From: Sycon ciliatum
Lineage: Eukaryota; Porifera; Calcarea; Leucosolenida; Sycettidae
Assembly (NCBI RefSeq): GCF_964019385.1
Contig: NC_088643.1
Span: 11,935,003-11,999,002, forward strand
DNA length: 64,000 nucleotides
Direction: 5' to 3'
Made by a program: the position numbers and the translations under genes. Below the pieces are notes generated by a model. It searched no databases. It saw only the letters and a program-made list of their open reading frames with translations, and was not told the origin of the DNA. The stretch's first letter is position 1. Every line of letters begins with the position of its first letter. Shown here in pieces: positions 1-64,000 of the stretch.

Positions 1-1943
1 CAAGTGTACATTGGGAATATCCTTGTTTAGCAGAGTGGAACAATACAGTTGAATGGATTTCAGGGCACATTCAGTGACACCTGTTGCAAGACCCATTCTC
101 AGTGTTGTTGTAACACGCTGGTACACCACCTGCAGACGGGATAGTGTTTCCTGGCTGGGCTCAACCTGTCCTTCTCTGCTGTCGATGACCAGAGACATGG
201 ATACCCTGCATGACTCCAGAGAAAGTTGCATCAAACGTAGCTGCAGCTGTGAATCCACTCCTCTCGGTTCTTGTTCAGATTTCTCTAGGAGCATTTGAGT
301 TCTGGAATCCAAACTCTCAAAAGTGACATCAGAATCTGCAATGCTTGGACTGAGAATACAATACAGGACCGAGCTGCAAATGCTGTCCGCTTGAACGGAT
401 AGTGGTGCTTTCTCCAATCTTTGAATCCTGGCCCCAAACCCTCCATCAAATGCTGTTCTCCCACACAAGGCAAGTAGGATACCTGACCACTTTGCTAATC
501 CAGAGAAAGGAAGCAAGTCATCACCAGACAAAACATCAACAACCGACAACGCCTTCTGTATATTCACTTTTTCCAGAAGCAATCGGTAACTCCAATACAT
601 TGCTTTGTCTGCACCACAACCTCTACAATCATCAACGCTTTTCACAAAGCCAAGGAAATGCTTGCACATTCGCCGTTGGTACACACGTCGCTTGTCTTCA
701 GAGCATTGGTAACGACCAAACTCGGCGATGAATGGTTGAAGTGAGTAGCGGTCCAGATACGGATTGTAATCCAGGAAACAAATCTTGATCAACGGATCAA
801 AACGTACAAGATGAACCATACTGGCCTTAGTGTCAGCCAAACCTACTATCACACGAGCGCAATCAGATGAGAATGAGGAGCGCAGTTGAGACAGAGCATG
901 GAATGATGCCTTGTCATCCTGTTGTAATGTGTTGTATGCTATTGTCAACAGCTTCAGGATTCGATCATTCGGTTTCAGACGATCATCATTAAACACATCG
1001 AGACCAAGATCTTGGAATATCGATAACAACATGGTTGGAGTTAACCGACCACCTTGTAGAAGACCAGCTGTAATGCGTACAGCAAGTGGAACATTTCCAC
1101 AATGATCCACTAACCTCTGTGCATCTTCAATGCTCACACTACCTTCAACACATAGACCATGGAGAAGACCAACAGCACAAACCTTTGTCAGACCATCAAG
1201 ACGGTGTTGTTGTAGTTTAAACTGGGCAGCGTGTAGGTCAAAGTAAACACGACTTGTCAGTAGGACATGGGCGTTGTGTTGCCGTTGCAGAAGTTGCTCC
1301 ACAACATCTTGCAGCTGGAAATCTTTATCAGCACCAGCATGGATAGCATCTTCAGCATTGTCAAGAATACATAACATGTGGTGTTTGCCACCATCACCAT
1401 CCATGCCATCAGTTGATTTCGTTGCCTTGCCAGTAGTTTCAGATGAAGCCGGGTTTGTTTCGAGTCGGTTTTGAATCATTGCCTGGACAGCGTCAACACC
1501 AGCTACACCGCGTAAGTCAAAGAACTCCACACGACAACCAGCATTGCGACATACATGTCCCACAGCAATGGCTACGGACGTTTTACCAAAACCAGCTGGT
1601 GCCACAAGACTCTGCACACGTGTAGATGATGACTTGGACTTTGTTGTGAGAATGTTGTGACTGATCTCTGTAACAATGTCATTCCTGCCAGTGAAGTGTC
1701 GGTCTTTGTCCGGTAGAGATGACTGGCTTGAAGTTGATGATCTTGTTAAATCCTTTGTTGTAGTCAAAGTTGTATTGCATGTCATACCCGTTCTCGTTAC
1801 ATTGGCGGTTGTTTCAGCTGATGTTGGTTGTTTGAAGATTGCTTCACATCTGTTGGACGTCCGTTGTTGGTTTGCCTGACCATCCCCCACCGGGTGCTGT
1901 GATGACTGCGTGTTCTGTTTGCCAACTGTTGTCATGGTGATAC
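1..1943 (-). CDS. Gene A exon 2 (partial): NB-ARC ATPase of a CARD/NB-ARC/MYND-like receptor
   Basis: Exon 2 of the first array copy, cut by the window edge so the C-terminal part and exon 3 are missing. I read its frame from position 1 to about 1500 without meeting a stop. The distance from the ITM start of the exon to the KDIPN motif near the left edge is the same as in copy B (1,914 nt from the ATG to the Asp codon), so there is no net indel. The acceptor TAG lies just above 1943 after a pyrimidine-rich tract. NB-ARC motifs are present: Walker A APAGFGKTS (about residues 233-241 of the spliced protein), a Walker B-like stretch LCILDNAED, LLTSR, GNVPLA and YSLQPFIAEF. The family is a STAND-type signalling ATPase like Apaf-1, CED-4 and plant NLRs. 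Its role as an immune or death sensor is inference. It pairs with the CARD exon at 6221-6575. Confidence 0.85.
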
Positions 1944-1984
1944 CTACCAAGGAAAGAGAATATATGAATAAACCTATTGTGCAC

Positions 1985-2430
1985 CCTAAAATCAAAATTT
2001 CACCAGTTGTAGTCGTCGGGGTGCTGAGTCGAATGGTCTTCGTCCGAGGAAGCTGAGTAGCTCCCTTCCTCCTTTTCCCAATCGAACTCGCACACTTCCA
2101 CCGAAACTGGGTGGCTGCGCCCTACTAAATGAGCTTTTGTATGCAACAGTCACTATTAAAAAGCGCCATTTCGTTCTTATAAAAGCACGGATGACCGCGA
2201 TTGGCCCATATGTTGTAGTCTTTTGGCCGCTTAGTCGACTGGTTTTGGTCCGAAAAGGCTGCGATGCAGCGTTCGGCCCTTATTCCCAATCGAACACGGT
2301 GAGTAAGCGGTTACGTGCTGATGCGTACACTTGTCACCTGGTCACCGGTGCACCGTGCCTGCAGGCTACACCTTTTACAGCGTTCCTGTCACTCGAGTTG
2401 AACCTTTGAGTTGAACATTGGTGTGAAAAT
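1985..2430. other. Copy-A-specific intron segment with an internal degenerate duplication
   Basis: Just upstream of the exon 2 acceptor, copy A stops matching B, C and D at about 1985 and resumes similarity at about 2431, so roughly 600 bp of the common intron is replaced. The replacement holds two diverged copies of one segment, near 2012-2090 and 2215-2300, both built around GTAGTC, GTCGA.TGGT and CCCAATCGAAC. No protein is recognised. It may be a transposon fragment or a rearrangement product. Confidence 0.4.
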
Positions 2431-2621
2431 CATGCTGGTACAGTAGTGGCTGGCCAGCTTCTGCCCAGTTCTGGGCACTTCTTCATGCCGCGCTGTCTTC
2501 TAAACTAATACTTACTTCCATTTTCCCAGCCCCAAATGTTCCACATGGGTGACACGTGCCAGCGTCACTGGTCGTGTATGTTTTGTATCGGATGGGGGAT
2601 AGATCACCGATATGTTTGTCT

Positions 2622-2742
2622 CCCACCGTTTAGGCGCTGCATCTACGCCTTTGATCCTAGAGGGTGGTGGCGTTCCCACGGCCGATGCGGAAAACTCGGC
2701 TTCCAGCCGAGTCTCACGCGAACCGTGAAATTTATTTATTTT
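2622..2742. mobile_element. Short SINE-like retroposon in intron 1 of gene A
   Basis: A 121-bp block found only in copy A, flanked by the 10-bp direct repeat ATGTTTGTCT (2612-2621 and 2743-2752). It ends in a TTTATTTATTTT tail and contains a small hairpin, ACTCGGCT/AGCCGAGT. Copies B, C and D lack it at the same place. Flanking duplication plus a simple tail point to target-primed retroposition of a small RNA. The source RNA is not recognised. Confidence 0.5.
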
Positions 2743-2842
2743 ATGTTTGTCTAAAATATTTATAGAAAGATGATAAATCAAAATTTCTCAGTACTGGTAG
2801 TGTTCTGTGGACTGAGCAATGACAGAGGGATACGTTTACGTT

Positions 2843-3655
2843 GCAAGAAAGAAAGAAAAAAGGACCAATGAACTACAATTTACGCTACAGTCAAATCTGC
2901 CGTTAGCGACCTCTGCTGTAGGGGACCATCTACCGTTAGCGACTGATTTACCGTGCACCGACGGTTTCACATACAAATTGATCTGTCCAGAGCGACCATC
3001 TGCTGTGCGCGACCAGCGACCGCGATTTCATGCACGGTGGCTGCATTCAAATCTGCTGTAAGCGACCGCGACCCACGTTCAGTCAGGTGCGAAACTGTAC
3101 TTGCCAGTGTGCTGTCAACTGCAAGGTGTGAAAATGCGCTGTCTTGCAAGTGCGATCGACTGGCCCTGGCACCCCTATACTATATTCTATTGAATATCCA
3201 ATAAAATGATATTAAAAATCACATTATTCTCGTCGATTTGAGTACATGGAAGCATATATGCATGTCCGGTATGCCGGATTTACCATACATCTGCCGTAAG
3301 AGACCATCTGCCGTAAGAGACCGCTTTTTTGCACCAAGGTGCAGTCGCTTACGACAGATTTGACTGTATAATGTCCACTAACACCACCAGTTACTAAACA
3401 ATCAGCTCATGCGATAAAATTGCTCTACACTGACCGACGGTACTGAAATTCTACAACTAACTGGCTAACAGCTCTAGCACATCTTGGATGCGCACTTCAA
3501 CAGCCTTCCAACTTGGAAGGTTCTTAGTTATAGAAATAACACAAGGAGTGGCATGAGCTGATTGTTTAGTAACTGGTGGTGTAAGTGGATATTATAGCAT
3601 AACTTTTAGTTCATTGGTCCTTTTTTTCTTTCTCTCCATTCCTGCACACCGGATG
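2843..3655. mobile_element. Inverted-repeat transposon, interrupted by a second element
   Basis: Copy-A-specific insertion. Two arms of about 90 bp (about 2847-2887 continuing at 3367-3417, and about 3549-3637) are inverted copies of each other, including GGACCAATGAACT and CAGTTACTAAACAATCAGC. A candidate 10-bp target duplication, CGTTTACGTT, flanks it (2833-2842 and 3656-3665). The outermost bases of the arms do not match well, so the ends are approximate. A 9-11 bp duplication with long arms would fit a Mutator-like MITE; that assignment is inference. It is split by the element at 2888-3366. Confidence 0.55.
2888..3366. mobile_element. TA-flanked Tc1/mariner-type MITE nested in the inverted-repeat element
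   Basis: A 479-bp element with inverted ends that both start CAGTCAAATCTG, flanked by TA on both sides (2886-2887 and 3367-3368). TA duplication with CAGT ends is the hallmark of the Tc1/mariner/pogo superfamily. It has no coding capacity, so it was probably moved by another copy's transposase. Joining the outer element across it restores a continuous arm, so it landed after that element. Confidence 0.7.
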
Positions 3656-3719
3656 CGTTTACGTTTTGAGAGAAACGCCCCGATTTCAAACAAGAATCCC
3701 GAGCTAATCTCCTGCTAGT

Positions 3720-4343
3720 AGAGACGTTGTGCAGAGCGAAACTTTGCATGGATTTTCAAGTCTGGGCTTGCAAATATTTCTGCGAACGCTTGCGCGAAGT
3801 TTGTATTTTGCATGATTTTCGCTCCAGGAAAGTACGAGTGTACTCGCGCTTGTTTGAGAAGTCGTCTTCATCCGATTATTTATTTTTGAAAGTGGCAACA
3901 CCCTGCGACGAGAACTCTTTGACTACGGTGTCCATGACCGGACACCCACAGACAAACGGGTTTGCCTCTGCTGTAATCCGGCGCATCAACACCTGAAATT
4001 CAAGAAAACAGGCATCATTGATATAACCCACTCTGAAAAGACGCCCGGGGCAGGAGATCGGAGATGGTTCCGGAGATGAAGCAACACGGGCTGCCATATG
4101 GGAAAGCTAGCACTGGCGGACCAAGCCAAGAGTAGATCTACTGGATTGTGAAAGATGAAGCACCAAACATTGCATGAGGGTGGTTCACCAATAGTCACTG
4201 GTCCGTGATCAGCGAAAATTACTACGAAAATTTGTTTCGCGTTTCCTTCAACTTTCGCGTTCACAGCTGCGAACGTTCGAGCGAAGTTCCTTCTCGCGAC
4301 TTCAATCGAAAATTTACGCGAACGTTCGCTCAGCAAAACCTCT
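3720..4343. mobile_element. Inverted-repeat DNA element in intron 1 of gene A
   Basis: A 624-bp insertion absent from B, C and D. The ends are imperfect inverted repeats of about 20 bp (AGAGACGTTGTGCAGAGCGAA at the left, a matching end AGAGGTTTTGCTGAGCGAA at the right), flanked by CTAGT (3715-3719 and 4344-4348). The other copies have a single CCAGT or CTAGC at this point. The interior is rich in TTCGCG/GCGAA motifs and has no recognised ORF. A 5-bp duplication does not fix the superfamily. Confidence 0.55.
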
Positions 4344-4348
4344 CTAGT

Positions 4349-6166
4349 GGTTGTTGTAGAACTCTACAATTAGTAACAAAGTTATGTTCCACTGATCAGT
4401 AGCGGATTTTCCACAATGGTGTTGATGACCATCTTGACTTGGTGAGATCTTTTGGAGGTCATAGAATGATGGCTGGTAACCCCAGGCTCAATATTTCCAG
4501 GGAAATGTTCAAATTTATGACTCCCACCAAAGTACCTTGCAATCTTCGCTCGCCAACAACTACTGACACTGTACTAAGTCTCAGTCGAACATTTTGTCTG
4601 GAAAGTGGTATTCTCTGGAATGCTGCACTATAGCAGCGGCGTAGCAATGAGAAAAAAAACTGACTCCGACTAAAGCAATGTTAAGGATTTCGAAGTAAAC
4701 TGCAGAACTTGAGAAAACAACCCTCATTAGCAGCTACGATGCAAAGCAATAATACTGAAGTAGGAACTTCACTCGAAAAATCGCGAGTTTCGCATGAAAC
4801 GCTACTTTTTGTGAACCGGGAAGGTTTCAGAAACAACCTGCGAAAGTATGAAAAATAAATTCCAAGGCAATCCAAAGGCAATGCCGCTAGGGTTTACCGG
4901 GTCTTAGCGGCTGTCGTGAGTTCCCTTCGGGAACGGACACAATGAACTACTTTTTACTTTTCCTAAACCAAAGTTAAAGTTATGATTGAAGTATGGTAAA
5001 TAAACGCCTGAGCAGTCACAGAAAGTAATTCAAGTATGAATGGGGACGGTGTGGTTCCCGTCCAGCACTGCACTATTTGGTGCGTACATGCATGCCGGGT
5101 GTGCCTGCTTGCACAACTCACATGCTTTCACCGTCACAGCTTCTACAGCGTGCGCGCAATTCACTCGATTTTTACGCCCACCACCGGGAAATCGCTGTGG
5201 GCTGTCTTCTGTGATAATTATTTTCCTTCTACCGCGATAAAGTGCGAGGCTAAATGTTCTAGAATGCTCTTGTTTTAGACTAATTCGAGGCTGCTGAACA
5301 CGAAAATTGGGTGTACTTCCCGGGGCCGAGTATGCATCTGGTCGAGATCAGTACTTCGCTATGCCTCTGTGCAAGCTGCGGCTCCACCTTTTTGTTCAAG
5401 CATGGCATATGTGGCATCAATGGAAAGGCAATGACCTCAGCTACCTAAAATAGCATCGACAAGGGAGTACTGGCCACGGGATCAGATAGAAGCGGGCTCA
5501 AAGTCAGGCCAAAGAGATCTCACGCGGGGCCCATTGAAAATGTACACGCGAGTTGTGACTGCAGTTTTCACCTGACCCAGGCTGGAACTGAACTCCCTAG
5601 CAATAATCTAGTGACCCATGACAGTGCTTCACGCCGGTGGCACCTGCATTTCTTGTAGATCTACAGAATCATCATGTAGAACTGCTTATAATCTCAGGAT
5701 TGTCCATTTAACTGAACCCACTGCATTCCCAGGGTCAGCTGTCAATACGATTGATGTGAATGCATAAACTAATTGATCTCTATAAGCACTTCTCACTGCA
5801 AACAAGTAAGTACTGGCAGTGCTGCTCAATGAAATCCAGTCGCGTCACTCGAGTTTGTGCCTTGCACCATTTTGCAGCCCATAGTTTGCAGGTCTAGGGC
5901 TGCGCAACGCCCAGCGCGTACTTGAGTGAAGCTGTGACTGGATTTCATTGAGTAGATCTGTACAAGACATGTACTGTCGTGGACATGGATTGACCCGGGC
6001 CGGCGCCCTCAGCGGGTACAGAACAGCACTTGATCCGATGCGACCAGCGCGCTGCAACATGGGTGTACGACTTACCCACGGCTGCATGGCCAGCGCCCTG
6101 TGGCCGCTAGACGTGCGACCGGTTTTCCATGTCCACGACTCTAGTTATACGATTGTTCAACGAGCT
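4349..6166. other. Intron 1 of gene A, conserved non-coding part
   Basis: This stretch matches about 25140-26830 (B), 43770-45480 (C) and 61470-63100 (D) base for base over long runs, yet no frame is conserved as protein. It includes the conserved GCCGCTAGGG block near 4883, a region around 5040-5330, and one copy (about 5910-5950) of the 39-bp unit that is amplified in copy B. I see no gene in it. A C-run at 6167-6182 lies close to the CARD exon donor. Confidence 0.5.
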
Positions 6167-6220
6167 CCCCCCCCCCCCCCCCAATCTTCCTACGCCACTG
6201 TAGTCAATGTGAACACTTAC

Positions 6221-6575
6221 CGGAGGAAGAGCCACGTGTTGACTCACGGTCTGCTGACATTGGCTTCGTCGGACGGTCAGTTTTCCCACTGGCAGTTGCA
6301 CCGCGGCGCTTCGCCATGGTAATGGCGACATGTTCCGCTACATGAGGCTGGCTGTGCTGCACGAGCCTCAGGAACGCATCCACCTGTTCGTCCGTTTTCT
6401 TCAGCATCAGCCTCACCACATACTTTGTCAGATCAGACTTCACGCTTTCCTTGCTGGAGGCAGTATCATATTCATCAACGTCCAGCACATCATTCTCCAG
6501 CAAGAGTTCCAAGATCACGGATGCATCTAGATTGGAAAGTAAGAAGGCTATGTTATAGCGCACCCTGTCTGCCAT
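6221..6575 (-). CDS. Gene A exon 1: CARD-like death-fold domain
   Basis: First coding exon of gene A, 118 codons plus one base. The ATG at 6575 has A at -3 and G at +4, and an in-frame TGA two codons upstream fixes the start. Residues 1 to about 90 form a predicted all-helical CARD-like domain (LLSNLDASVILELLLEND, then the KSDLTKYVVRLMLKK and FLRLVQH helices). This is followed by a Lys/Arg- and Ser/Thr-rich tail that ends SSSG across the splice site. The donor GTAAGT is at 6220-6215 in phase 1, matching the phase-1 acceptor before exon 2. CARDs form homotypic contacts with caspases or adaptors, so this exon would supply the effector arm of the NB-ARC receptor. CARD rather than another death-fold type is judged by pattern only. 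Confidence 0.75.
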
Positions 6576-6699
6576 TGTTCACACTCTAGCCTGTCCGCGT
6601 GACCACAGTTCACTCGCACTGCGGACTGATCACGATCGACATCGAGTTACTGCATAACTTTTTAGGATCAAGGAGTTGTCTTATCTCAAGCAATAACAC

Positions 6700-6713
6700 G
6701 TACTTTCAAGTAC
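6700..6713. promoter_or_regulatory. Conserved dyad GTACTT-TC-AAGTAC upstream of gene A
   Basis: A perfect 6-bp inverted repeat with a 2-bp spacer, 125 bp upstream of the ATG. It is unchanged in all four copies at 124-125 bp. It may be a factor-binding site or part of the 5' untranslated region. No factor is claimed. Confidence 0.3.
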
Positions 6714-7670
6714 AAGCCGTTCATCAGTTGTGGCTCAGGTACAGAGCGAATTTCATGAAGGCAAACAACTCTTCGAAAATCACGCTTGAACTGTTCAGCA
6801 TAAGCTCGATCGCCTGGGCTCTTCGCTATCACTTTATCAGTATCAGCACTAAGAGAATAGTAAAAAAATAATAAAAATAGTCGGAAGGAGATGGCAACGT
6901 CAACGCGGTCGATGCAGCCAGTACTGGCAGTAGCCTTCGCATTTGGCCGGCGTTGGGCCTGAGTCAGTGAGTGAGGGTGATATGAGGTCTCCGATTCTCC
7001 GGCGCCAGTCTCCGACTCCGGTCATGGTTGCCATGGCGCATGTGTGCACGAAGAAAGCGTTGATCTGACAGCTGATTCGATTAGTAGATAGGATTTTTTC
7101 GGTTCCTTGGATTATTGGCTGATGAATGCAGAGTGGATCTACATGATCTACGAGCGCAATAAGTTTCCATTATGGAGTGAACCGAGAATTAATGTTTTAT
7201 GAATCGAGTAAACTGTTGGTCCCAGTATGGCAGTGATAATGGTCAAGTTTGAAGAAAGCCAGACCGAGTTGTAAGAGAAAGCGTGTTGATCGCCATGAAT
7301 GGCATGATGTTGATGACCGCAGACTGGAGGACTGAGCCAACTGAACTGAACTGCGTGTTGGATATTATTTGAACATCCATTCAAACGCCGAATGGAAATG
7401 TAGTGCGTGGCTAGATGGTCAACAGATCTAAATCGTTGCCTAACGTAACAATAGCGCACGTGTCTGGTTGTTCTACGGTTTCCGTGCAGTTCCGTTCGGT
7501 ACCTGTATGGTCCACGAGTATGCGACAGTGGACTGGAAATTTCGGACAGGGGACGAGTGACCACTAGCACTGCTAGCGAGCTCTGTGGCCAATGACGTGG
7601 CCATGGTTGCCAGCGATTATTACAGTGAGTGAAAGCAGAAAGGATAGTCCAGGAGCAGAAGCCTCTTGAG
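6714..7670. other. Spacer between gene A and FAXDC2-like remnant
   Basis: The spacer between the divergent CARD gene and hydroxylase remnant. It is conserved with 28320-29310, 47114-48010 and the end of the window, but no reading frame is conserved. It probably holds the CARD gene promoter. I cannot see a convincing TATA box or the missing upstream hydroxylase exons. Confidence 0.4.
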
Positions 7671-7681
7671 GAGCTTGGCAG

Positions 7682-7936
7682 GGATGAAAAAACACGTTCA
7701 CAAGGTTCACCACGAGTGGACTGCGCCGATCAGCATCTCTGGGCTGTACTGTCACCCGGTCGAGCATTACCTCTCCAACATATTGCCCGTAATGGCTGGC
7801 CCAGTGCTACTCGAATCTCATGTATGCTGCTGCTGCTGTGGGCCTGCATCTCGCTGGCCTCCGTGTCCGTCGAACACTGCGGCTTCCGCCTGCCATTCAT
7901 GCCTTCCAACGAGTACCACGACTACCATCACGCAAA
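7682..7936 (+). pseudogene. FAXDC2-like hydroxylase exon, copy A (frameshifted)
   Basis: Translation gives HVHKVHHEWTAPISISGLYC, then HPVEH and MAGPVLL, and after a frame change SVEHCGF, LPFMPSN and HDYHHAK. This matches the fatty acid hydroxylase domain of animal FAXDC2, a di-iron membrane enzyme of the ERG25/sterol desaturase superfamily, with two of its HxxHH boxes. A 1-bp deletion after the SH codons (relative to B and C) shifts the frame before the second half, so this copy is broken. The exon probably begins after the AG at 7680-7681 and ends at a donor, GTTAGT, in phase 2, which fits the acceptor of the exon at 10386. No upstream exon of this gene is visible in the unit. Confidence 0.75.
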
Positions 7937-9302
7937 GTTAGTAGCGTAGTGTGTGCATTCTCGATTGATTGGTAGCTGTACTGCACATACATGGGAGGCG
8001 GTGAACGCAAAAATCTGACTTGCCCCCCCCCCCCCCTCTCCCTCCCCAACTGTACCCCTAAAAGGACATACTCCCTCCCCCCCAAGAAAGTTCTGACTGC
8101 ATGTATAAAGCCACGTGCTAACTTTTCGAAATTTGCACAGAGAAGAATACAGTCATCTCCAAAAAATCCGGCTAATGCTATGCTAGCTACGGGTAGCTGT
8201 ACGTGGCCGCATGCACTGCCACTGCTAGTGCCATGCGCTAGTAGTAGGCATGCTTGGTAAAAAATTTCATTGATAATGATAACGACCTACTTCTTGTGTA
8301 GGGATGTCAGTTGAATAATTATCCTATCCACGATGGGAATTAATCGTATTGCATGACCGATCCTTTCAATGATCTAATCTTTACATTTCCTTTTCACCTG
8401 GACTCCTCCTTGGTAAGTTCCCTTTTCTCTCTAGCTCTTCTCTTGTCCCTTCCTGCTATTATTCACTTAATGTGGCGCTTTCCATTGGCGCACTGCTACA
8501 GCTGTAGTACAGTGCAGGGGCGTAGCAGCCGCTCCGGTCGGTCCGGCTTTGGCCGGACCACTTCTTGGCCCGACCACGACCACCATAGTAAAACAATGCC
8601 AAAAGTGCCCAGAATGCAGGATTTTGCACCCTAATTTCAAAAAAAATAACCCCCCCCCCCTCCTGGCCGGACCACTGCCAACGGCGGTGCCATGCGCCTG
8701 CAGTAGTAGGAATGCACTAGTAGTAGTAGACTCTCTAGTAGTAGTAGTACTGCCTTGTGCACGGCACATGCTCTGCTGCCGGACCTGCACTCTGCAGTTC
8801 ACAATCTGTGCTGTGCTGGACTCGACTGCAGCAGGCAGAGTGCAGAGCCGCGGACTGCTTCAGTTCAGTGCTATGCTGGTAGACCCTCTAATGACTTTAA
8901 ATGCATGAATGCGAATGCGACAACCACCATGTCACTGTACATGTATCCATGGCATTGGCTGGATTTCTTTGGCGACGACTGTATTACTCCCCCAGTCCCT
9001 GCCCCCAACAACAGAAAAATAAATACTCCCTGTTTCCGTCTCACTTTTGGTAATTTGCACAGAGAAGAATATTACTCCCCCAGTCCCTGCCCCCAACACC
9101 AGAAAAGAAATACTCCCTGTTTCCAGCAGTTCACTTGCATACCAGTGTCATGGTTGTTGTCTCTTCTGACCATGAATGTTCCTATAGGTATTGTCTGATT
9201 CTGATCCAATGCACTACAATACCCTCAGTTTGGTGAGTCTGCCATTCGATGATGCCGAGACCTCTGGTCAGTTGAGCATGGCAGACCTCACCAGCACTGT
9301 CT
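7937..9302. other. Intron of the hydroxylase remnant, copy A
   Basis: C-runs at about 8023-8036 and 8649-8660, short GTAGTA repeats near 8700-8750, and one degenerate copy of the 44-bp unit expanded in B and C (about 8190-8240). The end (about 8740-9300) is shared with B and C. I see no gene. Confidence 0.4.
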
Positions 9303-9793
9303 CACTGCTGACTCCATGCTAGCCCCATGTACTGCTGACTCCATGCTAGCCCCATGCACTGCTGACTCCATGCTAGCCCCATGTACTGCTGACTCCATGC
9401 TAGCCCCATGTACTGCTGACTCCATGCTAGCCCCATGTACTGCTGACTCCATGCTAGCCCCATGTGCTGCTGACTCCATGCTAGCCCCATGTACTGCTGA
9501 CTCCATGCTAGCCCCATGTACTGCTGACTCCATGCTAACCCCATGTACTGCTGACTCCATGCTAGCCCCATGTACTGCTGACTCCATGCTAGTCCCATGT
9601 ACTGCTGACTCCATGCTAGCCCCATGTACTGCTGACTCCATGCTAGTCCCATGTACTGCTGACTCCATGCTAGCCCCATGTACTGCTGACTCCATGCTAG
9701 CCCCATGTACTGCTGACTCCATGCTAGCCCCATGTACTGCTGACTCCATGCTAGCCCCATGTACTGCTGACTCCATGCTAGCCCCATGTGCCT
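9303..9793. repeat. 27-bp minisatellite, copy A (about 18 units)
   Basis: Near-perfect head-to-tail copies of a 27-bp unit containing TGCTGACTCCATGCTAGCCC. The period is a multiple of three and lacks stops in several frames, so it makes long artificial ORFs such as repeats of MLAPCTADS on the plus strand. It lies in the hydroxylase intron and has counterparts at 30752-31486 and 49707-50170. I regard it as non-coding. Confidence 0.9.
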
Positions 9794-9817
9794 GCCGGTG
9801 AGTTTGTGTACCTCGTA

Positions 9818-10330
9818 CAGTGCGTATCGGTTATAGCGTGGTCGTGTAAAAGAATATACTGCCTACAAGAATGAACTCTCATGTTTTCATAATCATAACA
9901 TGGGTTTCAAGTGCACATTTATTCTTACAAGCAATTTTATCGGACAGTCGAATATATCGGTCCTAAAAATGGACTTTGTGTAGCAAAACATAGCAGATTA
10001 GTACAAAGTATATCGCCTGTAGTAATAACATCTGTTCAATGCAGTTCTGATCTGACTCGCGTTGGGTCGTAGACTACGTAATGCTGCAGGTTCAACTGTT
10101 GTGGTCATGTAACTCATGTTGCATAGCCACAATGGTCAGCCTATGAGGCTATGGGACTATGACCAGCCGCATGCACAGTAGCACTACATTGCATGTAGGA
10201 TGATCTTCCTGACTCTGCGCACATGCACATGATATGTCACACTTGATTTTCAATATCGTGTGTAATAAATATCGGATATAAAAATAGAAAGTCGTTTTTC
10301 AAACGCCCACGCTATAACCGATACCTACTG
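9818..10330. mobile_element. 513-bp inverted-repeat MITE, copy A
   Basis: The ends are inverted repeats of 24 bp with two mismatches (CAGTGCGTATCGGTTATAGC at the left; the right end reads CAGTAGGTATCGG on the other strand). Copy B has it at 31515-32027 with equal length. Copy C has an apparently empty site near 50195. The target duplication is unclear (a GTA or TA on each side). CAGT ends suggest Tc1/mariner. It has no coding capacity. Confidence 0.65.
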
Positions 10331-10385
10331 TGTAATAATAAAAACTGACATTATTTTTTTGTTTATGTTGGCTGCTGCTATGCAG

Positions 10386-10516
10386 GAATCTTTGATTTTC
10401 TGTATGGCACGGACAGTCGCTTCCGTAAATCAAAGTCATACGAGCGCCACCCCATGCTACTTGGCACCACCCCAGCCAACGTTCTGATTCCGGACGAACC
10501 GAAGAAATGCCAGTAA
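10386..10516 (+). pseudogene. FAXDC2-like last exon, copy A (26-bp deletion)
   Basis: Encodes FDFLYGTDSRFRKSKSYER, then LLGTTPANVLIPDEPKK and a TAA at 10514-10516, the C-terminal part of a FAXDC2-type hydroxylase. Compared with copy C, 26 bp right after the acceptor (the FNQNFGIL codons) are gone, which shifts the frame and removes part of the domain. Copy B shares exactly this deletion. Confidence 0.75.
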
Positions 10517-10565
10517 AAAGGTTAAGTCGGCAGTGCATGTGCATGTGTGCATCCTCACTGCTGTT

Positions 10566-10976
10566 GCTAGTCTCCTTCCAGTCCACCCTTGACCGTCTCA
10601 TTCTCCAGTTTCAATGCTAGTCTCCTCACAGTCCACACTTGACCGTCCCATTCTCCAGTTTCAATGCTAGTCGCCTCCCAGTCCACCCTTGACCGTCCCA
10701 TTCTCCAGTTTCAATGCTAGTCTCCTCACAGTCCACCCTTGACCGTCCCATTCTCCAGTTTCAATGCTAGTCTCCTCACAGTCCACCCTTGACCGTCCCA
10801 TTCTCCAGTTTCAATGCTAGTCTCCTCACAGTCCACCCTTGACCGTCCCATTCTCCAGTTTCATTGCTAGTATCATCACAGTCCACCCTTGACCGTCCCA
10901 TTCTCCAGTTTCAATGCTAGTCTCCTCACAGTCCACCCTTGACCGTCCCATTCTCCAGTTTCAATGCTAGTATCAT
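10566..10976. repeat. 50-bp minisatellite, copy A (about 8 units)
   Basis: Tandem copies of a 50-bp unit containing CCACCCTTGACCGTCCCATT and ending CAGTTTCAATG. It lies just after the hydroxylase last exon. Copy numbers differ: about 8 (A), 6 (B) and 3 (C). Confidence 0.9.
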
Positions 10977-11339
10977 CACTACTCTACATGTATATGTATT
11001 TTAGGATATCCACCATCAATACTGGTCACATGACAAATTACACTTACCTACCCTCACTACTTCAAGTATGCCACTGATATTATTATTTTTATTCACATAG
11101 CTATGGGTTTTTTGTGGCAAATTCACTAGTGCCCTAGCTAGGCCCAATCTATGTTCTATCTTCCAGTCTTATCAGTGACGGCTCTCATAGCCAATGTTCA
11201 TTTTTCCAAGCCATCACCAAGAAGTTCTTTTTCTTTCTCAGCCAGGCCCGTTCACAGTTTCTTTTCCATTTCAAGTTCCGCCCGTTCCACCATCCTGGAA
11301 GCATGGAGAGGGACTTTATTGTGAATATTTTCAAGTTAC

Positions 11340-11450
11340 AAGCAAAATATTGGCCATGACATCATTACTACTTACAGGCTGTACTGCAATGACATCACTA
11401 CTACTTACCTGCTGTACTGCTATGACATCACAACTTCTTACCGGCTATTA
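11340..11450. repeat. 33-bp tandem repeat, copy A (3 units)
   Basis: Three diverged copies of a unit containing ATGACATCACTACTACTTAC and GCTGTACTGC. The same array has about 3 units in B (33118-33210) and 5-6 in C. Confidence 0.7.
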
Positions 11451-11833
11451 TTAATTGTGTCACTATTCAAGATGCTTTATACTTGAAGTACTACGCTTAC
11501 TTCATACAAAGTGTTGAAATATGAAGCCTGAAATCACATGCAGTCTAGGCGTGCCTGTACGATACCAGCATGCCGACACTGCAACTTGCTGTTGGCACCC
11601 CCACCCGCCCCCCCCCCCCCCCCCCCCGCGCCCGTTTTGAACACTGTGCCATTGCGCTCGTGGAAAATCTAAACTATCTGCTCGTCCAAGTCCAGAGCGT
11701 GTGTGGCTTGTTCAGGATCTGTACGCACTGGAAACTCTCGGCTAGTCTACCGTCTTTCTGACATTGCCACTTGAACTTGAAAATAGAAGCAGCTTTTCCT
11801 ATGTGCAGTTGCATTGAGCCATGGTGTTTTTAT

Positions 11834-12304
11834 TAGGGCTCAAACGGTTAGTCCGATTAACCGGTTGCAGACCGGTTACGAAGAATTAACGGTTAACCGA
11901 TAAAGATAACGGTTACGCAGTAACTTTTCAGTCAATTTTTCAAGTATCAGGTCGTTGCAAAGTGTGCACTTTCGTGGGCTGTCGCACGCGTACGCAATTT
12001 CTGGGCTGTCAACTCGGTAGTAGTAGTAGTAGTAGTAGAATTTATTATTTCGATAGGGAAGGCCCTACAGACGTTGCCGGTCATGTGTGGTCTCTTGGTG
12101 TGAGAGTATGTATGAATGAGCATGCAAGAGAATGTACATGTGTGCGTTGCACTGAATAGGGTACATTTTTTGAATAAGTATAGTCAAATATACGGTTAAA
12201 AAAGAGTCCGCAGGATTGCCGTGGCTTATAGGTTATAACCGGTTAACCGACCGTTAGCTTAGCAGTTAACCGTCAGGGGTAAAACCGTGACCGTTTGAGC
12301 CCTA
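11834..12304. mobile_element. hAT-type MITE, copy A only
   Basis: A 471-bp element with terminal inverted repeats TAGGGCTCAAACGGT and ACCGTTTGAGCCCTA and the 8-bp target duplication GTTTTTAT (11826-11833 and 12305-12312). Copy B has the uninterrupted site at about 33562. An 8-bp duplication with such ends is diagnostic of the hAT superfamily. Repeated GGTTAACCG motifs lie inside each end, and there is no ORF. Confidence 0.85.
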
Positions 12305-12554
12305 GTTTTTATCTTATTCTTGTGAATCCTTTCCGGAAGCAAATGCTGGTTTTTATACATTCGTGTAATTACTCAGGGCTATTTGCAATAATACTAATAA
12401 TAAATCCAGAGGGCTCAGACCCCGCCCCCGCAGACGTTACATACTCTTGCGCCTGCCCATGAGCACGGCCAGTGATCTCTAGGCGCAGTATCGCCACAGA
12501 ATCATGGTCCGTGACGTTTGCCACCTCCATTTATCTACACTTGAAGGAACTGCT

Positions 12555-12983
12555 GTCCCTCCAGGAATCCGCGGCCGCGGCAAAATCCGCGGAATTCCGC
12601 GGAATTCATGTTTTTTGAATATCCCGCGGAATTCACAGTTTTCTTCGCAGAATCGCGAAAATCACGGTTTGGGGGCAATGCGAGCACGCGCTTCATATTC
12701 ATGCACATGCACAGTGCAGTGTCCTGTCGCTATTTTGTTGCATTCAAAGTCGAGGGAGTTGTCTTCGTTACTGTATTGAGCCTATCGTGTGTTTTCGACC
12801 ACTAAATAATTTTTATTGATACTTGAACATAGCATATAGCCATGTCTTTTCGCCTGTGCAGCGCCGCAGAAATACCGCAGTATTGCCGCAGAATTCACGC
12901 TATCCGCCGCATAATGTAGCGATTTGTGGGCGCAGAATTCTGCGCAGAATTTCAACTTTCTGCCCGCGGATTCCTGGAGGGAC
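12555..12983. mobile_element. 429-bp inverted-repeat element, copy A
   Basis: The ends are GTCCCTCCAGGAATCCGCGG in inverted orientation. The interior is full of CCGCGGAATTC/CCGCAGAATT-like subterminal repeats. Copy B has the same insertion (33814-34242), while copy C reads straight through (near 51635). Flanks AGGAACTG and AGGTACTG resemble an 8-bp duplication, so a hAT-type origin is possible. Confidence 0.65.
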
Positions 12984-13071
12984 AGGTACTGTCGTGGGCT
13001 TTGAAATCCGTTGAAAAGTCAAGCGGCCACGTGGCGCTGACCTTGCAGCCGTGAGCACAGCTGGGCCATCT

Positions 13072-13335
13072 TTATGTATCCTGTGATCGAATATAGCTGT
13101 ACGGTGTGGTCGTTTGGATCTAATAAGAAACCCATGACCACTCTTGATCAATTACAGGCAAGGTTTGCTAGAGCTCTACTGAAAAAGAAAAAAATTGCAT
13201 TTGATAACACTTCTTCCAAATCTGTCTTAAATTCTAAATGCTCCCAAGAGTCACTAGCCTATCGTCGTCAAATCATCAGTCTCACTACTTTTCACAGATA
13301 TGTTTTCCATCATCGTGATTACCTTGCTGATTTAT
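13072..13335 (+). mobile_element. LINE fragment (end of reverse transcriptase), copy A only
   Basis: An open stretch encodes YPVIEYSCTVWSFGSNKK, then LDQLQARFARALL, typical of the region after the polymerase core in non-LTR retrotransposons, where the thumb contains a P-hhEY-s-W motif and an LQxxxxRxL helix. Copies B and C lack it, with direct continuation from the upstream flank to the GGTGTGTACG flank. It is a short dead fragment. Confidence 0.65.
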
Positions 13336-13617
13336 GGTGTGTACGTTAACTACTGTGTGTGTACATAAACTATAGTGTGTGTACGCGTTAAAAGCAGTAT
13401 AGGGTGCCGGTCCCGGTCATCCCATCTGATTTCAATGTTCACGACAGTACATTGTAGATCTTAACCATGATGAATTTGATCATTACAACACTGCTGCATA
13501 TTACTGATGGTAATATAATACAAATACTGGCAGAGGTAGGATCCCGTTCATGAGCTTGGGATGAATGGGCACACTCTAGTTTGGCATGCTGTCCCGCTGA
13601 GTATGTATATACCCACA

Positions 13618-13855
13618 CAACAAACACACACACACACACGTGCATGCACATCCATGTTCACCCTGTCGTCCACATGTATCAAAGGAGGCGAAATAGCCTG
13701 TTTGTGGTGCGACGTTAAATAAACTTCTACAACAACTACAACAACAACACCCCCGCCCCCCATACACACATCCACGTGCACAAACACACACACACGCACA
13801 CACACACACATGCACAAACACGTGCGCCCGCGTGCTCGTACGTACACACAAACAC
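13618..13855. repeat. (CA)n-rich microsatellite, copy A
   Basis: Interrupted (CA)n with CACG variants and a C-run. Related tracts occur in B (34615-34750) and C (52516-52615). No gene. Confidence 0.8.
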
Positions 13856-14187
13856 ATCGGATTTTGGACACATTGCCATGTTCAGGCAGGATAAATCCTG
13901 TGGGCTACTGGAAAGCCGGCCACAATGGGAAACAATGTGGAAGGAGCTGCGGTCTGTGCTTGCTCAGGTCGAACCATGGCTAAATTTGTGATGCTTCATG
14001 CTTTGACGTGATAGCACACAGCGGCTGCAACGGGCATTTCTACATTTGTCACACAATACTGGAGTAAGATATGATGTGTATCTCAAGGATAGTAGCATGA
14101 ACTTGTATGTACAGGGTATGGCTGACACTGCTATGGCAATATACATTGCAGTATAAACATTTGTAGAGTAGAGTTTTCCAGGTTTAA

Positions 14188-16880
14188 AGGGAAACTGAAC
14201 GCCAAAAATAAGTATGGCTTATCCGAAGGAGAATTGGGCACTGATTCCGATGAGCTATGTCTCGAGCCGATCAGAGAAGAGGAACCGTGTCAAATTTCAT
14301 AAATAACACCTTCCATATTTGGAAATTGGGCTTGATGACGTGCGTACTGCTTAGCTGTCACCATGCTGTGCATGCTCAGCAGTGTAATTGAATGGAAGAA
14401 AACAATTACTTTGGTGTTTTGCAGCTCTATTTCGTTCCCTGACGGTACCCAAATCTAGATGTAGGAGTCTGTTGAGCAGGAGAGTGACACATGTCTTCCC
14501 GAAGGCTGTCCAGCCTGCAGTGGTGATGAAGAAGACACGATCAACACCCCAAGATCGATTCTAGCGAATTGGAAAACTCATGGTGAATTTGCTTCCACTC
14601 CAAGGCAATGTCGAGGTATGAAGGGTGCTTGTACTGCCTTCCAAAGTGAAGCGGAGATGAACATGGCTTTGCATAGCTGTTGTTCTACGCCAACTTACCT
14701 ACTCTTGCTGGTTTCGTAGTGGTATATTGCAAATTTCGTGGACGAACAACTCGAGTCTAGTGGCTAGTGAGCAACACTAACAGGTGAGATATTCAATTTG
14801 ACAAAAATTGTTCTTGTTTGAGAACTGACATTAACAGTCATTAGACTCAGTAGGTGTCTCTCTGCTGCTTCTTTCCCTTCATCGGTAGGGTTGTGCTTGA
14901 AGTCAAAATAAATAGAACATGTGGAACAAAAATCTGATCATGTAATTCGAATTTCAACTTCAAAGTATGCGTACATCAAATCACAAAATTTCAAGGTGGT
15001 GCTGTGCACTGAAAAAGACTGGGAGCTGGCAGCAATGGAAAGGGTAGAAACGAAACCAGTAAAGTAGAGTATTCATAAGGTAGAGGGAGTTGCAAACGGG
15101 AGACGAGAAGTGAGCATTTCAGTTCGAAGTAGTGTCAATAGACAGCATCGTGTTGCATATGTTGTGAATATTATGCGAATCTAATAATTGACAGAGGGTA
15201 GTGATTAAGCAGAGTATTGTTACAATACGAGGTACTTTGTGAGCAGATAGCAATCAATATCACGGCATGGTTTAGACAGGAACTCATAAATGTCAAGAAA
15301 TTGATAAGCCAAAATTATAATTATTATCCCCAGAGTAGTATAATTATTATGGTGTTCTCCTGTGTTTACATGCAGAGCCTTGACGTTGCTGGACGAGCGA
15401 CAATATAAATTACATAAACTTGTAGCTCATAATGTGGGATGACTGCCGTATTTCATTGCCAACGCAAACCCATCCTGTGTCAGTGCAGCCATCCAGCAAT
15501 TTGTACTCCCCGGACCAGATGCCGCTGCAGCTGAACACCATGCCGATGGAAAGCCAGGCGTTGATGGCGAAGCATTCTGGTCTGCACAGTACAAGGCAAA
15601 GAACAATTATGAATTATAACGCATTGTAATCCTTCCCACACGTCTTTGTAAAAACAAACAAGCAGTGCCATTATTACAACACTTGATCAAGCATATTGAT
15701 GGAGGTATTTTCCATTGTGCTGGCCCAGCATCTGCACCAGGAAGACCATGTACACTTACACGTATCTTGTGTGTTTCTGCGTGTGTGTGGGTGTGTGTGT
15801 ATCCGTCTGTGCACACGTGTGTGTGTGGGGGGGGGGGGGGGGGGGGTAGACGCATATGTGTATGGGTAGGAGTGTGTGTGTGGGGGGGGGGGGGGTACAC
15901 GCACATGTGTATGGATGTGCGCGCTGCATGCATGTATCTGTGGGATGGGGTGGGGGTGCACGCACGTGTGTACATGCGTGTGCGCAATATAGCATGTGTG
16001 TATTGTGTTCGTTGAACATAGGGAGTCCTCCTGATTCCATAAACGTTGTGATCATTGTGATTTCATGTGCTTTGAAGTTGAAATTCGCAATACATGTACT
16101 AATGCTTGATTAGATTTATGTTCCACATGTTTTATTTATTTTATTTTACTTCAAGCACTTGTACTATCAAGCACAACCCTACCAATGAAGGGAAAGAAGC
16201 AGCAGAGACACCTACTGAGTCAAATAACTGCCACCGTCAGTTCTCAAACAAAAACAATTTTTGTCAAATTGAAAAATCTCACCTGTTAGTGTTGCTCACT
16301 AGCCACTAGTGACTCGAGTTGTTCGTCCACGAAATTTGCAATACGCCACTACGAAACCAGCAAAAGTAGGTAAGTTGGCGTAGAGCAACAGCTATGCAAA
16401 GCCATGTTCATCTCCGCTTCACTTTGGAAGGCAGTACAAGCACCCTTCATACCTCGACATTGCCTTGGAGTGGAAGCAAATTCACCATGAGTTTTCCAAT
16501 TCGCTAGAATCGATCTTGGGGTGTTGATCGTGTCTTCTTCATCACCACTGCAGGCTGGACAGCCTTCGGGAAGACATGTGTCACTCTCCTGCTCAACAGA
16601 TTCCTACATCTAGATTTGGGTACCGTCAGGGAACGAAATAGAGCTGCAAAACACCAAAGTAATTGTTTTCTTCCATTCAATTACACTGCTGAGCATGCAC
16701 AGCATGGTGACAGCTAAGCAGTACGCACGTCATCAAGCCCAATTTCCAAATATGGAAGGTGTTATTTATGAAATTTGACACGGTTCCTCTTCTCTGATCG
16801 GCTCGAGACATAGCTCATCGGAATCAGTGCCCAATTCTCCTTCGGATAAGCCATACTTATTTTTGGCGTTCAGTTTCCCT
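14188..16880. mobile_element. 2.7-kb long-inverted-repeat (fold-back) element at TTAA, copy A only
   Basis: Two arms of roughly 740-760 bp (about 14188-14925 and 16121-16880) are inverted copies with ends AGGGAAACTGAACGCC, enclosing a loop of about 1.2 kb. The element is flanked by TTAA (14184-14187 and 16881-16884). Copies B (about 35103) and C (about 52970) have one TTAA in an otherwise identical context. A TTAA duplication is the piggyBac signature, so this looks like a non-autonomous, piggyBac-mobilised fold-back element. The loop carries G-runs and (GT)n and no recognisable transposase. Confidence 0.85.
15780..15975. repeat. (GT)n and G-run tract in the fold-back loop
   Basis: Alternating GT stretches and three G-runs, the longest about 18 bp, within the central loop of the TTAA element. 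Long ORFs through it are low-complexity artefacts. Confidence 0.8.
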
Positions 16881-16884
16881 TTAA

Positions 16885-17894
16885 CTGACATACCGGTAAC
16901 TATTCTGTACAGTGACTAGTGTAAAAACAGTAGGTGAGAGTAGACATGAACACATTCAGTAAAACTGATACCACAGTAGACTGGACTAGACAGTACATGT
17001 AGTTCAGTTGATCATTATATCTACATAGTAACACAACACTGTGTGTGTCATAGACAATCTGTATACATCATGTCTATACAAGTGATGTCACAGTGTCGTG
17101 ATCAATGACAGGTAGTGTGCTGTTGGAGTGTCTCTTACTGCAGTAGCTGCTTGAAATCAGTGATCCCTGTCCAGTGCTGTCACTTTCACCAATCTCAACT
17201 GCTAAACACTATCCAGTAGAGATCCTCAGAAGCTCACCTAGCCCTGTAGAATGTACAACCGGGAGAGTGCACATACACATGCACACACACCACCACACAC
17301 GCACGCACGCACACACACACACACACGCACCCAAACACATGCCACCACACACACACGCGTTCAAACACACACCACCACACCCGCACACATACCAAACAAC
17401 ACACACAGGCAGAATCAACCATATACTTGAAGCTCTGGACATAGAATTTGTCTTATGGATTTAATGCGTTGGTGATATAATAATAAGAATGAAGTCATTG
17501 TTATAATAATCATGGCTCAATGACATCATGACTGGAATCTACAGGCAGTGTTTATAGACATTCTTAATAACATCAAGCTGCAAAGCAGGTGACCGTCTAG
17601 CAGGATAGGTTGCACACATACTACAGAAGCGACATTTTTCCTGACACATTCTGCCATTTGTTTTTTAGAATCGACTCTGGCAATTTCGACATATTTATTG
17701 GAACTTGTCTGTGTTTACTGGTCACAGGTTTACACTGTGCAAGACCAATCTGAGTGGCAGCAGGGTATGTTGAGTGAATACGACCAGCTCACAAACTGGC
17801 CAGGGAGATAGGCTGCGAGGTGAGCAAGTGCGCATTCGCTCCACAAAAAGAAATCACCAACACAAGAGCCCGTACATGCAGTCACACACAGACA

Positions 17895-17933
<39 letters not shown>

Positions 17934-18056
17934 CCGCACCCCCCCCCCCCCCCTTGCTGGTCCTGTGACAGACTCTCGGTGGTTCACTCGTATTACTGAA
18001 GAACTACCATACAAGTACAGACACCAAACACAAACACAAACACACACACACATTCA

Positions 18057-18119
<63 letters not shown>

Positions 18120-18600
18120 AACACACAAAAACACACAAACTTAAAAGTCTGGCTTATTGAGCCAATGTTACAGTGTAACACAACATCAAGAATAGGAAAT
18201 ACAAAGAGGCAGTTCGAAAATACAGCGTGATGATGTTACGGATGACCAAAGGTTTGGTTCGCACACCTCCCCTCCAACTCCCCCCCCCCCCCCCCAACCC
18301 ACACACACACAGACATACCTGCACCCCCCCCCCCCCTCCCACACCCACACACCTCTATCCCCTTCTCCCCCACAACGGCACACCCCCCCCCCTCCGAAAC
18401 ACACACACACACCTGCACCCCCACCCCACCCCTACCCCCCCCCCCCACACACACACACCTGCACCCCACCTCCACCCCACACACACACAGAAACGGTTAC
18501 ACAGACTCAGTTGTAATTTTCTCATGATAACAAGGCACTAACACACCTGTTTATCACACAGCACTCAAAATCTGTCATGTGAGTTGATGATAACACTCTA
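16885..18600. other. Spacer upstream (plus sense) of gene B exon 3
   Basis: Conserved spacer also seen at 35105-36000 and 52975-53340. It is followed by (CA)n at 17274-17405, 17880-17935 and 18040-18125, and C-run/CA mosaics at 18278-18490. The many His/Pro/Thr or Cys/Val ORFs here are translations of the microsatellites. No gene is supported. Confidence 0.6.
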
Positions 18601-18602
18601 AC

Positions 18603-19019
18603 TTACTGGAGTATGCGATGTCTGAGTGCTGCCAGCATAGCACAGTGTTGGTTGTGTTCACTTAGGTGTTCACCAGTTTGACGATGTTTGCCACACAGGT
18701 AAGCCATGCCACAACGAGGACATGCCTTGATGTTGTCCAGGTCATAGCAGACGAAACATGCTACTGCACATTTACACCATTCCAGTAGTGCAATGTGGTG
18801 ATCAATGCTCACTTGGCCTCTCTTGGATTGATGATGTAGGGCAGCAATGAGAGAGATGTACGGTAGAGAATAGTCTCCAGTTTGTGGTGGTAAGTACACA
18901 ATTCCAGACACTGACAGACCAGTTGCACACTTGCTTGGCAAGCAAGCACTGAGATCATTAACTAATGACTTCAACGCTGGGAAGAGTTTGGAACTAACAT
19001 CAGTCGCCAAGATCGTATT
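18603..19019 (-). CDS. Gene B exon 3: C-terminal MYND-like zinc finger
   Basis: Last coding exon, 138 codons plus TAA. The acceptor TAG lies directly above 19019 in phase 0, matching the phase-0 donor of exon 2 (325-bp intron). The C-terminal part carries C-x2-C-x8-C-x2-C-x5-C-x2-H and then H-x3-C (protein Cys 1050, 1053, 1062, 1065 and 1071, His 1074, His 1084, Cys 1088). This resembles the two-zinc MYND finger with one Cys replaced by His. MYND fingers bind short proline-rich peptides in partner proteins, so this could be a docking module. The stop TAA overlaps a donor-like CA/GTAAGT, so splicing to a further exon is possible but none is seen. The exon is 417 nt in B, C and D. Confidence 0.75.
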   Translation of the reverse strand, partial: NTILATDVSSKLFPALKSLVNDLSACLPSKCATGLSVSGIVYLPPQTGDYSLPYISLIAALHHQSKRGQVSIDHHIALLEWCKCAVACFVCYDLDNIKACPRCGMAYLCGKHRQTGEHLSEHNQHCAMLAALRHRILQ

Positions 19020-19344
19020 CTAGAGCAAAGCACACAACAAAGAACAGTGTAGAAAAGAAGGTAACTGAGGCCAGTACACTCAAAACAGAGAACATCATGC
19101 GCAATAATAACAAATCAGACTGATATAGCGGAAAGCAACACATTCCATTTCCATAGTTTACAATGTTCAAAATTATCACATTCCCCTCTGTGTTCTTCAA
19201 GAAATCTACCTTAGAGAGACAGACACTATACAGTAGATAATTACTGAGTACACTGGTTTGCAATACAATGTTCCATTCAGAGTGGAATGTGGTTGAAAAA
19301 CAGTTATGGTAACCTGAACTACGAACACTGCACTACCAGCTTAC

Positions 19345-21875
19345 CTCAATAGCAAGCAGTTCTCTAGCTGTCAGTATACAAGACTGCACCACTTCCAGAT
19401 CAGGTACCTTGTTCTGACTACAGTTGTTAATCAGTGCTGTTGTGTGATCTGCTGGATTTGAGCCATGACACCATCTCCTGACATAGTCCATCACAATGTT
19501 GTAGGGATGCTGTGCTGGTAGAGTGAGACCCAATGGAGTTGTGTGTGCCCTTCCATTAACTACCAAGGATATGTACTGGATGTTGTACATAACACCCATG
19601 TACATGTACAGTAGTGTGGTTACTGTGTCATCATCCATGGAGTACAGGTACTGTTGTATCCGAAAAGTAGACACAGTAGTGTGGTCGTCATGGACATTGA
19701 CCGTGCGGCTGATAGCAGTTGGTACATGTTTCCACTTGCACAGTTGTATACCCAGTGTTGTAATCAATGATGGTGAAATAATCCACTCACTGCTACAGGA
19801 ACCTGACATGACCTTGCCCAGGATCACAGCAATGCACTGTAGCAGAAAACCGTACATTCCAGCACATGAAGGGACTGCACCATCCTGTGATAGGAAGTGT
19901 GATGACATCACTCTCTCAGCAAGGTCTTCTACCACCTGTACATTGGGTATATCCTTGTTTAGCAGAGTGGAACAATACAGTTGAATGAGTTTCAGGGCAC
20001 ATTCAGTGACACCTGTTGCAAGACCCATTCTCAGTGTTGTTGTAGCACGCTGGTACACCACCTGCAGACGGGATAGTGTTTCCTGGCTGGGCTCAACCTG
20101 TACTTCCCTGCAGTTGATGGCCAGAGACATGGATAGCCTGCATGACTCCAGAGAAAGTTGCATCAAAGGTAGCTGCAGCGGTGACCCCACTCCTGTCGGT
20201 TCTTGTTCAGATTTCTCCAGGAGCATTTGGGTTCTGGAATCCGAACTCTCAAAAGTGACATCAGAATCTGCAATGCTTTGACGGCAAATACAACACAGGA
20301 CCGAGGTGCAAATGCTGTCAGCTTGTACAGATAGCGGTGCTTTGTCCAATCTTTGTATCCTGTCCACAAACTCTCCAACAGACATTGCTCTCCCAAACAA
20401 GGAAAGTAGGATACCCGACCCCCCTGCTAATCCAGAGAAAGGAAGCAAGTCATCGCCAGACAAAACATCAACAACAGACAGCGCCTTCTGTATATTCACC
20501 CGTTCCTGAAGCAATTGGTAACTCCAATACGCTGCTTTGTCTGCACCACAACCTCTACAGTCATCAACTTCTTTCACAAAGCCAAGGAAATGCTTGCACA
20601 TTCGCTGTTGGTACATGTGTTGCTTGTCTTCTGGGCATTGGTAACGACCAAACTCGGCGATAAATGGTTGTAACGAGTAGCGATCCAAACACGAATTGTA
20701 ATCCAGGAAACAAATCTTGATCAACGGATCAAAACGTACAAGATGAACCACACTGGCATCAGTTGCAGGCAAACCCACCATCACACAAGCACAACCAGAT
20801 AAGAACGAGGAGCGGAGTTGAGACAGAGCATGGAATGATTCCTTGTCATCCTGTTGTAATGTGTTGTATGCTAATGTCAACAGCTTCAGGATTCGATGAT
20901 TCGGTTTCAGACCATCGTCGTTGAACACATCAAGACCAATCTTCTTGAACACCGCCAGCAACATGGTTGGAGTTAATCGACCACCTTGTAGAAGACCAGC
21001 TGTAATGCGTACAGCAAGTGGGACATTTCCACAATGATCCACTAACCTCTGTGCATCTTCAATGCTCACACTACCTTCAACACATAGACCATGGAGAAGG
21101 CCAACAGCACAAACCTTTGTCAGACCATCAAGACGGTGTTGTTGTAGTTTAAACTGGGCAGCGTGTAGGTCAAAGTAAACACGACTTGTCAGTAGGACAT
21201 GGGCGTTGTGTTGCCGTCGCAGAAGTTGCTCCACAACATCTTGCAGCTGGAAATCTTTATCAGCACCAGCATGGATAGCATCTTCGGCATTGTCCAGAAT
21301 ACATAACATGTCGTACTGGCTACCATCACCATTCATGCCATCAGCTGATTTCGTTGCCTTGCCAGTAGTTTCAGATGAAGCTGGGTTTGTTTCGAGTCGG
21401 TTTTGAATCATTGCCTGGACAGCGTCAACACCAGCTACACCGCGTAAGTCAAAGAACTCCACACGACAACCAGCACTGCGACATACATGTCCAACAGCAA
21501 TGGCTACGGACGTCTTACCAAAACCAGCTGGTGCCACAAGACTCTGCACACGTGTAGATGATGACTTGGACTTTGCTGTGAGAATGTTGTGACTGATCTC
21601 TGTAACAATGTCATTCCTGCCAGTGAAGTGTCGGTCTTTGTCCGGTAGAGATGACTGGCTTGAAGTTGTTGATCTTGTTGAATCCTGTGTTGTAGTCAAT
21701 GTTGTATTGGATGTTGCACCCGTTTTAGTTACATTGGCGGTTGTTTCAGCTGATGTTGTTTGTTTGAAGATTGGCTCACATCTATTGGACGTCCGTTGTT
21801 GGTCTGCCTGACAAGCTCCCACTGTGTGCTGCAATGGCTGCGTTTTCTGTTTGCCAACTGTTGTCATGGTGATAC
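19345..21875 (-). CDS. Gene B exon 2: linker, NB-ARC ATPase and helical region
   Basis: A 2,531-nt exon between acceptor TTGGTAG/GT and donor GAG/GTAAGC. Read from the spliced Gly-Ile-Thr-Met it adds 843 codons; with CARD and zinc-finger exons the protein is 1,100 residues. After a Ser/Thr-rich linker (about 150-200) comes FTGRNDIV, then Walker A APAGFGKTS (233-241), Walker B-like LCILDNAED (309-317), sensor LLTSR (346-350), GNVPLA (401-406, the GxP motif) and winged-helix YSLQPFIAEF (518-527). Residues 530-960 look helical. I see no WD40, LRR or TPR repeats. The frame stays open upstream of 21875, but that part is intron: the acceptor phase fits the CARD exon donor and the upstream segment diverges in copy A. 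Expected role: nucleotide-switched oligomerisation in innate immunity or cell death (inference). Confidence 0.88.
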
Positions 21876-22229
21876 CTACCAAGGAAACAGAAAGTATGAA
21901 TAAACCTATTGTAAGTTTTAAATCTTTTTCAAAAGGGATGTATGACCTACTTCCTTTGTTAAGCGAAACTTTGTTGCATTTTTTTACAGTTCCGTCAAAA
22001 GTATTCAATGGCTACAACACAGTTTTCAGAGGGGAGAACAGAGCAGCATACGAGAGATAGTAGTTTATAGATGCCACACAGTTTGTTTCGAAGTGGTCCA
22101 ACTTCTCTCTTCATCTCAATCCGATCACAACTCATTCTCTGCATTGAGTCTGCTTCCTCGCTGACTCCCGTCTGCGGTGCTGACACACTGACAGCTCACG
22201 CTCTGTAAACATTAAAAGATGCCGGGAAA

Positions 22230-23420
22230 ATATTTGATCGTACTTCTTTGCTTGAACTGTGAACTTGACGATTTGCACGGTGCCGCTGTCGGCAGTTTTT
22301 CTCTCCGCCGCTCTCCAGAATCCCATGGAAGATGCCATAGCGGCACAACCAAAACTTAATGTTTTTCATCTTTGCAGTGGGGTTCCTCTGCCAGCACGGT
22401 TCCAAAGCCTGCAGAACTTCTGAGCTCCTTTTCTGGTTTCATTCACCATCGGTGACACGTCGGTCTGCAGGCTGTGGAAGAACGCCAAGTCGTCCGCGTT
22501 GAGATCGGGGTTTTGTCCAGCCTGAACAAAAACCTGAATGTCAAATCCTTTCGCTTTCTCCTGTCCTGCAAACACACGCCCATTGATTTTTGTTGTGTGC
22601 GGACACAAACCATCGTGCTGGTACAGCAGTGGCTGGCCGGCTCCTGGTCACTTCTTCGAGCCACGCGGCTTTTCAAACTTCCATTTCCCAGCCCCAACAT
22701 TTCCACATGGTTGGACGCATACAGTCAGACCTCGCATAACCGCACACATCAATTTTCCACAAAAAAATCCGATAGGCGAGGGAACCGGATAATCGAACAC
22801 ACATACTGTATGTATGCATGGCATATGCTGTAAATCGGTAACTAACAATAATTATTTTCTCCCGGATGGCAAGGGATCTGGATAAAAGAGGACCGGATAA
22901 GCTAGGTTTGACTGTACCAGCATCACTGGTTGTGTATGCTGCATCCTCGTGAAACCACCACATTTTCTGTCGCATGCCTGTCATGCATCATGCAGAACCA
23001 CTTCTCGCCTCCACGTGTCACGTTTTTCAGGTCGGAGAATTTCATGGTCTGCTCATTCAATTGGGAGAGGACAAATTTCATGCGCTTTATTTTATGCTCG
23101 GCTGTCAAATCCGGCTTGATGTATCGTCGCCGTCTCCGCATCTGAAGCACCTTGTACCTAGTTCAAACAGTCACAGGTGAGACATTTACTCCTTCCCTTA
23201 CCAGCTTGCTGGCTAGTTAGTTCAACGACAATCGACCTCAGTTCTGATTGTTTAGAACAATCAGCTTTTGTGCGATTTCAGTGGTGATCTTTTGACCGCC
23301 TCCTCGGCCACACTGGGTGCGTTCGATTACAGCCATGAATTGATTCATGAATGGAATCTTGTCATTTGATTTCATGTCATGTAGCCCTGGAATGGGTTTG
23401 GAATCCATTCACCCTAACAT
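22230..23420 (-). pseudogene. Degenerate mariner-like transposase in intron 1 of gene B
   Basis: Pieces in different minus-strand frames match a mariner/IS630-type transposase in order. They are an N-terminal helix-turn-helix-like part near 23300-23410, IKPDLTAEHKIKRMKFVLSQ followed by a decayed DEKWF block (about 22990-23110), NPDLNADDLAFFHSLQ (the third catalytic Asp region, near 22450-22510), and a tail with FHGILESGGEKN. Frameshifts, and a MITE inserted at 22732, make it dead. It is shared with C and D, but only a trace (2431-2600) survives in A. Confidence 0.6.
22732..22914. mobile_element. 183-bp TA-flanked MITE inside the transposase relic, copy B
   Basis: Ends CAGTCAGACCTCGCATAACC and a matching inverted end CAGTCAAACCTAGCTTATCC, flanked by TA (22730-22731 and 22915-22916). 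D has it at 59757-59949, C has a 5'-truncated copy at 42203-42397, and A has an empty site near 2558. Tc1/mariner/pogo-type by its ends and TA duplication. Confidence 0.75.
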
Positions 23421-23429
23421 GGGGTGATG

Positions 23430-24181
23430 TGAATAGCCAGGGACGATTCATGAATGGATTCAACATCGTTTCGCGGTCATAACTCAATCGAACGCACACA
23501 ACTCTTTCCGCTTGCGTGACCAGTTGAGTTCCAACACCGGAGCATCACTTGATACTTGCTCATGGCACCCCTTGAGTTGTCTGTACATGAATTTAATCAT
23601 GAATGACATTTAGAGAAGCAAAGTCTGAGCAGAGTTGCGCGAACAACTTCTTTGTCAGCTGTCTACCTGCCGTGAGGTAAGCGGTATGAAGAGTGACGTA
23701 CTTTTGATTGGGGTCTTCATGTCTTTTTGTCCGGTGCGCACAGTAACTGGTGTTGTTGGCGGTGATTTGATTTTCAGCATACGAGCGGCTCTGTCCTTAC
23801 CTCTTTTTTTCTTGACAGGCATTTTGCAATCTCTCTGGGCTAAGGAGCTCACAGGAATGATTGTGAAGAAGGCTCTGTTTCTCATGTCTCACTTCGGTGT
23901 TGTGCACCTGTGGGTGTGTTCTGGTGACATCCTGTCAGGACAGAGATATACTTCTTAAATTTCTCCAAAGGACTCCACGCGTATCGGAGGTTCTAAGCCT
24001 ATCAGAGTAATGGATGTCACCATGGCTACCCTATCTGGGGGGGGGGGGGGATAGATCACCGACATGTGTGTCTAATGCCTATAGAAAGATCATAAACGGA
24101 ACACTAAAACGCTATCCGAGTTCAAAACCCTATTAAGAAGTTTTGCTTATCAACGGAGAAAGTAAGTTAAAAATCATAGTA
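23430..24181. other. Intron 1 of gene B, conserved non-coding part
   Basis: Matches C (42900-43660) and D (60460-61390), including a G-run near 24038-24050 and a GATAGATCACCGA block also seen in A near 2598. ORFs here are not conserved between copies. No gene is recognised. Confidence 0.4.
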
Positions 24182-25041
24182 AGGCCACACTGAAGAAGGT
24201 CTGTGGTTCGACTCACCCGACCGACCGTACATTTTTCAGCCCGACCGTAACTTTTTTTCGGCGGGCTGTCGTGTGACTGACGTACGTGGACTGAACACGT
24301 CCACGTCTACGTGTTGTGCAGCGTGAGTCTGCGGACGCAGGCTAGGCGGCTCCTTTTGGACTTGACTTGTAGTTGTACTGCAGTGCAGTGCAGTGAGTGG
24401 TACGACTGCTGCCTTGTGCTGGTAGTAGAGTCTACTCGATACGACCACCGGCAGACTGGCGAGACTTATTTTGAAGTGACCGTCCGGTTGAGAGTGATTG
24501 CCTCGTTCCAGATTAAGGACGGCCTTCTGTTTTGGGATGAAGGACAGACGAGATTGCACTTTCCTCGTGTATTGGGAACGATAGTTCACCTGTACCGGTA
24601 AGTTGCTGCTCCATGTGTGCAAGCATAGGAAGCGTCGATGGAAAAAGCCCATGTATTCGTGCACGCCGACACCAAACTAGCAATACATGTACCGGTACAT
24701 TGTACAATTTGTACTTCGATTGAGTTCGAAGTAGTTCCCGAACTTACTTTCAACTCGCATCGTTCTTCATTTGCTTGATGATTTGGACAGTCAGAGTCAC
24801 CGCTTGAAGTTATTCTCTTCTCGTTCCAGAGCTACACAATGTTTCAAAGTATTAGCCAGTGATCCCTTTAAACAACATGTATGGCATAACACTGCGTAAT
24901 AATGCCGATGTACTGGGTGTCTAAAGGCAGTACAGTGTATTTACATGTACTAGAAAATATATTTAAAAAAAAAATCCGCCCGCCCGCCCGTAAAAAAAAT
25001 GTCCATGTTAGTCGAACCACACACCTTCTTTAGTTTGGCCT
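24182..25041. mobile_element. 860-bp inverted-repeat element, copy B only
   Basis: The ends form an inverted repeat of about 32 bp (AGGCCACACTGAAGAAGGTC at the left; AGGCCAAACTAAAGAAGGTG read from the right), followed by further imperfect pairing through CCCGACCG-rich sequence. C (about 43665) and D (about 61385) lack it. The target duplication is too short to define (TA or A). Interior ORFs are not recognised. Confidence 0.6.
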
Positions 25042-26800
25042 AATGGTAGTGTTATCAGACTGTTGTGTGCACTGAGCAATGACAGAGGGATAAGTTCACG
25101 TTCAAAAATAACACCTCGGTTCCAGCTATTACAAACAAGAATCCTGGGCTTATCTCCTACCAGTGGTTTTGCTAGAACTCTACGGCTAGTAACAAAGTCA
25201 TGTTCCACTGATAGTGGATTTTCCACAATGGTGTTGATGCCTATGTTGACCTGGTCTCGGAGATTTTTTGGAGGTCATAGAATGATGGCTGGTAATCCCG
25301 TGCTCAGTATTTCCATGGAAATGTTCAAATTTATGACCGCCGCCAAAGTACCTTGCAATCTTCTCTCTCAAAGAACTACTGTACTGAGTGTCAGTTGAAC
25401 ATTTTGTCTGGAAAGTGGTATTTTCTGGAAAGCTGCACTATAGCTGCAGCCGGCGTAGCAATGAGACCAACTGACTCCGACTAAAGCAATGTTTGCGATT
25501 TCGAAGTAAACTGCAGAACTTGAGAAAAACAACCCTCATCAGCAGCTACGATGCAAAGCAATAGTAGGAACTTCACTCGAAAAATCATATTCGAAAGTTT
25601 CGCATGAAACGCTATTTTTTGTGAACCGGGAAGGTTTCAGAAACGACCTGCGAAAGTTTGAAACATAAATTCAAAGGCAATCCAAAGGCAATGCCGCTAG
25701 GGGTTACCGGGTGTTAGCGGCCGTCGTGTGTTCCCTTCAGGAACGGACACGATAAATTACTTTTTACTTTACCTAAACCAAAGTTAAAGTTATGATTGAA
25801 GTTTGTAAAATGAACAACTGAGCAGTCACAGAAAGTAATTCAAGTATGAATGGGGACGGTGTGGTTTCCGTCCAGCACTGCACTATTTGGTGCATAGATG
25901 CGCGTGCGAACTGAAGTGCATGGGGGTACAGGGTGTGCACATGCATGGCGCCGTGTGCATGCATGTGCTGCACGGCATGCATGTCGGGTGTACCTGCTTG
26001 CACAACTCACATGCTTTCACCGTCACAGCTTCTACAGTGAGCGGGCAATTCACTCGATTTTTACGTCCAACACCGGGAAATCGCTGTGGGCTGGCTTCTG
26101 TGATAATGTTCCTTCTACTGCGATACAGTGCGAGGCTAAATGTTCTGGAATCCTCTTGTTTTAGACTAATTCGAGGCTGCTGAACACGAAAATTGGGTGT
26201 ACCTCCCGGGGCCGAGTATGCATCTGGTCGAAATCAGTACTTCGCTATGCCTCTGTGCAAATCGCGGCTCCATCTTTTTTGTCCAAGCATGGCATGTGTG
26301 GCATCAATGGAAAGGCGATGACCTCAGCTACCTAAAAATAGCATCGACAAGGGAGCACTGGCCATGGGATCAGATAGAAGCGGGCTCGAAGTCAGGCCAA
26401 AGAGCTTTCACGCGGGCCCCATTGTAAATGTACACGCAAGTTGTGACTGCAGTTTTCACCTGACCCAGGCTGGAACTGAACTCCCTAGCAATAATCTAGT
26501 GACCCATGACAGTACTTCACGTCGGTGGCACCTGCATTTCTTGTACATCTACAGAATCGTCATGTAGATCTGGTTATAACCTCAGGACTGTCCATCTAAC
26601 TGAACACACTGCATCCCCAGGGTCAGCTCTCAATACGATTGATGTGAATGCATAAACTAATTGATCTCTGTAAGCACTTCTCACTGCTAACAAGTAAGTA
26701 CTGGCAGTGCTGCTCAATGAAATTCAGTTGCGTCACTCAAGTTTGTGCTTTGCACCATTTTGCAGCCCAATGTTCGCAGGTCTAGGGCTGCGCAACGTTC
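25042..26800. other. Intron 1 of gene B, conserved non-coding part
   Basis: Homologous to the same intron segment in the other three copies. It contains the GCCGCTAGGG block near 25692 and the region before the 39-bp array. No conserved reading frame is seen. Confidence 0.4.
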
Positions 26801-26802
26801 AT

Positions 26803-27236
26803 TCCAGCTTGTACTTGAGTGATGCTGTGACTGGATTTCATTCCAGCGCGTACTTGAGTGACGCTGTGACTGGATTTCATTCCAGCGTGTACTTGAGTGA
26901 TGCTGTGACTGGATTTCATTCCAGCGTGTACTTGAGTGACGCTGTGACTGGATTTCATTCCAGCGTGTACTTGAGTGGTGCTGTGACTGGATTTCATTCC
27001 AGCGTGTACTTGAGTGACGCTGTGACTGGATTTCATTCCAGCGTGTACTTGAGTGACGCTGCGACTGGATTTCATTCCAGCGCATACTTGAGTGACGCTG
27101 TGACTGGATTTCATTCCAGCGCATACTTGAGTGACGCTGTGACTGGATTTCATTCCAGCGCGTACTTGAGTGACGCTGTGACTGGGATTTCATTCCAGCG
27201 TGAACTTGAGTGACGCTGTGACTGGATTTCATTGAG
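26803..27236. repeat. 39-bp minisatellite, copy B only (11 units)
   Basis: Eleven head-to-tail copies of a 39-bp unit containing TACTTGAGTGACGCTGTGAC and GGATTTCATTCCAGCG. Copies A, C and D have one unit each (near 5915, 45411 and 63028). Because 39 is a multiple of three the array is open in several frames (repeat SAYLSDAVTGFHS), but it lies in intron 1 and is not taken as coding. Confidence 0.9.
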
Positions 27237-27257
27237 CAGGACTGTACAAGTCATGTA

Positions 27258-27735
27258 CAGTCGTCCCTCTCTAATACGGCACCTTTTGCAACAACATGTT
27301 CTGCTGGATTAACAAGGGTGCTGGATTATCAAATCCTGCCCTCCAATCCGGCCCACCTGTTAACATACATGTTTGTGTCGTACATCAAAACGTAGGGATT
27401 TTCTGTGTCAATCCAAGTACTTTGTGGAATGCATGTCTTTAACATACACTTGGGAATATCCTATGCTCTGGCATAGGAAATTCCCAAGTGTAGTATGTTA
27501 CATGTGTTGTGTATGTTACAATGCTCCCTGACGTTATGCGATGTACAACTGCTGGATTAGAAAATCTAAGTATGTACAGTTTGAGTTATTTGTTGCAGAA
27601 AATCGCTGCTGGAGGCGGAATTCAAGTGCCGGATTAAAGCGTAGAAAATTAACTGAAAAAATCCGTTCCGCCAGAGAGTGTGCTGGTTTGCAAGGGTGCT
27701 GGATAAACAAGTGCCGGATTAGAGAGGGACGACTG
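27258..27735. mobile_element. 478-bp pogo/Tigger-type MITE, copy B only
   Basis: Terminal inverted repeats CAGTCGTCCCTCTCTAAT, flanked by TA (27256-27257 and 27736-27737). C (45466-45475) and D have the precise empty site GTCATGTAGTTACACG. A strong hairpin sits inside at 27440-27497. No transposase ORF. Confidence 0.85.
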
Positions 27736-27825
27736 TAGTTACACGAATGTTCAACGAGCCCCCCCCCCCCCCCAACCCATCTTCCTACGCCATTGTAAAG
27801 TGTAATGATCAATGTGAACACTTAC

Positions 27826-28180
27826 CGGAGGACGAGCCACGTGTTGACTCATCATCTGCCGACGTTGGCTTCGTTGGACGGGCACTTTTCCCACTGGCAG
27901 TTGCATCGCGTCGCTTCGCCATGGTACTGGCAACATGTTCAGCTACATGAGGCTGGCTGTGCTGAATGAGCCTCAGGAACGAATCCACCTGTTCCTCCGT
28001 TTTCGTTAGCATCAACCTCACCACGTACTTCGTCAGATCAGACTTCACGTTCTCCTTGCTGGAGGCAGTTTTATATTCATCAACGTCCAGCACATCATTC
28101 TCCAGCAAGAGTTCCAAGATCAGGGATGCATCTAGATTGGAAAGTAAGAAGGCTATGTTATAGCGCACCCTGTCTGCCAT
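27826..28180 (-). CDS. Gene B exon 1: CARD-like death-fold domain
   Basis: The CARD-like exon of gene B, 355 nt as in A, with donor GTAAGT directly below 27826 in phase 1. MADRVRYN is the natural start. The upstream GTG codon that keeps the frame open for three more codons is not a likely animal start; the TGA found here in A, C and D has become GGA. The domain (about residues 1-90) is followed by a basic, Ser/Thr-rich tail. It differs from A at scattered residues (for example LILELL for VILELL and KTEEQVDSFL for KTDEQVDAFL). Confidence 0.75.
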
Positions 28181-28304
28181 TGTTCCCACTCTAGCCTGTC
28201 CGCGTAACCACAGTTCACTCGCACTGCGGACTGATCACGATCGACATCGAGTTACTGCATAACTTTTTCGGACCAAAGAGTTGTCTTTTCTCAAGCAATA
28301 ACAC

Positions 28305-28318
28305 GTACTTTCAAGTAC
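28305..28318. promoter_or_regulatory. Conserved dyad upstream of gene B
   Basis: The same GTACTT-TC-AAGTAC dyad, 125 bp above the ATG. Confidence 0.3.
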
Positions 28319-29322
28319 AAGCCGTTAATCAGTTGTGGCTCAGGTACAGAGCGAATTTCATGAGGGCAAACAGCTCTTCGAAAATCACGCTTGAAATGTT
28401 CAGCATCAGCTCGATCGCCTGGGCTCTTCGCTATCACTGTATCAGTATCGGCACTAAGAGAATAGTAAAAATAGTAAAAAATAGTCGGAAGGAGATGACA
28501 ACGATTACGTCAACGCGGTCGATGCAGCCAGTAGGTCTACTGGCAGTAGTCTTCGTATTTGGCCGGCGTTGGGCCTGACTGCCCTGAGTGAGGGTGGGGT
28601 CTAGTCTCCGACTCTCCGCCAGTCTCCGACTCCGGTCATGGTTGCCATGGCGCATGTGTGCACGAAGAAAGCGTTGATCTGACACAGCTGATAGGATTCT
28701 TTTCGGTTCCTTGGATTATTGGCTGATGATTGCAGAGTAGATCTACGAGCGCAATAATTAGTTTCCATTATGGAGTGAACCGAGAATTAATGTTTTATAA
28801 ATCGAGTAAACTGTTGGTCCCAGTATGGCAGTGATAATGGTCAAGATTGAGCACAGCCAGACCGAGTTGTAAGAGAAAGCGTGTTGATCGCCATGAATGG
28901 CATGATTTTGATGACCGCAGACTGGAGGACTGAGCCAACTGAACTGAACTGCGTGTTGGATATTTTGAACATCTATTCAAACGTCAAAATGGAAATAATT
29001 CAGTGCGTGGCTAGATGGTCAACAGATCTAAACCGTTGCCTGCAATAGTGCACGTGTCTTGTTGTTCTACCGGATCTATACAGTTCAACTCGGTGCATAT
29101 ATAGTCCAAGAGTACTCAATGTGTCTCTAGTCCAAGAGTATGAGACGGTGGAGTCGAAATTTCGGACATGGGGCGAGTGTCCCCCCCCCCCCCCCCCCGC
29201 CGAGTGACCACTGCTAGCGAGCTTTGTGACTAATGACGTAGCCAGGGTTGCCAGCGATTATCACAGTGAGCGAAAGCAGAAAGGATAGTCCAGGAGCTGA
29301 AGCCTCTTGAGGAGCTTGGCAG
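28319..29322. other. Spacer between gene B and hydroxylase remnant
   Basis: Conserved with the equivalent spacers in A, C and D. It carries a 16-18 bp C-run near 29180-29198. No gene is seen. Confidence 0.4.
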
Positions 29323-29576
29323 CGATGAAAAACACGTTCACAAGGTTCACCGCGTGTGGACCTCGCCGATCAGCATCTCGAGCCTGTACTGTCACCAGTC
29401 CAGGATTTCCTCTCAAACAAATTACCGGTAATGGCTGGTCCCGTCCTGCTCGGCTCTCACTGTATGCTGCTGCTGTTGTGGGCCAGTATCTCGCTGGCCT
29501 CCGTGTCCGTCGAACACTGCGGCTTCCACCTGCCGTTCATGCCGTCCAACGAGTACCACGACTACAATCATGCAAG
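29323..29576 (+). pseudogene. FAXDC2-like hydroxylase exon, copy B (multiple lesions)
   Basis: The second half reads LPVMAGPVLLGSHCMLLLLW and HCGFHLPFMPSN in one frame, but the first half is out of frame. One base is missing after the ATGAAAAA, and another is missing at the HPVEH site. The first HxxHH box has become HVHKVHR and the second HDYNH, so both iron-binding boxes have lost a histidine. It is clearly non-functional. Confidence 0.8.
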
Positions 29577-29821
29577 GTTAGTAGTGTAGTGTGTGCATTC
29601 TGCATTGATTGGTACTTCAGTAGCTGTACTAAACATCCTGCTCTCCCCCCCCCCCCCCCCAACCCCTAACTGTACCCCTAAAAGGAAATACTCCCTCCCC
29701 CAAAAAGAAAGTTCTGACCGCATGTATAAAGCCACGTGCTAACTTTTCGAAATTTGCACAGAGAAAATTACAGTCGTAGCCAAAAAACCCGGCCAATGTT
29801 ATGCTGCCCAAGCACAGTACA
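29577..29821. other. Start of hydroxylase-remnant intron, copy B
   Basis: C-run at about 29645-29660 and AAAGGAAATACTCCCTCCCC, also seen in A and C. Nothing coding. Confidence 0.4.
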
Positions 29822-30268
29822 GCTACTGCTACCGGTAGCTGTACCGTGCATGGGCAGCATGCACTGCCACTGCTACCGGTAGCTGTACTGTGCTTGGGCA
29901 GCATTCACTGCCACTGCTACCGGTAGCTGTACCGTGCATGGGCAGCATGCACTGCCACTGCTACCAGTAGCTGTACTGTGCATGGGTAGCATGCACTGCC
30001 ACTGCTACCGGTAGCTGTACTGTGCATGGGCAGCATGCACTGCCACTGCTACCGGTAGCTGTACTGTGCATGGGTAGCATGCACTGCCACTGCTACGGGT
30101 AGCTGTACTGTGCATGGGCAGCATGCACTGCCACTGCTACCAGTAGCTATACTGTGCATGGGTAGCATGCACTGCCACTGCTACCAGTAGCTGTACTGTG
30201 CATGGGCAGCGTGCACTGCCACTGCTACCGGTAGCTGTACTGTGCATGGGTAGCATGCACTGCCACTG
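29822..30268. repeat. 44-bp minisatellite, copy B (about 10 units)
   Basis: Tandem copies of a 44-bp unit containing AGCTGTACTGTGCATGGG and GCATGCACTGCCACTGCTAC. Many units differ by GGTAGC/GGCAGC and CCGGT/CCAGT. Each unit is partly self-complementary. Copy A has only a trace; C has about 16 units. Confidence 0.9.
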
Positions 30269-30751
30269 CTAGTGCTAGTGTACAAGCCTAGTGCATGGCA
30301 CATGCTCTGCTGTCGGGACTGCACTCTGCAGTGCACAGTCTGTGCTGTGCTCGACTCGACTGCAGCAGGCAGAGTGCAGAGCGGCGGACTGTTTTAGTTC
30401 AGTGCTATGCCGGTAGACCCTCTAATGACTGTAAATGCATGAATGCGATTGTGACAGGCACCATGCCACTGTATAGGTATCCATGGCATTGGCTGGATTT
30501 CTTTGGTGACGACTTTATTACTCCCCCAATCGCTGCCCCCATCAACAGAAAAGAAATGCTCCCTGTTTCCAGCACGGCAGCAGTTCACTTGCATACCAGT
30601 GTCATGGTTGTTGTCTCTTCTTACCATGAATGTTCCTATATGTATCGTCTGATTCTGATTCAATGCACTACAATGCCCTCAGTTTGGTGAGTCTGCCATT
30701 CGATGATGCCGAGACCTCTGGTCAGTTGAGCATGGCAGACCTCACCAGCAC

Positions 30752-31486
30752 CATCTCACTGCTGACTCCATGCTAGCCCCATGTACTGCTGACTCCATGC
30801 TAGCCCCATGTACTGCTGACTCCATGCTAGCCCCATGTACTGCTGACTCCATGCTAGCCCCATGTACTGCTGACTCCATGCTAGCCCCATGTACTGCTGA
30901 CTCCATGCTAGCCCCATGTACTGCTGACTCCATGCTAGCCCCATGTACTGCTAACTCCATGCTAGCCCCATGTACTGCTAACTCCATGCTAGCCCCATGT
31001 ACTGCTGACTCCATGCTAGCCCCATGTACTGCTGACTCCATGCTAGCCCCATGTACTGCTGACTCCATGCTAGCCCCATGTACTGCTAACTCCATGCTAG
31101 CCCCATGTACTGCTGACTCCATGCTAGCCCCATGTACTGCTGACTCCATGCTAGCCCCATGTAATGCTGACTCCATGCTAGTCCCATGTACTGCTGACTC
31201 CATGCTAGCCCCATGTACTGCTGACTCCATGCTAGCCCCATGTACTGCTGACTCCATGCTAGCCCCATGTACTGCTGACTCCATGCTAGCCCCATGTACT
31301 GCTGACTCCATGCTAGCCCCATGTACTGCTGACTCCATGCTAGCCCCATGTACTGCTGACTCCATGCTAGCCCCATGTACTGCTGACTCCATGCTAGTCC
31401 CATGTACTGCTGACTCCATGCTAGCCCCATGTACTGCTGACTCCATGCTAGCCCCATGTACTGCTGACTCCATGCTAGCCCCATGT
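30752..31486. repeat. 27-bp minisatellite, copy B (about 27 units)
   Basis: The same 27-bp unit as at 9303, longer here. It produces ORFs of 132-243 codons on both strands that are artefacts of the period. Confidence 0.9.
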
Positions 31487-31514
31487 GCCTGCCGGTGAGT
31501 TTGTGTACCTCGTA

Positions 31515-32027
31515 CAGTGCGTATCGGTTATAGCGTGGTCGTGTAAAAGAATATACTGCCTACAAGAATGAACTCTCATGTTTTCATAATCATAACATGG
31601 GTTTCAAGTGCACATTTATTCTTACAGGCAATTTTATCGGACAGCCGAATATATCGGTCCTAAAAATGGACTTTGTGTAGCAAAACATACCAGATTAGTA
31701 CAAAGTATATCGCCTGTAGTAATAACATCTGTTCAATGCAGTTCTGATCTGACTCGCGTTGGGTCGTAGACTACGTAATGCTGCAGGTTCAACTGTTGTG
31801 GTCATGTAACTCATGTTGCATAGCCACAATGGTCAGCCTATGAGGCTATGGGACTATGACCAGCCGCATGCACAGTAGCACTACATTGCATGTAGGATGA
31901 TCTTCCTGACTCTGCGCACATGCACATGATATGTCACACTTGATTTTCAATATCGTGTGTAATAAATATCGGATATAAAAATAGAAAGTCGTTTTTCAAA
32001 CGCCCACGCTATAACCGATACCTACTG
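31515..32027. mobile_element. 513-bp inverted-repeat MITE, copy B
   Basis: Orthologous to the element at 9818-10330 with identical length and ends, so it was inserted before A and B separated. Absent in C. Confidence 0.65.
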
Positions 32028-32079
32028 TGTAATAATAAAAACTGACATTTTTTTGTTTATGTTGGCTGCTGCTATGCAG

Positions 32080-32210
32080 GAATCTTTGATTTTCTGTATG
32101 GCACGGACAGTCGCTTCCGTAAATCAAAGTCGTACGAGCGCCACCCCATGCTACTTGGCACCACCCCAGCCAACGTTCTGATTCCGGACGAACCGAAGAA
32201 ATGCCAGTAA
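32080..32210 (+). pseudogene. FAXDC2-like last exon, copy B (26-bp deletion)
   Basis: Carries the same 26-bp deletion after the acceptor as copy A and ends with the same TAA after PDEPKKCQ. The frame cannot join the upstream exon. Confidence 0.75.
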
Positions 32211-32259
32211 AAAGGTTAAGTCGGCAGTGCATGTGCATGTGTGCATCCTCACTGCTGTT

Positions 32260-32563
32260 GCTAGTCTCCTTCCAGTCCACCCTTGACCGTCCCATTCTCC
32301 AGTTTCAATGCTAGTCTCCTCACAGTCCACACTTGACCGTCCCATTCTCCAGTTTCAATGCTAGTCTCCTCCCAGTCCACCCTTGACCGTCCCATTCTCC
32401 AGTTTCAATGCTAGTCTCCTCACAGTCCACCCTTGACCGTCCCATTCTCCAGTTTCAATGCTAGTCTCCTCACAGTCCACCCTTGACCGTCCCATTCTCC
32501 AGTTTCAATGCTAGTCTCCTCACAGTCCACCCTTGACCGTCCCATTCTCCAGTTTCAATGCTA
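32260..32563. repeat. 50-bp minisatellite, copy B (6 units)
   Basis: Six units of the array described at 10566. The last unit is interrupted at its end by the MITE at 32567. Confidence 0.9.
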
Positions 32564-32566
32564 GTA

Positions 32567-32735
32567 CAGTCGTCCCTCTCTAATCCGGCACTTTATAATC
32601 CAGCACCCTCGATAAACCAGCACAATTTTCAGTAGCCAAAATGTCCTCTTCATGTACATTGCAGCAGTAAATCAGATTTGTTAATCCAGCAGATTTTCGT
32701 GGCACAAATGGTGCCGGATTATAGAGGGACCACTG
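32567..32735. mobile_element. 169-bp pogo/Tigger-type MITE, copy B only
   Basis: Inverted ends CAGTCGTCCCTCTCTAATCC and CAGTGGTCCCTCTATAATCC, flanked by TA (32565-32566 and 32736-32737). A (about 10970) and C (about 50591) show the empty site GCTAGTATCATCAC. The left end is almost identical to that of the 478-bp element at 27258, so both belong to one family. Confidence 0.9.
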
Positions 32736-32737
32736 TA

Positions 32738-33813
32738 TCATCACTTTTCTACATGTATATGTATTTTAGCATATCCACCATCAATACTGGTCTCATGACA
32801 AATTACACTTACCTACCCTGACTACTTCAAGTATGCCGCTGATAATATTATTATTCACACAGCCAATGGTTTTTTATGTGCCACATTCATTAGTGCCCTA
32901 GCTAGGCCCAATCTATGTTCTATCTTCCAGTCTTATCAGTGACGGCTCTCATAGCCAATGTTCATTTTTCCAAGCCATCACCAAGAAGTTCTTTTTCTTT
33001 CTCAGCTAGGCCCGTTCACAGTTTCTTTTCCATTTCAAGTTCCGCCCGTTCCACCATCCTGGAAGCATGGAGAGGGACTATATTGTGAATATTTTCAAGT
33101 TACAAGCAAAATATTGGCCATGACATCATTACTACTTACAGGCTGTACTGCAATGACATCACTACTACTTACCTGCTGTACTGCTATGACATCACAACTA
33201 CTTACCGGCTATTATTAATTGTGTCACTATTCAAGATGCTTTATACTTGAAGTACTACGCTTACTTCATACAAAGTGTTGAAATATGAAGCCTGAAATCA
33301 CATGCAGTCTAGGCGTGCCTGTACGATACCAGCATGCCAACACTGCAACTTGCTGTTGGCACCCCCGCGCCCGTTTTGAACACTGTGCCATTGCGCTCGT
33401 GGAAATCTAAACTATCTGCTCGTCCAAATCCAGAGCGTGTGTGGCTTGTTCAGGATCTGTACGCACTGGAAACTCTCGGCTAGTCTACCGTCTTTCTGAC
33501 ATTGCCACTTGAACTTGAAAATAGAAGCAGCTTTTCCTATGTGCAGTTGCATTGAGCCATGGTGTTTTTATCTTATTCTTGTGAATCCTTTCCGGAAGCA
33601 AATGCTGGTTTTTATACATTCGTGTAATTACTCAGGGCTATTTGCAATAATACTAATAATAAATCCAGAGGGCTCAGACCCCGCCTCCGCAGACGTTACA
33701 TACTCTTGCGCCTGCCCATGAGCACGGCCAGTGATCTCTAGGCGCAGTATCGTCACAGAATCATGGTCCGTGACGTTTGCCACCTCCATTTATCTACACT
33801 TGAAGGAACTGCT
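32738..33813. other. Spacer, copy B
   Basis: Conserved spacer containing three units of the 33-bp repeat (about 33118-33210) and the hAT empty site near 33562. No gene. Confidence 0.5.
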
Positions 33814-34242
33814 GTCCCTCCAGGAATCCGCGGGCGCGGCAAAATCCGCGGAATTCCACGGAATTCATGTTTTTTGAATATCCCGCGGAATTCACAGTTT
33901 TCACCGCAGAATCGTGAAAATCACGGTTTGGGGGCAATGCGAGCACGCGCTTCATATTCATGCACATGCACAGTGCAGTGTCCTGTCACTATTTTGTTGC
34001 ATTCAAAGTCGAGCGAGTTTTATTCGTTACTGTATTGAGCCTATCGTGTGTTTTCGACCACTAAATATTTTTTATTGATACTTGAACATAGCATATAGCC
34101 ATGTCTTTTCGCCGGTGCAGCGCCGCAGAAATACCGCAGTATTGCCGCAGAATTCACGCTATCCGCCGCATAATGTAGCGATTTGTGGGCGCAGAATTCT
34201 GCGCAGAATTTCAACTTTCTGCCCGCGGATTCCTGGAGGGAC
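33814..34242. mobile_element. 429-bp inverted-repeat element, copy B
   Basis: Ortholog of 12555-12983, with the same ends and GCGGAATTC-rich subterminal repeats. Confidence 0.65.
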
Positions 34243-36123
34243 AGGTACTGTCGTGGGCTTTGAAATCCGTTGAAAAGTCAAGCGGCCACGTGGCGCTGAC
34301 CTTGCAGCCGTGAGCACTGCTGATCCATTTTTATGGTGTGTACGTTAACTATAGTGCGCGTACATGGACAGTGTGTGTACACGTTAAAAGCAGTATAGGG
34401 TGCCGGTCCCGGTCATCCCATCTGATTTCAATGTTCACGACAGTACATTGTAGATCTTAACCATGGTGAATTTGATCATTACAACACTGCTGCATATTAC
34501 TGATGGTAACATACTGCAAATACTGGCAGAGGTAGGATCCCGTTCATGAGCTTGGGATGAATGGGCACACTTTAGTTTGGCATGCTGTCCCGCTGAGTAT
34601 GTATATACACACATAACAAACACACGCACGTGCATGCACATCCATGTGCACCTCCCCCCCCCCCCCCCCACCACAAACACATTCACGTGCACAAACACAC
34701 ACACACACACAAACACGTGCGTGCGCGCGTGCTCGTACGTACACACAAACACATTTGGATTTTGGACACATTGCCATGTTCAGGCAGGATATGTCCTGTG
34801 GGCTACTGGAAAGCTGGCCACAATGGGAAACAATGTGGAAGGAGCTGCGGTCTGTGCTTGCTCAGGTCGAACAATGGCTACATTTGTGATGCTTCATGCT
34901 TTGACGTGATAGTACACAGCGGCTGCAACGGGCATTTCTACATTTGTCACACCAATGCTAGCAGTGCTGCTAGATTTCAATACTAGAGTAAAATATGATG
35001 TGTATCTCAAGGATAGTAGCATGAACTTGTATGTACAGGGTATGCTGACTGCTATGGCAATATACATTGCAGTATAAACATTTGTAGAGTAGAGTTTTCC
35101 AGGTTTAACTGACATACCGGTAACTATTCTGTACAGTGACTAGTGTAAAAACAGTAGGTGAGAGTAGACATGAACATATTCAGTAAAACTGATACCACAG
35201 TAGACTGGACTAGACAGTACATGTAGTTCAGTTGATCATTATATCTACATAGTAACACAACACTGTGTGTCATAGACAATCTGTATACATCATGTCTATA
35301 CAAGTGATGTCATAGTGTTGCGATCAATGACAGGTAGTGTGCTCTTGGAGTATCTCTTACTGCAGTAGCTGCTTGAAATCAGTGATCCCTGTCCAGTGCT
35401 GTCACTTTCACCAATCTCAACTGCTAAACACTATCCAGTAGAGATCCTCAGAAGCTCAGCTAGCCCTGTAGAATGTACAACGGGAAGAGTGCACATAAAC
35501 GCACACACACACACGCGCCCAAACACACACCACCACACCCGCACACATACCACACAACACACACAGGCAGAATCAACCATTTACTTGAAGCTCTGGACAT
35601 AGAATGCGTCTTATGGATTGCATGCGTTGGTGATATAATTAAGAATGAAGTCATTGTTATAATAATCATGACCCATAATGACATCATGACTGGAATCTAC
35701 AGGCAGTGTTTGCACACAATCTAAATAACCGATCAAGCTGTAAAAGAGGTGACAGTATGACAGGATACGTTGCACACATAGTATAGAAGCGACATTCCCT
35801 CACACATTCTGCCATTTGTTTTCCGCATACACACTGTGAAAGACTCCCGCCTGTTCTATAAACCCATCGTTACAATGTCACATTGGCCCTAGAAGGGGTC
35901 ATACAGAGGGACAGTAGAAATATACCGTGTGGGATCCTACAGAAAATCAAAGGTCTTGTGCGAGTACCCCCCCCCCCCCCCCCCTCCCTCTACTGTTGAT
36001 CCTGCCATGGACTCATCGGTAGTCCACTCGTATTACTGAATCACTACCATACAAGTACAAGTAAAGCCCCCCCCCCCCCTCCCTCCCACACACATACATA
36101 CACACACATACACATACATACGC

Positions 36124-36162
<39 letters not shown>

Positions 36163-36170
36163 CATACGCA

Positions 36171-36213
<43 letters not shown>

Positions 36214-36612
36214 ATACAAACACACAAACGCACACACATCCACACATACACTCACAAACAAACACACACACACACAGTCTTCAGTCTGTCTCACTGAGCC
36301 GATGTTGCCGTGTAATACGAATGGGCAATACATAGAGGTAGTGCGAAAATATGGCGTGATGATATTACGGATGATCAAAAGTTTGCTTCACATACCTCCT
36401 CTCCAATTCCCCCCCACCCATACACACTTCAGGCCGCCCCCCCCCCCCCCCACACACATACCCGCATCCCCCCCCCCTCCCCCCTCCCTGCTGGTCCTGC
36501 GATGGACTCTCGATAGTTCACTCGTAATACTGATGAACTACCATACAAGTACAGACACCATGCACATGCACACACACACCCAACACACACCCACCCACCC
36601 ACACACACACAT

Positions 36613-36670
<58 letters not shown>

Positions 36671-36890
36671 CTACTACTACTACTGTAGCTTGGTTGCCAC
36701 AAGGGCCACACCACTCCGAAAGGAGCCAGAGTCATTGTCAGGAGCAGCCAATATTACAGTGTAGCACAAGATCAAGAATGGGAAATACAAAGAGGCAGCT
36801 CGAAAATACAGCGTGATGATGTTACGGATGATCAAAGTTTGGTTCCCACACCTCCCCTCCAACTCGACCCTCCCCCCCACCATCCCCAAC
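34243..36890. other. Spacer and microsatellites, copy B
   Basis: Holds (CA)n tracts at 34615-34750, 35497-35565, 36080-36280 and 36570-36668, C-runs near 34650, 35966, 36066 and 36437, and the TTAA empty site of the fold-back element near 35105. ORFs of 70-130 codons here are CA/GT translations. No gene is supported. Confidence 0.6.
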
Positions 36891-36894
36891 ACAC

Positions 36895-38008
36895 ATGTTT
36901 GTGAGACCCCGTGGGTGTCTGGATGGACCATCTGAAGTGAAGTGTGGTACCACAGTGCTTGATGTTACTCCAGTCACGAAGTATCTCGGTGTCATGCTTG
37001 ATGACCAACTGTCCTGGAAGCCCCAAGTGGACTTTATTGCCAGCAAGACTGCTACTACAATCGGGCAGCTCTGGCGCCATGGACGGTGCCTTTCACTCAA
37101 TGCCCGCCGGGCCTGGTACATGAGTATGATCCAGTCTGTTCTCTGCTATGCCTCAAACTGTTTCTTTCCTGCTCTATCCAAACTGCTGCTACATCGACTG
37201 CTACGCATTGCTAAGTCTGGCATACGAGCCATCTTCCAACTCCCCAGAAGGACCCCCACTGCTCGCCTATTTGCCAGACTATCAATGCCTCAGCTCCACC
37301 AGCTGTACGTGCAACGTCTGCTTCTCTTCGTCTTCCGCTGCCTTCATGGCAGAGCCAGCTCACTGTTCCAATCCTACTACTCCCTCATTGCCACGGATGT
37401 GGACAGAAGTTGTGTCACGCGTGGTCAGGTCAGCCAGCTGCTCAGAGTGCCGTTCCTACCTGGTCCCTCAGGCCGTAGCTCTATCGCCTTTGTTGGCAGT
37501 ACCACATGGAACTCTCTCCCTGCTGATATTCGCGCTTGCGACGTACGCCACACGTTTCAAGCATTGCTGTCTGGCTATGACCTCATCTCCCTCGTCAACT
37601 AGCTCTCCGATGTTGTGCCTACTATGTCTTCTTCACAGATTCTGCCTGAACAGATGCTCATCAATTATGTTCTTGTCCTCTATCCTAGTCCAAATCCTGC
37701 CTTGCCCATGCATGACTCTCATGAAATGCCCGTACTAAATAGTCTATAGAACAAGAATATTGTATATCATACTTCTCTCATCAACTATGATAATACCCAT
37801 TTCATACCCCCCCCCCCTTCATAAAATTAATACCTACTGTTTTCTTTCCTTTCATTTCATCTTCTTTTCCATTCCTTTCTTCTTCATACACATTTTAAAC
37901 ATTTTCATCATATTGTGAGAGCCGTGGGCCAACAGCCCCGGTGAGAAGGCAGTCTTGCCTGTTCATATGGTGAAGTAAAATAAAGAAACAACAACAACAA
38001 CAACAACA
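36895..38008 (+). mobile_element. 5'-truncated CR1/L2-like LINE, copy B only
   Basis: A 235-codon open frame (36895-37602) begins inside a reverse transcriptase. It reads TKYLGVMLDDQLSW, ARRAWYMSMIQSVLCYAS, then a thumb and C-terminal part with LPADIRACDVRHTFQALL. About 400 bp of 3' sequence follows, ending in an (AAC)n tail at 37985-38008. A microsatellite-like tail and heavy 5' truncation are typical of CR1/L2-clade elements. The 5' part with the FADD active site is absent, so it is dead. The clade is judged by eye. Confidence 0.75.
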
Positions 38009-38286
38009 CACATCAGCACCCCCCCCCCCCCACACACACATACCCCCCCCCCCCCCCACACACACCTCTATCCCCGCCCCCTCGCCCCCCCCCCCCCACA
38101 CACACCGGCACTGCCCCCCCCCCACACACACCTGCCCCCCCCCCCCCACACACACACCTGCCCCCCCCCCCCCCACCCAGAAATGTTTACACGTAGACTG
38201 AGCCGTAATTTTCTCACGATACCAAGGCACTAACAAACCAGTTCATCACACAGCACTCACAATCTGTCATGTCAGTTGATGATAAC
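38009..38286. repeat. C-run and CA mosaic before gene C exon 3
   Basis: Alternating C-runs of 9-17 bp with CACACA, up to 38175, then unique sequence shared with B and ending at exon 3. Confidence 0.7.
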
Positions 38287-38703
38287 TTACTGTAGTATGC
38301 GATGTCTGAGTGCTGCCAGCATAGCACAGTGTTGGTTGTGTTCACGTAGGTGTTCATCAGTTTGACGATGTTTGCCACACAGGTAAGCCATGCCACAGCG
38401 AGGACATGCTGTGATGTTGTCCAGGTCATAGCAGACAAAACATGCTGCTACACGTGGACACCATTCCAGTAGTGCAATGTGGTGATCAATGCTCACTTGG
38501 CTTCTCTTGGATTGATGATGTAGGGCAGCAAAGAGAGAGATGTACGGTGGAGGAATGTCCCAAGCTTGTACTGGTAAGTACACAATTCCAGACACCGAGA
38601 GACCAGTTGCACACTTGCTTGGCAGGCAAGCACTGAGATCCTTAACAAGTGACTTCAACACTGGGAAGAGTGTGGAACTAACATCAGTCGCGAAGAGAGT
38701 ATT
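38287..38703 (-). CDS. Gene C exon 3: MYND-like zinc finger
   Basis: The counterpart of 18603-19019, also 417 nt with TAA. The acceptor TAG is above 38703 and intron 2 is 330 bp. All finger Cys/His residues are kept (CFVCYDLDNITACPRC, then CGKH and HNQHC). The upstream helical part differs from B mainly around VQAWDIPPPYISLFAA. Confidence 0.75.
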   Translation of the reverse strand, partial: NTLFATDVSSTLFPVLKSLVKDLSACLPSKCATGLSVSGIVYLPVQAWDIPPPYISLFAALHHQSKRSQVSIDHHIALLEWCPRVAACFVCYDLDNITACPRCGMAYLCGKHRQTDEHLREHNQHCAMLAALRHRILQ

Positions 38704-39033
38704 CTAGAGCAAAGCACACCACAAAGAAAAGTGTAGAAAAGAAAGTCACTGAACTAAGGCCTGTACACTCGAAACAGAGAACATCATGCACAATAATAAC
38801 AAATCAGGCTGATATAGCAGAATGGAACAAATTCCACTTCACCAGTTAACAATGTTCAAAATTATCACATTTCCCTCTGTGTTTTTAAAGAAATCAACCT
38901 TAGAGAGACAGACCCCATACAGTAGATAATTACTGAGTACACTGGTTTGCAATACAATGTTCCATTCAGAGTGGAGTGCGGATGAAAAACAGTTATGGTA
39001 CCCTGAACTGTGAACATTGCACTACCAGCTTAC

Positions 39034-41564
39034 CTGTGACAGGAGCATTGCTCTGGCCATCAGAATACAATACTGCATCACTTCCAGATTAGGTACCTTG
39101 TTCTGACTACAGTTGTTAATCAGTGCTGTTGTGTGATCTGCTGGATTTGAGCCATGACACCATCTCCTGACATAGTCCATCACAATGTTGTAGGGATGCT
39201 GTGCTGGTAGAGTGAGACCCTTTGGAGTTGTGTGTGCCCTTCCATTTACTACCAAGGGTATGTACAGGTTGGTGTACATACCATCCAAGTACATGTACAG
39301 TAGTGTGGTGACTGTGTCATTATCCATGGAGTATAGGTACTGTTGTACCTGGAAAGCTGCCACTGTGGTAGAGTCGTCATGGGCATTAATCGTGCGGCTG
39401 ATAGCAGTTGGTACATGTTTCCACTTGCACAGTGCTATACCCAGTGTTGTAAGCAATGATGGTGAAATAATCCACTCACTGCTACAGGAACTTGACATGA
39501 CCTTGCCCAGGATCACAACAATGCACTGTTGCAGAAAACCGTACATTACGGCACATGACCTGACTGCACCATCCTGTGATAGGAAGTATGATGACATCAC
39601 TCTCTCAGCAAGGTCTTCTACCACCTGTACATTGGGTATATCCTTGTTTAGCAGAGTGGAACAATACAGTTGAATGAGTTTCAGGGCACATTCAGTGACA
39701 CCTGTTGCAAGACCCATTCCCAGTGTTGTTGTAACACGCTGGTACACCACCTGAAGACGGGATAGCGTTTCCTGGCTCAGTTCAACCTGTCCTTCCCTGC
39801 AGTCGATGTCCAGAGACATGATTACCCTGCATGACTCCAGAGAAAGTTGCATCAAAGGTAGCTGCAACTGTGACTCCACTCCAGTCAGTTCTTGTTCAGA
39901 TTTCTCTAGGAGCATTTGGGTTCTGGAATCCAAACTCTCGAAAGTGACATCAGAATCTGCAATGCTTCGACGGAAAAAACAACACAGGACCGAGGTGCAA
40001 ATGCTGTCAGCTTGTACAGATAGCGGTGTTGTGTCCAATCTTTGTATCCTGTCCACAAACTCTCCAACAAACATTGCTCTCCCAAACAAGGCAAGTAGGA
40101 TACCCGACCCCCCTGCTAATTCAGAGAAAGGAAGCAAGTCATCGCCAGACAAAACATCAACAACAGACAACGCCACCTGTATGTTCACCCTTTCCTGAAG
40201 CAATTGGTAACTCCAATACACTGCTTTGTCTGCACCACAACCTCTATAGAAATCAACTTCTTTCACAAAGCCCAGGAAATGCTTGCACATTCGCTGTTGG
40301 TACATGTGTTGCTTGTCTTCTGGGCATTGGTAACGACCAAACTCGGCGATAAATGGTTGTAACGAGTAGCGATCCAAACACGAATTGTAATCCAGGAAAC
40401 AAATCTTGATCAACGGATCAAAGCGCAGAAGATGAACCACAGTAGCATCATCACCACCAAAATCCACCATTGCACAAGCACATTTAGATGAGAAGGAGGA
40501 ACGCAGTTGAGATAGAGCATGGAATGATTCCTTGTCAGTCTGACGTAATGTGTTGTATGCTACTTTCAACAGCTGCAGAATTCGATGATTCGGTTTCAGA
40601 CCATCATCGTTAAACACATCAAGACCAATCTTCTTGAACAACGCCAGCAACATTGCGGGAGTTAGGCGACCACCTTGTAGAAGACCAGCTGTAATGCGTA
40701 CAGCAAGTGGAACATTTCCACAATGATCCACTAACCTCTGTGTATCTTCAATGCTCACACTACCTTCAACACATAGACCATGGAGAAGATCAACAGCACA
40801 AACCTTTGTCAGACCATCAAGACGGTGTTGTTGTAGTTTAAACTGGGCAGCGTGTAGGTCAAAGCAAACACGACTTGTCAGTAGGACATGAACGTTGTGT
40901 TGTAGTCGAAGAAGTCGTTCCACAACATCTTGTAGCTGGAAATCTTTATCAGCACCAGCTTGGATAGCATCCTCAGCATTATCCAGAATAACTAACATTT
41001 GTTGTTTGCGACCATCATCATCCATGCCATCAGTTGATTTCGTTGTCTTGCAAGTAGTTTCAGATGAAACAGGATTTGTTTCGAGTCGGCTTTGAATTAT
41101 TGCCTGGGCAGCGTCAACACCAGCTACACCGCGTAAGTCAAAGAACTCCACACGACAACCAGCATTGCGACATATATGTCCCACAGCAATGGCTACGGAC
41201 GTCTTCCCAAAACCAGCTGGTGCCACAAGACTCTGCACCCGTGTAGATGATGATTTGGACTTTGTTGTGAGAATGTTGTGACTGATCTCTGTAACAATGT
41301 CATCCCTGCCAGTGAAGTGTCGGTCTTTGTCCGGTAGAGATGACTGGCTTGAAGTTGATGATCTTGTTGAATCCTGTGTTGTAGTCAATGTTGTATTGCA
41401 TGTCGTACCCGTTCTCGTTACATTGGCGGTTGTTTCAGCTGATGTTGGTTGTTTGAAGATTGGTTCACATTTGTTGGACGTCCGTTGTTGGTCTGCCTGA
41501 CCACCCCCCACTGTGTGCTGCAATGGCTGTGTTTTCTGTTTGCCAACTGTTGCCATGGTGATAC
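39034..41564 (-). CDS. Gene C exon 2: NB-ARC ATPase and helical region
   Basis: 2,531 nt like B and D, donor CAG/GTAAGC, acceptor GGTAG/GT. Walker A APAGFGKTS, Walker B-like LVILDNAED (B has LCILDNAED), LLTSR and GNVPLA are all intact. The first segment (TCNTTLTTT, RSSTSSQ) is like copy A, while the segment after GxP (RILQLLKVAYNTLRQ, SKCAC, VVHLLR) is like copy D, so the exon is mosaic. It ends LLSQ rather than LAIE. Confidence 0.87.
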
Positions 41565-41929
41565 CTACCAAGGAAACAGAAAGTATGAATAAACCTATTG
41601 TAAGTTTTAAAACTCTTTCAAAAGGGATGTGTCATGGCCGCGCTTCCTTTGTTAAGCGAAACGTTGTTGCATATATTTTACAGTTCCGTCAAAAGCATTC
41701 TATGGCTACAACACACTTCGCAGAGGGGAAACAAAGCAGCATACGAGAGGTAGTAGTTTATAGATGTCACACAGTTTGTTTCGAAGCCTCGCGGTCCAGC
41801 TTCTCTCTCTTCATCTGAATCCGATGACAACTCATTCCCTGCATTGAGTCTGCTTCCTCGCTGACTCCCGTCTACAGCGCTGACACACTGACAGCTCTTG
41901 CTCCGTAATCTTTAAAGATGCTGAGAAAA

Positions 41930-42891
41930 AAATGATCGTACTTCTTTGCTTGAACTGTGAGCTTGACGATTTGCACGGTGCCGCTGTCGGCAGTGTTTCT
42001 CTCCGCCGCTCTCCAGAATGCCATGGAAGGTGCCATAGCGGCACAACCAAAATTTAATGCTTTTCATCTTGGCAGCAGGGTTCTCCTGCCAGCACGTTTC
42101 CAAAGCCTCCAGAACTTCTGAGCTCTTTTCTGGTTTCCTTCGCCATTAGTGACACGTCGGTCTGCAGGTTGTGGAAGAACGCCAAGTCGTCCGCGTTGAG
42201 ATCAGACCTCGCATAACCGCACACATCCGTTTTCCACAAAAATATCTGATAGGGAACCGGATAATCGAACACACATACCGTATGACATACAGTATGTGTT
42301 GTATGCATGGCATATGCTGTATATCGGTAACTAACAATTTTTTTCCGGATGGCGAGGGATCTGGATAAACGAGGACCGGATAAGCTAGGTTTGACTGTAC
42401 CAGCATCACTGGTTGTGTATGCTGCATCCTCGTGAAACCACCACATTTTCTGTCGCATGCTTGTCATGCATCATGTAGAACCACTTCTCGCCTCCATGTG
42501 TCTCGTTTTTCAGGTCGGAGAATTTCATGGTCTGGTAATTCAATTGGGAGAGGACAAATTTCATGCGCTTGATTTTATGCTCGGCTGTCAAATCCGGCTT
42601 GATGTATCGTCGCCGTCTCCGCATCTGAAGCACCTTGCACCTAGCTCAAACAGTCACAGGTGAGAAATTTACTCCTTCTCTTACCAGCTTGCTGGCTAGT
42701 CAGTTCAACGACAATCGAACCCAGTTCTGATTGTTTACAACAATCAGGTTTTGTGCGATTTCAGTGGTGAACTTTTGACCGGCTCCTCGGCCACACTGGG
42801 TGCGTTCGATTACAGCCATTAATTGATTCATGAATGGAATCTTGTCGTTGGATTTCATGTCATGTAGCCCTGGAATCAGTTTGGAATCCAT
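41930..42891 (-). pseudogene. Degenerate mariner-like transposase in intron 1 of gene C
   Basis: The same relic as in B. N-terminal part 42700-42891, then RYIKPDLTAEHKIKRMKFVL (about 42500-42610). The remainder is shortened by a deletion of about 200 bp that also removed the left end of the embedded MITE. Confidence 0.55.
42203..42397. mobile_element. TA-type MITE with truncated left end, copy C
   Basis: The right end CAAACCTAGC.../GACTG plus TA matches B and D. The left junction runs straight from GCGTTGAGAT into CAGACCTCGC, so the first bases and the flanking transposase segment were lost together. Confidence 0.65.
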
Positions 42892-42899
42892 TTACCCTA

Positions 42900-45530
42900 A
42901 CATGGGGTGATGTGAATAGCCAGGGACGTTTCATGAATGGATTCAACATCGTTTTGCGGTCATAATCGAACGCACTCACTCTTTCCGCTTGCGTGACCAG
43001 TTGAGTCCTGACACCGGAGCGGCACTTGATACTTGCTCATGGTAGATCTACTTTGAAGTACAACTTGAGTTGTTTGTGCACAAATTTTACCTTGAGATTT
43101 AGAGAACTTGGGAAGTCTGAGAAGAGCTACGCGAACAGCTTCTTGATCTTTGTCAGCGGTCTACCTGCCGTGAATTCTGCGGCATGAAGAGTGACGTCCT
43201 TTTGATTGGGGATCTTCATGGCTTTCCGTCTTGTGCGCACAATAACTGGTATTGTTGGCGGTGATACCGGTATAATTTTCAGTATTGTTCTTGACAGGCA
43301 TTTTTGCAATCTCCCTGGGCCAAGGAAGGAGCTCACAGGAATGGTTTTTGTAAGGCTCTGTTTCTCATTTCTCACTTCGGTGTTGTGCGCTTGTGGGTGT
43401 GTTCTGGTGACATCCTGTCAGGACAGGGCTATACTTCTTAAATTTCTCCAAAGGACTCCACGCGTATCGGAGGTTCTAAGCCTATCAGAGTAATGGATGT
43501 CACCATGGCTACCCTATCTGGGGGGGGGGGGGATAGATCACTGACATGTGTGTCTAATGCCTATAGGAAGATCATAAACAGAACACTAAAACGCTATCCG
43601 AGTTCAAAACCCAATGTAGAAGTTTTGCTTATCAACGGAGAAAGTAAGTTAAAAAATCATAGTACTGGTAGTGTTCTCAGACTGTTCTGTGCACGGAACA
43701 ATGACAGAGGGATAAGTTCAAGTTAGAAAATAACGCCCCGGTTGCAGCTATTACAAACAAGAACCCCGGGCTTATCTCCTACTAGCGGTTGTGCTATAAC
43801 TCTATGACTAGTAACAAAGTCATGTTCCACTGATAGAGGATTTTCCACAATGGTGTTGATGACCTTCTTGACTTAGTGAGATCTTTTGGAGGTCATTGAA
43901 TAATGGCTTGTAGCCTTGGGCTTAGTATTTCCATGGAAATGTTCAAATTTAACTCTGCCGCCAAAGTACTTTGCAATCTTCTCTCTCCAAGAACTACTGT
44001 ACTGAGTCTCAGTTGAACATTTTGTCTGGAAAGTGGTATTCTCTGGAATGCTGCACTATAGCTGCTGCCGGCGTAGCAATTAGACCAACTGACTCCGACT
44101 AAAGCAATGTTTGCGATTTCGAAGTAAACTGCAGAACTTTAGAAAAACAAAACTCATCAGCAGCTACGATGCAAAGCAATAATAGGAACTTCAAACGAAA
44201 AATCATATTCGAAAGTTTCGCATGAAACGCTATTTTTTGTGAACCGGGAAGGTTTCAGAAACGACCTGCGAAAGTTTGAAACATAAATTCCAAGGAAATC
44301 CAAAGGCAATGCCGCTAGGGTTTACCGGGTGTTAGCGGCCGTCGTGAGTTCCCTCCAGGAACGGACACGATAAATTACTTTTTACTTTACCTAAACCAAA
44401 GTTAAAGCTATGATTGAAGTTTGGAAAATGAACGCCTGAGCAGTCACAGAAAGTAATACAAGTAAGAATGGGGACGGTGTGGTTTCCGTCCAGCACTGCA
44501 CTATTTGGTGCATAGATGCGCGTGCGAACTGAAGTGCATGGCGATACAGGATGTGCACATGCATGCCGTGTGCATGCATGTGCTGCACGGCATGCATGCC
44601 GGGTGTGCCTGCTTGCACAACTCACATGCTTTCACCGTCACAGCTTCTACAGTGAGCGGGCAATTCACTCGATTTTTACGTCCAACATCGGGAAATCGCT
44701 GTGGGCTGGCTTCTGTGATAATTTCCCTTCTACTGCGATACAGTGCGAGGCTAAATGTTCTGGAATCCTCTTGTTTTAGACTAATTCGAGGCTGCTGAAC
44801 ACGGAAATTGGGTGTACCTCCCGGGGCCGAGTATGAATCTGGTTGAGATCAGTACTTCGCTATGCCTCTGTGCAAACCACGGCTCCACCTTTTTTGTTCA
44901 AGCATGGCATGTGTGGCATCAATGGAAAGGCGATGACCTCAGCTACCTAAAATAGCATCGACAAGGGAGTACTGGCCACGGGATCAGATAGAAGGGGGCG
45001 GGCTCGAAGTCAGGCCAAAGAGCTTTCACACGGGCCCCATTGTAAATGTACACGCAAGTTGTGACTGCAGTTTTCACCTGACCCAGGCTGGAACTGAACT
45101 CCCTAGCAATAATCTAGTGACCCATGACAGTGCTTCACGCCGGTGGCACCTGCATTTCTTGTACATTTACAGAATCGTCATGTAGATCTGGTTATAACCT
45201 CAGGACTGTCCATCTAACTGAACCCACCCAGGGTCAGCTCTCAATACGATTGATGTGAATGCATAAACTAATTGATCTCTGTAAGCACTTCTCACTGCTA
45301 ACAAGTAAGTACAGTGCTGCGCAATGAAATCCAGTCGTGTCACTCAAGTTTGCGCCTTGCACCATTTCACAGCCCAGTGTTTGCAGGTCTAGGGCTGCGC
45401 AACGCCCAGCGCGTACTTGGGTGATGCTACTGGATTTCATTGAACAGAACTGTACAAGTCATGTAGTTACACGAATGTTCAACGAGCCCCCCCCCCCCCC
45501 CCCCCACCCCAATCTTCCTACGCCACTGTA
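42900..45530. other. Intron 1 of gene C, conserved non-coding part
   Basis: Homologous to the same intron segments in B and D, with a G-run near 43520, the GCCGCTAGGG block near 44313, one 39-bp unit near 45411 and a C-run at 45487-45510. No conserved frame. Confidence 0.4.
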
Positions 45531-45532
45531 AT

Positions 45533-46593
45533 CAGTCGGGGAGATGTCCTATCTAGGACATCGCACTCTGAATGAGTCTGATTGGTTACCTGTCCCAGAG
45601 TTGTCATGGAAGCGTCGGTCGCGCACACGCGATGAAAAGAAGTGCTGCGTGAGCATTTCTGAATGTATGTGGAGGATGCACGATCGTAATGGCGATGGAT
45701 TTCTTTCCGAATTGGTCAAGTTTGAGGGAATAGGCGGAGAATATCAGACATCGGCGGGGATTGAGGTAGTGTATATTCGATTCTCCATCGAATACCCGAC
45801 CGAATGGCCGTTTTCGTTTGGGGATTTCATGTGGGGTTTCTCGTAGCCACGCGGCGCTTCTTTGGAAACGACTGGTTCTAATTTTGAATGTTTTGCCTTT
45901 GGAATGTTTCTTCACGCCCCGTGCGTTCATTTCGCCCCAAACCTGGCCATGCAGAGGAGGAAGACGAGGCAGCAAGCGCTAGGCCCGTAAATTACTGCCT
46001 GGAAGATATTATTTGGCCAAAGCTTGCTGTTGGCGTTTTTGATTTCTTGGATACGACAGCTCTTGGCTAAAACTGGACCTTGGACGGTCTTTCTTGGATA
46101 TCAACCCAGGACGTGGTGGTCAAGGACGTATCGCCATCGCTTTCAGCCAGATCCTTCTGCTGCCTGAAACCAATGGCGAAAGTAAAAACTTTATCGCAGC
46201 AGCAGCTACTGCTCTGCTGAAAGTGCGAACACAAATAAATTGCTTCGCCAATCCTCTTGTGCACTTGCAATTTTCAATGCGACCAAAACGATTCGCTTGC
46301 CAGTTCCTTTGTCCAGGCGTACTCCACAACGAGGAAAATAAAATTCGTGAAGGCAAGAGGCAAGATACGAATCTCGACTCGCTTGAGGCAAGCCGCCAGG
46401 AGAACGACAACTTGTAATTACTTTTGAGACGAAAGGCCTTCGTTGCGTTTGTTTTGAGTGCGACATGTTCATCTTCCTCGGCCGCGACACAAAGTTTTGA
46501 GTCACGTGTCACGATTACTATGGGAACAGCATAGTATGTATGCTGGGGCATGCTGGGTTCCGTGATGTCCTATCTAGGACATCACCAGGACTG
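45533..46593. mobile_element. 1,061-bp inverted-repeat element next to the CARD exon donor, copy C only
   Basis: The ends are inverted repeats CAGTCGGGGAGATGTCC and CAGTCCTGGTGATGTCC, each followed by its own small palindrome around TCCTANNTAGGA. GTAAT flanks both sides (45528-45532 and 46594-46598); copy D has one GTAAT at this point. The element ends 21 bp from the donor of gene C exon 1. Interior ORFs of 100-143 codons exist but match nothing I know. Confidence 0.65.
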
Positions 46594-46614
46594 GTAATCA
46601 ATGTGAAAACTTAC

Positions 46615-46975
46615 CGGAGGACGAGCCAAGTGTGGACTCATCATCTGCCGACATTGATATTGGCTTCGTCGGATGGTCAGTTTTCCCACTGGCAGTTGCA
46701 TCGCGTCGCTTTGCCATGGTACTGGCGACATGTTCCGCTACATGAGGCTGGCTGTGCTGAATGAGCCTCAGGAACGTGTCGACCTGTTCCTCTGTTTTCT
46801 TCAGCATCAGCCTCACCACGTACTTTGTCAGATCAGACTTCACGTTTTCCTTGCTAGAGGCAGTATCATATTCATCAACGTCCAGCATATCATTCTCCAG
46901 CAAGAGTTCCAAGATCACGGATGCATCAAGATTGGAAAGTAGGAAGGCTATGTTATAGCGCACCCTGTCTGCCAT
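46615..46975 (-). CDS. Gene C exon 1: CARD-like death-fold domain
   Basis: 361 nt, 6 nt longer than A and B because of two extra residues in the tail (KPISMSADDES); copy D shares this. The ATG at 46975 has an in-frame TGA two codons upstream. The donor GTAAGT is in phase 1 directly below 46615. CARD core as in A, with LLENDMLDVDE for LLENDVLDVDE. Confidence 0.75.
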
Positions 46976-47099
46976 TGTTCACACTCCTGCCTGTCCGCGT
47001 GACCACAGTTCACTCGCACTGCGGACTGATCACGATCGAAATCGAGTTACTGCATAACTTCTTAGGATCAAAGAGTTGTCTTTTCTCAAGCAATAACAC

Positions 47100-47113
47100 G
47101 TACTTTCAAGTAC
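47100..47113. promoter_or_regulatory. Conserved dyad upstream of gene C
   Basis: GTACTT-TC-AAGTAC, 125 bp above the ATG. Confidence 0.3.
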
Positions 47114-48021
47114 AAGCCGTTCATCAGCTGTGGCTCAGGTACAGAGCGAATTTCATGGAGGCAAACAATTCTTCGAAAATCACGTTTGAAATGTTCAGCA
47201 TCAGCTCGATCGCCTGGGCTCTTCGCTATCACTGTATCAGTATCAGCACTAAGAGAATAGTAAAAAATACTAAAAAATAGTCGGAAGGAGATGACAACGT
47301 CAACGCGGTCGGTGCAGCCAGGCAGTAGATCTACTGGCAAGTGGCAGTAGCCTTCGCATTTGGCCGGTGTTGGGCCTGAGTGAGGGTAGACTTCTACCGG
47401 GTGAGGTCTCCGACTCTCCGCCAGCCTCCGACTCCGGTCATGGTTGCCATGGCGCATGCGTGCACGAAGAAAGCGTTGATCTGACATAGCTGATAGGATT
47501 TTTTTCGGTTCCTTGGATTATTGGCTGATGATTGCAGTGATATGAATCGAGTAAGCTGTTGTAGTATGGTAGTGATAATGGTCAAGATTGAAGAAAGCCA
47601 GACCGAGTTGTAAGAGAACGGGTGTTGATCGCGATGAATGGCATGATGTTGATGACCGCAGACTGGAGGACTGAGCCAACTGAACTGAACTGCGTGTTGG
47701 ATATTATTTGAACATCAGATTATTCTATTCAAACGTCAAAATGGAAATAATTCAGTGCGTGGCTAGATGGTCAACAGATGTAAATCGTTGCCTGCAATAG
47801 TGCACTTGTCTTGTTGTTCTATCGGATCTATACAGTTGGTTCGGTACATGTATCGTCCAAGAGTATGAGACAGAGGTCTCGAAATTTCGGACATGGGGCG
47901 AGTGACCACTGCTAGCGAGCTTTGTGACCAATGACGTGGCCAGGGTTTGCCAGCCATTATTACAGTGAGTGAAAGCAGAAAGGATAGTCCAGGTGCTGAA
48001 GCCTCTTGAGGAGCTTGGCAG
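47114..48021. other. Spacer between gene C and hydroxylase remnant
   Basis: Conserved with the A, B and D spacers. No gene is seen. Confidence 0.4.
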
Positions 48022-48285
48022 CGATGAAGACTGAACACGTTCACAAGTTTCACCACGAGTGGATCGCGCCCATCAGAATCTCTGGTCTGTACTGTCACCC
48101 GGTCGAGCATTGCCTCTCAAACATATTGCCGGTAATGGCTGGTCCCGTCGTGCTCGGCTCTCACTGTATGCTGCTGCTGCTGTGGGCCTGCATCTCGCTG
48201 GCCTCCGTGTCCGTCGCACACTGTGGGGCGGCTTCCACCTGCCGTTCATGCCGTCCAACGACTACCACGACTACCATCATGCAAA
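48022..48285 (+). pseudogene. FAXDC2-like hydroxylase exon, copy C (5-bp insertion)
   Basis: The best preserved of the three. Frame runs from HVHKFHHEWIAPIRISGLYC through HPVEH, VMAGPVVLGSH and LLLLWACISLASVSV. A 5-bp insertion after AHC (GGGGC) then shifts the frame. The terminal HDYHHAK box is present only in the neighbouring frame. Donor GTTAGT is kept. Confidence 0.8.
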
Positions 48286-48552
48286 GTTAGTAGTGTAGTG
48301 TGTGCATTCTGCATTGATTGATAGCTGTACTAATACCTTGCACATACATGGGAGGCGGTGAATGCAAAAATCTGACATGAGCCCCCCCCCCCCCCCTGAT
48401 GTACCCCTAAAAGGAAATCCCCCCCCCCCCCCAATGTTCTGACTGCATGTATAAAGCCACGTGCTAACTTTATCAAAAATTGACCAGAGAAGAATACAGT
48501 CATCTCCAAAAATCCGGCCAATGCTATGCAAGCTACCGGTAGCTATACAGTG
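48286..48552. other. Start of hydroxylase-remnant intron, copy C
   Basis: Two C-runs (about 48382-48397 and 48419-48432) and an inverted repeat at 48534-48588 where the first 44-bp units are in opposite orientation. Confidence 0.4.
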
Positions 48553-49236
48553 CATGCTGCCCATGCACTGTATAGCTAACGGTAGCTGTACTGTGCATGG
48601 ACAGCATGCACTGCCACTGCTACCAGTAGCTGTACTGTGCATGGGTAGCATGCACTGCCACTGCTACCGGTAGCTGTACTGTGCATGGGCAGCATGCACT
48701 GCCACTGCTACCAGTAGCTGTACTGTGCATGGGTAGCATGCACTGCCACTGCTACCAGTAGCTGTACTGTGCATGGGCAGCATGCACTGCCACTGCTACC
48801 GGTAGCTGTACTGTGCATGGGTAGCATGCACTGCCACTGCTACCGGTAGCTGTACTGTGCATGGGCAGCATGCACTGCCACTGCTACCGGTAGCTGTACT
48901 GTGCATGGGTAGCATGCACTGCCACTGCTACCGGTAGCTGTACTGTGCATGGGTAGCATGCACTGCCACTGCTACCAGTAGCTGTACTGTGCATGGGCAG
49001 CATGCACTGCCACTGCTACCGGTAGCTGTACTGTGCATGGGTAGCATGCACTGCCACTGCTACCAGTAGCTGTACTGTGCATGGGTAGCATGCACTGCCA
49101 CTGCTACCGGTAGCTGTACTGTGCATGGGCAGCATGCACTGCCACTGCTACCGGTAGCTGTACTGTGCATGGACAGCATGCACTGCCACTGCTACCAGTA
49201 GCTGTACTGTGCATGGGTAGCATGCACTGCCACTGA
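48553..49236. repeat. 44-bp minisatellite, copy C (about 16 units)
   Basis: The same unit as at 29822, expanded to about 16 copies with two or three alternating sequence variants. Confidence 0.9.
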
Positions 49237-49706
49237 TAGTGCAAGTAATAGCCTAGTACGGCATATGCTCTGCCGCCGGGACTGCACTCTGCAGTGCACA
49301 GTCTGTGCTGTGCTCCACTCGACTGCAGCAGGCAGAGTGCAGAGCCGTGGACTGTTTTAGTTCAGTGCTATGCTGGTAGACCCTCTAATGACTGTAAATG
49401 CATGAATGCGATTGTGACAGGCACCATGCCACTGTACAAGTATCCATGGCATTGGCTGGATTTCTTTGGTGACGACTGTATTACTCCACCAGTCCCTGCC
49501 CCCAACAACAGAAAAGAAATACTCCCTGTTTCCAGCAGTTCACTTGCATACCAGTGTCATGGTTGTTGTCTCTTCTGACCATGAATGTTCCTATAGGTAT
49601 TGTCTGATTCTGATCCAATGCACTACAATGCCCTCAGTTTGGTGAGTCTGCCATTCGATTATGCCGAGACCTCTGGTCAGTTGAGCATGGCAGACCTCAC
49701 CAGCAC

Positions 49707-50170
49707 CATCTCACTGCTGACTCCATGCTAGCCCCATGTACTGCTGACTCCATGCTAGCCCCATGTACTGCTGACTCCATGCTAGCCCCATGTACTGCTG
49801 ACTCCATGCTAGCCCCATGTACTGCTGACTCCATGCTAGCCCCATGTACTGCTGACTCCATGCTAGCCCCATGTACTGCTGACTCCATGCTAGCCCCATG
49901 TGCTGCTGACTCCATGCTAGTCCCATGTACTGCTGACTCCATGCTAGCCCCATGTACTGCTGACTCCATGCTAGTCCCATGTACTGCTGACTCCATGCTA
50001 GCCCCATGTACTGCTGACTCCATGCTAGCGCCATGTACTGCTGACTCCATGCTAGCCCCATGTACTGCTGACTCCATGCTAGCCCCATGTACTGCTGACT
50101 CCATGCTAGCCCCATGTACTGCTGACTCCATGCTAGCCCCATGTACTGCTGACTCCATGCTAGCCCCATG
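49707..50170. repeat. 27-bp minisatellite, copy C (about 17 units)
   Basis: The same unit as at 9303. Here its plus-strand open frame runs on through the intron into the hydroxylase last exon. Confidence 0.9.
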
Positions 50171-50251
50171 TGCCTGGCGGGGAGTTTGTGTACCTCGTAT
50201 AATTATAAAAACTGACATTATTTTTTGTTTATGTTGGCTGCTGCTATGCAG

Positions 50252-50400
50252 GTTCAACCAGAACTTTGGCATACTGAGAATCTTTGATTTTCCGTATGGC
50301 ACGGACAGTCGCTTCCGTAAATCAAAGTCGTACGAGCACCACTCCGTGCTACTTGGCACCACCCCTGCCAACGTTCTGATTCCGGACGAACCGAAAAAAG
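50252..50400 (+). pseudogene. FAXDC2-like last exon, copy C (stop lost)
   Basis: Full-length acceptor side: FNQNFGILRIFDFPYGTDSR, then KSYEHHSVLLGTTPANVLIP and DEPKK, as in the FAXDC2 C-terminus. The acceptor is GCAG/GTTC in phase 2, so the upstream AA plus G restores Lys-Phe. A deletion of about 17-18 bp removed the CQ-stop codons seen in A and B, so the frame runs on. Confidence 0.8.
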
Positions 50401-50440
50401 TCGGCAGTGCATGTGCATGTGTGCATCCTCACTGCTGTTG

Positions 50441-50594
50441 CTAGTCTCCTCACAGTCCACCCTTGACCGTCCCATTCTCCAGTTTCAATGCTTGTCTCCT
50501 CACAGTCCACCCTTGACCGTCCCATTCTCCAGTTTCAATGCTAGTCTCCTCACAGTGCACCCTTGACCGTCCCATTCTCCAGTTTCAATGCTAG
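50441..50594. repeat. 50-bp minisatellite, copy C (3 units)
   Basis: Three units of the array described at 10566. Confidence 0.9.
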
Positions 50595-51052
50595 TATCAT
50601 CACTACTCTACATGTATATGTATTTTAGCATATCCACCATCAATGCTGGTCACATGACAAATTACACTTACCTACCCTCACTACTTCAAGTATGCCGCTG
50701 ATATTATTATTTTTATTCACATAGCTATGGGTTTTTTGTGGCAAATTCACTAGTGCCCTAGCTAGGCCCAATCTGTGTTCTATCATAGGTGGTTAAATAA
50801 CGACATCGCATTGTTCAATCTTCCAGTCCTATCAGTGACAACTCTAATAGCCAATGTGCATTGTTTCCGACGGCCTTCACCAAGAAGTTATGTTCTCTTT
50901 CTCAGCTAGGGTCGCTCACAATTTGTTTTCCATTTCAATTTCCGCCCTTTCCACCATCCTGGAAGCATGGAGAGGGACAGTACCGGTATTATGAATATTT
51001 TTAAGTTACAAGCAGGGCATTGGCTATGTCATCACTCATCAGTACTGCTTTC
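50595..51052. other. Spacer, copy C
   Basis: Conserved with A and B, with a small extra segment near 50786-50818. No gene. Confidence 0.4.
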
Positions 51053-51215
51053 CGGCTGCACTGCTATGACATCACTACTACTTACCGGCTGTACTGCTAT
51101 GACATCACTACTACTTTCCGGCTGTACTGCTATGACATCACTACTACTTTCCGGCTGTACTGCGATGACATCACTACTACTTTCCGGCTGTACTGCTATG
51201 ACATCACTACTACTT
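51053..51215. repeat. 33-bp tandem repeat, copy C (5 units)
   Basis: Units containing GCTATGACATCACTACTACT and TTCCGGCTGTACT; A and B have three. Mixed-frame ORFs across it are artefacts. Confidence 0.85.
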
Positions 51216-52089
51216 GCTCCCAAGTCACTAACTGTTTTCTGTACCCGACTACTGGTACGTAATTGTGTCACTATTCAAGATGCTTTATATTTGAAGTACT
51301 ACACTTACTTCATACAAAGTGTTGCAATATGAAGCCTGAAATCACATGCAGTCTAGGCGTGCCTGTCCGATACCGGCATGCCGACACTGCAACTTGCTGT
51401 TGCCACCCCCCCCCCCCCCCCCCGCCCGCCCGCTTTGAACACTGTGTGCCACTGCGCTCGTGCCAAATCTAAACTATCTGCTCATCCAAATCCAGAGGGC
51501 TCAGACCCCCGCCCCCGCAGACGTTACATACTCTTGTGCCTGCCCATGAGCACGACCAGTAGTGATCTCGGGGTGCAGAATTGCCACAGAATCAAAGTCC
51601 GTGGCGTTTGCCACCTCCATTTATGTACACTTGAAGGTCCTGTCGTGGGCGTTGAAATCCGTTGAGAAGTCAAGCAGCTACATGGCGCTAGCCTTGCAGC
51701 CGTGAGCACTGCTGGTCCATTTTTATAGTTTGTGCATAAAATACAGTGTGTGTACACGCTAACAACAGAAAGAATGCCAGTCCCGGTAACCCCCCCCCCC
51801 CCCCCCCCCTGCACTTCACACACACACACATCCACGTGCACACACACACACTCAGACACGCCCATCGCGTAAAAGCAATGATAGCGAACAACTATATCAG
51901 ACATTATTATTATTATTATTATTATTATTTTTGTTTTACATCGGAAGCTCAACAGTGCAGCTGCACAAATATGAAGAGGCCGATGGGACCAAAAAATATA
52001 TAATAATTATTATATAAAAAAATAAATAAATAAACAATGTATAATATACATCAGTGTAAATGTTCATACATCAGTGTAAATGTTCAAAT
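51216..52089. other. Spacer with simple repeats, copy C
   Basis: C-runs near 51407 and 51790, CA tracts, (ATT)n at 51903-51930 and an AT-rich patch 51990-52085. It contains the empty site for the 429-bp element near 51635. No gene. Confidence 0.5.
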
Positions 52090-52511
52090 GTTTAGCAAAA
52101 AAAAAAAAGGGGGATGAGTGGTGAACATAAAGAGAAAAGAAGAAAAACGTATGCTGAATGAACCTGGGCAATACATGTATATACATAGCAACTTGTGGTG
52201 GGATTACACCGTTCAACAGCTTGCAAGGCGGATGAATTGACCGCCACTAATTTTAGCCTGGTATCCACCACACAGCTGATTGAAGTGGCTTTTTCTGGCT
52301 GGTGAATCCCTATTTTTTTATTTTTTTGACACACACACACACACCACAGCACATACTCCGGCATACACTGGCTGTTGGTAACCACCCAGGAGGATGAAAG
52401 AAGAGCTTGGAGAATGAGAAAGAGAAGAAAGACGTGTGCGACCATAATCGTCGGGAATTGAACCCCCAACCTCTCGATTGGAAATAGAATACACAAACCA
52501 CTGCACCATAT

Positions 52512-52518
<7 letters not shown>
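52090..52518 (-). mobile_element. tRNA-derived SINE, copy C only
   Basis: On the minus strand the head (about 52518-52440) looks like a tRNA. It has an A-box-like stretch in GGTGCAGTGGTTTGTG, and the B box GGTTCAATTCC, close to the consensus GGTTCGANTCC. A non-tRNA body of about 350 bp follows and ends in an A-rich (plus-strand) run near 52097-52110. No matching insert is seen in B. The limits and the parent tRNA are uncertain. Confidence 0.55.
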
Positions 52519-52547
<29 letters not shown>

Positions 52548-52615
52548 TACAGACACACATACATACACAAACACACACACAATCACGTGTGCACGCGTGC
52601 ATGTGCGTACACACA
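52516..52615. repeat. (CA)n microsatellite, copy C
   Basis: CA repeat abutting the SINE head, interrupted by CATA and CACG. Confidence 0.8.
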
Positions 52616-53339
52616 AACACATTGGACCTTGGACACATTGCCATGTTCAGGCAGGATATGTCCTGTGGTCTACTGAAAAGCCGGCCACAATTGGAAACGT
52701 GGAAGGGCTGAAGTCTGTGTGCTCGAGTCGAGCCTTGGCTACATTCATGATGATTTTTTTTGACTTGGCATGATAGCACACAACGGGTATTTCTTGCTTG
52801 CCACATGAATGCTAGCATTGCTGCTAGATTTCAATACTAGAATAAAATATGATGTGTATCTCAAGGGTAATAGCAAGAACTTGTATGTACAGGGTATGGC
52901 TGACACTGCTATGGCAATATACATTGCAGTATAAACATTTGTAGAGTAGAGTTTTGCAGGTTTAACTGACATACCGGTAACTATTCTGTACAGTGACTAG
53001 TGTAAAAACAGTAGGTGAGAGTAGACATGAACACATTCAGTAAAACTGATACCACAGTAGACTGGACTAGACAGTACATGTAGTTCAGTTGATCATTATA
53101 TCTACATAGTAACACAACACTGTGTGTGTCATAGACAATCTGTATACATCATGTCTATACAAGTGATGTCACAGTGTTGTGATCAATGACAGGTAGTGTG
53201 CTGTTGGAGTATCTCTTACTGCAGTAGCTGTTTGAAATGATCCCTGTCCAGTGCTGGTCATCTTCACCAATCTCAACTGCTAAACACTATCCAGTAGAAA
53301 TTTTCAGAAGCTCAGCTAGCCCTGTAGAATGTACAACAG

Positions 53340-53450
53340 AGAGGGTGCATACACACGTACACATGCATGCATGCAGACATGCACACACGCACGCGCACAC
53401 ACGCACACACGCATGCACGCACACACAAACAAACACACACACATCGACAA
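53340..53450. repeat. (CA/GCA)n microsatellite, copy C
   Basis: Mixed CACG and CACA repeats that follow the conserved GTAGAATGTACAAC sequence, as at 17262 and 35467. Confidence 0.8.
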
Positions 53451-53539
53451 CTCTCAAATAATGTCGAGTCCTTTCAGAGAGGCAATACTATTAATAGGAC
53501 ATTTCAGTTCTTACAACAAACTGAATGGTAGGTGGCAAT

Positions 53540-54600
53540 GAGTACAAGCAATGTGGCTCTTCAGACTTAACGTCCCACAACAAACACACGCACACCTGAC
53601 AGAACGCATGCACTAACACATGCCTAAAATGGTTATGTCAGTCTCCCCGTGAGAGGAGAGAGAAATTCAAAAGGAATCGTGGAAATATGACTCAATTGGC
53701 CTCTTGGCCTTGTTGGTCGTTCGTTCGCCCCCACTGGGCAGTATGCTTTATCCCTTGGCAGGTAGGTTCTCAGCCTCGGTGGCTGTTTGCTGGCTCAATA
53801 GACAGTACGACTCAGCCCTCGGTAGGTGGTATATGATCATCAGTGACCCACGGTGGGCAGTATGCTCTAGCCCTCGGTGGACAGTATGCTCAAGCCCTCG
53901 TTGGGCACTACGCTTTACCCCTTGCCGGAAGTTTGCTTTAACCCTGGGCTGGGGGGGGGGGGGGCAGGTTATTGGCCTCAACGGCCGTTCGTGCACCCTT
54001 GTAGGGGCTGTGTGCTTATTCGTGCGCCCTTGGTTGGGCTGTAGGCTTCAGCCTTCGGTAGGCAAGTCTCTGGCCTGGGCGGCCATTCGTGCACCCTCGG
54101 TTGGGCTGTTTGCGTTAGCCTTCGGTAGGCAGGTTGCTGGTCTCGGCAGCCATTCGTGCGCCCTCGGTTGGGTTGTATGCTTTTAAAACACTCGATGGGT
54201 AAGTTGTTAGCCTCGGCAGCCATTCATGCACCCTCGGCAAGCAGGTTTCTGGCCGCGTCGGCCAATTGGCGGGCAGTATGCTAGCGACCCACGGTGGGCA
54301 GGATCATTTAGCCCTCAGTGGGCTGGCTGTTGGCCTCGGTGGCCGCTCATGTCATCGGCCCACGGTCGGCCATTTGTGCGCCTGCCCCAGTGGGCAGTGT
54401 GAGTTGCTGAGGATCAGATGTGATGATTTGGCACAGCTATTGTCTCTTGCTTCTTTGGAACCGGTCAATCATGACATATCATAGCTGCGGCTAATGGGGT
54501 TCCTCGGTATTCGTGCCAGTAGTTGTGAGACGTATCCCCTCACCCCCAATGCCAGGCGCTGCATCTGCCGCTAGGGTTTCCTGGGTGTTAGCGCCCGTCG
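53540..54600. repeat. Irregular GC-rich repeats at the C/D junction
   Basis: Degenerate repeats around GCCCTCGG, TGGGCAGTATGCT and GGCAGGTT.CTGGCCTCGG, with a period that varies around 20-90 bp, and a G-run near 53951-53963. Nothing similar is present at the A/B or B/C junctions. ORFs through it are not recognised. It ends at a diverged copy of the GCCGCTAGGG...GTGAGTTCCC block that otherwise sits in intron 1. Confidence 0.6.
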
Positions 54601-54734
54601 TGAGTTCCCTTTTTTCTAAAAGAAGTCAGGCAACCCCCTACCCAATGTGTCAATGGCTTGTGAATGTGTGTATGTGTGCATGAGTACGTCGTACGTGCAG
54701 GCGGGTGCATGGGAGCGTTGGCAATTATGTTTGA

Positions 54735-54955
54735 GAAAAAGAAAAAGAGAGAGCGAGAGAGAGAGAGAGAGATAGAGAGAGACAGAGATAGAGAGAGACA
54801 GAGAGAGAGACAGAGAAACAGAGACAGGCAGACAGAGAGTGAGAAAGAGAGAGAGACAGGGACAGGGACAGAGACAAACACAGAAAGAGAGAGAGACAGG
54901 GACAGGGACAAAGACAAACACAGAAAGATAAAGAGACAGAGACAGAGACTGTCAC
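54735..54955. repeat. (GA)n/(GACA)n purine tract
   Basis: GA- and GACAG-rich purine strand of about 220 bp. Long Ser/Leu or Arg/Glu ORFs here are artefacts. Confidence 0.9.
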
Positions 54956-55030
54956 GTGGAACATACCATTTATTTAACATTGCCAAAATCAAAGACCTAG
55001 TACAAGTACCACCCTGTAAGTTCACCCCTG

Positions 55031-55560
55031 TCACAGACACAGCAGTGGTTCTCTTGTACTGGTGGTAAATTACTGACATACGAGTACAGCACACAGCAGT
55101 GGTTCTGTTGCACTGTTAAATTACTGACATACGAGTACAGCACACAGCAGTGGTTCTGTTGTACTGTTAAATTACTGACATACGAGTACAGCACACAGCA
55201 GTGGTTCTGTTGTACTGTTAAATTACTGACATACGAGTACAGCACACAGCAGTGGTTCTGTTGTACTGTTAAATTACTCACATATGAGTACAGCACACAG
55301 CAGTGGTTCTGTTGTACTGTTAAATTACTGACATACGAGTACAGCACACAGCAGTGGTTCTGTTGTACTGTTAAATTACTGACATACGAGTACAGTACAC
55401 AGCAGTGGTTCTGTTGTACTGTTAAATTACTGACATACGAGTACAGTACACAGCAGTGGTTCTGTTGTACTGTTAAATTACTGACATACGAGTACAGCAC
55501 ACAGCAGTGGTTCTGTTGTACTGGTAAATTACTGACATACGAGTACAGCACACAGCACAC
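55031..55560. repeat. 51-bp minisatellite directly after gene D (10 units)
   Basis: Ten units of 51 bp containing TACTGACATACGAGTACAGC and CAGTGGTTCTGTTG. On the minus strand it encodes a 17-residue repeat (SNLTVQQNHCCVLYSYV). The frame is the same as that of gene D exon 3, separated by its TAA. Treated as a 3'-flank repeat. Confidence 0.85.
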
Positions 55561-55602
55561 GGCACATGTGCACACACTCCTGTATGATGCCATCACTCTA
55601 AC

Positions 55603-56019
55603 TTACTGTAGTATGCGACGTCTGAGTGCTGCCAGCATAGCACAGTGTTGGTTGTGTTCACTTAGGTGTTCATCAGTTTGACGATGTTTACCACACAGGT
55701 AAGCCATGTCACAACGAGGACATGCCTTGATGTTGTCCAGGTCATAGCAGACAAAACATGCTGCTACACGTGGACACCATTCCAGTAGTGCAATGTGGTG
55801 ATCAATGCTCACTTGGCCTCTCTTGGATTGACGATGCAGGGCAGCAATGAGACAGTAGTATAGTAGCGTATCGTCTCCAGCATGTGGTGGTAAGTACACA
55901 ATTCCAGACACTGAGAGACCAGTTGCACAATTGCTCGGCAGGTAAGCACTGAGATCATTAACCAATGACTTCAACGCTGGGAAGAGTTTGGACATTTCTA
56001 CAAGTGCAAAGATCGTATT
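55603..56019 (-). CDS. Gene D exon 3: MYND-like zinc finger
   Basis: 417 nt with TAA and acceptor TAG above 56019. The finger is intact (CFVCYDLDNIKACPRC, CGKH, HNQHC). The N-terminal part differs from B (FALVEMSKL for LATDVSSKL). TAAGTTA at the end again overlaps a donor-like CA/GTAAGT. Confidence 0.75.
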   Translation of the reverse strand, partial: NTIFALVEMSKLFPALKSLVNDLSAYLPSNCATGLSVSGIVYLPPHAGDDTLLYYCLIAALHRQSKRGQVSIDHHIALLEWCPRVAACFVCYDLDNIKACPRCDMAYLCGKHRQTDEHLSEHNQHCAMLAALRRRILQ

Positions 56020-56344
56020 CTAGAGCAAAGCACACAACAAAGAAAAGTGTAGAAAAGAAAGTAACTGAAGCCAGTACACTCAAAACAGAGAACATCATGC
56101 ACAATTATAACAAATCAGGCTGATATAGCGGAAACCAACACATTCCATTTCCATAGTTTACAGTGTTCAAAATTATCACATTCCCCTCTGTGTTCTTCAA
56201 GAAATCTACCTTAGAGAGACACACACTATACAGTAGATAATTACTGAGTATACTGGTTTGCAATACAATGTTCCATTCAGAGTGGAATGTGGATGAAAAA
56301 CAGTTATGGTAACCTGAATTGTGAACACTGCACTGCCAGCTTAC

Positions 56345-58875
56345 CTCAATGCTCAGCAGTGTTCTAGCTGTCTGTATACAAGACTGCATCACTTCCACAT
56401 CTGGTACCTTGTTCTGGCTACTGTTGTTAATCAGTGCTGTTGTGTGATCTGCTGGATTTGAGCCATGACACCATCTCCTGACATAGTCCATCACAATGTT
56501 GTAGGGATGCTGTGCTGGTAGAGTGAGACCCGTTGGAGTTGTGTATGCCCTTCCATTTACTACCAAGGATATGTACTCGGTGTTGTACATATCACCCGAG
56601 TACAGGTACAGTAGTGTGGCTACTGTGTCATTATCCATGGAGTGCAGGTATCGTTGTAACCGAAGAGTAGACACAGTAGTGTGGTCGTCATGGGTATTGA
56701 CCGTGCGGCTGATAGCAGTTGGTACATGTTTCCACTTGCACAGTGGTATACCCAGTGTTGTAATCAATGATGGTGAAATAATCCACTCACTGCTACAGGA
56801 ACTTGACATGACCTTGCCCAGGATCACAGCAATGCATTGTAGCAGAAAACCGAACATTGCAGTACATGAAAGGACTGCACCATCCTGTGATAGGAAGCGT
56901 GATGACATCACTCTCTTAGCAAGGTCTTCTACCACCTGTACATTGGGAATATCCTTGCTTAGCAGAGTGGAACAATACAGTTGAATGAGTTTCAGGGCAC
57001 ATTCAGTCACACCTGTTGCAAGACCCATTCTCAGTGTTGTTGTAACACGCTGGTACACCACCTGAAGACGGGATAGTGTTTCCTGGCTGAGCTCAACCTG
57101 TCCTTCCCTGCAGTCGATGTCCAGAGACATGGATAGCCTGCATGACTCCAGAGAAAGTTGCATCAAAGGTAGCTGCAGCGGTGACCCCACTCCTGTCGGT
57201 TCTTGTTCAGATTTCTCCAGGAGCATTTGGGTTCTGGAATCCGAACTCTCAAAAGTGACATCAGAATCTGCAATGCTTTGACGGCAAATACAACACAGGA
57301 CCGAGGTGCAAATGCTGTCAGCTTGTACAGATAGCGGTGCTTTGTCCAATCTTTGTATCCTGCCCACAAACTCTCCAACAAACATTGCTCTCCCAAACAA
57401 GGCAAATAGGATACCCGTTGACTTTGTTAATCCAGAGAAAGGAAGCAAGTCATAGCCAGACAAAACATCAACAACAGACAACGCCATCTGTATATTCACC
57501 AGTTCCTGAAGCAGTTGGTAACTCCAATACAATGCTTTGTCTGCACCACAACCTCTACAGTCATCAACTTCCTTCACAAAGCCAAGGAAATGCTTGCACA
57601 TTCGCCGTTGGTACATGTGTTGCTTGTCTTCTGGGCATTGGTAACGACCAAACTCGGCGATAAATGGTTGTAACGAGTAGCGATCCAAATACGAATTGTA
57701 ATCCAGGAAACAAATCTTGATCAACGGATCTAAACGTAGAAGATGAACCACATCAACATCATCACCTACAAAATCCACCATCACGCAAGCGCACTTAGAT
57801 GAGAACGAGGAGTGCAGTTGAGATAGAGCATGGAATGATTCTTTGTCATCCTGGCGTAGTGTGTTGTATGCTACTTTCAACAGCTGCAGAATTCGATGAT
57901 TCGGTTTCAGACCATCATCGTTGAACACATCAAGACCAATCTTCTTGAACAACGATAGCAGCCTGGTGGGAGTTAATCGACCACCTTGCAGAAGACCAGC
58001 TGTAATGCGTACAGCAAGTGGAACATTTCCACAATGATCCACTAACCTCTGTGCATCTTCAATGCTCACACTACCTTCAACACATAGACCATGGAGAAGA
58101 TCAACAGCACAAACCTTTGTCAGACCATCAAGACGGTGTTGTTGTAGTTTAAACTGGGCAGCGTGTAGGTCAAAGTAAACACGACTTGTCAGTAGGACAT
58201 GGACATGGAGTTGTAGTTGAAGTATTTGCTCTACAACATCTTGTAGTTGGAGATCTTTATCAGCACCAGCCTGGATAGCATCCTCGGCATTGTCTAGGAT
58301 ACATAACATGTGATGTTTGCCACCATCATCATCCCTGCCATCAGTTGATTTCGTTGTCTTGCCAGTAGTTTCAGATGAAGCTGGGTTTGTTTCGAGTCGG
58401 TTTTGAATCATTGCCTGGACAGCGTTAACACCAGCTACACCGCGTAAGTCAAAGAACTCCACACGACAACCAGCATTGCGACATACATGTCCCACAGCAA
58501 TGGCTACGGACGTCTTACCAAAACCAGCTGGTGCCACAAGACTCTGCACTTGTGTAGGTGATGACTTGGACTTTGTTGTGAGAATGTTGTGACTGATCTC
58601 TGTAACAATGTCATTCCTGCCAGTGAAATGTCGGTCTTTGTTCGGTAGAGATGACTGGCTTGAAGTTGTTGATCTTGTTGAATCCTGTGTTGTAGTCAAT
58701 GTTGTATTGGATGTTGCACCCGTTTTAGTTACATTGGCGGTTGTTTCAGCTGATGCTGGTTGTTTGAAGATTGGCTCACATCTGTTGGACGTCCGTTGCT
58801 GGTCTGCCTGACAAGCTCCCACTGTGTGCTGCAATGGCTGCGTTTTCTGTTTGCCAACTGTTGTCATGGTGATAC
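56345..58875 (-). CDS. Gene D exon 2: NB-ARC ATPase and helical region
   Basis: 2,531 nt. Acceptor GCTAG/GT (B has GGTAG/GT), donor GAG/GTAAGC. All NB-ARC motifs are intact: APAGFGKTS, LCILDNAED, LLTSR, GNVPLA, YSLQPFIAEF. The N-terminal linker is nearly the same as in B (KTGATSNTTLTTTQDSTRST), the middle is like C (RILQLLKVAYNTLRQ), and the CCICRQSIADSDV region is like B again. Unlike B and C, the frame stays open through most of intron 2 (to 56105), so intron retention would add a tail; I take splicing to exon 3 as the main form. Confidence 0.88.
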
Positions 58876-59229
58876 CTAGCAAGCAAACAGAAAGTATGAA
58901 TAAACCTATTGTAAGTTTTAAATCTTTTTCAAAAGGGATGTAAGACCTACTTCCTTTGTTAAGCGAAACTTTGTTGCATTTTTTTACAGTTCCGTCAAAA
59001 GCATTCAATGGCTACAACACAGTTTGCAGAGGGGAGAACAGAGCAGCATACGAGAAATAGTAGTTTATAGATGTCACACAGTTTGTTTCGAAGTGGTCCA
59101 GCTTCTCCCTTCATCTGAATCCGATCACAACTCATTCCCTGCATTGAGTGTGCTTTCTCGCTGACTCCCGTCTCCAGTGCTGACACACTGACAGCTCATG
59201 CTCTGTAAACATTAAAATATGCCGAGAAA

Positions 59230-60443
59230 ATATTTGATCGTACTTCTTTGCTTGAACTGTGAACTTGACGATTTGCACGGTGCCACTGTCGGCAGTTTTT
59301 CTCTCCGCCGCTCTCCAGAATGCCATGGAAGATGCCATAGCGGCACAACCAAAACTTAATGTTTTTCATCTTTGCAGTGGGGTTCTTCTGCCAGCACGGT
59401 TCCAAAGCCTGCAGAACTTCTGAGCTCCTTTTCTGGTTTCATTCACCATCGGTGACACGTCGGTCTGCAGGCTGTGGAAGAACGCCAAGTCGTCCGCGTT
59501 GAGATCGGGGTTTTGTCCAGCCTGAACGAAAACCTGAATGTCAAATCCTTTCGCTTTCCCCTGAAAACCTGAATGTCAAATCCTTTCGCTTTCCCCTGTC
59601 CTGCAAACACACCCTTATTGATTTTTGTTGTGTGCGGACACAAACCATCGTGCTGGTACAGCAGTGGCTGGCCGGCTCCTGGTCACTTCTTCGAGCCACG
59701 CGGCTTTTCAAACTTCCATTTCCCAGCCCCAACCTTTCCACATAGTTGGACGCATACAGTTAGACCTCGCATAACCGCACACATCCGTTTCCCACAAAAA
59801 TCTCCGATAGGCGAGGGAACCGGATAATCGAACACACAAACTGTATGTATGCATGGCATATGCTGTATATCGGTAACTAACAATAATTATTTTCTTCCGG
59901 ATGGCGAGGGATCTGGATAAAAGAGGACCGGATAAGCTAGGTTTGACTGTACCAGCATCACTGGTTGTGTATGCTGCATCCTCGTGAAACCACCACATTT
60001 TCTGTCGCATGCTTGTCATGCATCATGTAGAACCACTTCTCGCCTCCATGTGTCTCGTTTTTCAGGTCGGAGAATTTCATGGTCTGCTCATTCAATTGGG
60101 AGAGGACAAATTTCATGCGCTTTATTTTATGCTCGGCTGTCAAATCCGGCTTGATGTATAGTCGCCGTCTCCGCATCTGAAGCGCCTTGCACCTAGTTCA
60201 AACAGTCACAGGTGAGACATTTACTCCTTCTCTTACCAGCTTGATGGCTAGTCGGTTCAACGACAATCGAGCCCAGTTCTGATTGTTTAGAATAACCAGC
60301 TTTTGTGCGATTTCAGTGGTGAACCTTTGACCGGCTCCTCGGCCACACTGGGTGCGTTCGATTACAGCCATTAATTGATTCATGAATGGAATCTTGTCGT
60401 TGGATTTCATGTCATGTAGCCCTGGAATCAGTTTGGAATCCAT
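59230..60443 (-). pseudogene. Degenerate mariner-like transposase in intron 1 of gene D
   Basis: The same relic as in B. N-terminal part 60198-60443 (LSLNRLAIKLVREGVNVSPV), then YIKPDLTAEHKIKRMKFVLS and EKWFYMM, where the first catalytic Asp is Gly (HGGEKWF). There is an 18-20 codon local duplication of KAKGFDIQVF-type sequence (about 59540-59600). Frameshifted and interrupted by the MITE at 59757. Confidence 0.6.
59757..59949. mobile_element. 193-bp TA-flanked MITE, copy D
   Basis: Ortholog of 22732-22914, flanked by TA (59755-59756 and 59950-59951). Confidence 0.75.
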
Positions 60444-60703
60444 TTACCCTAACATGGGGTGATGTGAATAGCCAGGGACGTTTCATGAATGGATTCAACA
60501 TCGTTTCGCGGTCATAATCGAACGCACTCACTCCTTCCGCTTGCGTGACCAGTTGAGTCCTGACACTGGAGCGGAACTGGATACTTGCTCATGGTAGATC
60601 TACTTTGAAGTACAACTTGAGTTGTTTGTGCACAAATTTTACCTTGAGATTTAGAGAACTTGGAAAGTCTGAGAAGAGCTACGCGAACAGCTTCTTGATC
60701 TTT

Positions 60704-60871
60704 CTTTATCCACTGACGATGTTGTTCAGAACAACGAAACGTCTGGAGAAGTATCGTAAAAATTTCTATCGTTATTAAATGTTATCAAATATACCACTCT
60801 TTGGTCTAGAAAGAATACTTTTTGATATTACAATGAGAGTGAATAATCAACGGCTTGTCCACCAACTCTTT
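60704..60871. mobile_element. 168-bp retroelement fragment with 12-bp target duplication, copy D only
   Basis: Flanked by TTCTTGATCTTT at 60692-60703 and 60872-60883. Copy C has a single TTCTTGATCTTT at 43140-43151. The interior begins with a hammerhead-like motif and is otherwise AT-rich. A long duplication and a fragmentary body suggest retroposition, possibly of a Penelope-like element, which often carry such ribozymes. That assignment is inference. Confidence 0.6.
60709..60747 (+). ncRNA. Hammerhead-ribozyme-like motif
   Basis: Stem I TCCA/TGGA (60709-60712 with 60744-60747), core CTGACGA (60713-60719), stem II GTTGTT/AACAAC with loop CAG (60721-60735), core GAAA (60736-60739), a minimal stem III and TC before the expected cut after 60743. 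An extra T (60720) between CTGACGA and stem II departs from the consensus. The same bases also read as an open frame ending in TAA, so the match may be coding or chance. Confidence 0.35.
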
Positions 60872-60883
60872 TTCTTGATCTTT

Positions 60884-63106
60884 GTCAGCGGTCTACCTGC
60901 CGTGAATTCTGCGGCATGAAGAGTGACGGCCTTTTGATTTGGGATCTTCATGTCTTTCCGTCTTGTGCACACAATAACTGGTATTGTTGGTGGTGATACC
61001 GGTATAATTTTCAGTATTGTTCTTGACAGGCATTTTTGCAATCTCCCTGGGCCAAGGAGCTCACAGGAATGGTTTTTGTAAGGCTCGGTTTCTCATTTCT
61101 CACTTCGGTGTTGTGCGCTTGTGGGTGTATTCTGGTGACATCCTGTCAGGACAGGGCTATACTAATTTCTCCAAAGGACTCCATGCGTATCGGAGGTTCT
61201 AAGCCTATCAGAGAAATGGATGTCACCATGGCTACCCTATCTGGGGGGGGGGGGGAGATAGATCACCGATATGTGTGTCTATTGCCTATAGAAAGATCAT
61301 AAACAGAACTCTAAAACGCTATCGGAGTTCAAAACCATATGTAGAAGTTTTGCTTATCAACGGAGAAAGTAAGTTAAAAAATCATAGTAATGGTAGTGTT
61401 CTCAGACTGTTCTGTGCACAGAGCAATGACAGAGGGACAAGTTCACGTTAGAAAATAACGCCCCACTTCCAGCTATTACAAACAAGAATCCTGGGCTTAT
61501 CTCCTACCAGTGGTTTTGCTAGAACTCTACGGCTAGTAACAAAGTCATGTTCTACTGATAGAGGATTTACCACAATGGTGTTGATGACCATCTTGACTTA
61601 GTGAGATCTTTTGGAAGTCATTGAATGATGGCTTGTAGCCTTGGGCTTAGTATTTCCATGGAAATGTTCAAATTTAACTCTGCCGCCAAAGTACCTTGCA
61701 ATCTTCTCTCTCCAAGAGCTACTGTACTAAGTCTGAGTTGAACTTTTTGTCTGGAAAGTGGTATTCTCTGGAATGCTGCACTATAGCTGCTGCCGGCGTA
61801 GCAATGAGAACAACTGACTCCGACTAAAGCAATGTTTGCGATTTCGAAGTAAACTGCAGAACTTGAGAAAAACAAAACTCATCAGCAGCTACGATGCAAA
61901 GCAATAATAGAAACTTCACTCGAAAAATCATATTCGAAAGTTTCGCATGAAACGCTATTTTTTGTGAACCGGGAAGGTTTCAGAAACGACCTGCGAAAGT
62001 TTGAAACATAAATTCCAAGGCAATTCAAAGGCAATGCCGCTAGGGGTTACCGGGTGTTAGCGGCCGTCGTGAGTTCCCTTCAGGAACGGACACGATAAAT
62101 TACTTTTTACTTTACCTAAACCAAAGTTAAAGCTATGATTGAAGTTTGGAAAATGAACAACTGAGCAGTCGCAGAAAGTAATTCAAGTATGAATGGGGAC
62201 GGTGTGGTTTCCGTCCAGCACTGCACTATTTGGTGCATAGATGCGCGTGCGAACTGAAGTGCATGGCGGTACAGGATGTGCACATGCATGCCGTTTACGT
62301 CCAACATCGGGAAATCGCTGTGGGCTGGCTTCTGTGATAATTTTCCTTCTACTGCGATACAGTGCGAGGCTAAATGTTCTAGAATCCTCTTGTTTTAGAC
62401 TAATTCGAGGCTGCTGAACACTAAAATTGGGTGTACCTCCCGGGGCCGAGTATGAATCTGGTTGAGATCAGTACTTCGCTATGCCTCTGTGCAAACAACG
62501 GCTCCACCTTTTTTGTTCAAGCATGGCATGTGTGGCATCAATGGAAAGGCGATGACCTCAGCTACCTAAAATAGCATCGGCAAGGGAGTACTGGCCACGG
62601 GATCAGATATAAGCGGGGTCAAAGTCAGGCCAAAGAGCTTTCACGCGGGCCCCATTGTAAATGTACACGCAAGTTGTGACTGCAGTTTTCACCTGACCCA
62701 GGCTGGAACTGAACTCCCTAGCAATAATCTAGTGACCCATGACAGTGCTTCACGCCAGTGGCACCTGCATTTCTTGTAGATCTACAGGATCATCATGTAG
62801 ATCTGGTTATAACCTCAGGACTGTCCATCTAACTGAACCCACCCAGGGTCAGCTCTCAATACGATTGATGAGAATGCATGAACTAATTGATCTCTGTAAG
62901 CACATCTCACTGCTAACAAGTAAGTACAGTGTTGCTCAATGAAATCCAGTCGTGTCACTCAAGTTTGTACCTTGCACCATTTTGCAGCCCAATGCTTGCA
63001 GGTCTAGGGCTGCGCAACGCCGAGCGCGTACTTGAGTGATGCTGTGACTGGATTTCATTGAGCAGAACTGTACATGTCATGTAGTTACACGAATGTTCAA
63101 CGAGCC
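60884..63106. other. Intron 1 of gene D, conserved non-coding part
   Basis: Homologous to the same intron segments in the other copies: G-run near 61243, GCCGCTAGGG block near 62036, and a single 39-bp unit near 63028. A stretch of about 85 bp present in B and C (about 44585-44670) is deleted near 62292. No gene. Confidence 0.4.
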
Positions 63107-63152
63107 CCCCCCCCCAATCTTCCTACGCCACGTAATCAATGTGAAAACTTAC

Positions 63153-63513
63153 CGGAGGACGAGCCAAGTGTGGACTCATCATCTGCCGACATTGATATTG
63201 GCTTCGTCGGATGGTCAGTTTTTCCACTGGCAGTTGGATCGCGTCGCTTTGCCATGGTACTGGCGACATGTTCCGCTACATGAGGCTGGCTGTGCTGCAT
63301 GAGCCTCAGGAACGTGTCGACCTGTTCCTCTGTTTTCTTCAGCATCAGCCTCACCACGTACTTTGTCAGTTCAGACTTCACGTTTTCCTTGCTAGAGGCA
63401 GTATCATATTCATCAACGTCCAGCACATCATTCTCCAGCAAGAGTTCCAAGATCACGGATGCATCTAGATTGGAAAGTAAGAAGGCTATGTTATAGCGCA
63501 CCCTGTCTGCCAT
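63153..63513 (-). CDS. Gene D exon 1: CARD-like death-fold domain
   Basis: 361 nt with the two extra tail residues shared with C. ATG at 63513 with in-frame TGA two codons upstream, donor GTAAGT in phase 1 below 63153. The CARD core is intact (ASVILELLLENDVLDVDEYD). It differs from C at few positions (KSELTKYV, LRLMQHS). Confidence 0.75.
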
Positions 63514-63636
63514 TGTTCACACTCCTGCCTGTCCGCGTGACCACAGTTCACTCGCACTGCGGACTGATCACGATCGAAATCGAGTTACTGCATAACTTCT
63601 TAGGATCAAAGAGTTGTCTTTCTCAAGCAATAACAC

Positions 63637-63650
63637 GTACTTTCAAGTAC
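63637..63650. promoter_or_regulatory. Conserved dyad upstream of gene D
   Basis: GTACTT-TC-AAGTAC, 124 bp above the ATG. Confidence 0.3.
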
Positions 63651-64000
63651 AAGCCGTTCATCAGCTGTGGCTCAGGTACAGAGCGAATTTCATGGAGGCA
63701 AACAATTCTTCGAAAATCACGCTTGAAATGTTCAGCATCAGCTCGATCGCCTAGGCTCTTGGCTACCACAGTATCAGTAACAGCACTAAGAGAATAGTAA
63801 AAAATACTAAAAAATAGTCGGAAGGAGATGACAACGTCAACGCGTTCGTTGCAGCCATGCCGCCAGTACTGGCAAGTGGCAGTAGCCTTCGCATTTGGCC
63901 GGCGTTGGGCCTGAGTGAGGCCAGGGTAGACTTCTACCGGGTGAGGTCTCCGACTCTCCGCCAGCCTCCGACTCCGGTCATGGTTGCCATGGCGCATGCG
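63651..64000. other. Spacer upstream of gene D, cut by the window edge
   Basis: Matches 47114-47460 closely. The hydroxylase remnant expected to follow lies beyond the edge. Confidence 0.4.

Follow-up and report, generated by a model that had tools for sequence, protein, structure and literature searches.

A clustered family of putative CARD, STAND/NB-ARC-like and MYND-like receptor genes in the calcareous sponge Sycon ciliatum

What kind of gene is repeated along this 64,000-nucleotide stretch of the Sycon ciliatum genome (hereafter the window, the whole of the DNA analysed), and what might a sponge do with so many copies? Antibody-less animals must recognise many threats through inherited genes, and the locus provides a compact test case: one region, dozens of copies, common signalling parts and most of the difference in one stretch. 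Since the copies differ most in that one stretch, evolution by itself allows a sensing surface to be proposed. We regard it as probable that the locus carries a germline-encoded repertoire of intracellular Apaf-1/NLR-like STAND receptors with CARD signalling.

The window comprises three complete three-exon genes (c2, c3 and c4) and a fourth (c1) cut by the window edge. In c2–c4, which all lie on the minus strand and share a common exon order, no in-frame stop precedes the last codon, the first junction is in phase 1 and the second in phase 0, and the predicted proteins have 1,100–1,102 residues. The intact frames and matching splice phases claimed by an earlier sequence-only reading were thereby borne out for these genes, whereas the common three-exon layout that it gave for all four minus-strand genes was shown for three of them, because the third exon of c1 lies outside the window. 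Of the repeat of 17–20 kb that it had given, a single interval remained: start to start, c1–c4 are spaced by 21.6, 18.8 and 16.5 kb. Each protein of about 1,100 residues would run from a CARD through a STAND/NB-ARC-like ATPase and a long variable region to a C-terminal MYND-like finger. The array is not a chance arrangement, because the coding exons of c2–c4 are mutually 92–93% identical and exon 2 recurs in 50 more copies in this region of the chromosome.

The name CARD, given at first from the letters, held against the Pfam profile, whose cut-off was passed in all four window copies: c1 (6221..6575, minus strand, 1.1e-6, supported also by the gene model, with ATG, CARD, linker and the donor GTAAGT), c2 (27826..28180, 2.6e-6), c3 (46615..46975, 6e-6) and c4 (63153..63513, 2e-6), the last three likewise on the minus strand. 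The structure model of this exon has five helices and matches CARDs weakly, the best PDB match being a chain of the CENP-N complex (E 0.11) and the second CARD8 (E 0.41), with none against the PDB reaching 0.001. Botulinum neurotoxin chains, which came up in the PDB search with the CARD profile and CARD sequence (best E 0.051), were put down to chance helical matches.

Exon 2, also on the minus strand, encodes the ATPase and the variable region in c2 (19345..21875), c3 (39034..41564) and c4 (56345..58875), all placed by gene model and NCBIfam matches, and in c1 (1..1943) the ATPase and the first part of the variable region, open up to the edge that cuts it. In all three copies scanned the ATPase was matched by the NCBIfam profiles FxSxx_TPR (4e-11 to 4e-10) and AfsR (2e-10 to 4e-8), with the whole-family cut-offs far off (best 42 of 300 bits), and the solved structure of AfsR in the PDB matched the same segment (E 1.6e-6). 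These bacterial NB-ARC–TPR proteins are the nearest matches that we found, but the likeness is limited to the ATPase segment. STAND/AP-ATPases are recognised by a GR motif, Walker A, Walker B, a sensor arginine and GxP, and these occur in order among 31 exon-2 copies (30, 30, 31, 30 and 31, respectively); in c4 this core covers exon-2 residues 77–320 (57914..58645, minus strand, coordinates derived from residue numbers). The Pfam NB-ARC model PF00931 was reported neither in c1–c4 nor in two further cluster copies, and its two genome-wide matches both lie outside the cluster, so that "STAND/NB-ARC-like ATPase" is the better name for what the sequence-only reading had called NB-ARC; the assignment to the broader STAND/AP-ATPase class is kept despite the failure of PF00931, on the strength of the AfsR-type NB-ARC profile matches. 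NACHT gave no match in exon 2 up to E 1, and genome-wide none of the 102 places listed (102 of 452 candidates scored) falls in the cluster. Convincing leucine-rich repeats were not found in these sequences, where single marginal LRR_8 stretches stayed under the cut-off (E 0.012 in one of four window copies; two others outside these four gave 0.085 and 0.053). Structure prediction of exon 2 from four copies gave a mean pLDDT of 31 with no residue at 50 or above. Pattern stretches in viral (22) and prokaryotic (150) contigs yielded no relative of exon 2 by tblastn, PADLOC had no match on three copies, and scanning the window for Rfam families and tRNAs returned nothing.

Exon 3 ends the protein with the finger. 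In c2 (18603..19019, minus strand; variable part, MYND-like finger and stop) and c3 (38287..38703, minus strand) zf-MYND (PF01753) aligns end to end (1–39 of 39) but under its cut-off of 22.7 bits, with 14.2 bits (E 0.047) and 13.5 bits (E 0.078), respectively; in c4 (55603..56019, minus strand) the finger was placed by motif, without a Pfam match, so that the MYND of the first reading survives as a full-length, sub-threshold match in two of three copies. MYND fingers have a zinc-ligand consensus, on which our pattern test was based: C-x2-C-x8-C-x2-C-x5-C with an H-x3-C end occurs in 27 of 29 copies (the exceptions being L011 and L020), but the sixth ligand site reads CGKHR, and the minus strand of the window had no match to a pattern requiring Cys at that site. 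In 26 of the 28 third exons the TAA stop shares bases with a donor-like GTAAGT, for which reason a possible fourth exon was considered; by eye, no downstream open stretch common to c2, c3 and c4 was seen among the candidates printed, and the exon-3 stop is therefore preferred, though not proven.

Do the three exons indeed belong to one protein? Separate transcripts, giving a CARD-only protein plus ATPase or MYND proteins, would agree with the early ATG that exon 2 has of its own, with the loss of its acceptor AG in 5 of 30 copies, and with unequal cluster matches (61 CARD, 54 ATPase and 57 MYND, the last including pieces), which mean that some exons are unpaired. Against this, the CARD donor is in phase 1 at all 29 readable loci, CARD and MYND exons both adjoin 47 of the 54 copies as ordered triads, and a divergent relative 0.9 Mb away (L063) retains all three parts in the same order, and we hold separate transcripts to be extremely unlikely. 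Compared with c4, L063 is 33–52% identical in the ATPase blocks, 3–25% in the blocks from residue 421 onward and 57% over 116 positions of the third exon; its sixth ligand site reads CAKHC, and it too remains under the Pfam NB-ARC cut-off (E 0.0046, 16.7 of 23.5 bits).

Across the genome of 538 Mb, one cluster of 1.6 Mb was found to contain at least 54 copies of the family, some thirteen times the four from which the expansion of a CARD/NB-ARC-type family had been rightly suspected; of the 82 Pfam CARD matches in the genome, 57 fall within this cluster, and 14 control genomes contained no Pfam CARD match. Uncollapsed haplotypes were ruled out as the source of the whole array, because all but 9 of 465 exon-2 pairs (31 copies) are at most 97% identical and the copies occur in both orientations; for the three pairs above 99%, a haplotype artefact may be part of the explanation. 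Could the cluster then be mostly neutral amplification, driven by repeats and leaving extra copies that do little? The minisatellites and mobile-element remnants within the repeat units, the exons without partners, the three exon-2 copies whose match contains a stop codon and the one matching residues 1–658 only would all accord with this scenario. We nevertheless judge it very unlikely, given that the match is stop-free in 50 of 53 cluster exon-2 copies (in simulation, 114 random substitutions left 0.8% of sequences open) and that dN/dS is 0.20 for the CARD (29 copies) and 0.33 for the ATPase, exon-2 residues 77–320 (31 copies), values that suggest a constraint common to most copies.

Quite another picture emerges further along exon 2. 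For residues 443–844, dN/dS is 0.99 (permutation p 0.0002), and for residues 703–802 it is 1.60 (1.03–2.65) over the copies read, an excess above one that is modest and comes from pairwise counting on mosaic sequences; this fastest-evolving segment corresponds to 56468..56767 in c4, 19468..19767 in c2 and 39157..39456 in c3 (all minus strand, coordinates calculated from residue numbers). The linkers of exon 1 (1.17) and exon 2 (0.49) are loose as well, so that looseness is not restricted to the supposed sensor. Exon 2 is also strongly mosaic, with supported splits in conflict between thirds in 9/15, 10/15 and 10/17 cases, a pattern as after gene conversion. Comparison of the copies thus indicates conservation of CARD, ATPase and finger, with faster change between about exon-2 residue 443 and the finger; constrained signalling parts, a fast later region and mosaicism together form the pattern that would be expected of recognition receptors.

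Recognition need not concern microbes. Some fungal NLR-type genes act in self/non-self recognition, and the array might likewise separate self from non-self within the species, triggering death when unrelated individuals touch. Fast-changing segments and mosaic copies fit such allorecognition as well as they fit pathogen sensing, and sponges and cnidarians are listed among the animals with allo-incompatibility (PMC8195603, in the part available); the sequence here, however, comes from one assembly, and we rate this explanation as unlikely.

As in the Apaf-1/CED-4 family, the protein begins with a CARD, after which comes an NB-ARC-like switch, and the genome has caspase domains with CARDs nearby: 14 rows of caspase-domain matches, counted exon by exon, some of which, on C1 and C4, have CARD matches at a distance of about 5 kb or less, so that CARD-bearing caspase partners are possible. 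Apaf-1 itself carries WD40 repeats. Are these genes, then, apoptosome scaffolds answering internal damage, their number setting dose rather than recognition? The CARD then NB-ARC-like order agrees, as do the several Apaf-1 paralogues described in placozoans (PMC6321704) and inferred for the cnidarian-bilaterian ancestor (PMC2246300), each as far as the portions drawn on go. Yet no WD40 family is among the matches that exons 2 and 3 gave up to E 1, and, unlike Apaf-1 and CED-4, the family has a C-terminal MYND-like finger, dozens of copies and an ATPase that Pfam NB-ARC does not reach. The genome moreover has a separate locus (L002, on C5) with CARD and NB-ARC both over the cut-off, and the fastest-changing part would sit where a fixed internal signal should need conservation; a scaffold role accordingly seems to us quite improbable.

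Under the favoured reading, a repertoire of recognition receptors, the variable stretch would sense either a guarded host protein or a ligand connected with microbes, viruses or stress, whereupon the ATPase would open out of its ADP-bound resting state and the receptor would oligomerise. The clustered CARDs might then recruit a CARD-bearing caspase or adaptor and so lead to cell death or an immune response, while the MYND-like finger may dock a fixed partner or regulator, and duplication with gene conversion would renew the set of sensing surfaces.

On its sequence features, the locus would belong among the clustered, fast-evolving receptor families with a conserved core, a fast region and segment exchange. 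The zebrafish NLR-B30.2 family is likewise described as clustered, undergoing gene conversion and having a recognition module under positive selection, but combines NACHT, LRR and B30.2 where we find CARD, NB-ARC-like and MYND-like parts, and has nearly 400 genes against at least 54 (PMC4852459, in part). The NACHT/NB-ARC repertoire of Acropora digitifera is a lineage-specific expansion too, with CARD among its N-terminal domains and tandem duplication proposed; its genes lie in pairs or triplets rather than in a single 1.6-Mb cluster, and MYND is not among the domains described in the portion consulted (PMC4083563). The 39 NB-ARC genes of Trichoplax sp. H2 are in part clustered, carry CARD or Death-like domains at the N-terminus and, as here, lack LRRs, but have WD40 or TPR as C-terminal repeats, and MYND is absent from the main text (PMC6321704). 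We did not encounter a CARD–NB-ARC-like–MYND fusion in the literature searched. Such a fusion would give Apaf-1/NLR-like receptors an additional conserved C-terminal module, and we would go further only tentatively: that these genes form a new CARD–NB-ARC–variable–MYND receptor class, a recombining and highly polymorphic germline repertoire, possibly a histocompatibility locus, in which the finger would provide a second module, likewise conserved, for output or docking, is an unlikely proposition. Large NACHT gene clusters are present in the same genome, so that two receptor classes may have expanded in parallel.

A genome-wide homologue count over 538 Mb (313 contigs) demonstrated that the tandem array, described in the sequence-only reading as four copies, is in fact much larger. 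The exon-2 search returned at least 55 match rows (54 of 77 candidates scored), including a second piece of one copy and a copy at 72.41 Mb outside the cluster; distinct exon-2 copies in the cluster thus number at least 53 with c2-c4, and at least 54 when c1, absent from the listed matches, is added. The cluster extends from 11.261 to 12.859 Mb on contig C1, where the window occupies 11,935,003-11,999,002, with a median spacing of 26.5 kb and with 39 copies on the minus and 15 on the plus strand. When a CARD match had to lie no more than 16 kb upstream of exon 2, and a MYND match no more than 1.5 kb downstream, both on its strand, the two partners were found for 47 of 54 exon-2 copies (CARD for 49, MYND for 51). 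The cluster also holds 61 of the 66 entered CARD-exon matches (67 genome-wide) and 57 of 60 MYND-exon matches, pieces of broken exons included. Pfam CARD was detected at 82 places genome-wide, 57 of them counted in the cluster, and in none of 14 control genomes, while Pfam NB-ARC was found at only two places, neither in the cluster (6 of 14 controls matched, 3 over the cut-off).

The genes of the window all lie on the minus strand: c2, c3 and c4 are complete, whereas c1 runs past the window edge within exon 2, and the adjoining sequence reads as N. CARD-to-CARD distances are 21.6, 18.8 and 16.5 kb. Exon 1 comprises 118-120 codons, and in all four copies its ATG lies in the context GAACAATGG and its 3' end is a G followed by GTAAG. 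Exon 2, of 2,531 bases in c2, c3 and c4, is preceded by TAG in 4/4 copies and precedes GTAAGCTGG in 3/3, and exon 3, with CTCTAG just before it (3/3), consists of 138 codons plus stop. The splice phases are 1 and 0 at the first and second junctions, and the predicted proteins have 1,100 to 1,102 amino acids. As the third-exon stop TAA overlaps a donor-like GTAAGT in 26 of 28 copies, a further exon beyond exon 3 is possible.

The exon-2 match is stop-free in 50 of 53 cluster copies, one of which matches residues 1-658 only, and three contain a single TAG; in two of the latter, L014 and L018, it stands at codon 833, near the end of exon 2, in a stretch that is also out of frame with the donor. 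In a simulation of 4,000 trials that ignored indels, exon 2 stayed open in 0.8% after 114 random substitutions and in 12.7% after 51. Among the 30 best exon-2 matches to c4, a choice which over-represents its close relatives, the donor GTAAG was present in 30/30, the acceptor AG in 25/30 (absent from L028-L032), and an AG followed by a third exon of 110 codons or more in 28/30, shortened to 119 codons in L020. Of the 67 CARD loci, 30 were fetched and 29 were readable, all in phase 1; L061 was left out because no start matched.

The proposed combination of CARD, NB-ARC and MYND held at the Pfam cut-offs for CARD only, which passed in 4/4 window copies (E 1.1e-6 to 6e-6). In a structure model of the CARD derived from all four copies, the first 90 residues are helical, with block-mean pLDDT of 67-84 across them. 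Its top PDB match was a CENP-N complex chain (E 0.11), followed by the CARD8 CARD filament (E 0.41); the Apaf-1 and NOD1 CARDs ranked lower, and none of 62 matches reached E 0.001. No Pfam NB-ARC match was reported in exon 2 of the window copies. In 3/3 copies scanned, exon-2 residues about 61-310 resemble bacterial NB-ARC/TPR proteins, by the profiles FxSxx_TPR (4e-11 to 4e-10) and AfsR (2e-10 to 4e-8), and AfsR was also the PDB sequence match of this segment (1.6e-6). ATPase motifs occur in nearly all of 31 exon-2 copies; on these matches and motifs, without a Pfam NB-ARC match, we term the domain STAND/NB-ARC-like. Pfam zf-MYND aligned full length in c2 and c3, below its 22.7-bit cut-off (14.2 and 13.5), and gave no match in c4 exon 3; by its sequence, the C-terminal end of exon 3 is a MYND-like finger. 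The Pfam scan of the window-copy exons yielded no WD40 and no convincing LRR.

A divergent relative, L063 (C1, 13.7387-13.7458 Mb), shares the exon order of the cluster, from CARD through ATPase to MYND. Pfam CARD (9.1e-7) and AAA (3.5e-5) passed there, NB-ARC (0.0046) fell under the cut-off, and the third exon had no Pfam match. Against c4, identity is 44% in the CARD, 57% in the third exon and, by 60-residue blocks of exon 2, 33-52% in the ATPase, 13% in the linker block and 3-25% from residue 421 on; the split between a more fixed core and a changing region is therefore old. Since the sixth finger-ligand site reads CAKHC in L063 and CGKHR in the cluster, the change, its direction being inferred, seems to have occurred in the cluster finger. 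L063 is the minus member of two divergent relatives, apparently head to head, at C1 13.738-13.754 Mb (CARD matches at 13.7454 Mb minus and 13.7464 Mb plus; MYND matches at 13.7388 Mb minus and 13.7539 Mb plus).

Pairwise counting of dN/dS (29 exon-1, 31 exon-2 and 28 exon-3 copies) gave 0.20 (0.10-0.36) for the CARD, 1.17 (0.51-4.48) for the exon-1 linker, 0.49 (0.30-0.78) for the exon-2 linker, 0.33 (0.25-0.45) for the ATPase (residues 77-320), 0.40 (0.27-0.58) for residues 321-442 and 0.99 for residues 443-844 (permutation against the ATPase, p 0.0002). In exon 3 the values were 0.84 (0.55-1.31) for residues 1-86, 1.57 (0.88-3.07) for residues 37-62 and 0.50 (0.32-0.84) for the MYND part. 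The pattern was similar in c1-c4 by themselves. The top 60-codon window in exon 2 reached 2.0, a value matched in 9 of 500 codon-order shuffles. Among the regions tested, the interval lay above 1, narrowly, only for residues 703-802 (1.60, 1.03-2.65) and the overlapping 723-792, both picked after inspecting the data; positive selection there is likely rather than proven. The pairwise counts, made from mosaic sequences, are non-independent.

The copies also appear to have exchanged sequence. In exon 2 of c1-c4, 53 two-against-two sites support three conflicting groupings in blocks, with 17 switches (p 0.0002), and trees of three exon-2 parts from 30 copies conflict (9/15, 10/15 and 10/17 supported splits). 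In 7 of 8 close pairs examined (the exception being L021/L023) at least one flank was clearly less alike than the exon, with some flank values lowered because the end-to-end alignment counts insertions, and N in the L009 flank. The mosaic exon 2 with unlike flanks fits gene conversion or unequal exchange.

Domain order, selection and exchange are read from sequence, the domains themselves being predicted, and the receptor mechanism is borrowed from Apaf-1, CED-4 and NLRs. By analogy, the variable stretch would sense a ligand, the ATPase would then exchange nucleotide, the receptor would oligomerise, and the CARD would recruit a caspase or adaptor; because the MYND-like finger is conserved and terminal, we guess that it docks a fixed partner. 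In the open-licence literature we found no paper combining CARD, NB-ARC and MYND and no animal receptor with MYND and NB-ARC by title; zf-MYND with NB-ARC led to a soybean paper only, and the MYND passages retrieved with NOD-like receptor architecture concerned a fungal SET-MYND protein. MYND is absent from the main texts of PMC12909245, PMC8260672, PMC6321704 and PMC8195603. A CARD-MYND fusion may be known elsewhere, e.g., as an unnamed database protein.

CARD partners are plausible, since the genome holds 14 caspase-domain match rows, counted exon by exon, some with a Pfam CARD within about 5 kb (e.g., C1 88.885/88.891 Mb; C4 39.037/39.040 and 39.050/39.052 Mb). NACHT matches over the cut-off number at least 102 in the genome (of 452 candidates, 102 were scored; 11 of 14 controls matched, 3 over the cut-off), with dense groups, many in long open frames, at C5 36.5-38.5, C12 about 21.3-22.9 and C14 0.2-2.8 Mb. 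Separate from the cluster's family, L002 (C5 33.96 Mb) carries CARD (9.1e-13) and NB-ARC (1e-7), both over the cut-off and about 1.1 kb apart, and may be the Apaf-1-type gene of this genome. L001 (C2 35.93 Mb), a 1,183-codon open stretch, has NB-ARC (8.2e-8, over the cut-off) near its middle and no Pfam match to E 0.5 in its long N-terminal part.

Within the window, a 2.7-kb insertion at 14184-16884, beginning TTAAAGGG and bounded by TTAA, has 574-nt inverted ends 99% alike, and the next unit keeps the empty site as a single TTAA (35105-35108); it resembles a piggyBac-type non-autonomous element. A Tc3-type transposase HTH fragment (PF01498, E 8e-6, sub-cut-off) lies at about 23064-23234 on the minus strand in c2 intron 1, and a plus-strand open frame at 36832-37602 resembles, by eye, the C-terminus of the reverse transcriptase from a non-LTR retrotransposon. 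Minisatellites have units of 44 bp (29825-30271, 48532-49235), 39 bp (26798-27233), 51 bp (55033-55557) and 27 bp, the last in three units (9304-9789, 30758-31486 and 49713-50171, with 18, 27 and 17 copies) and giving rise to long spurious open frames.
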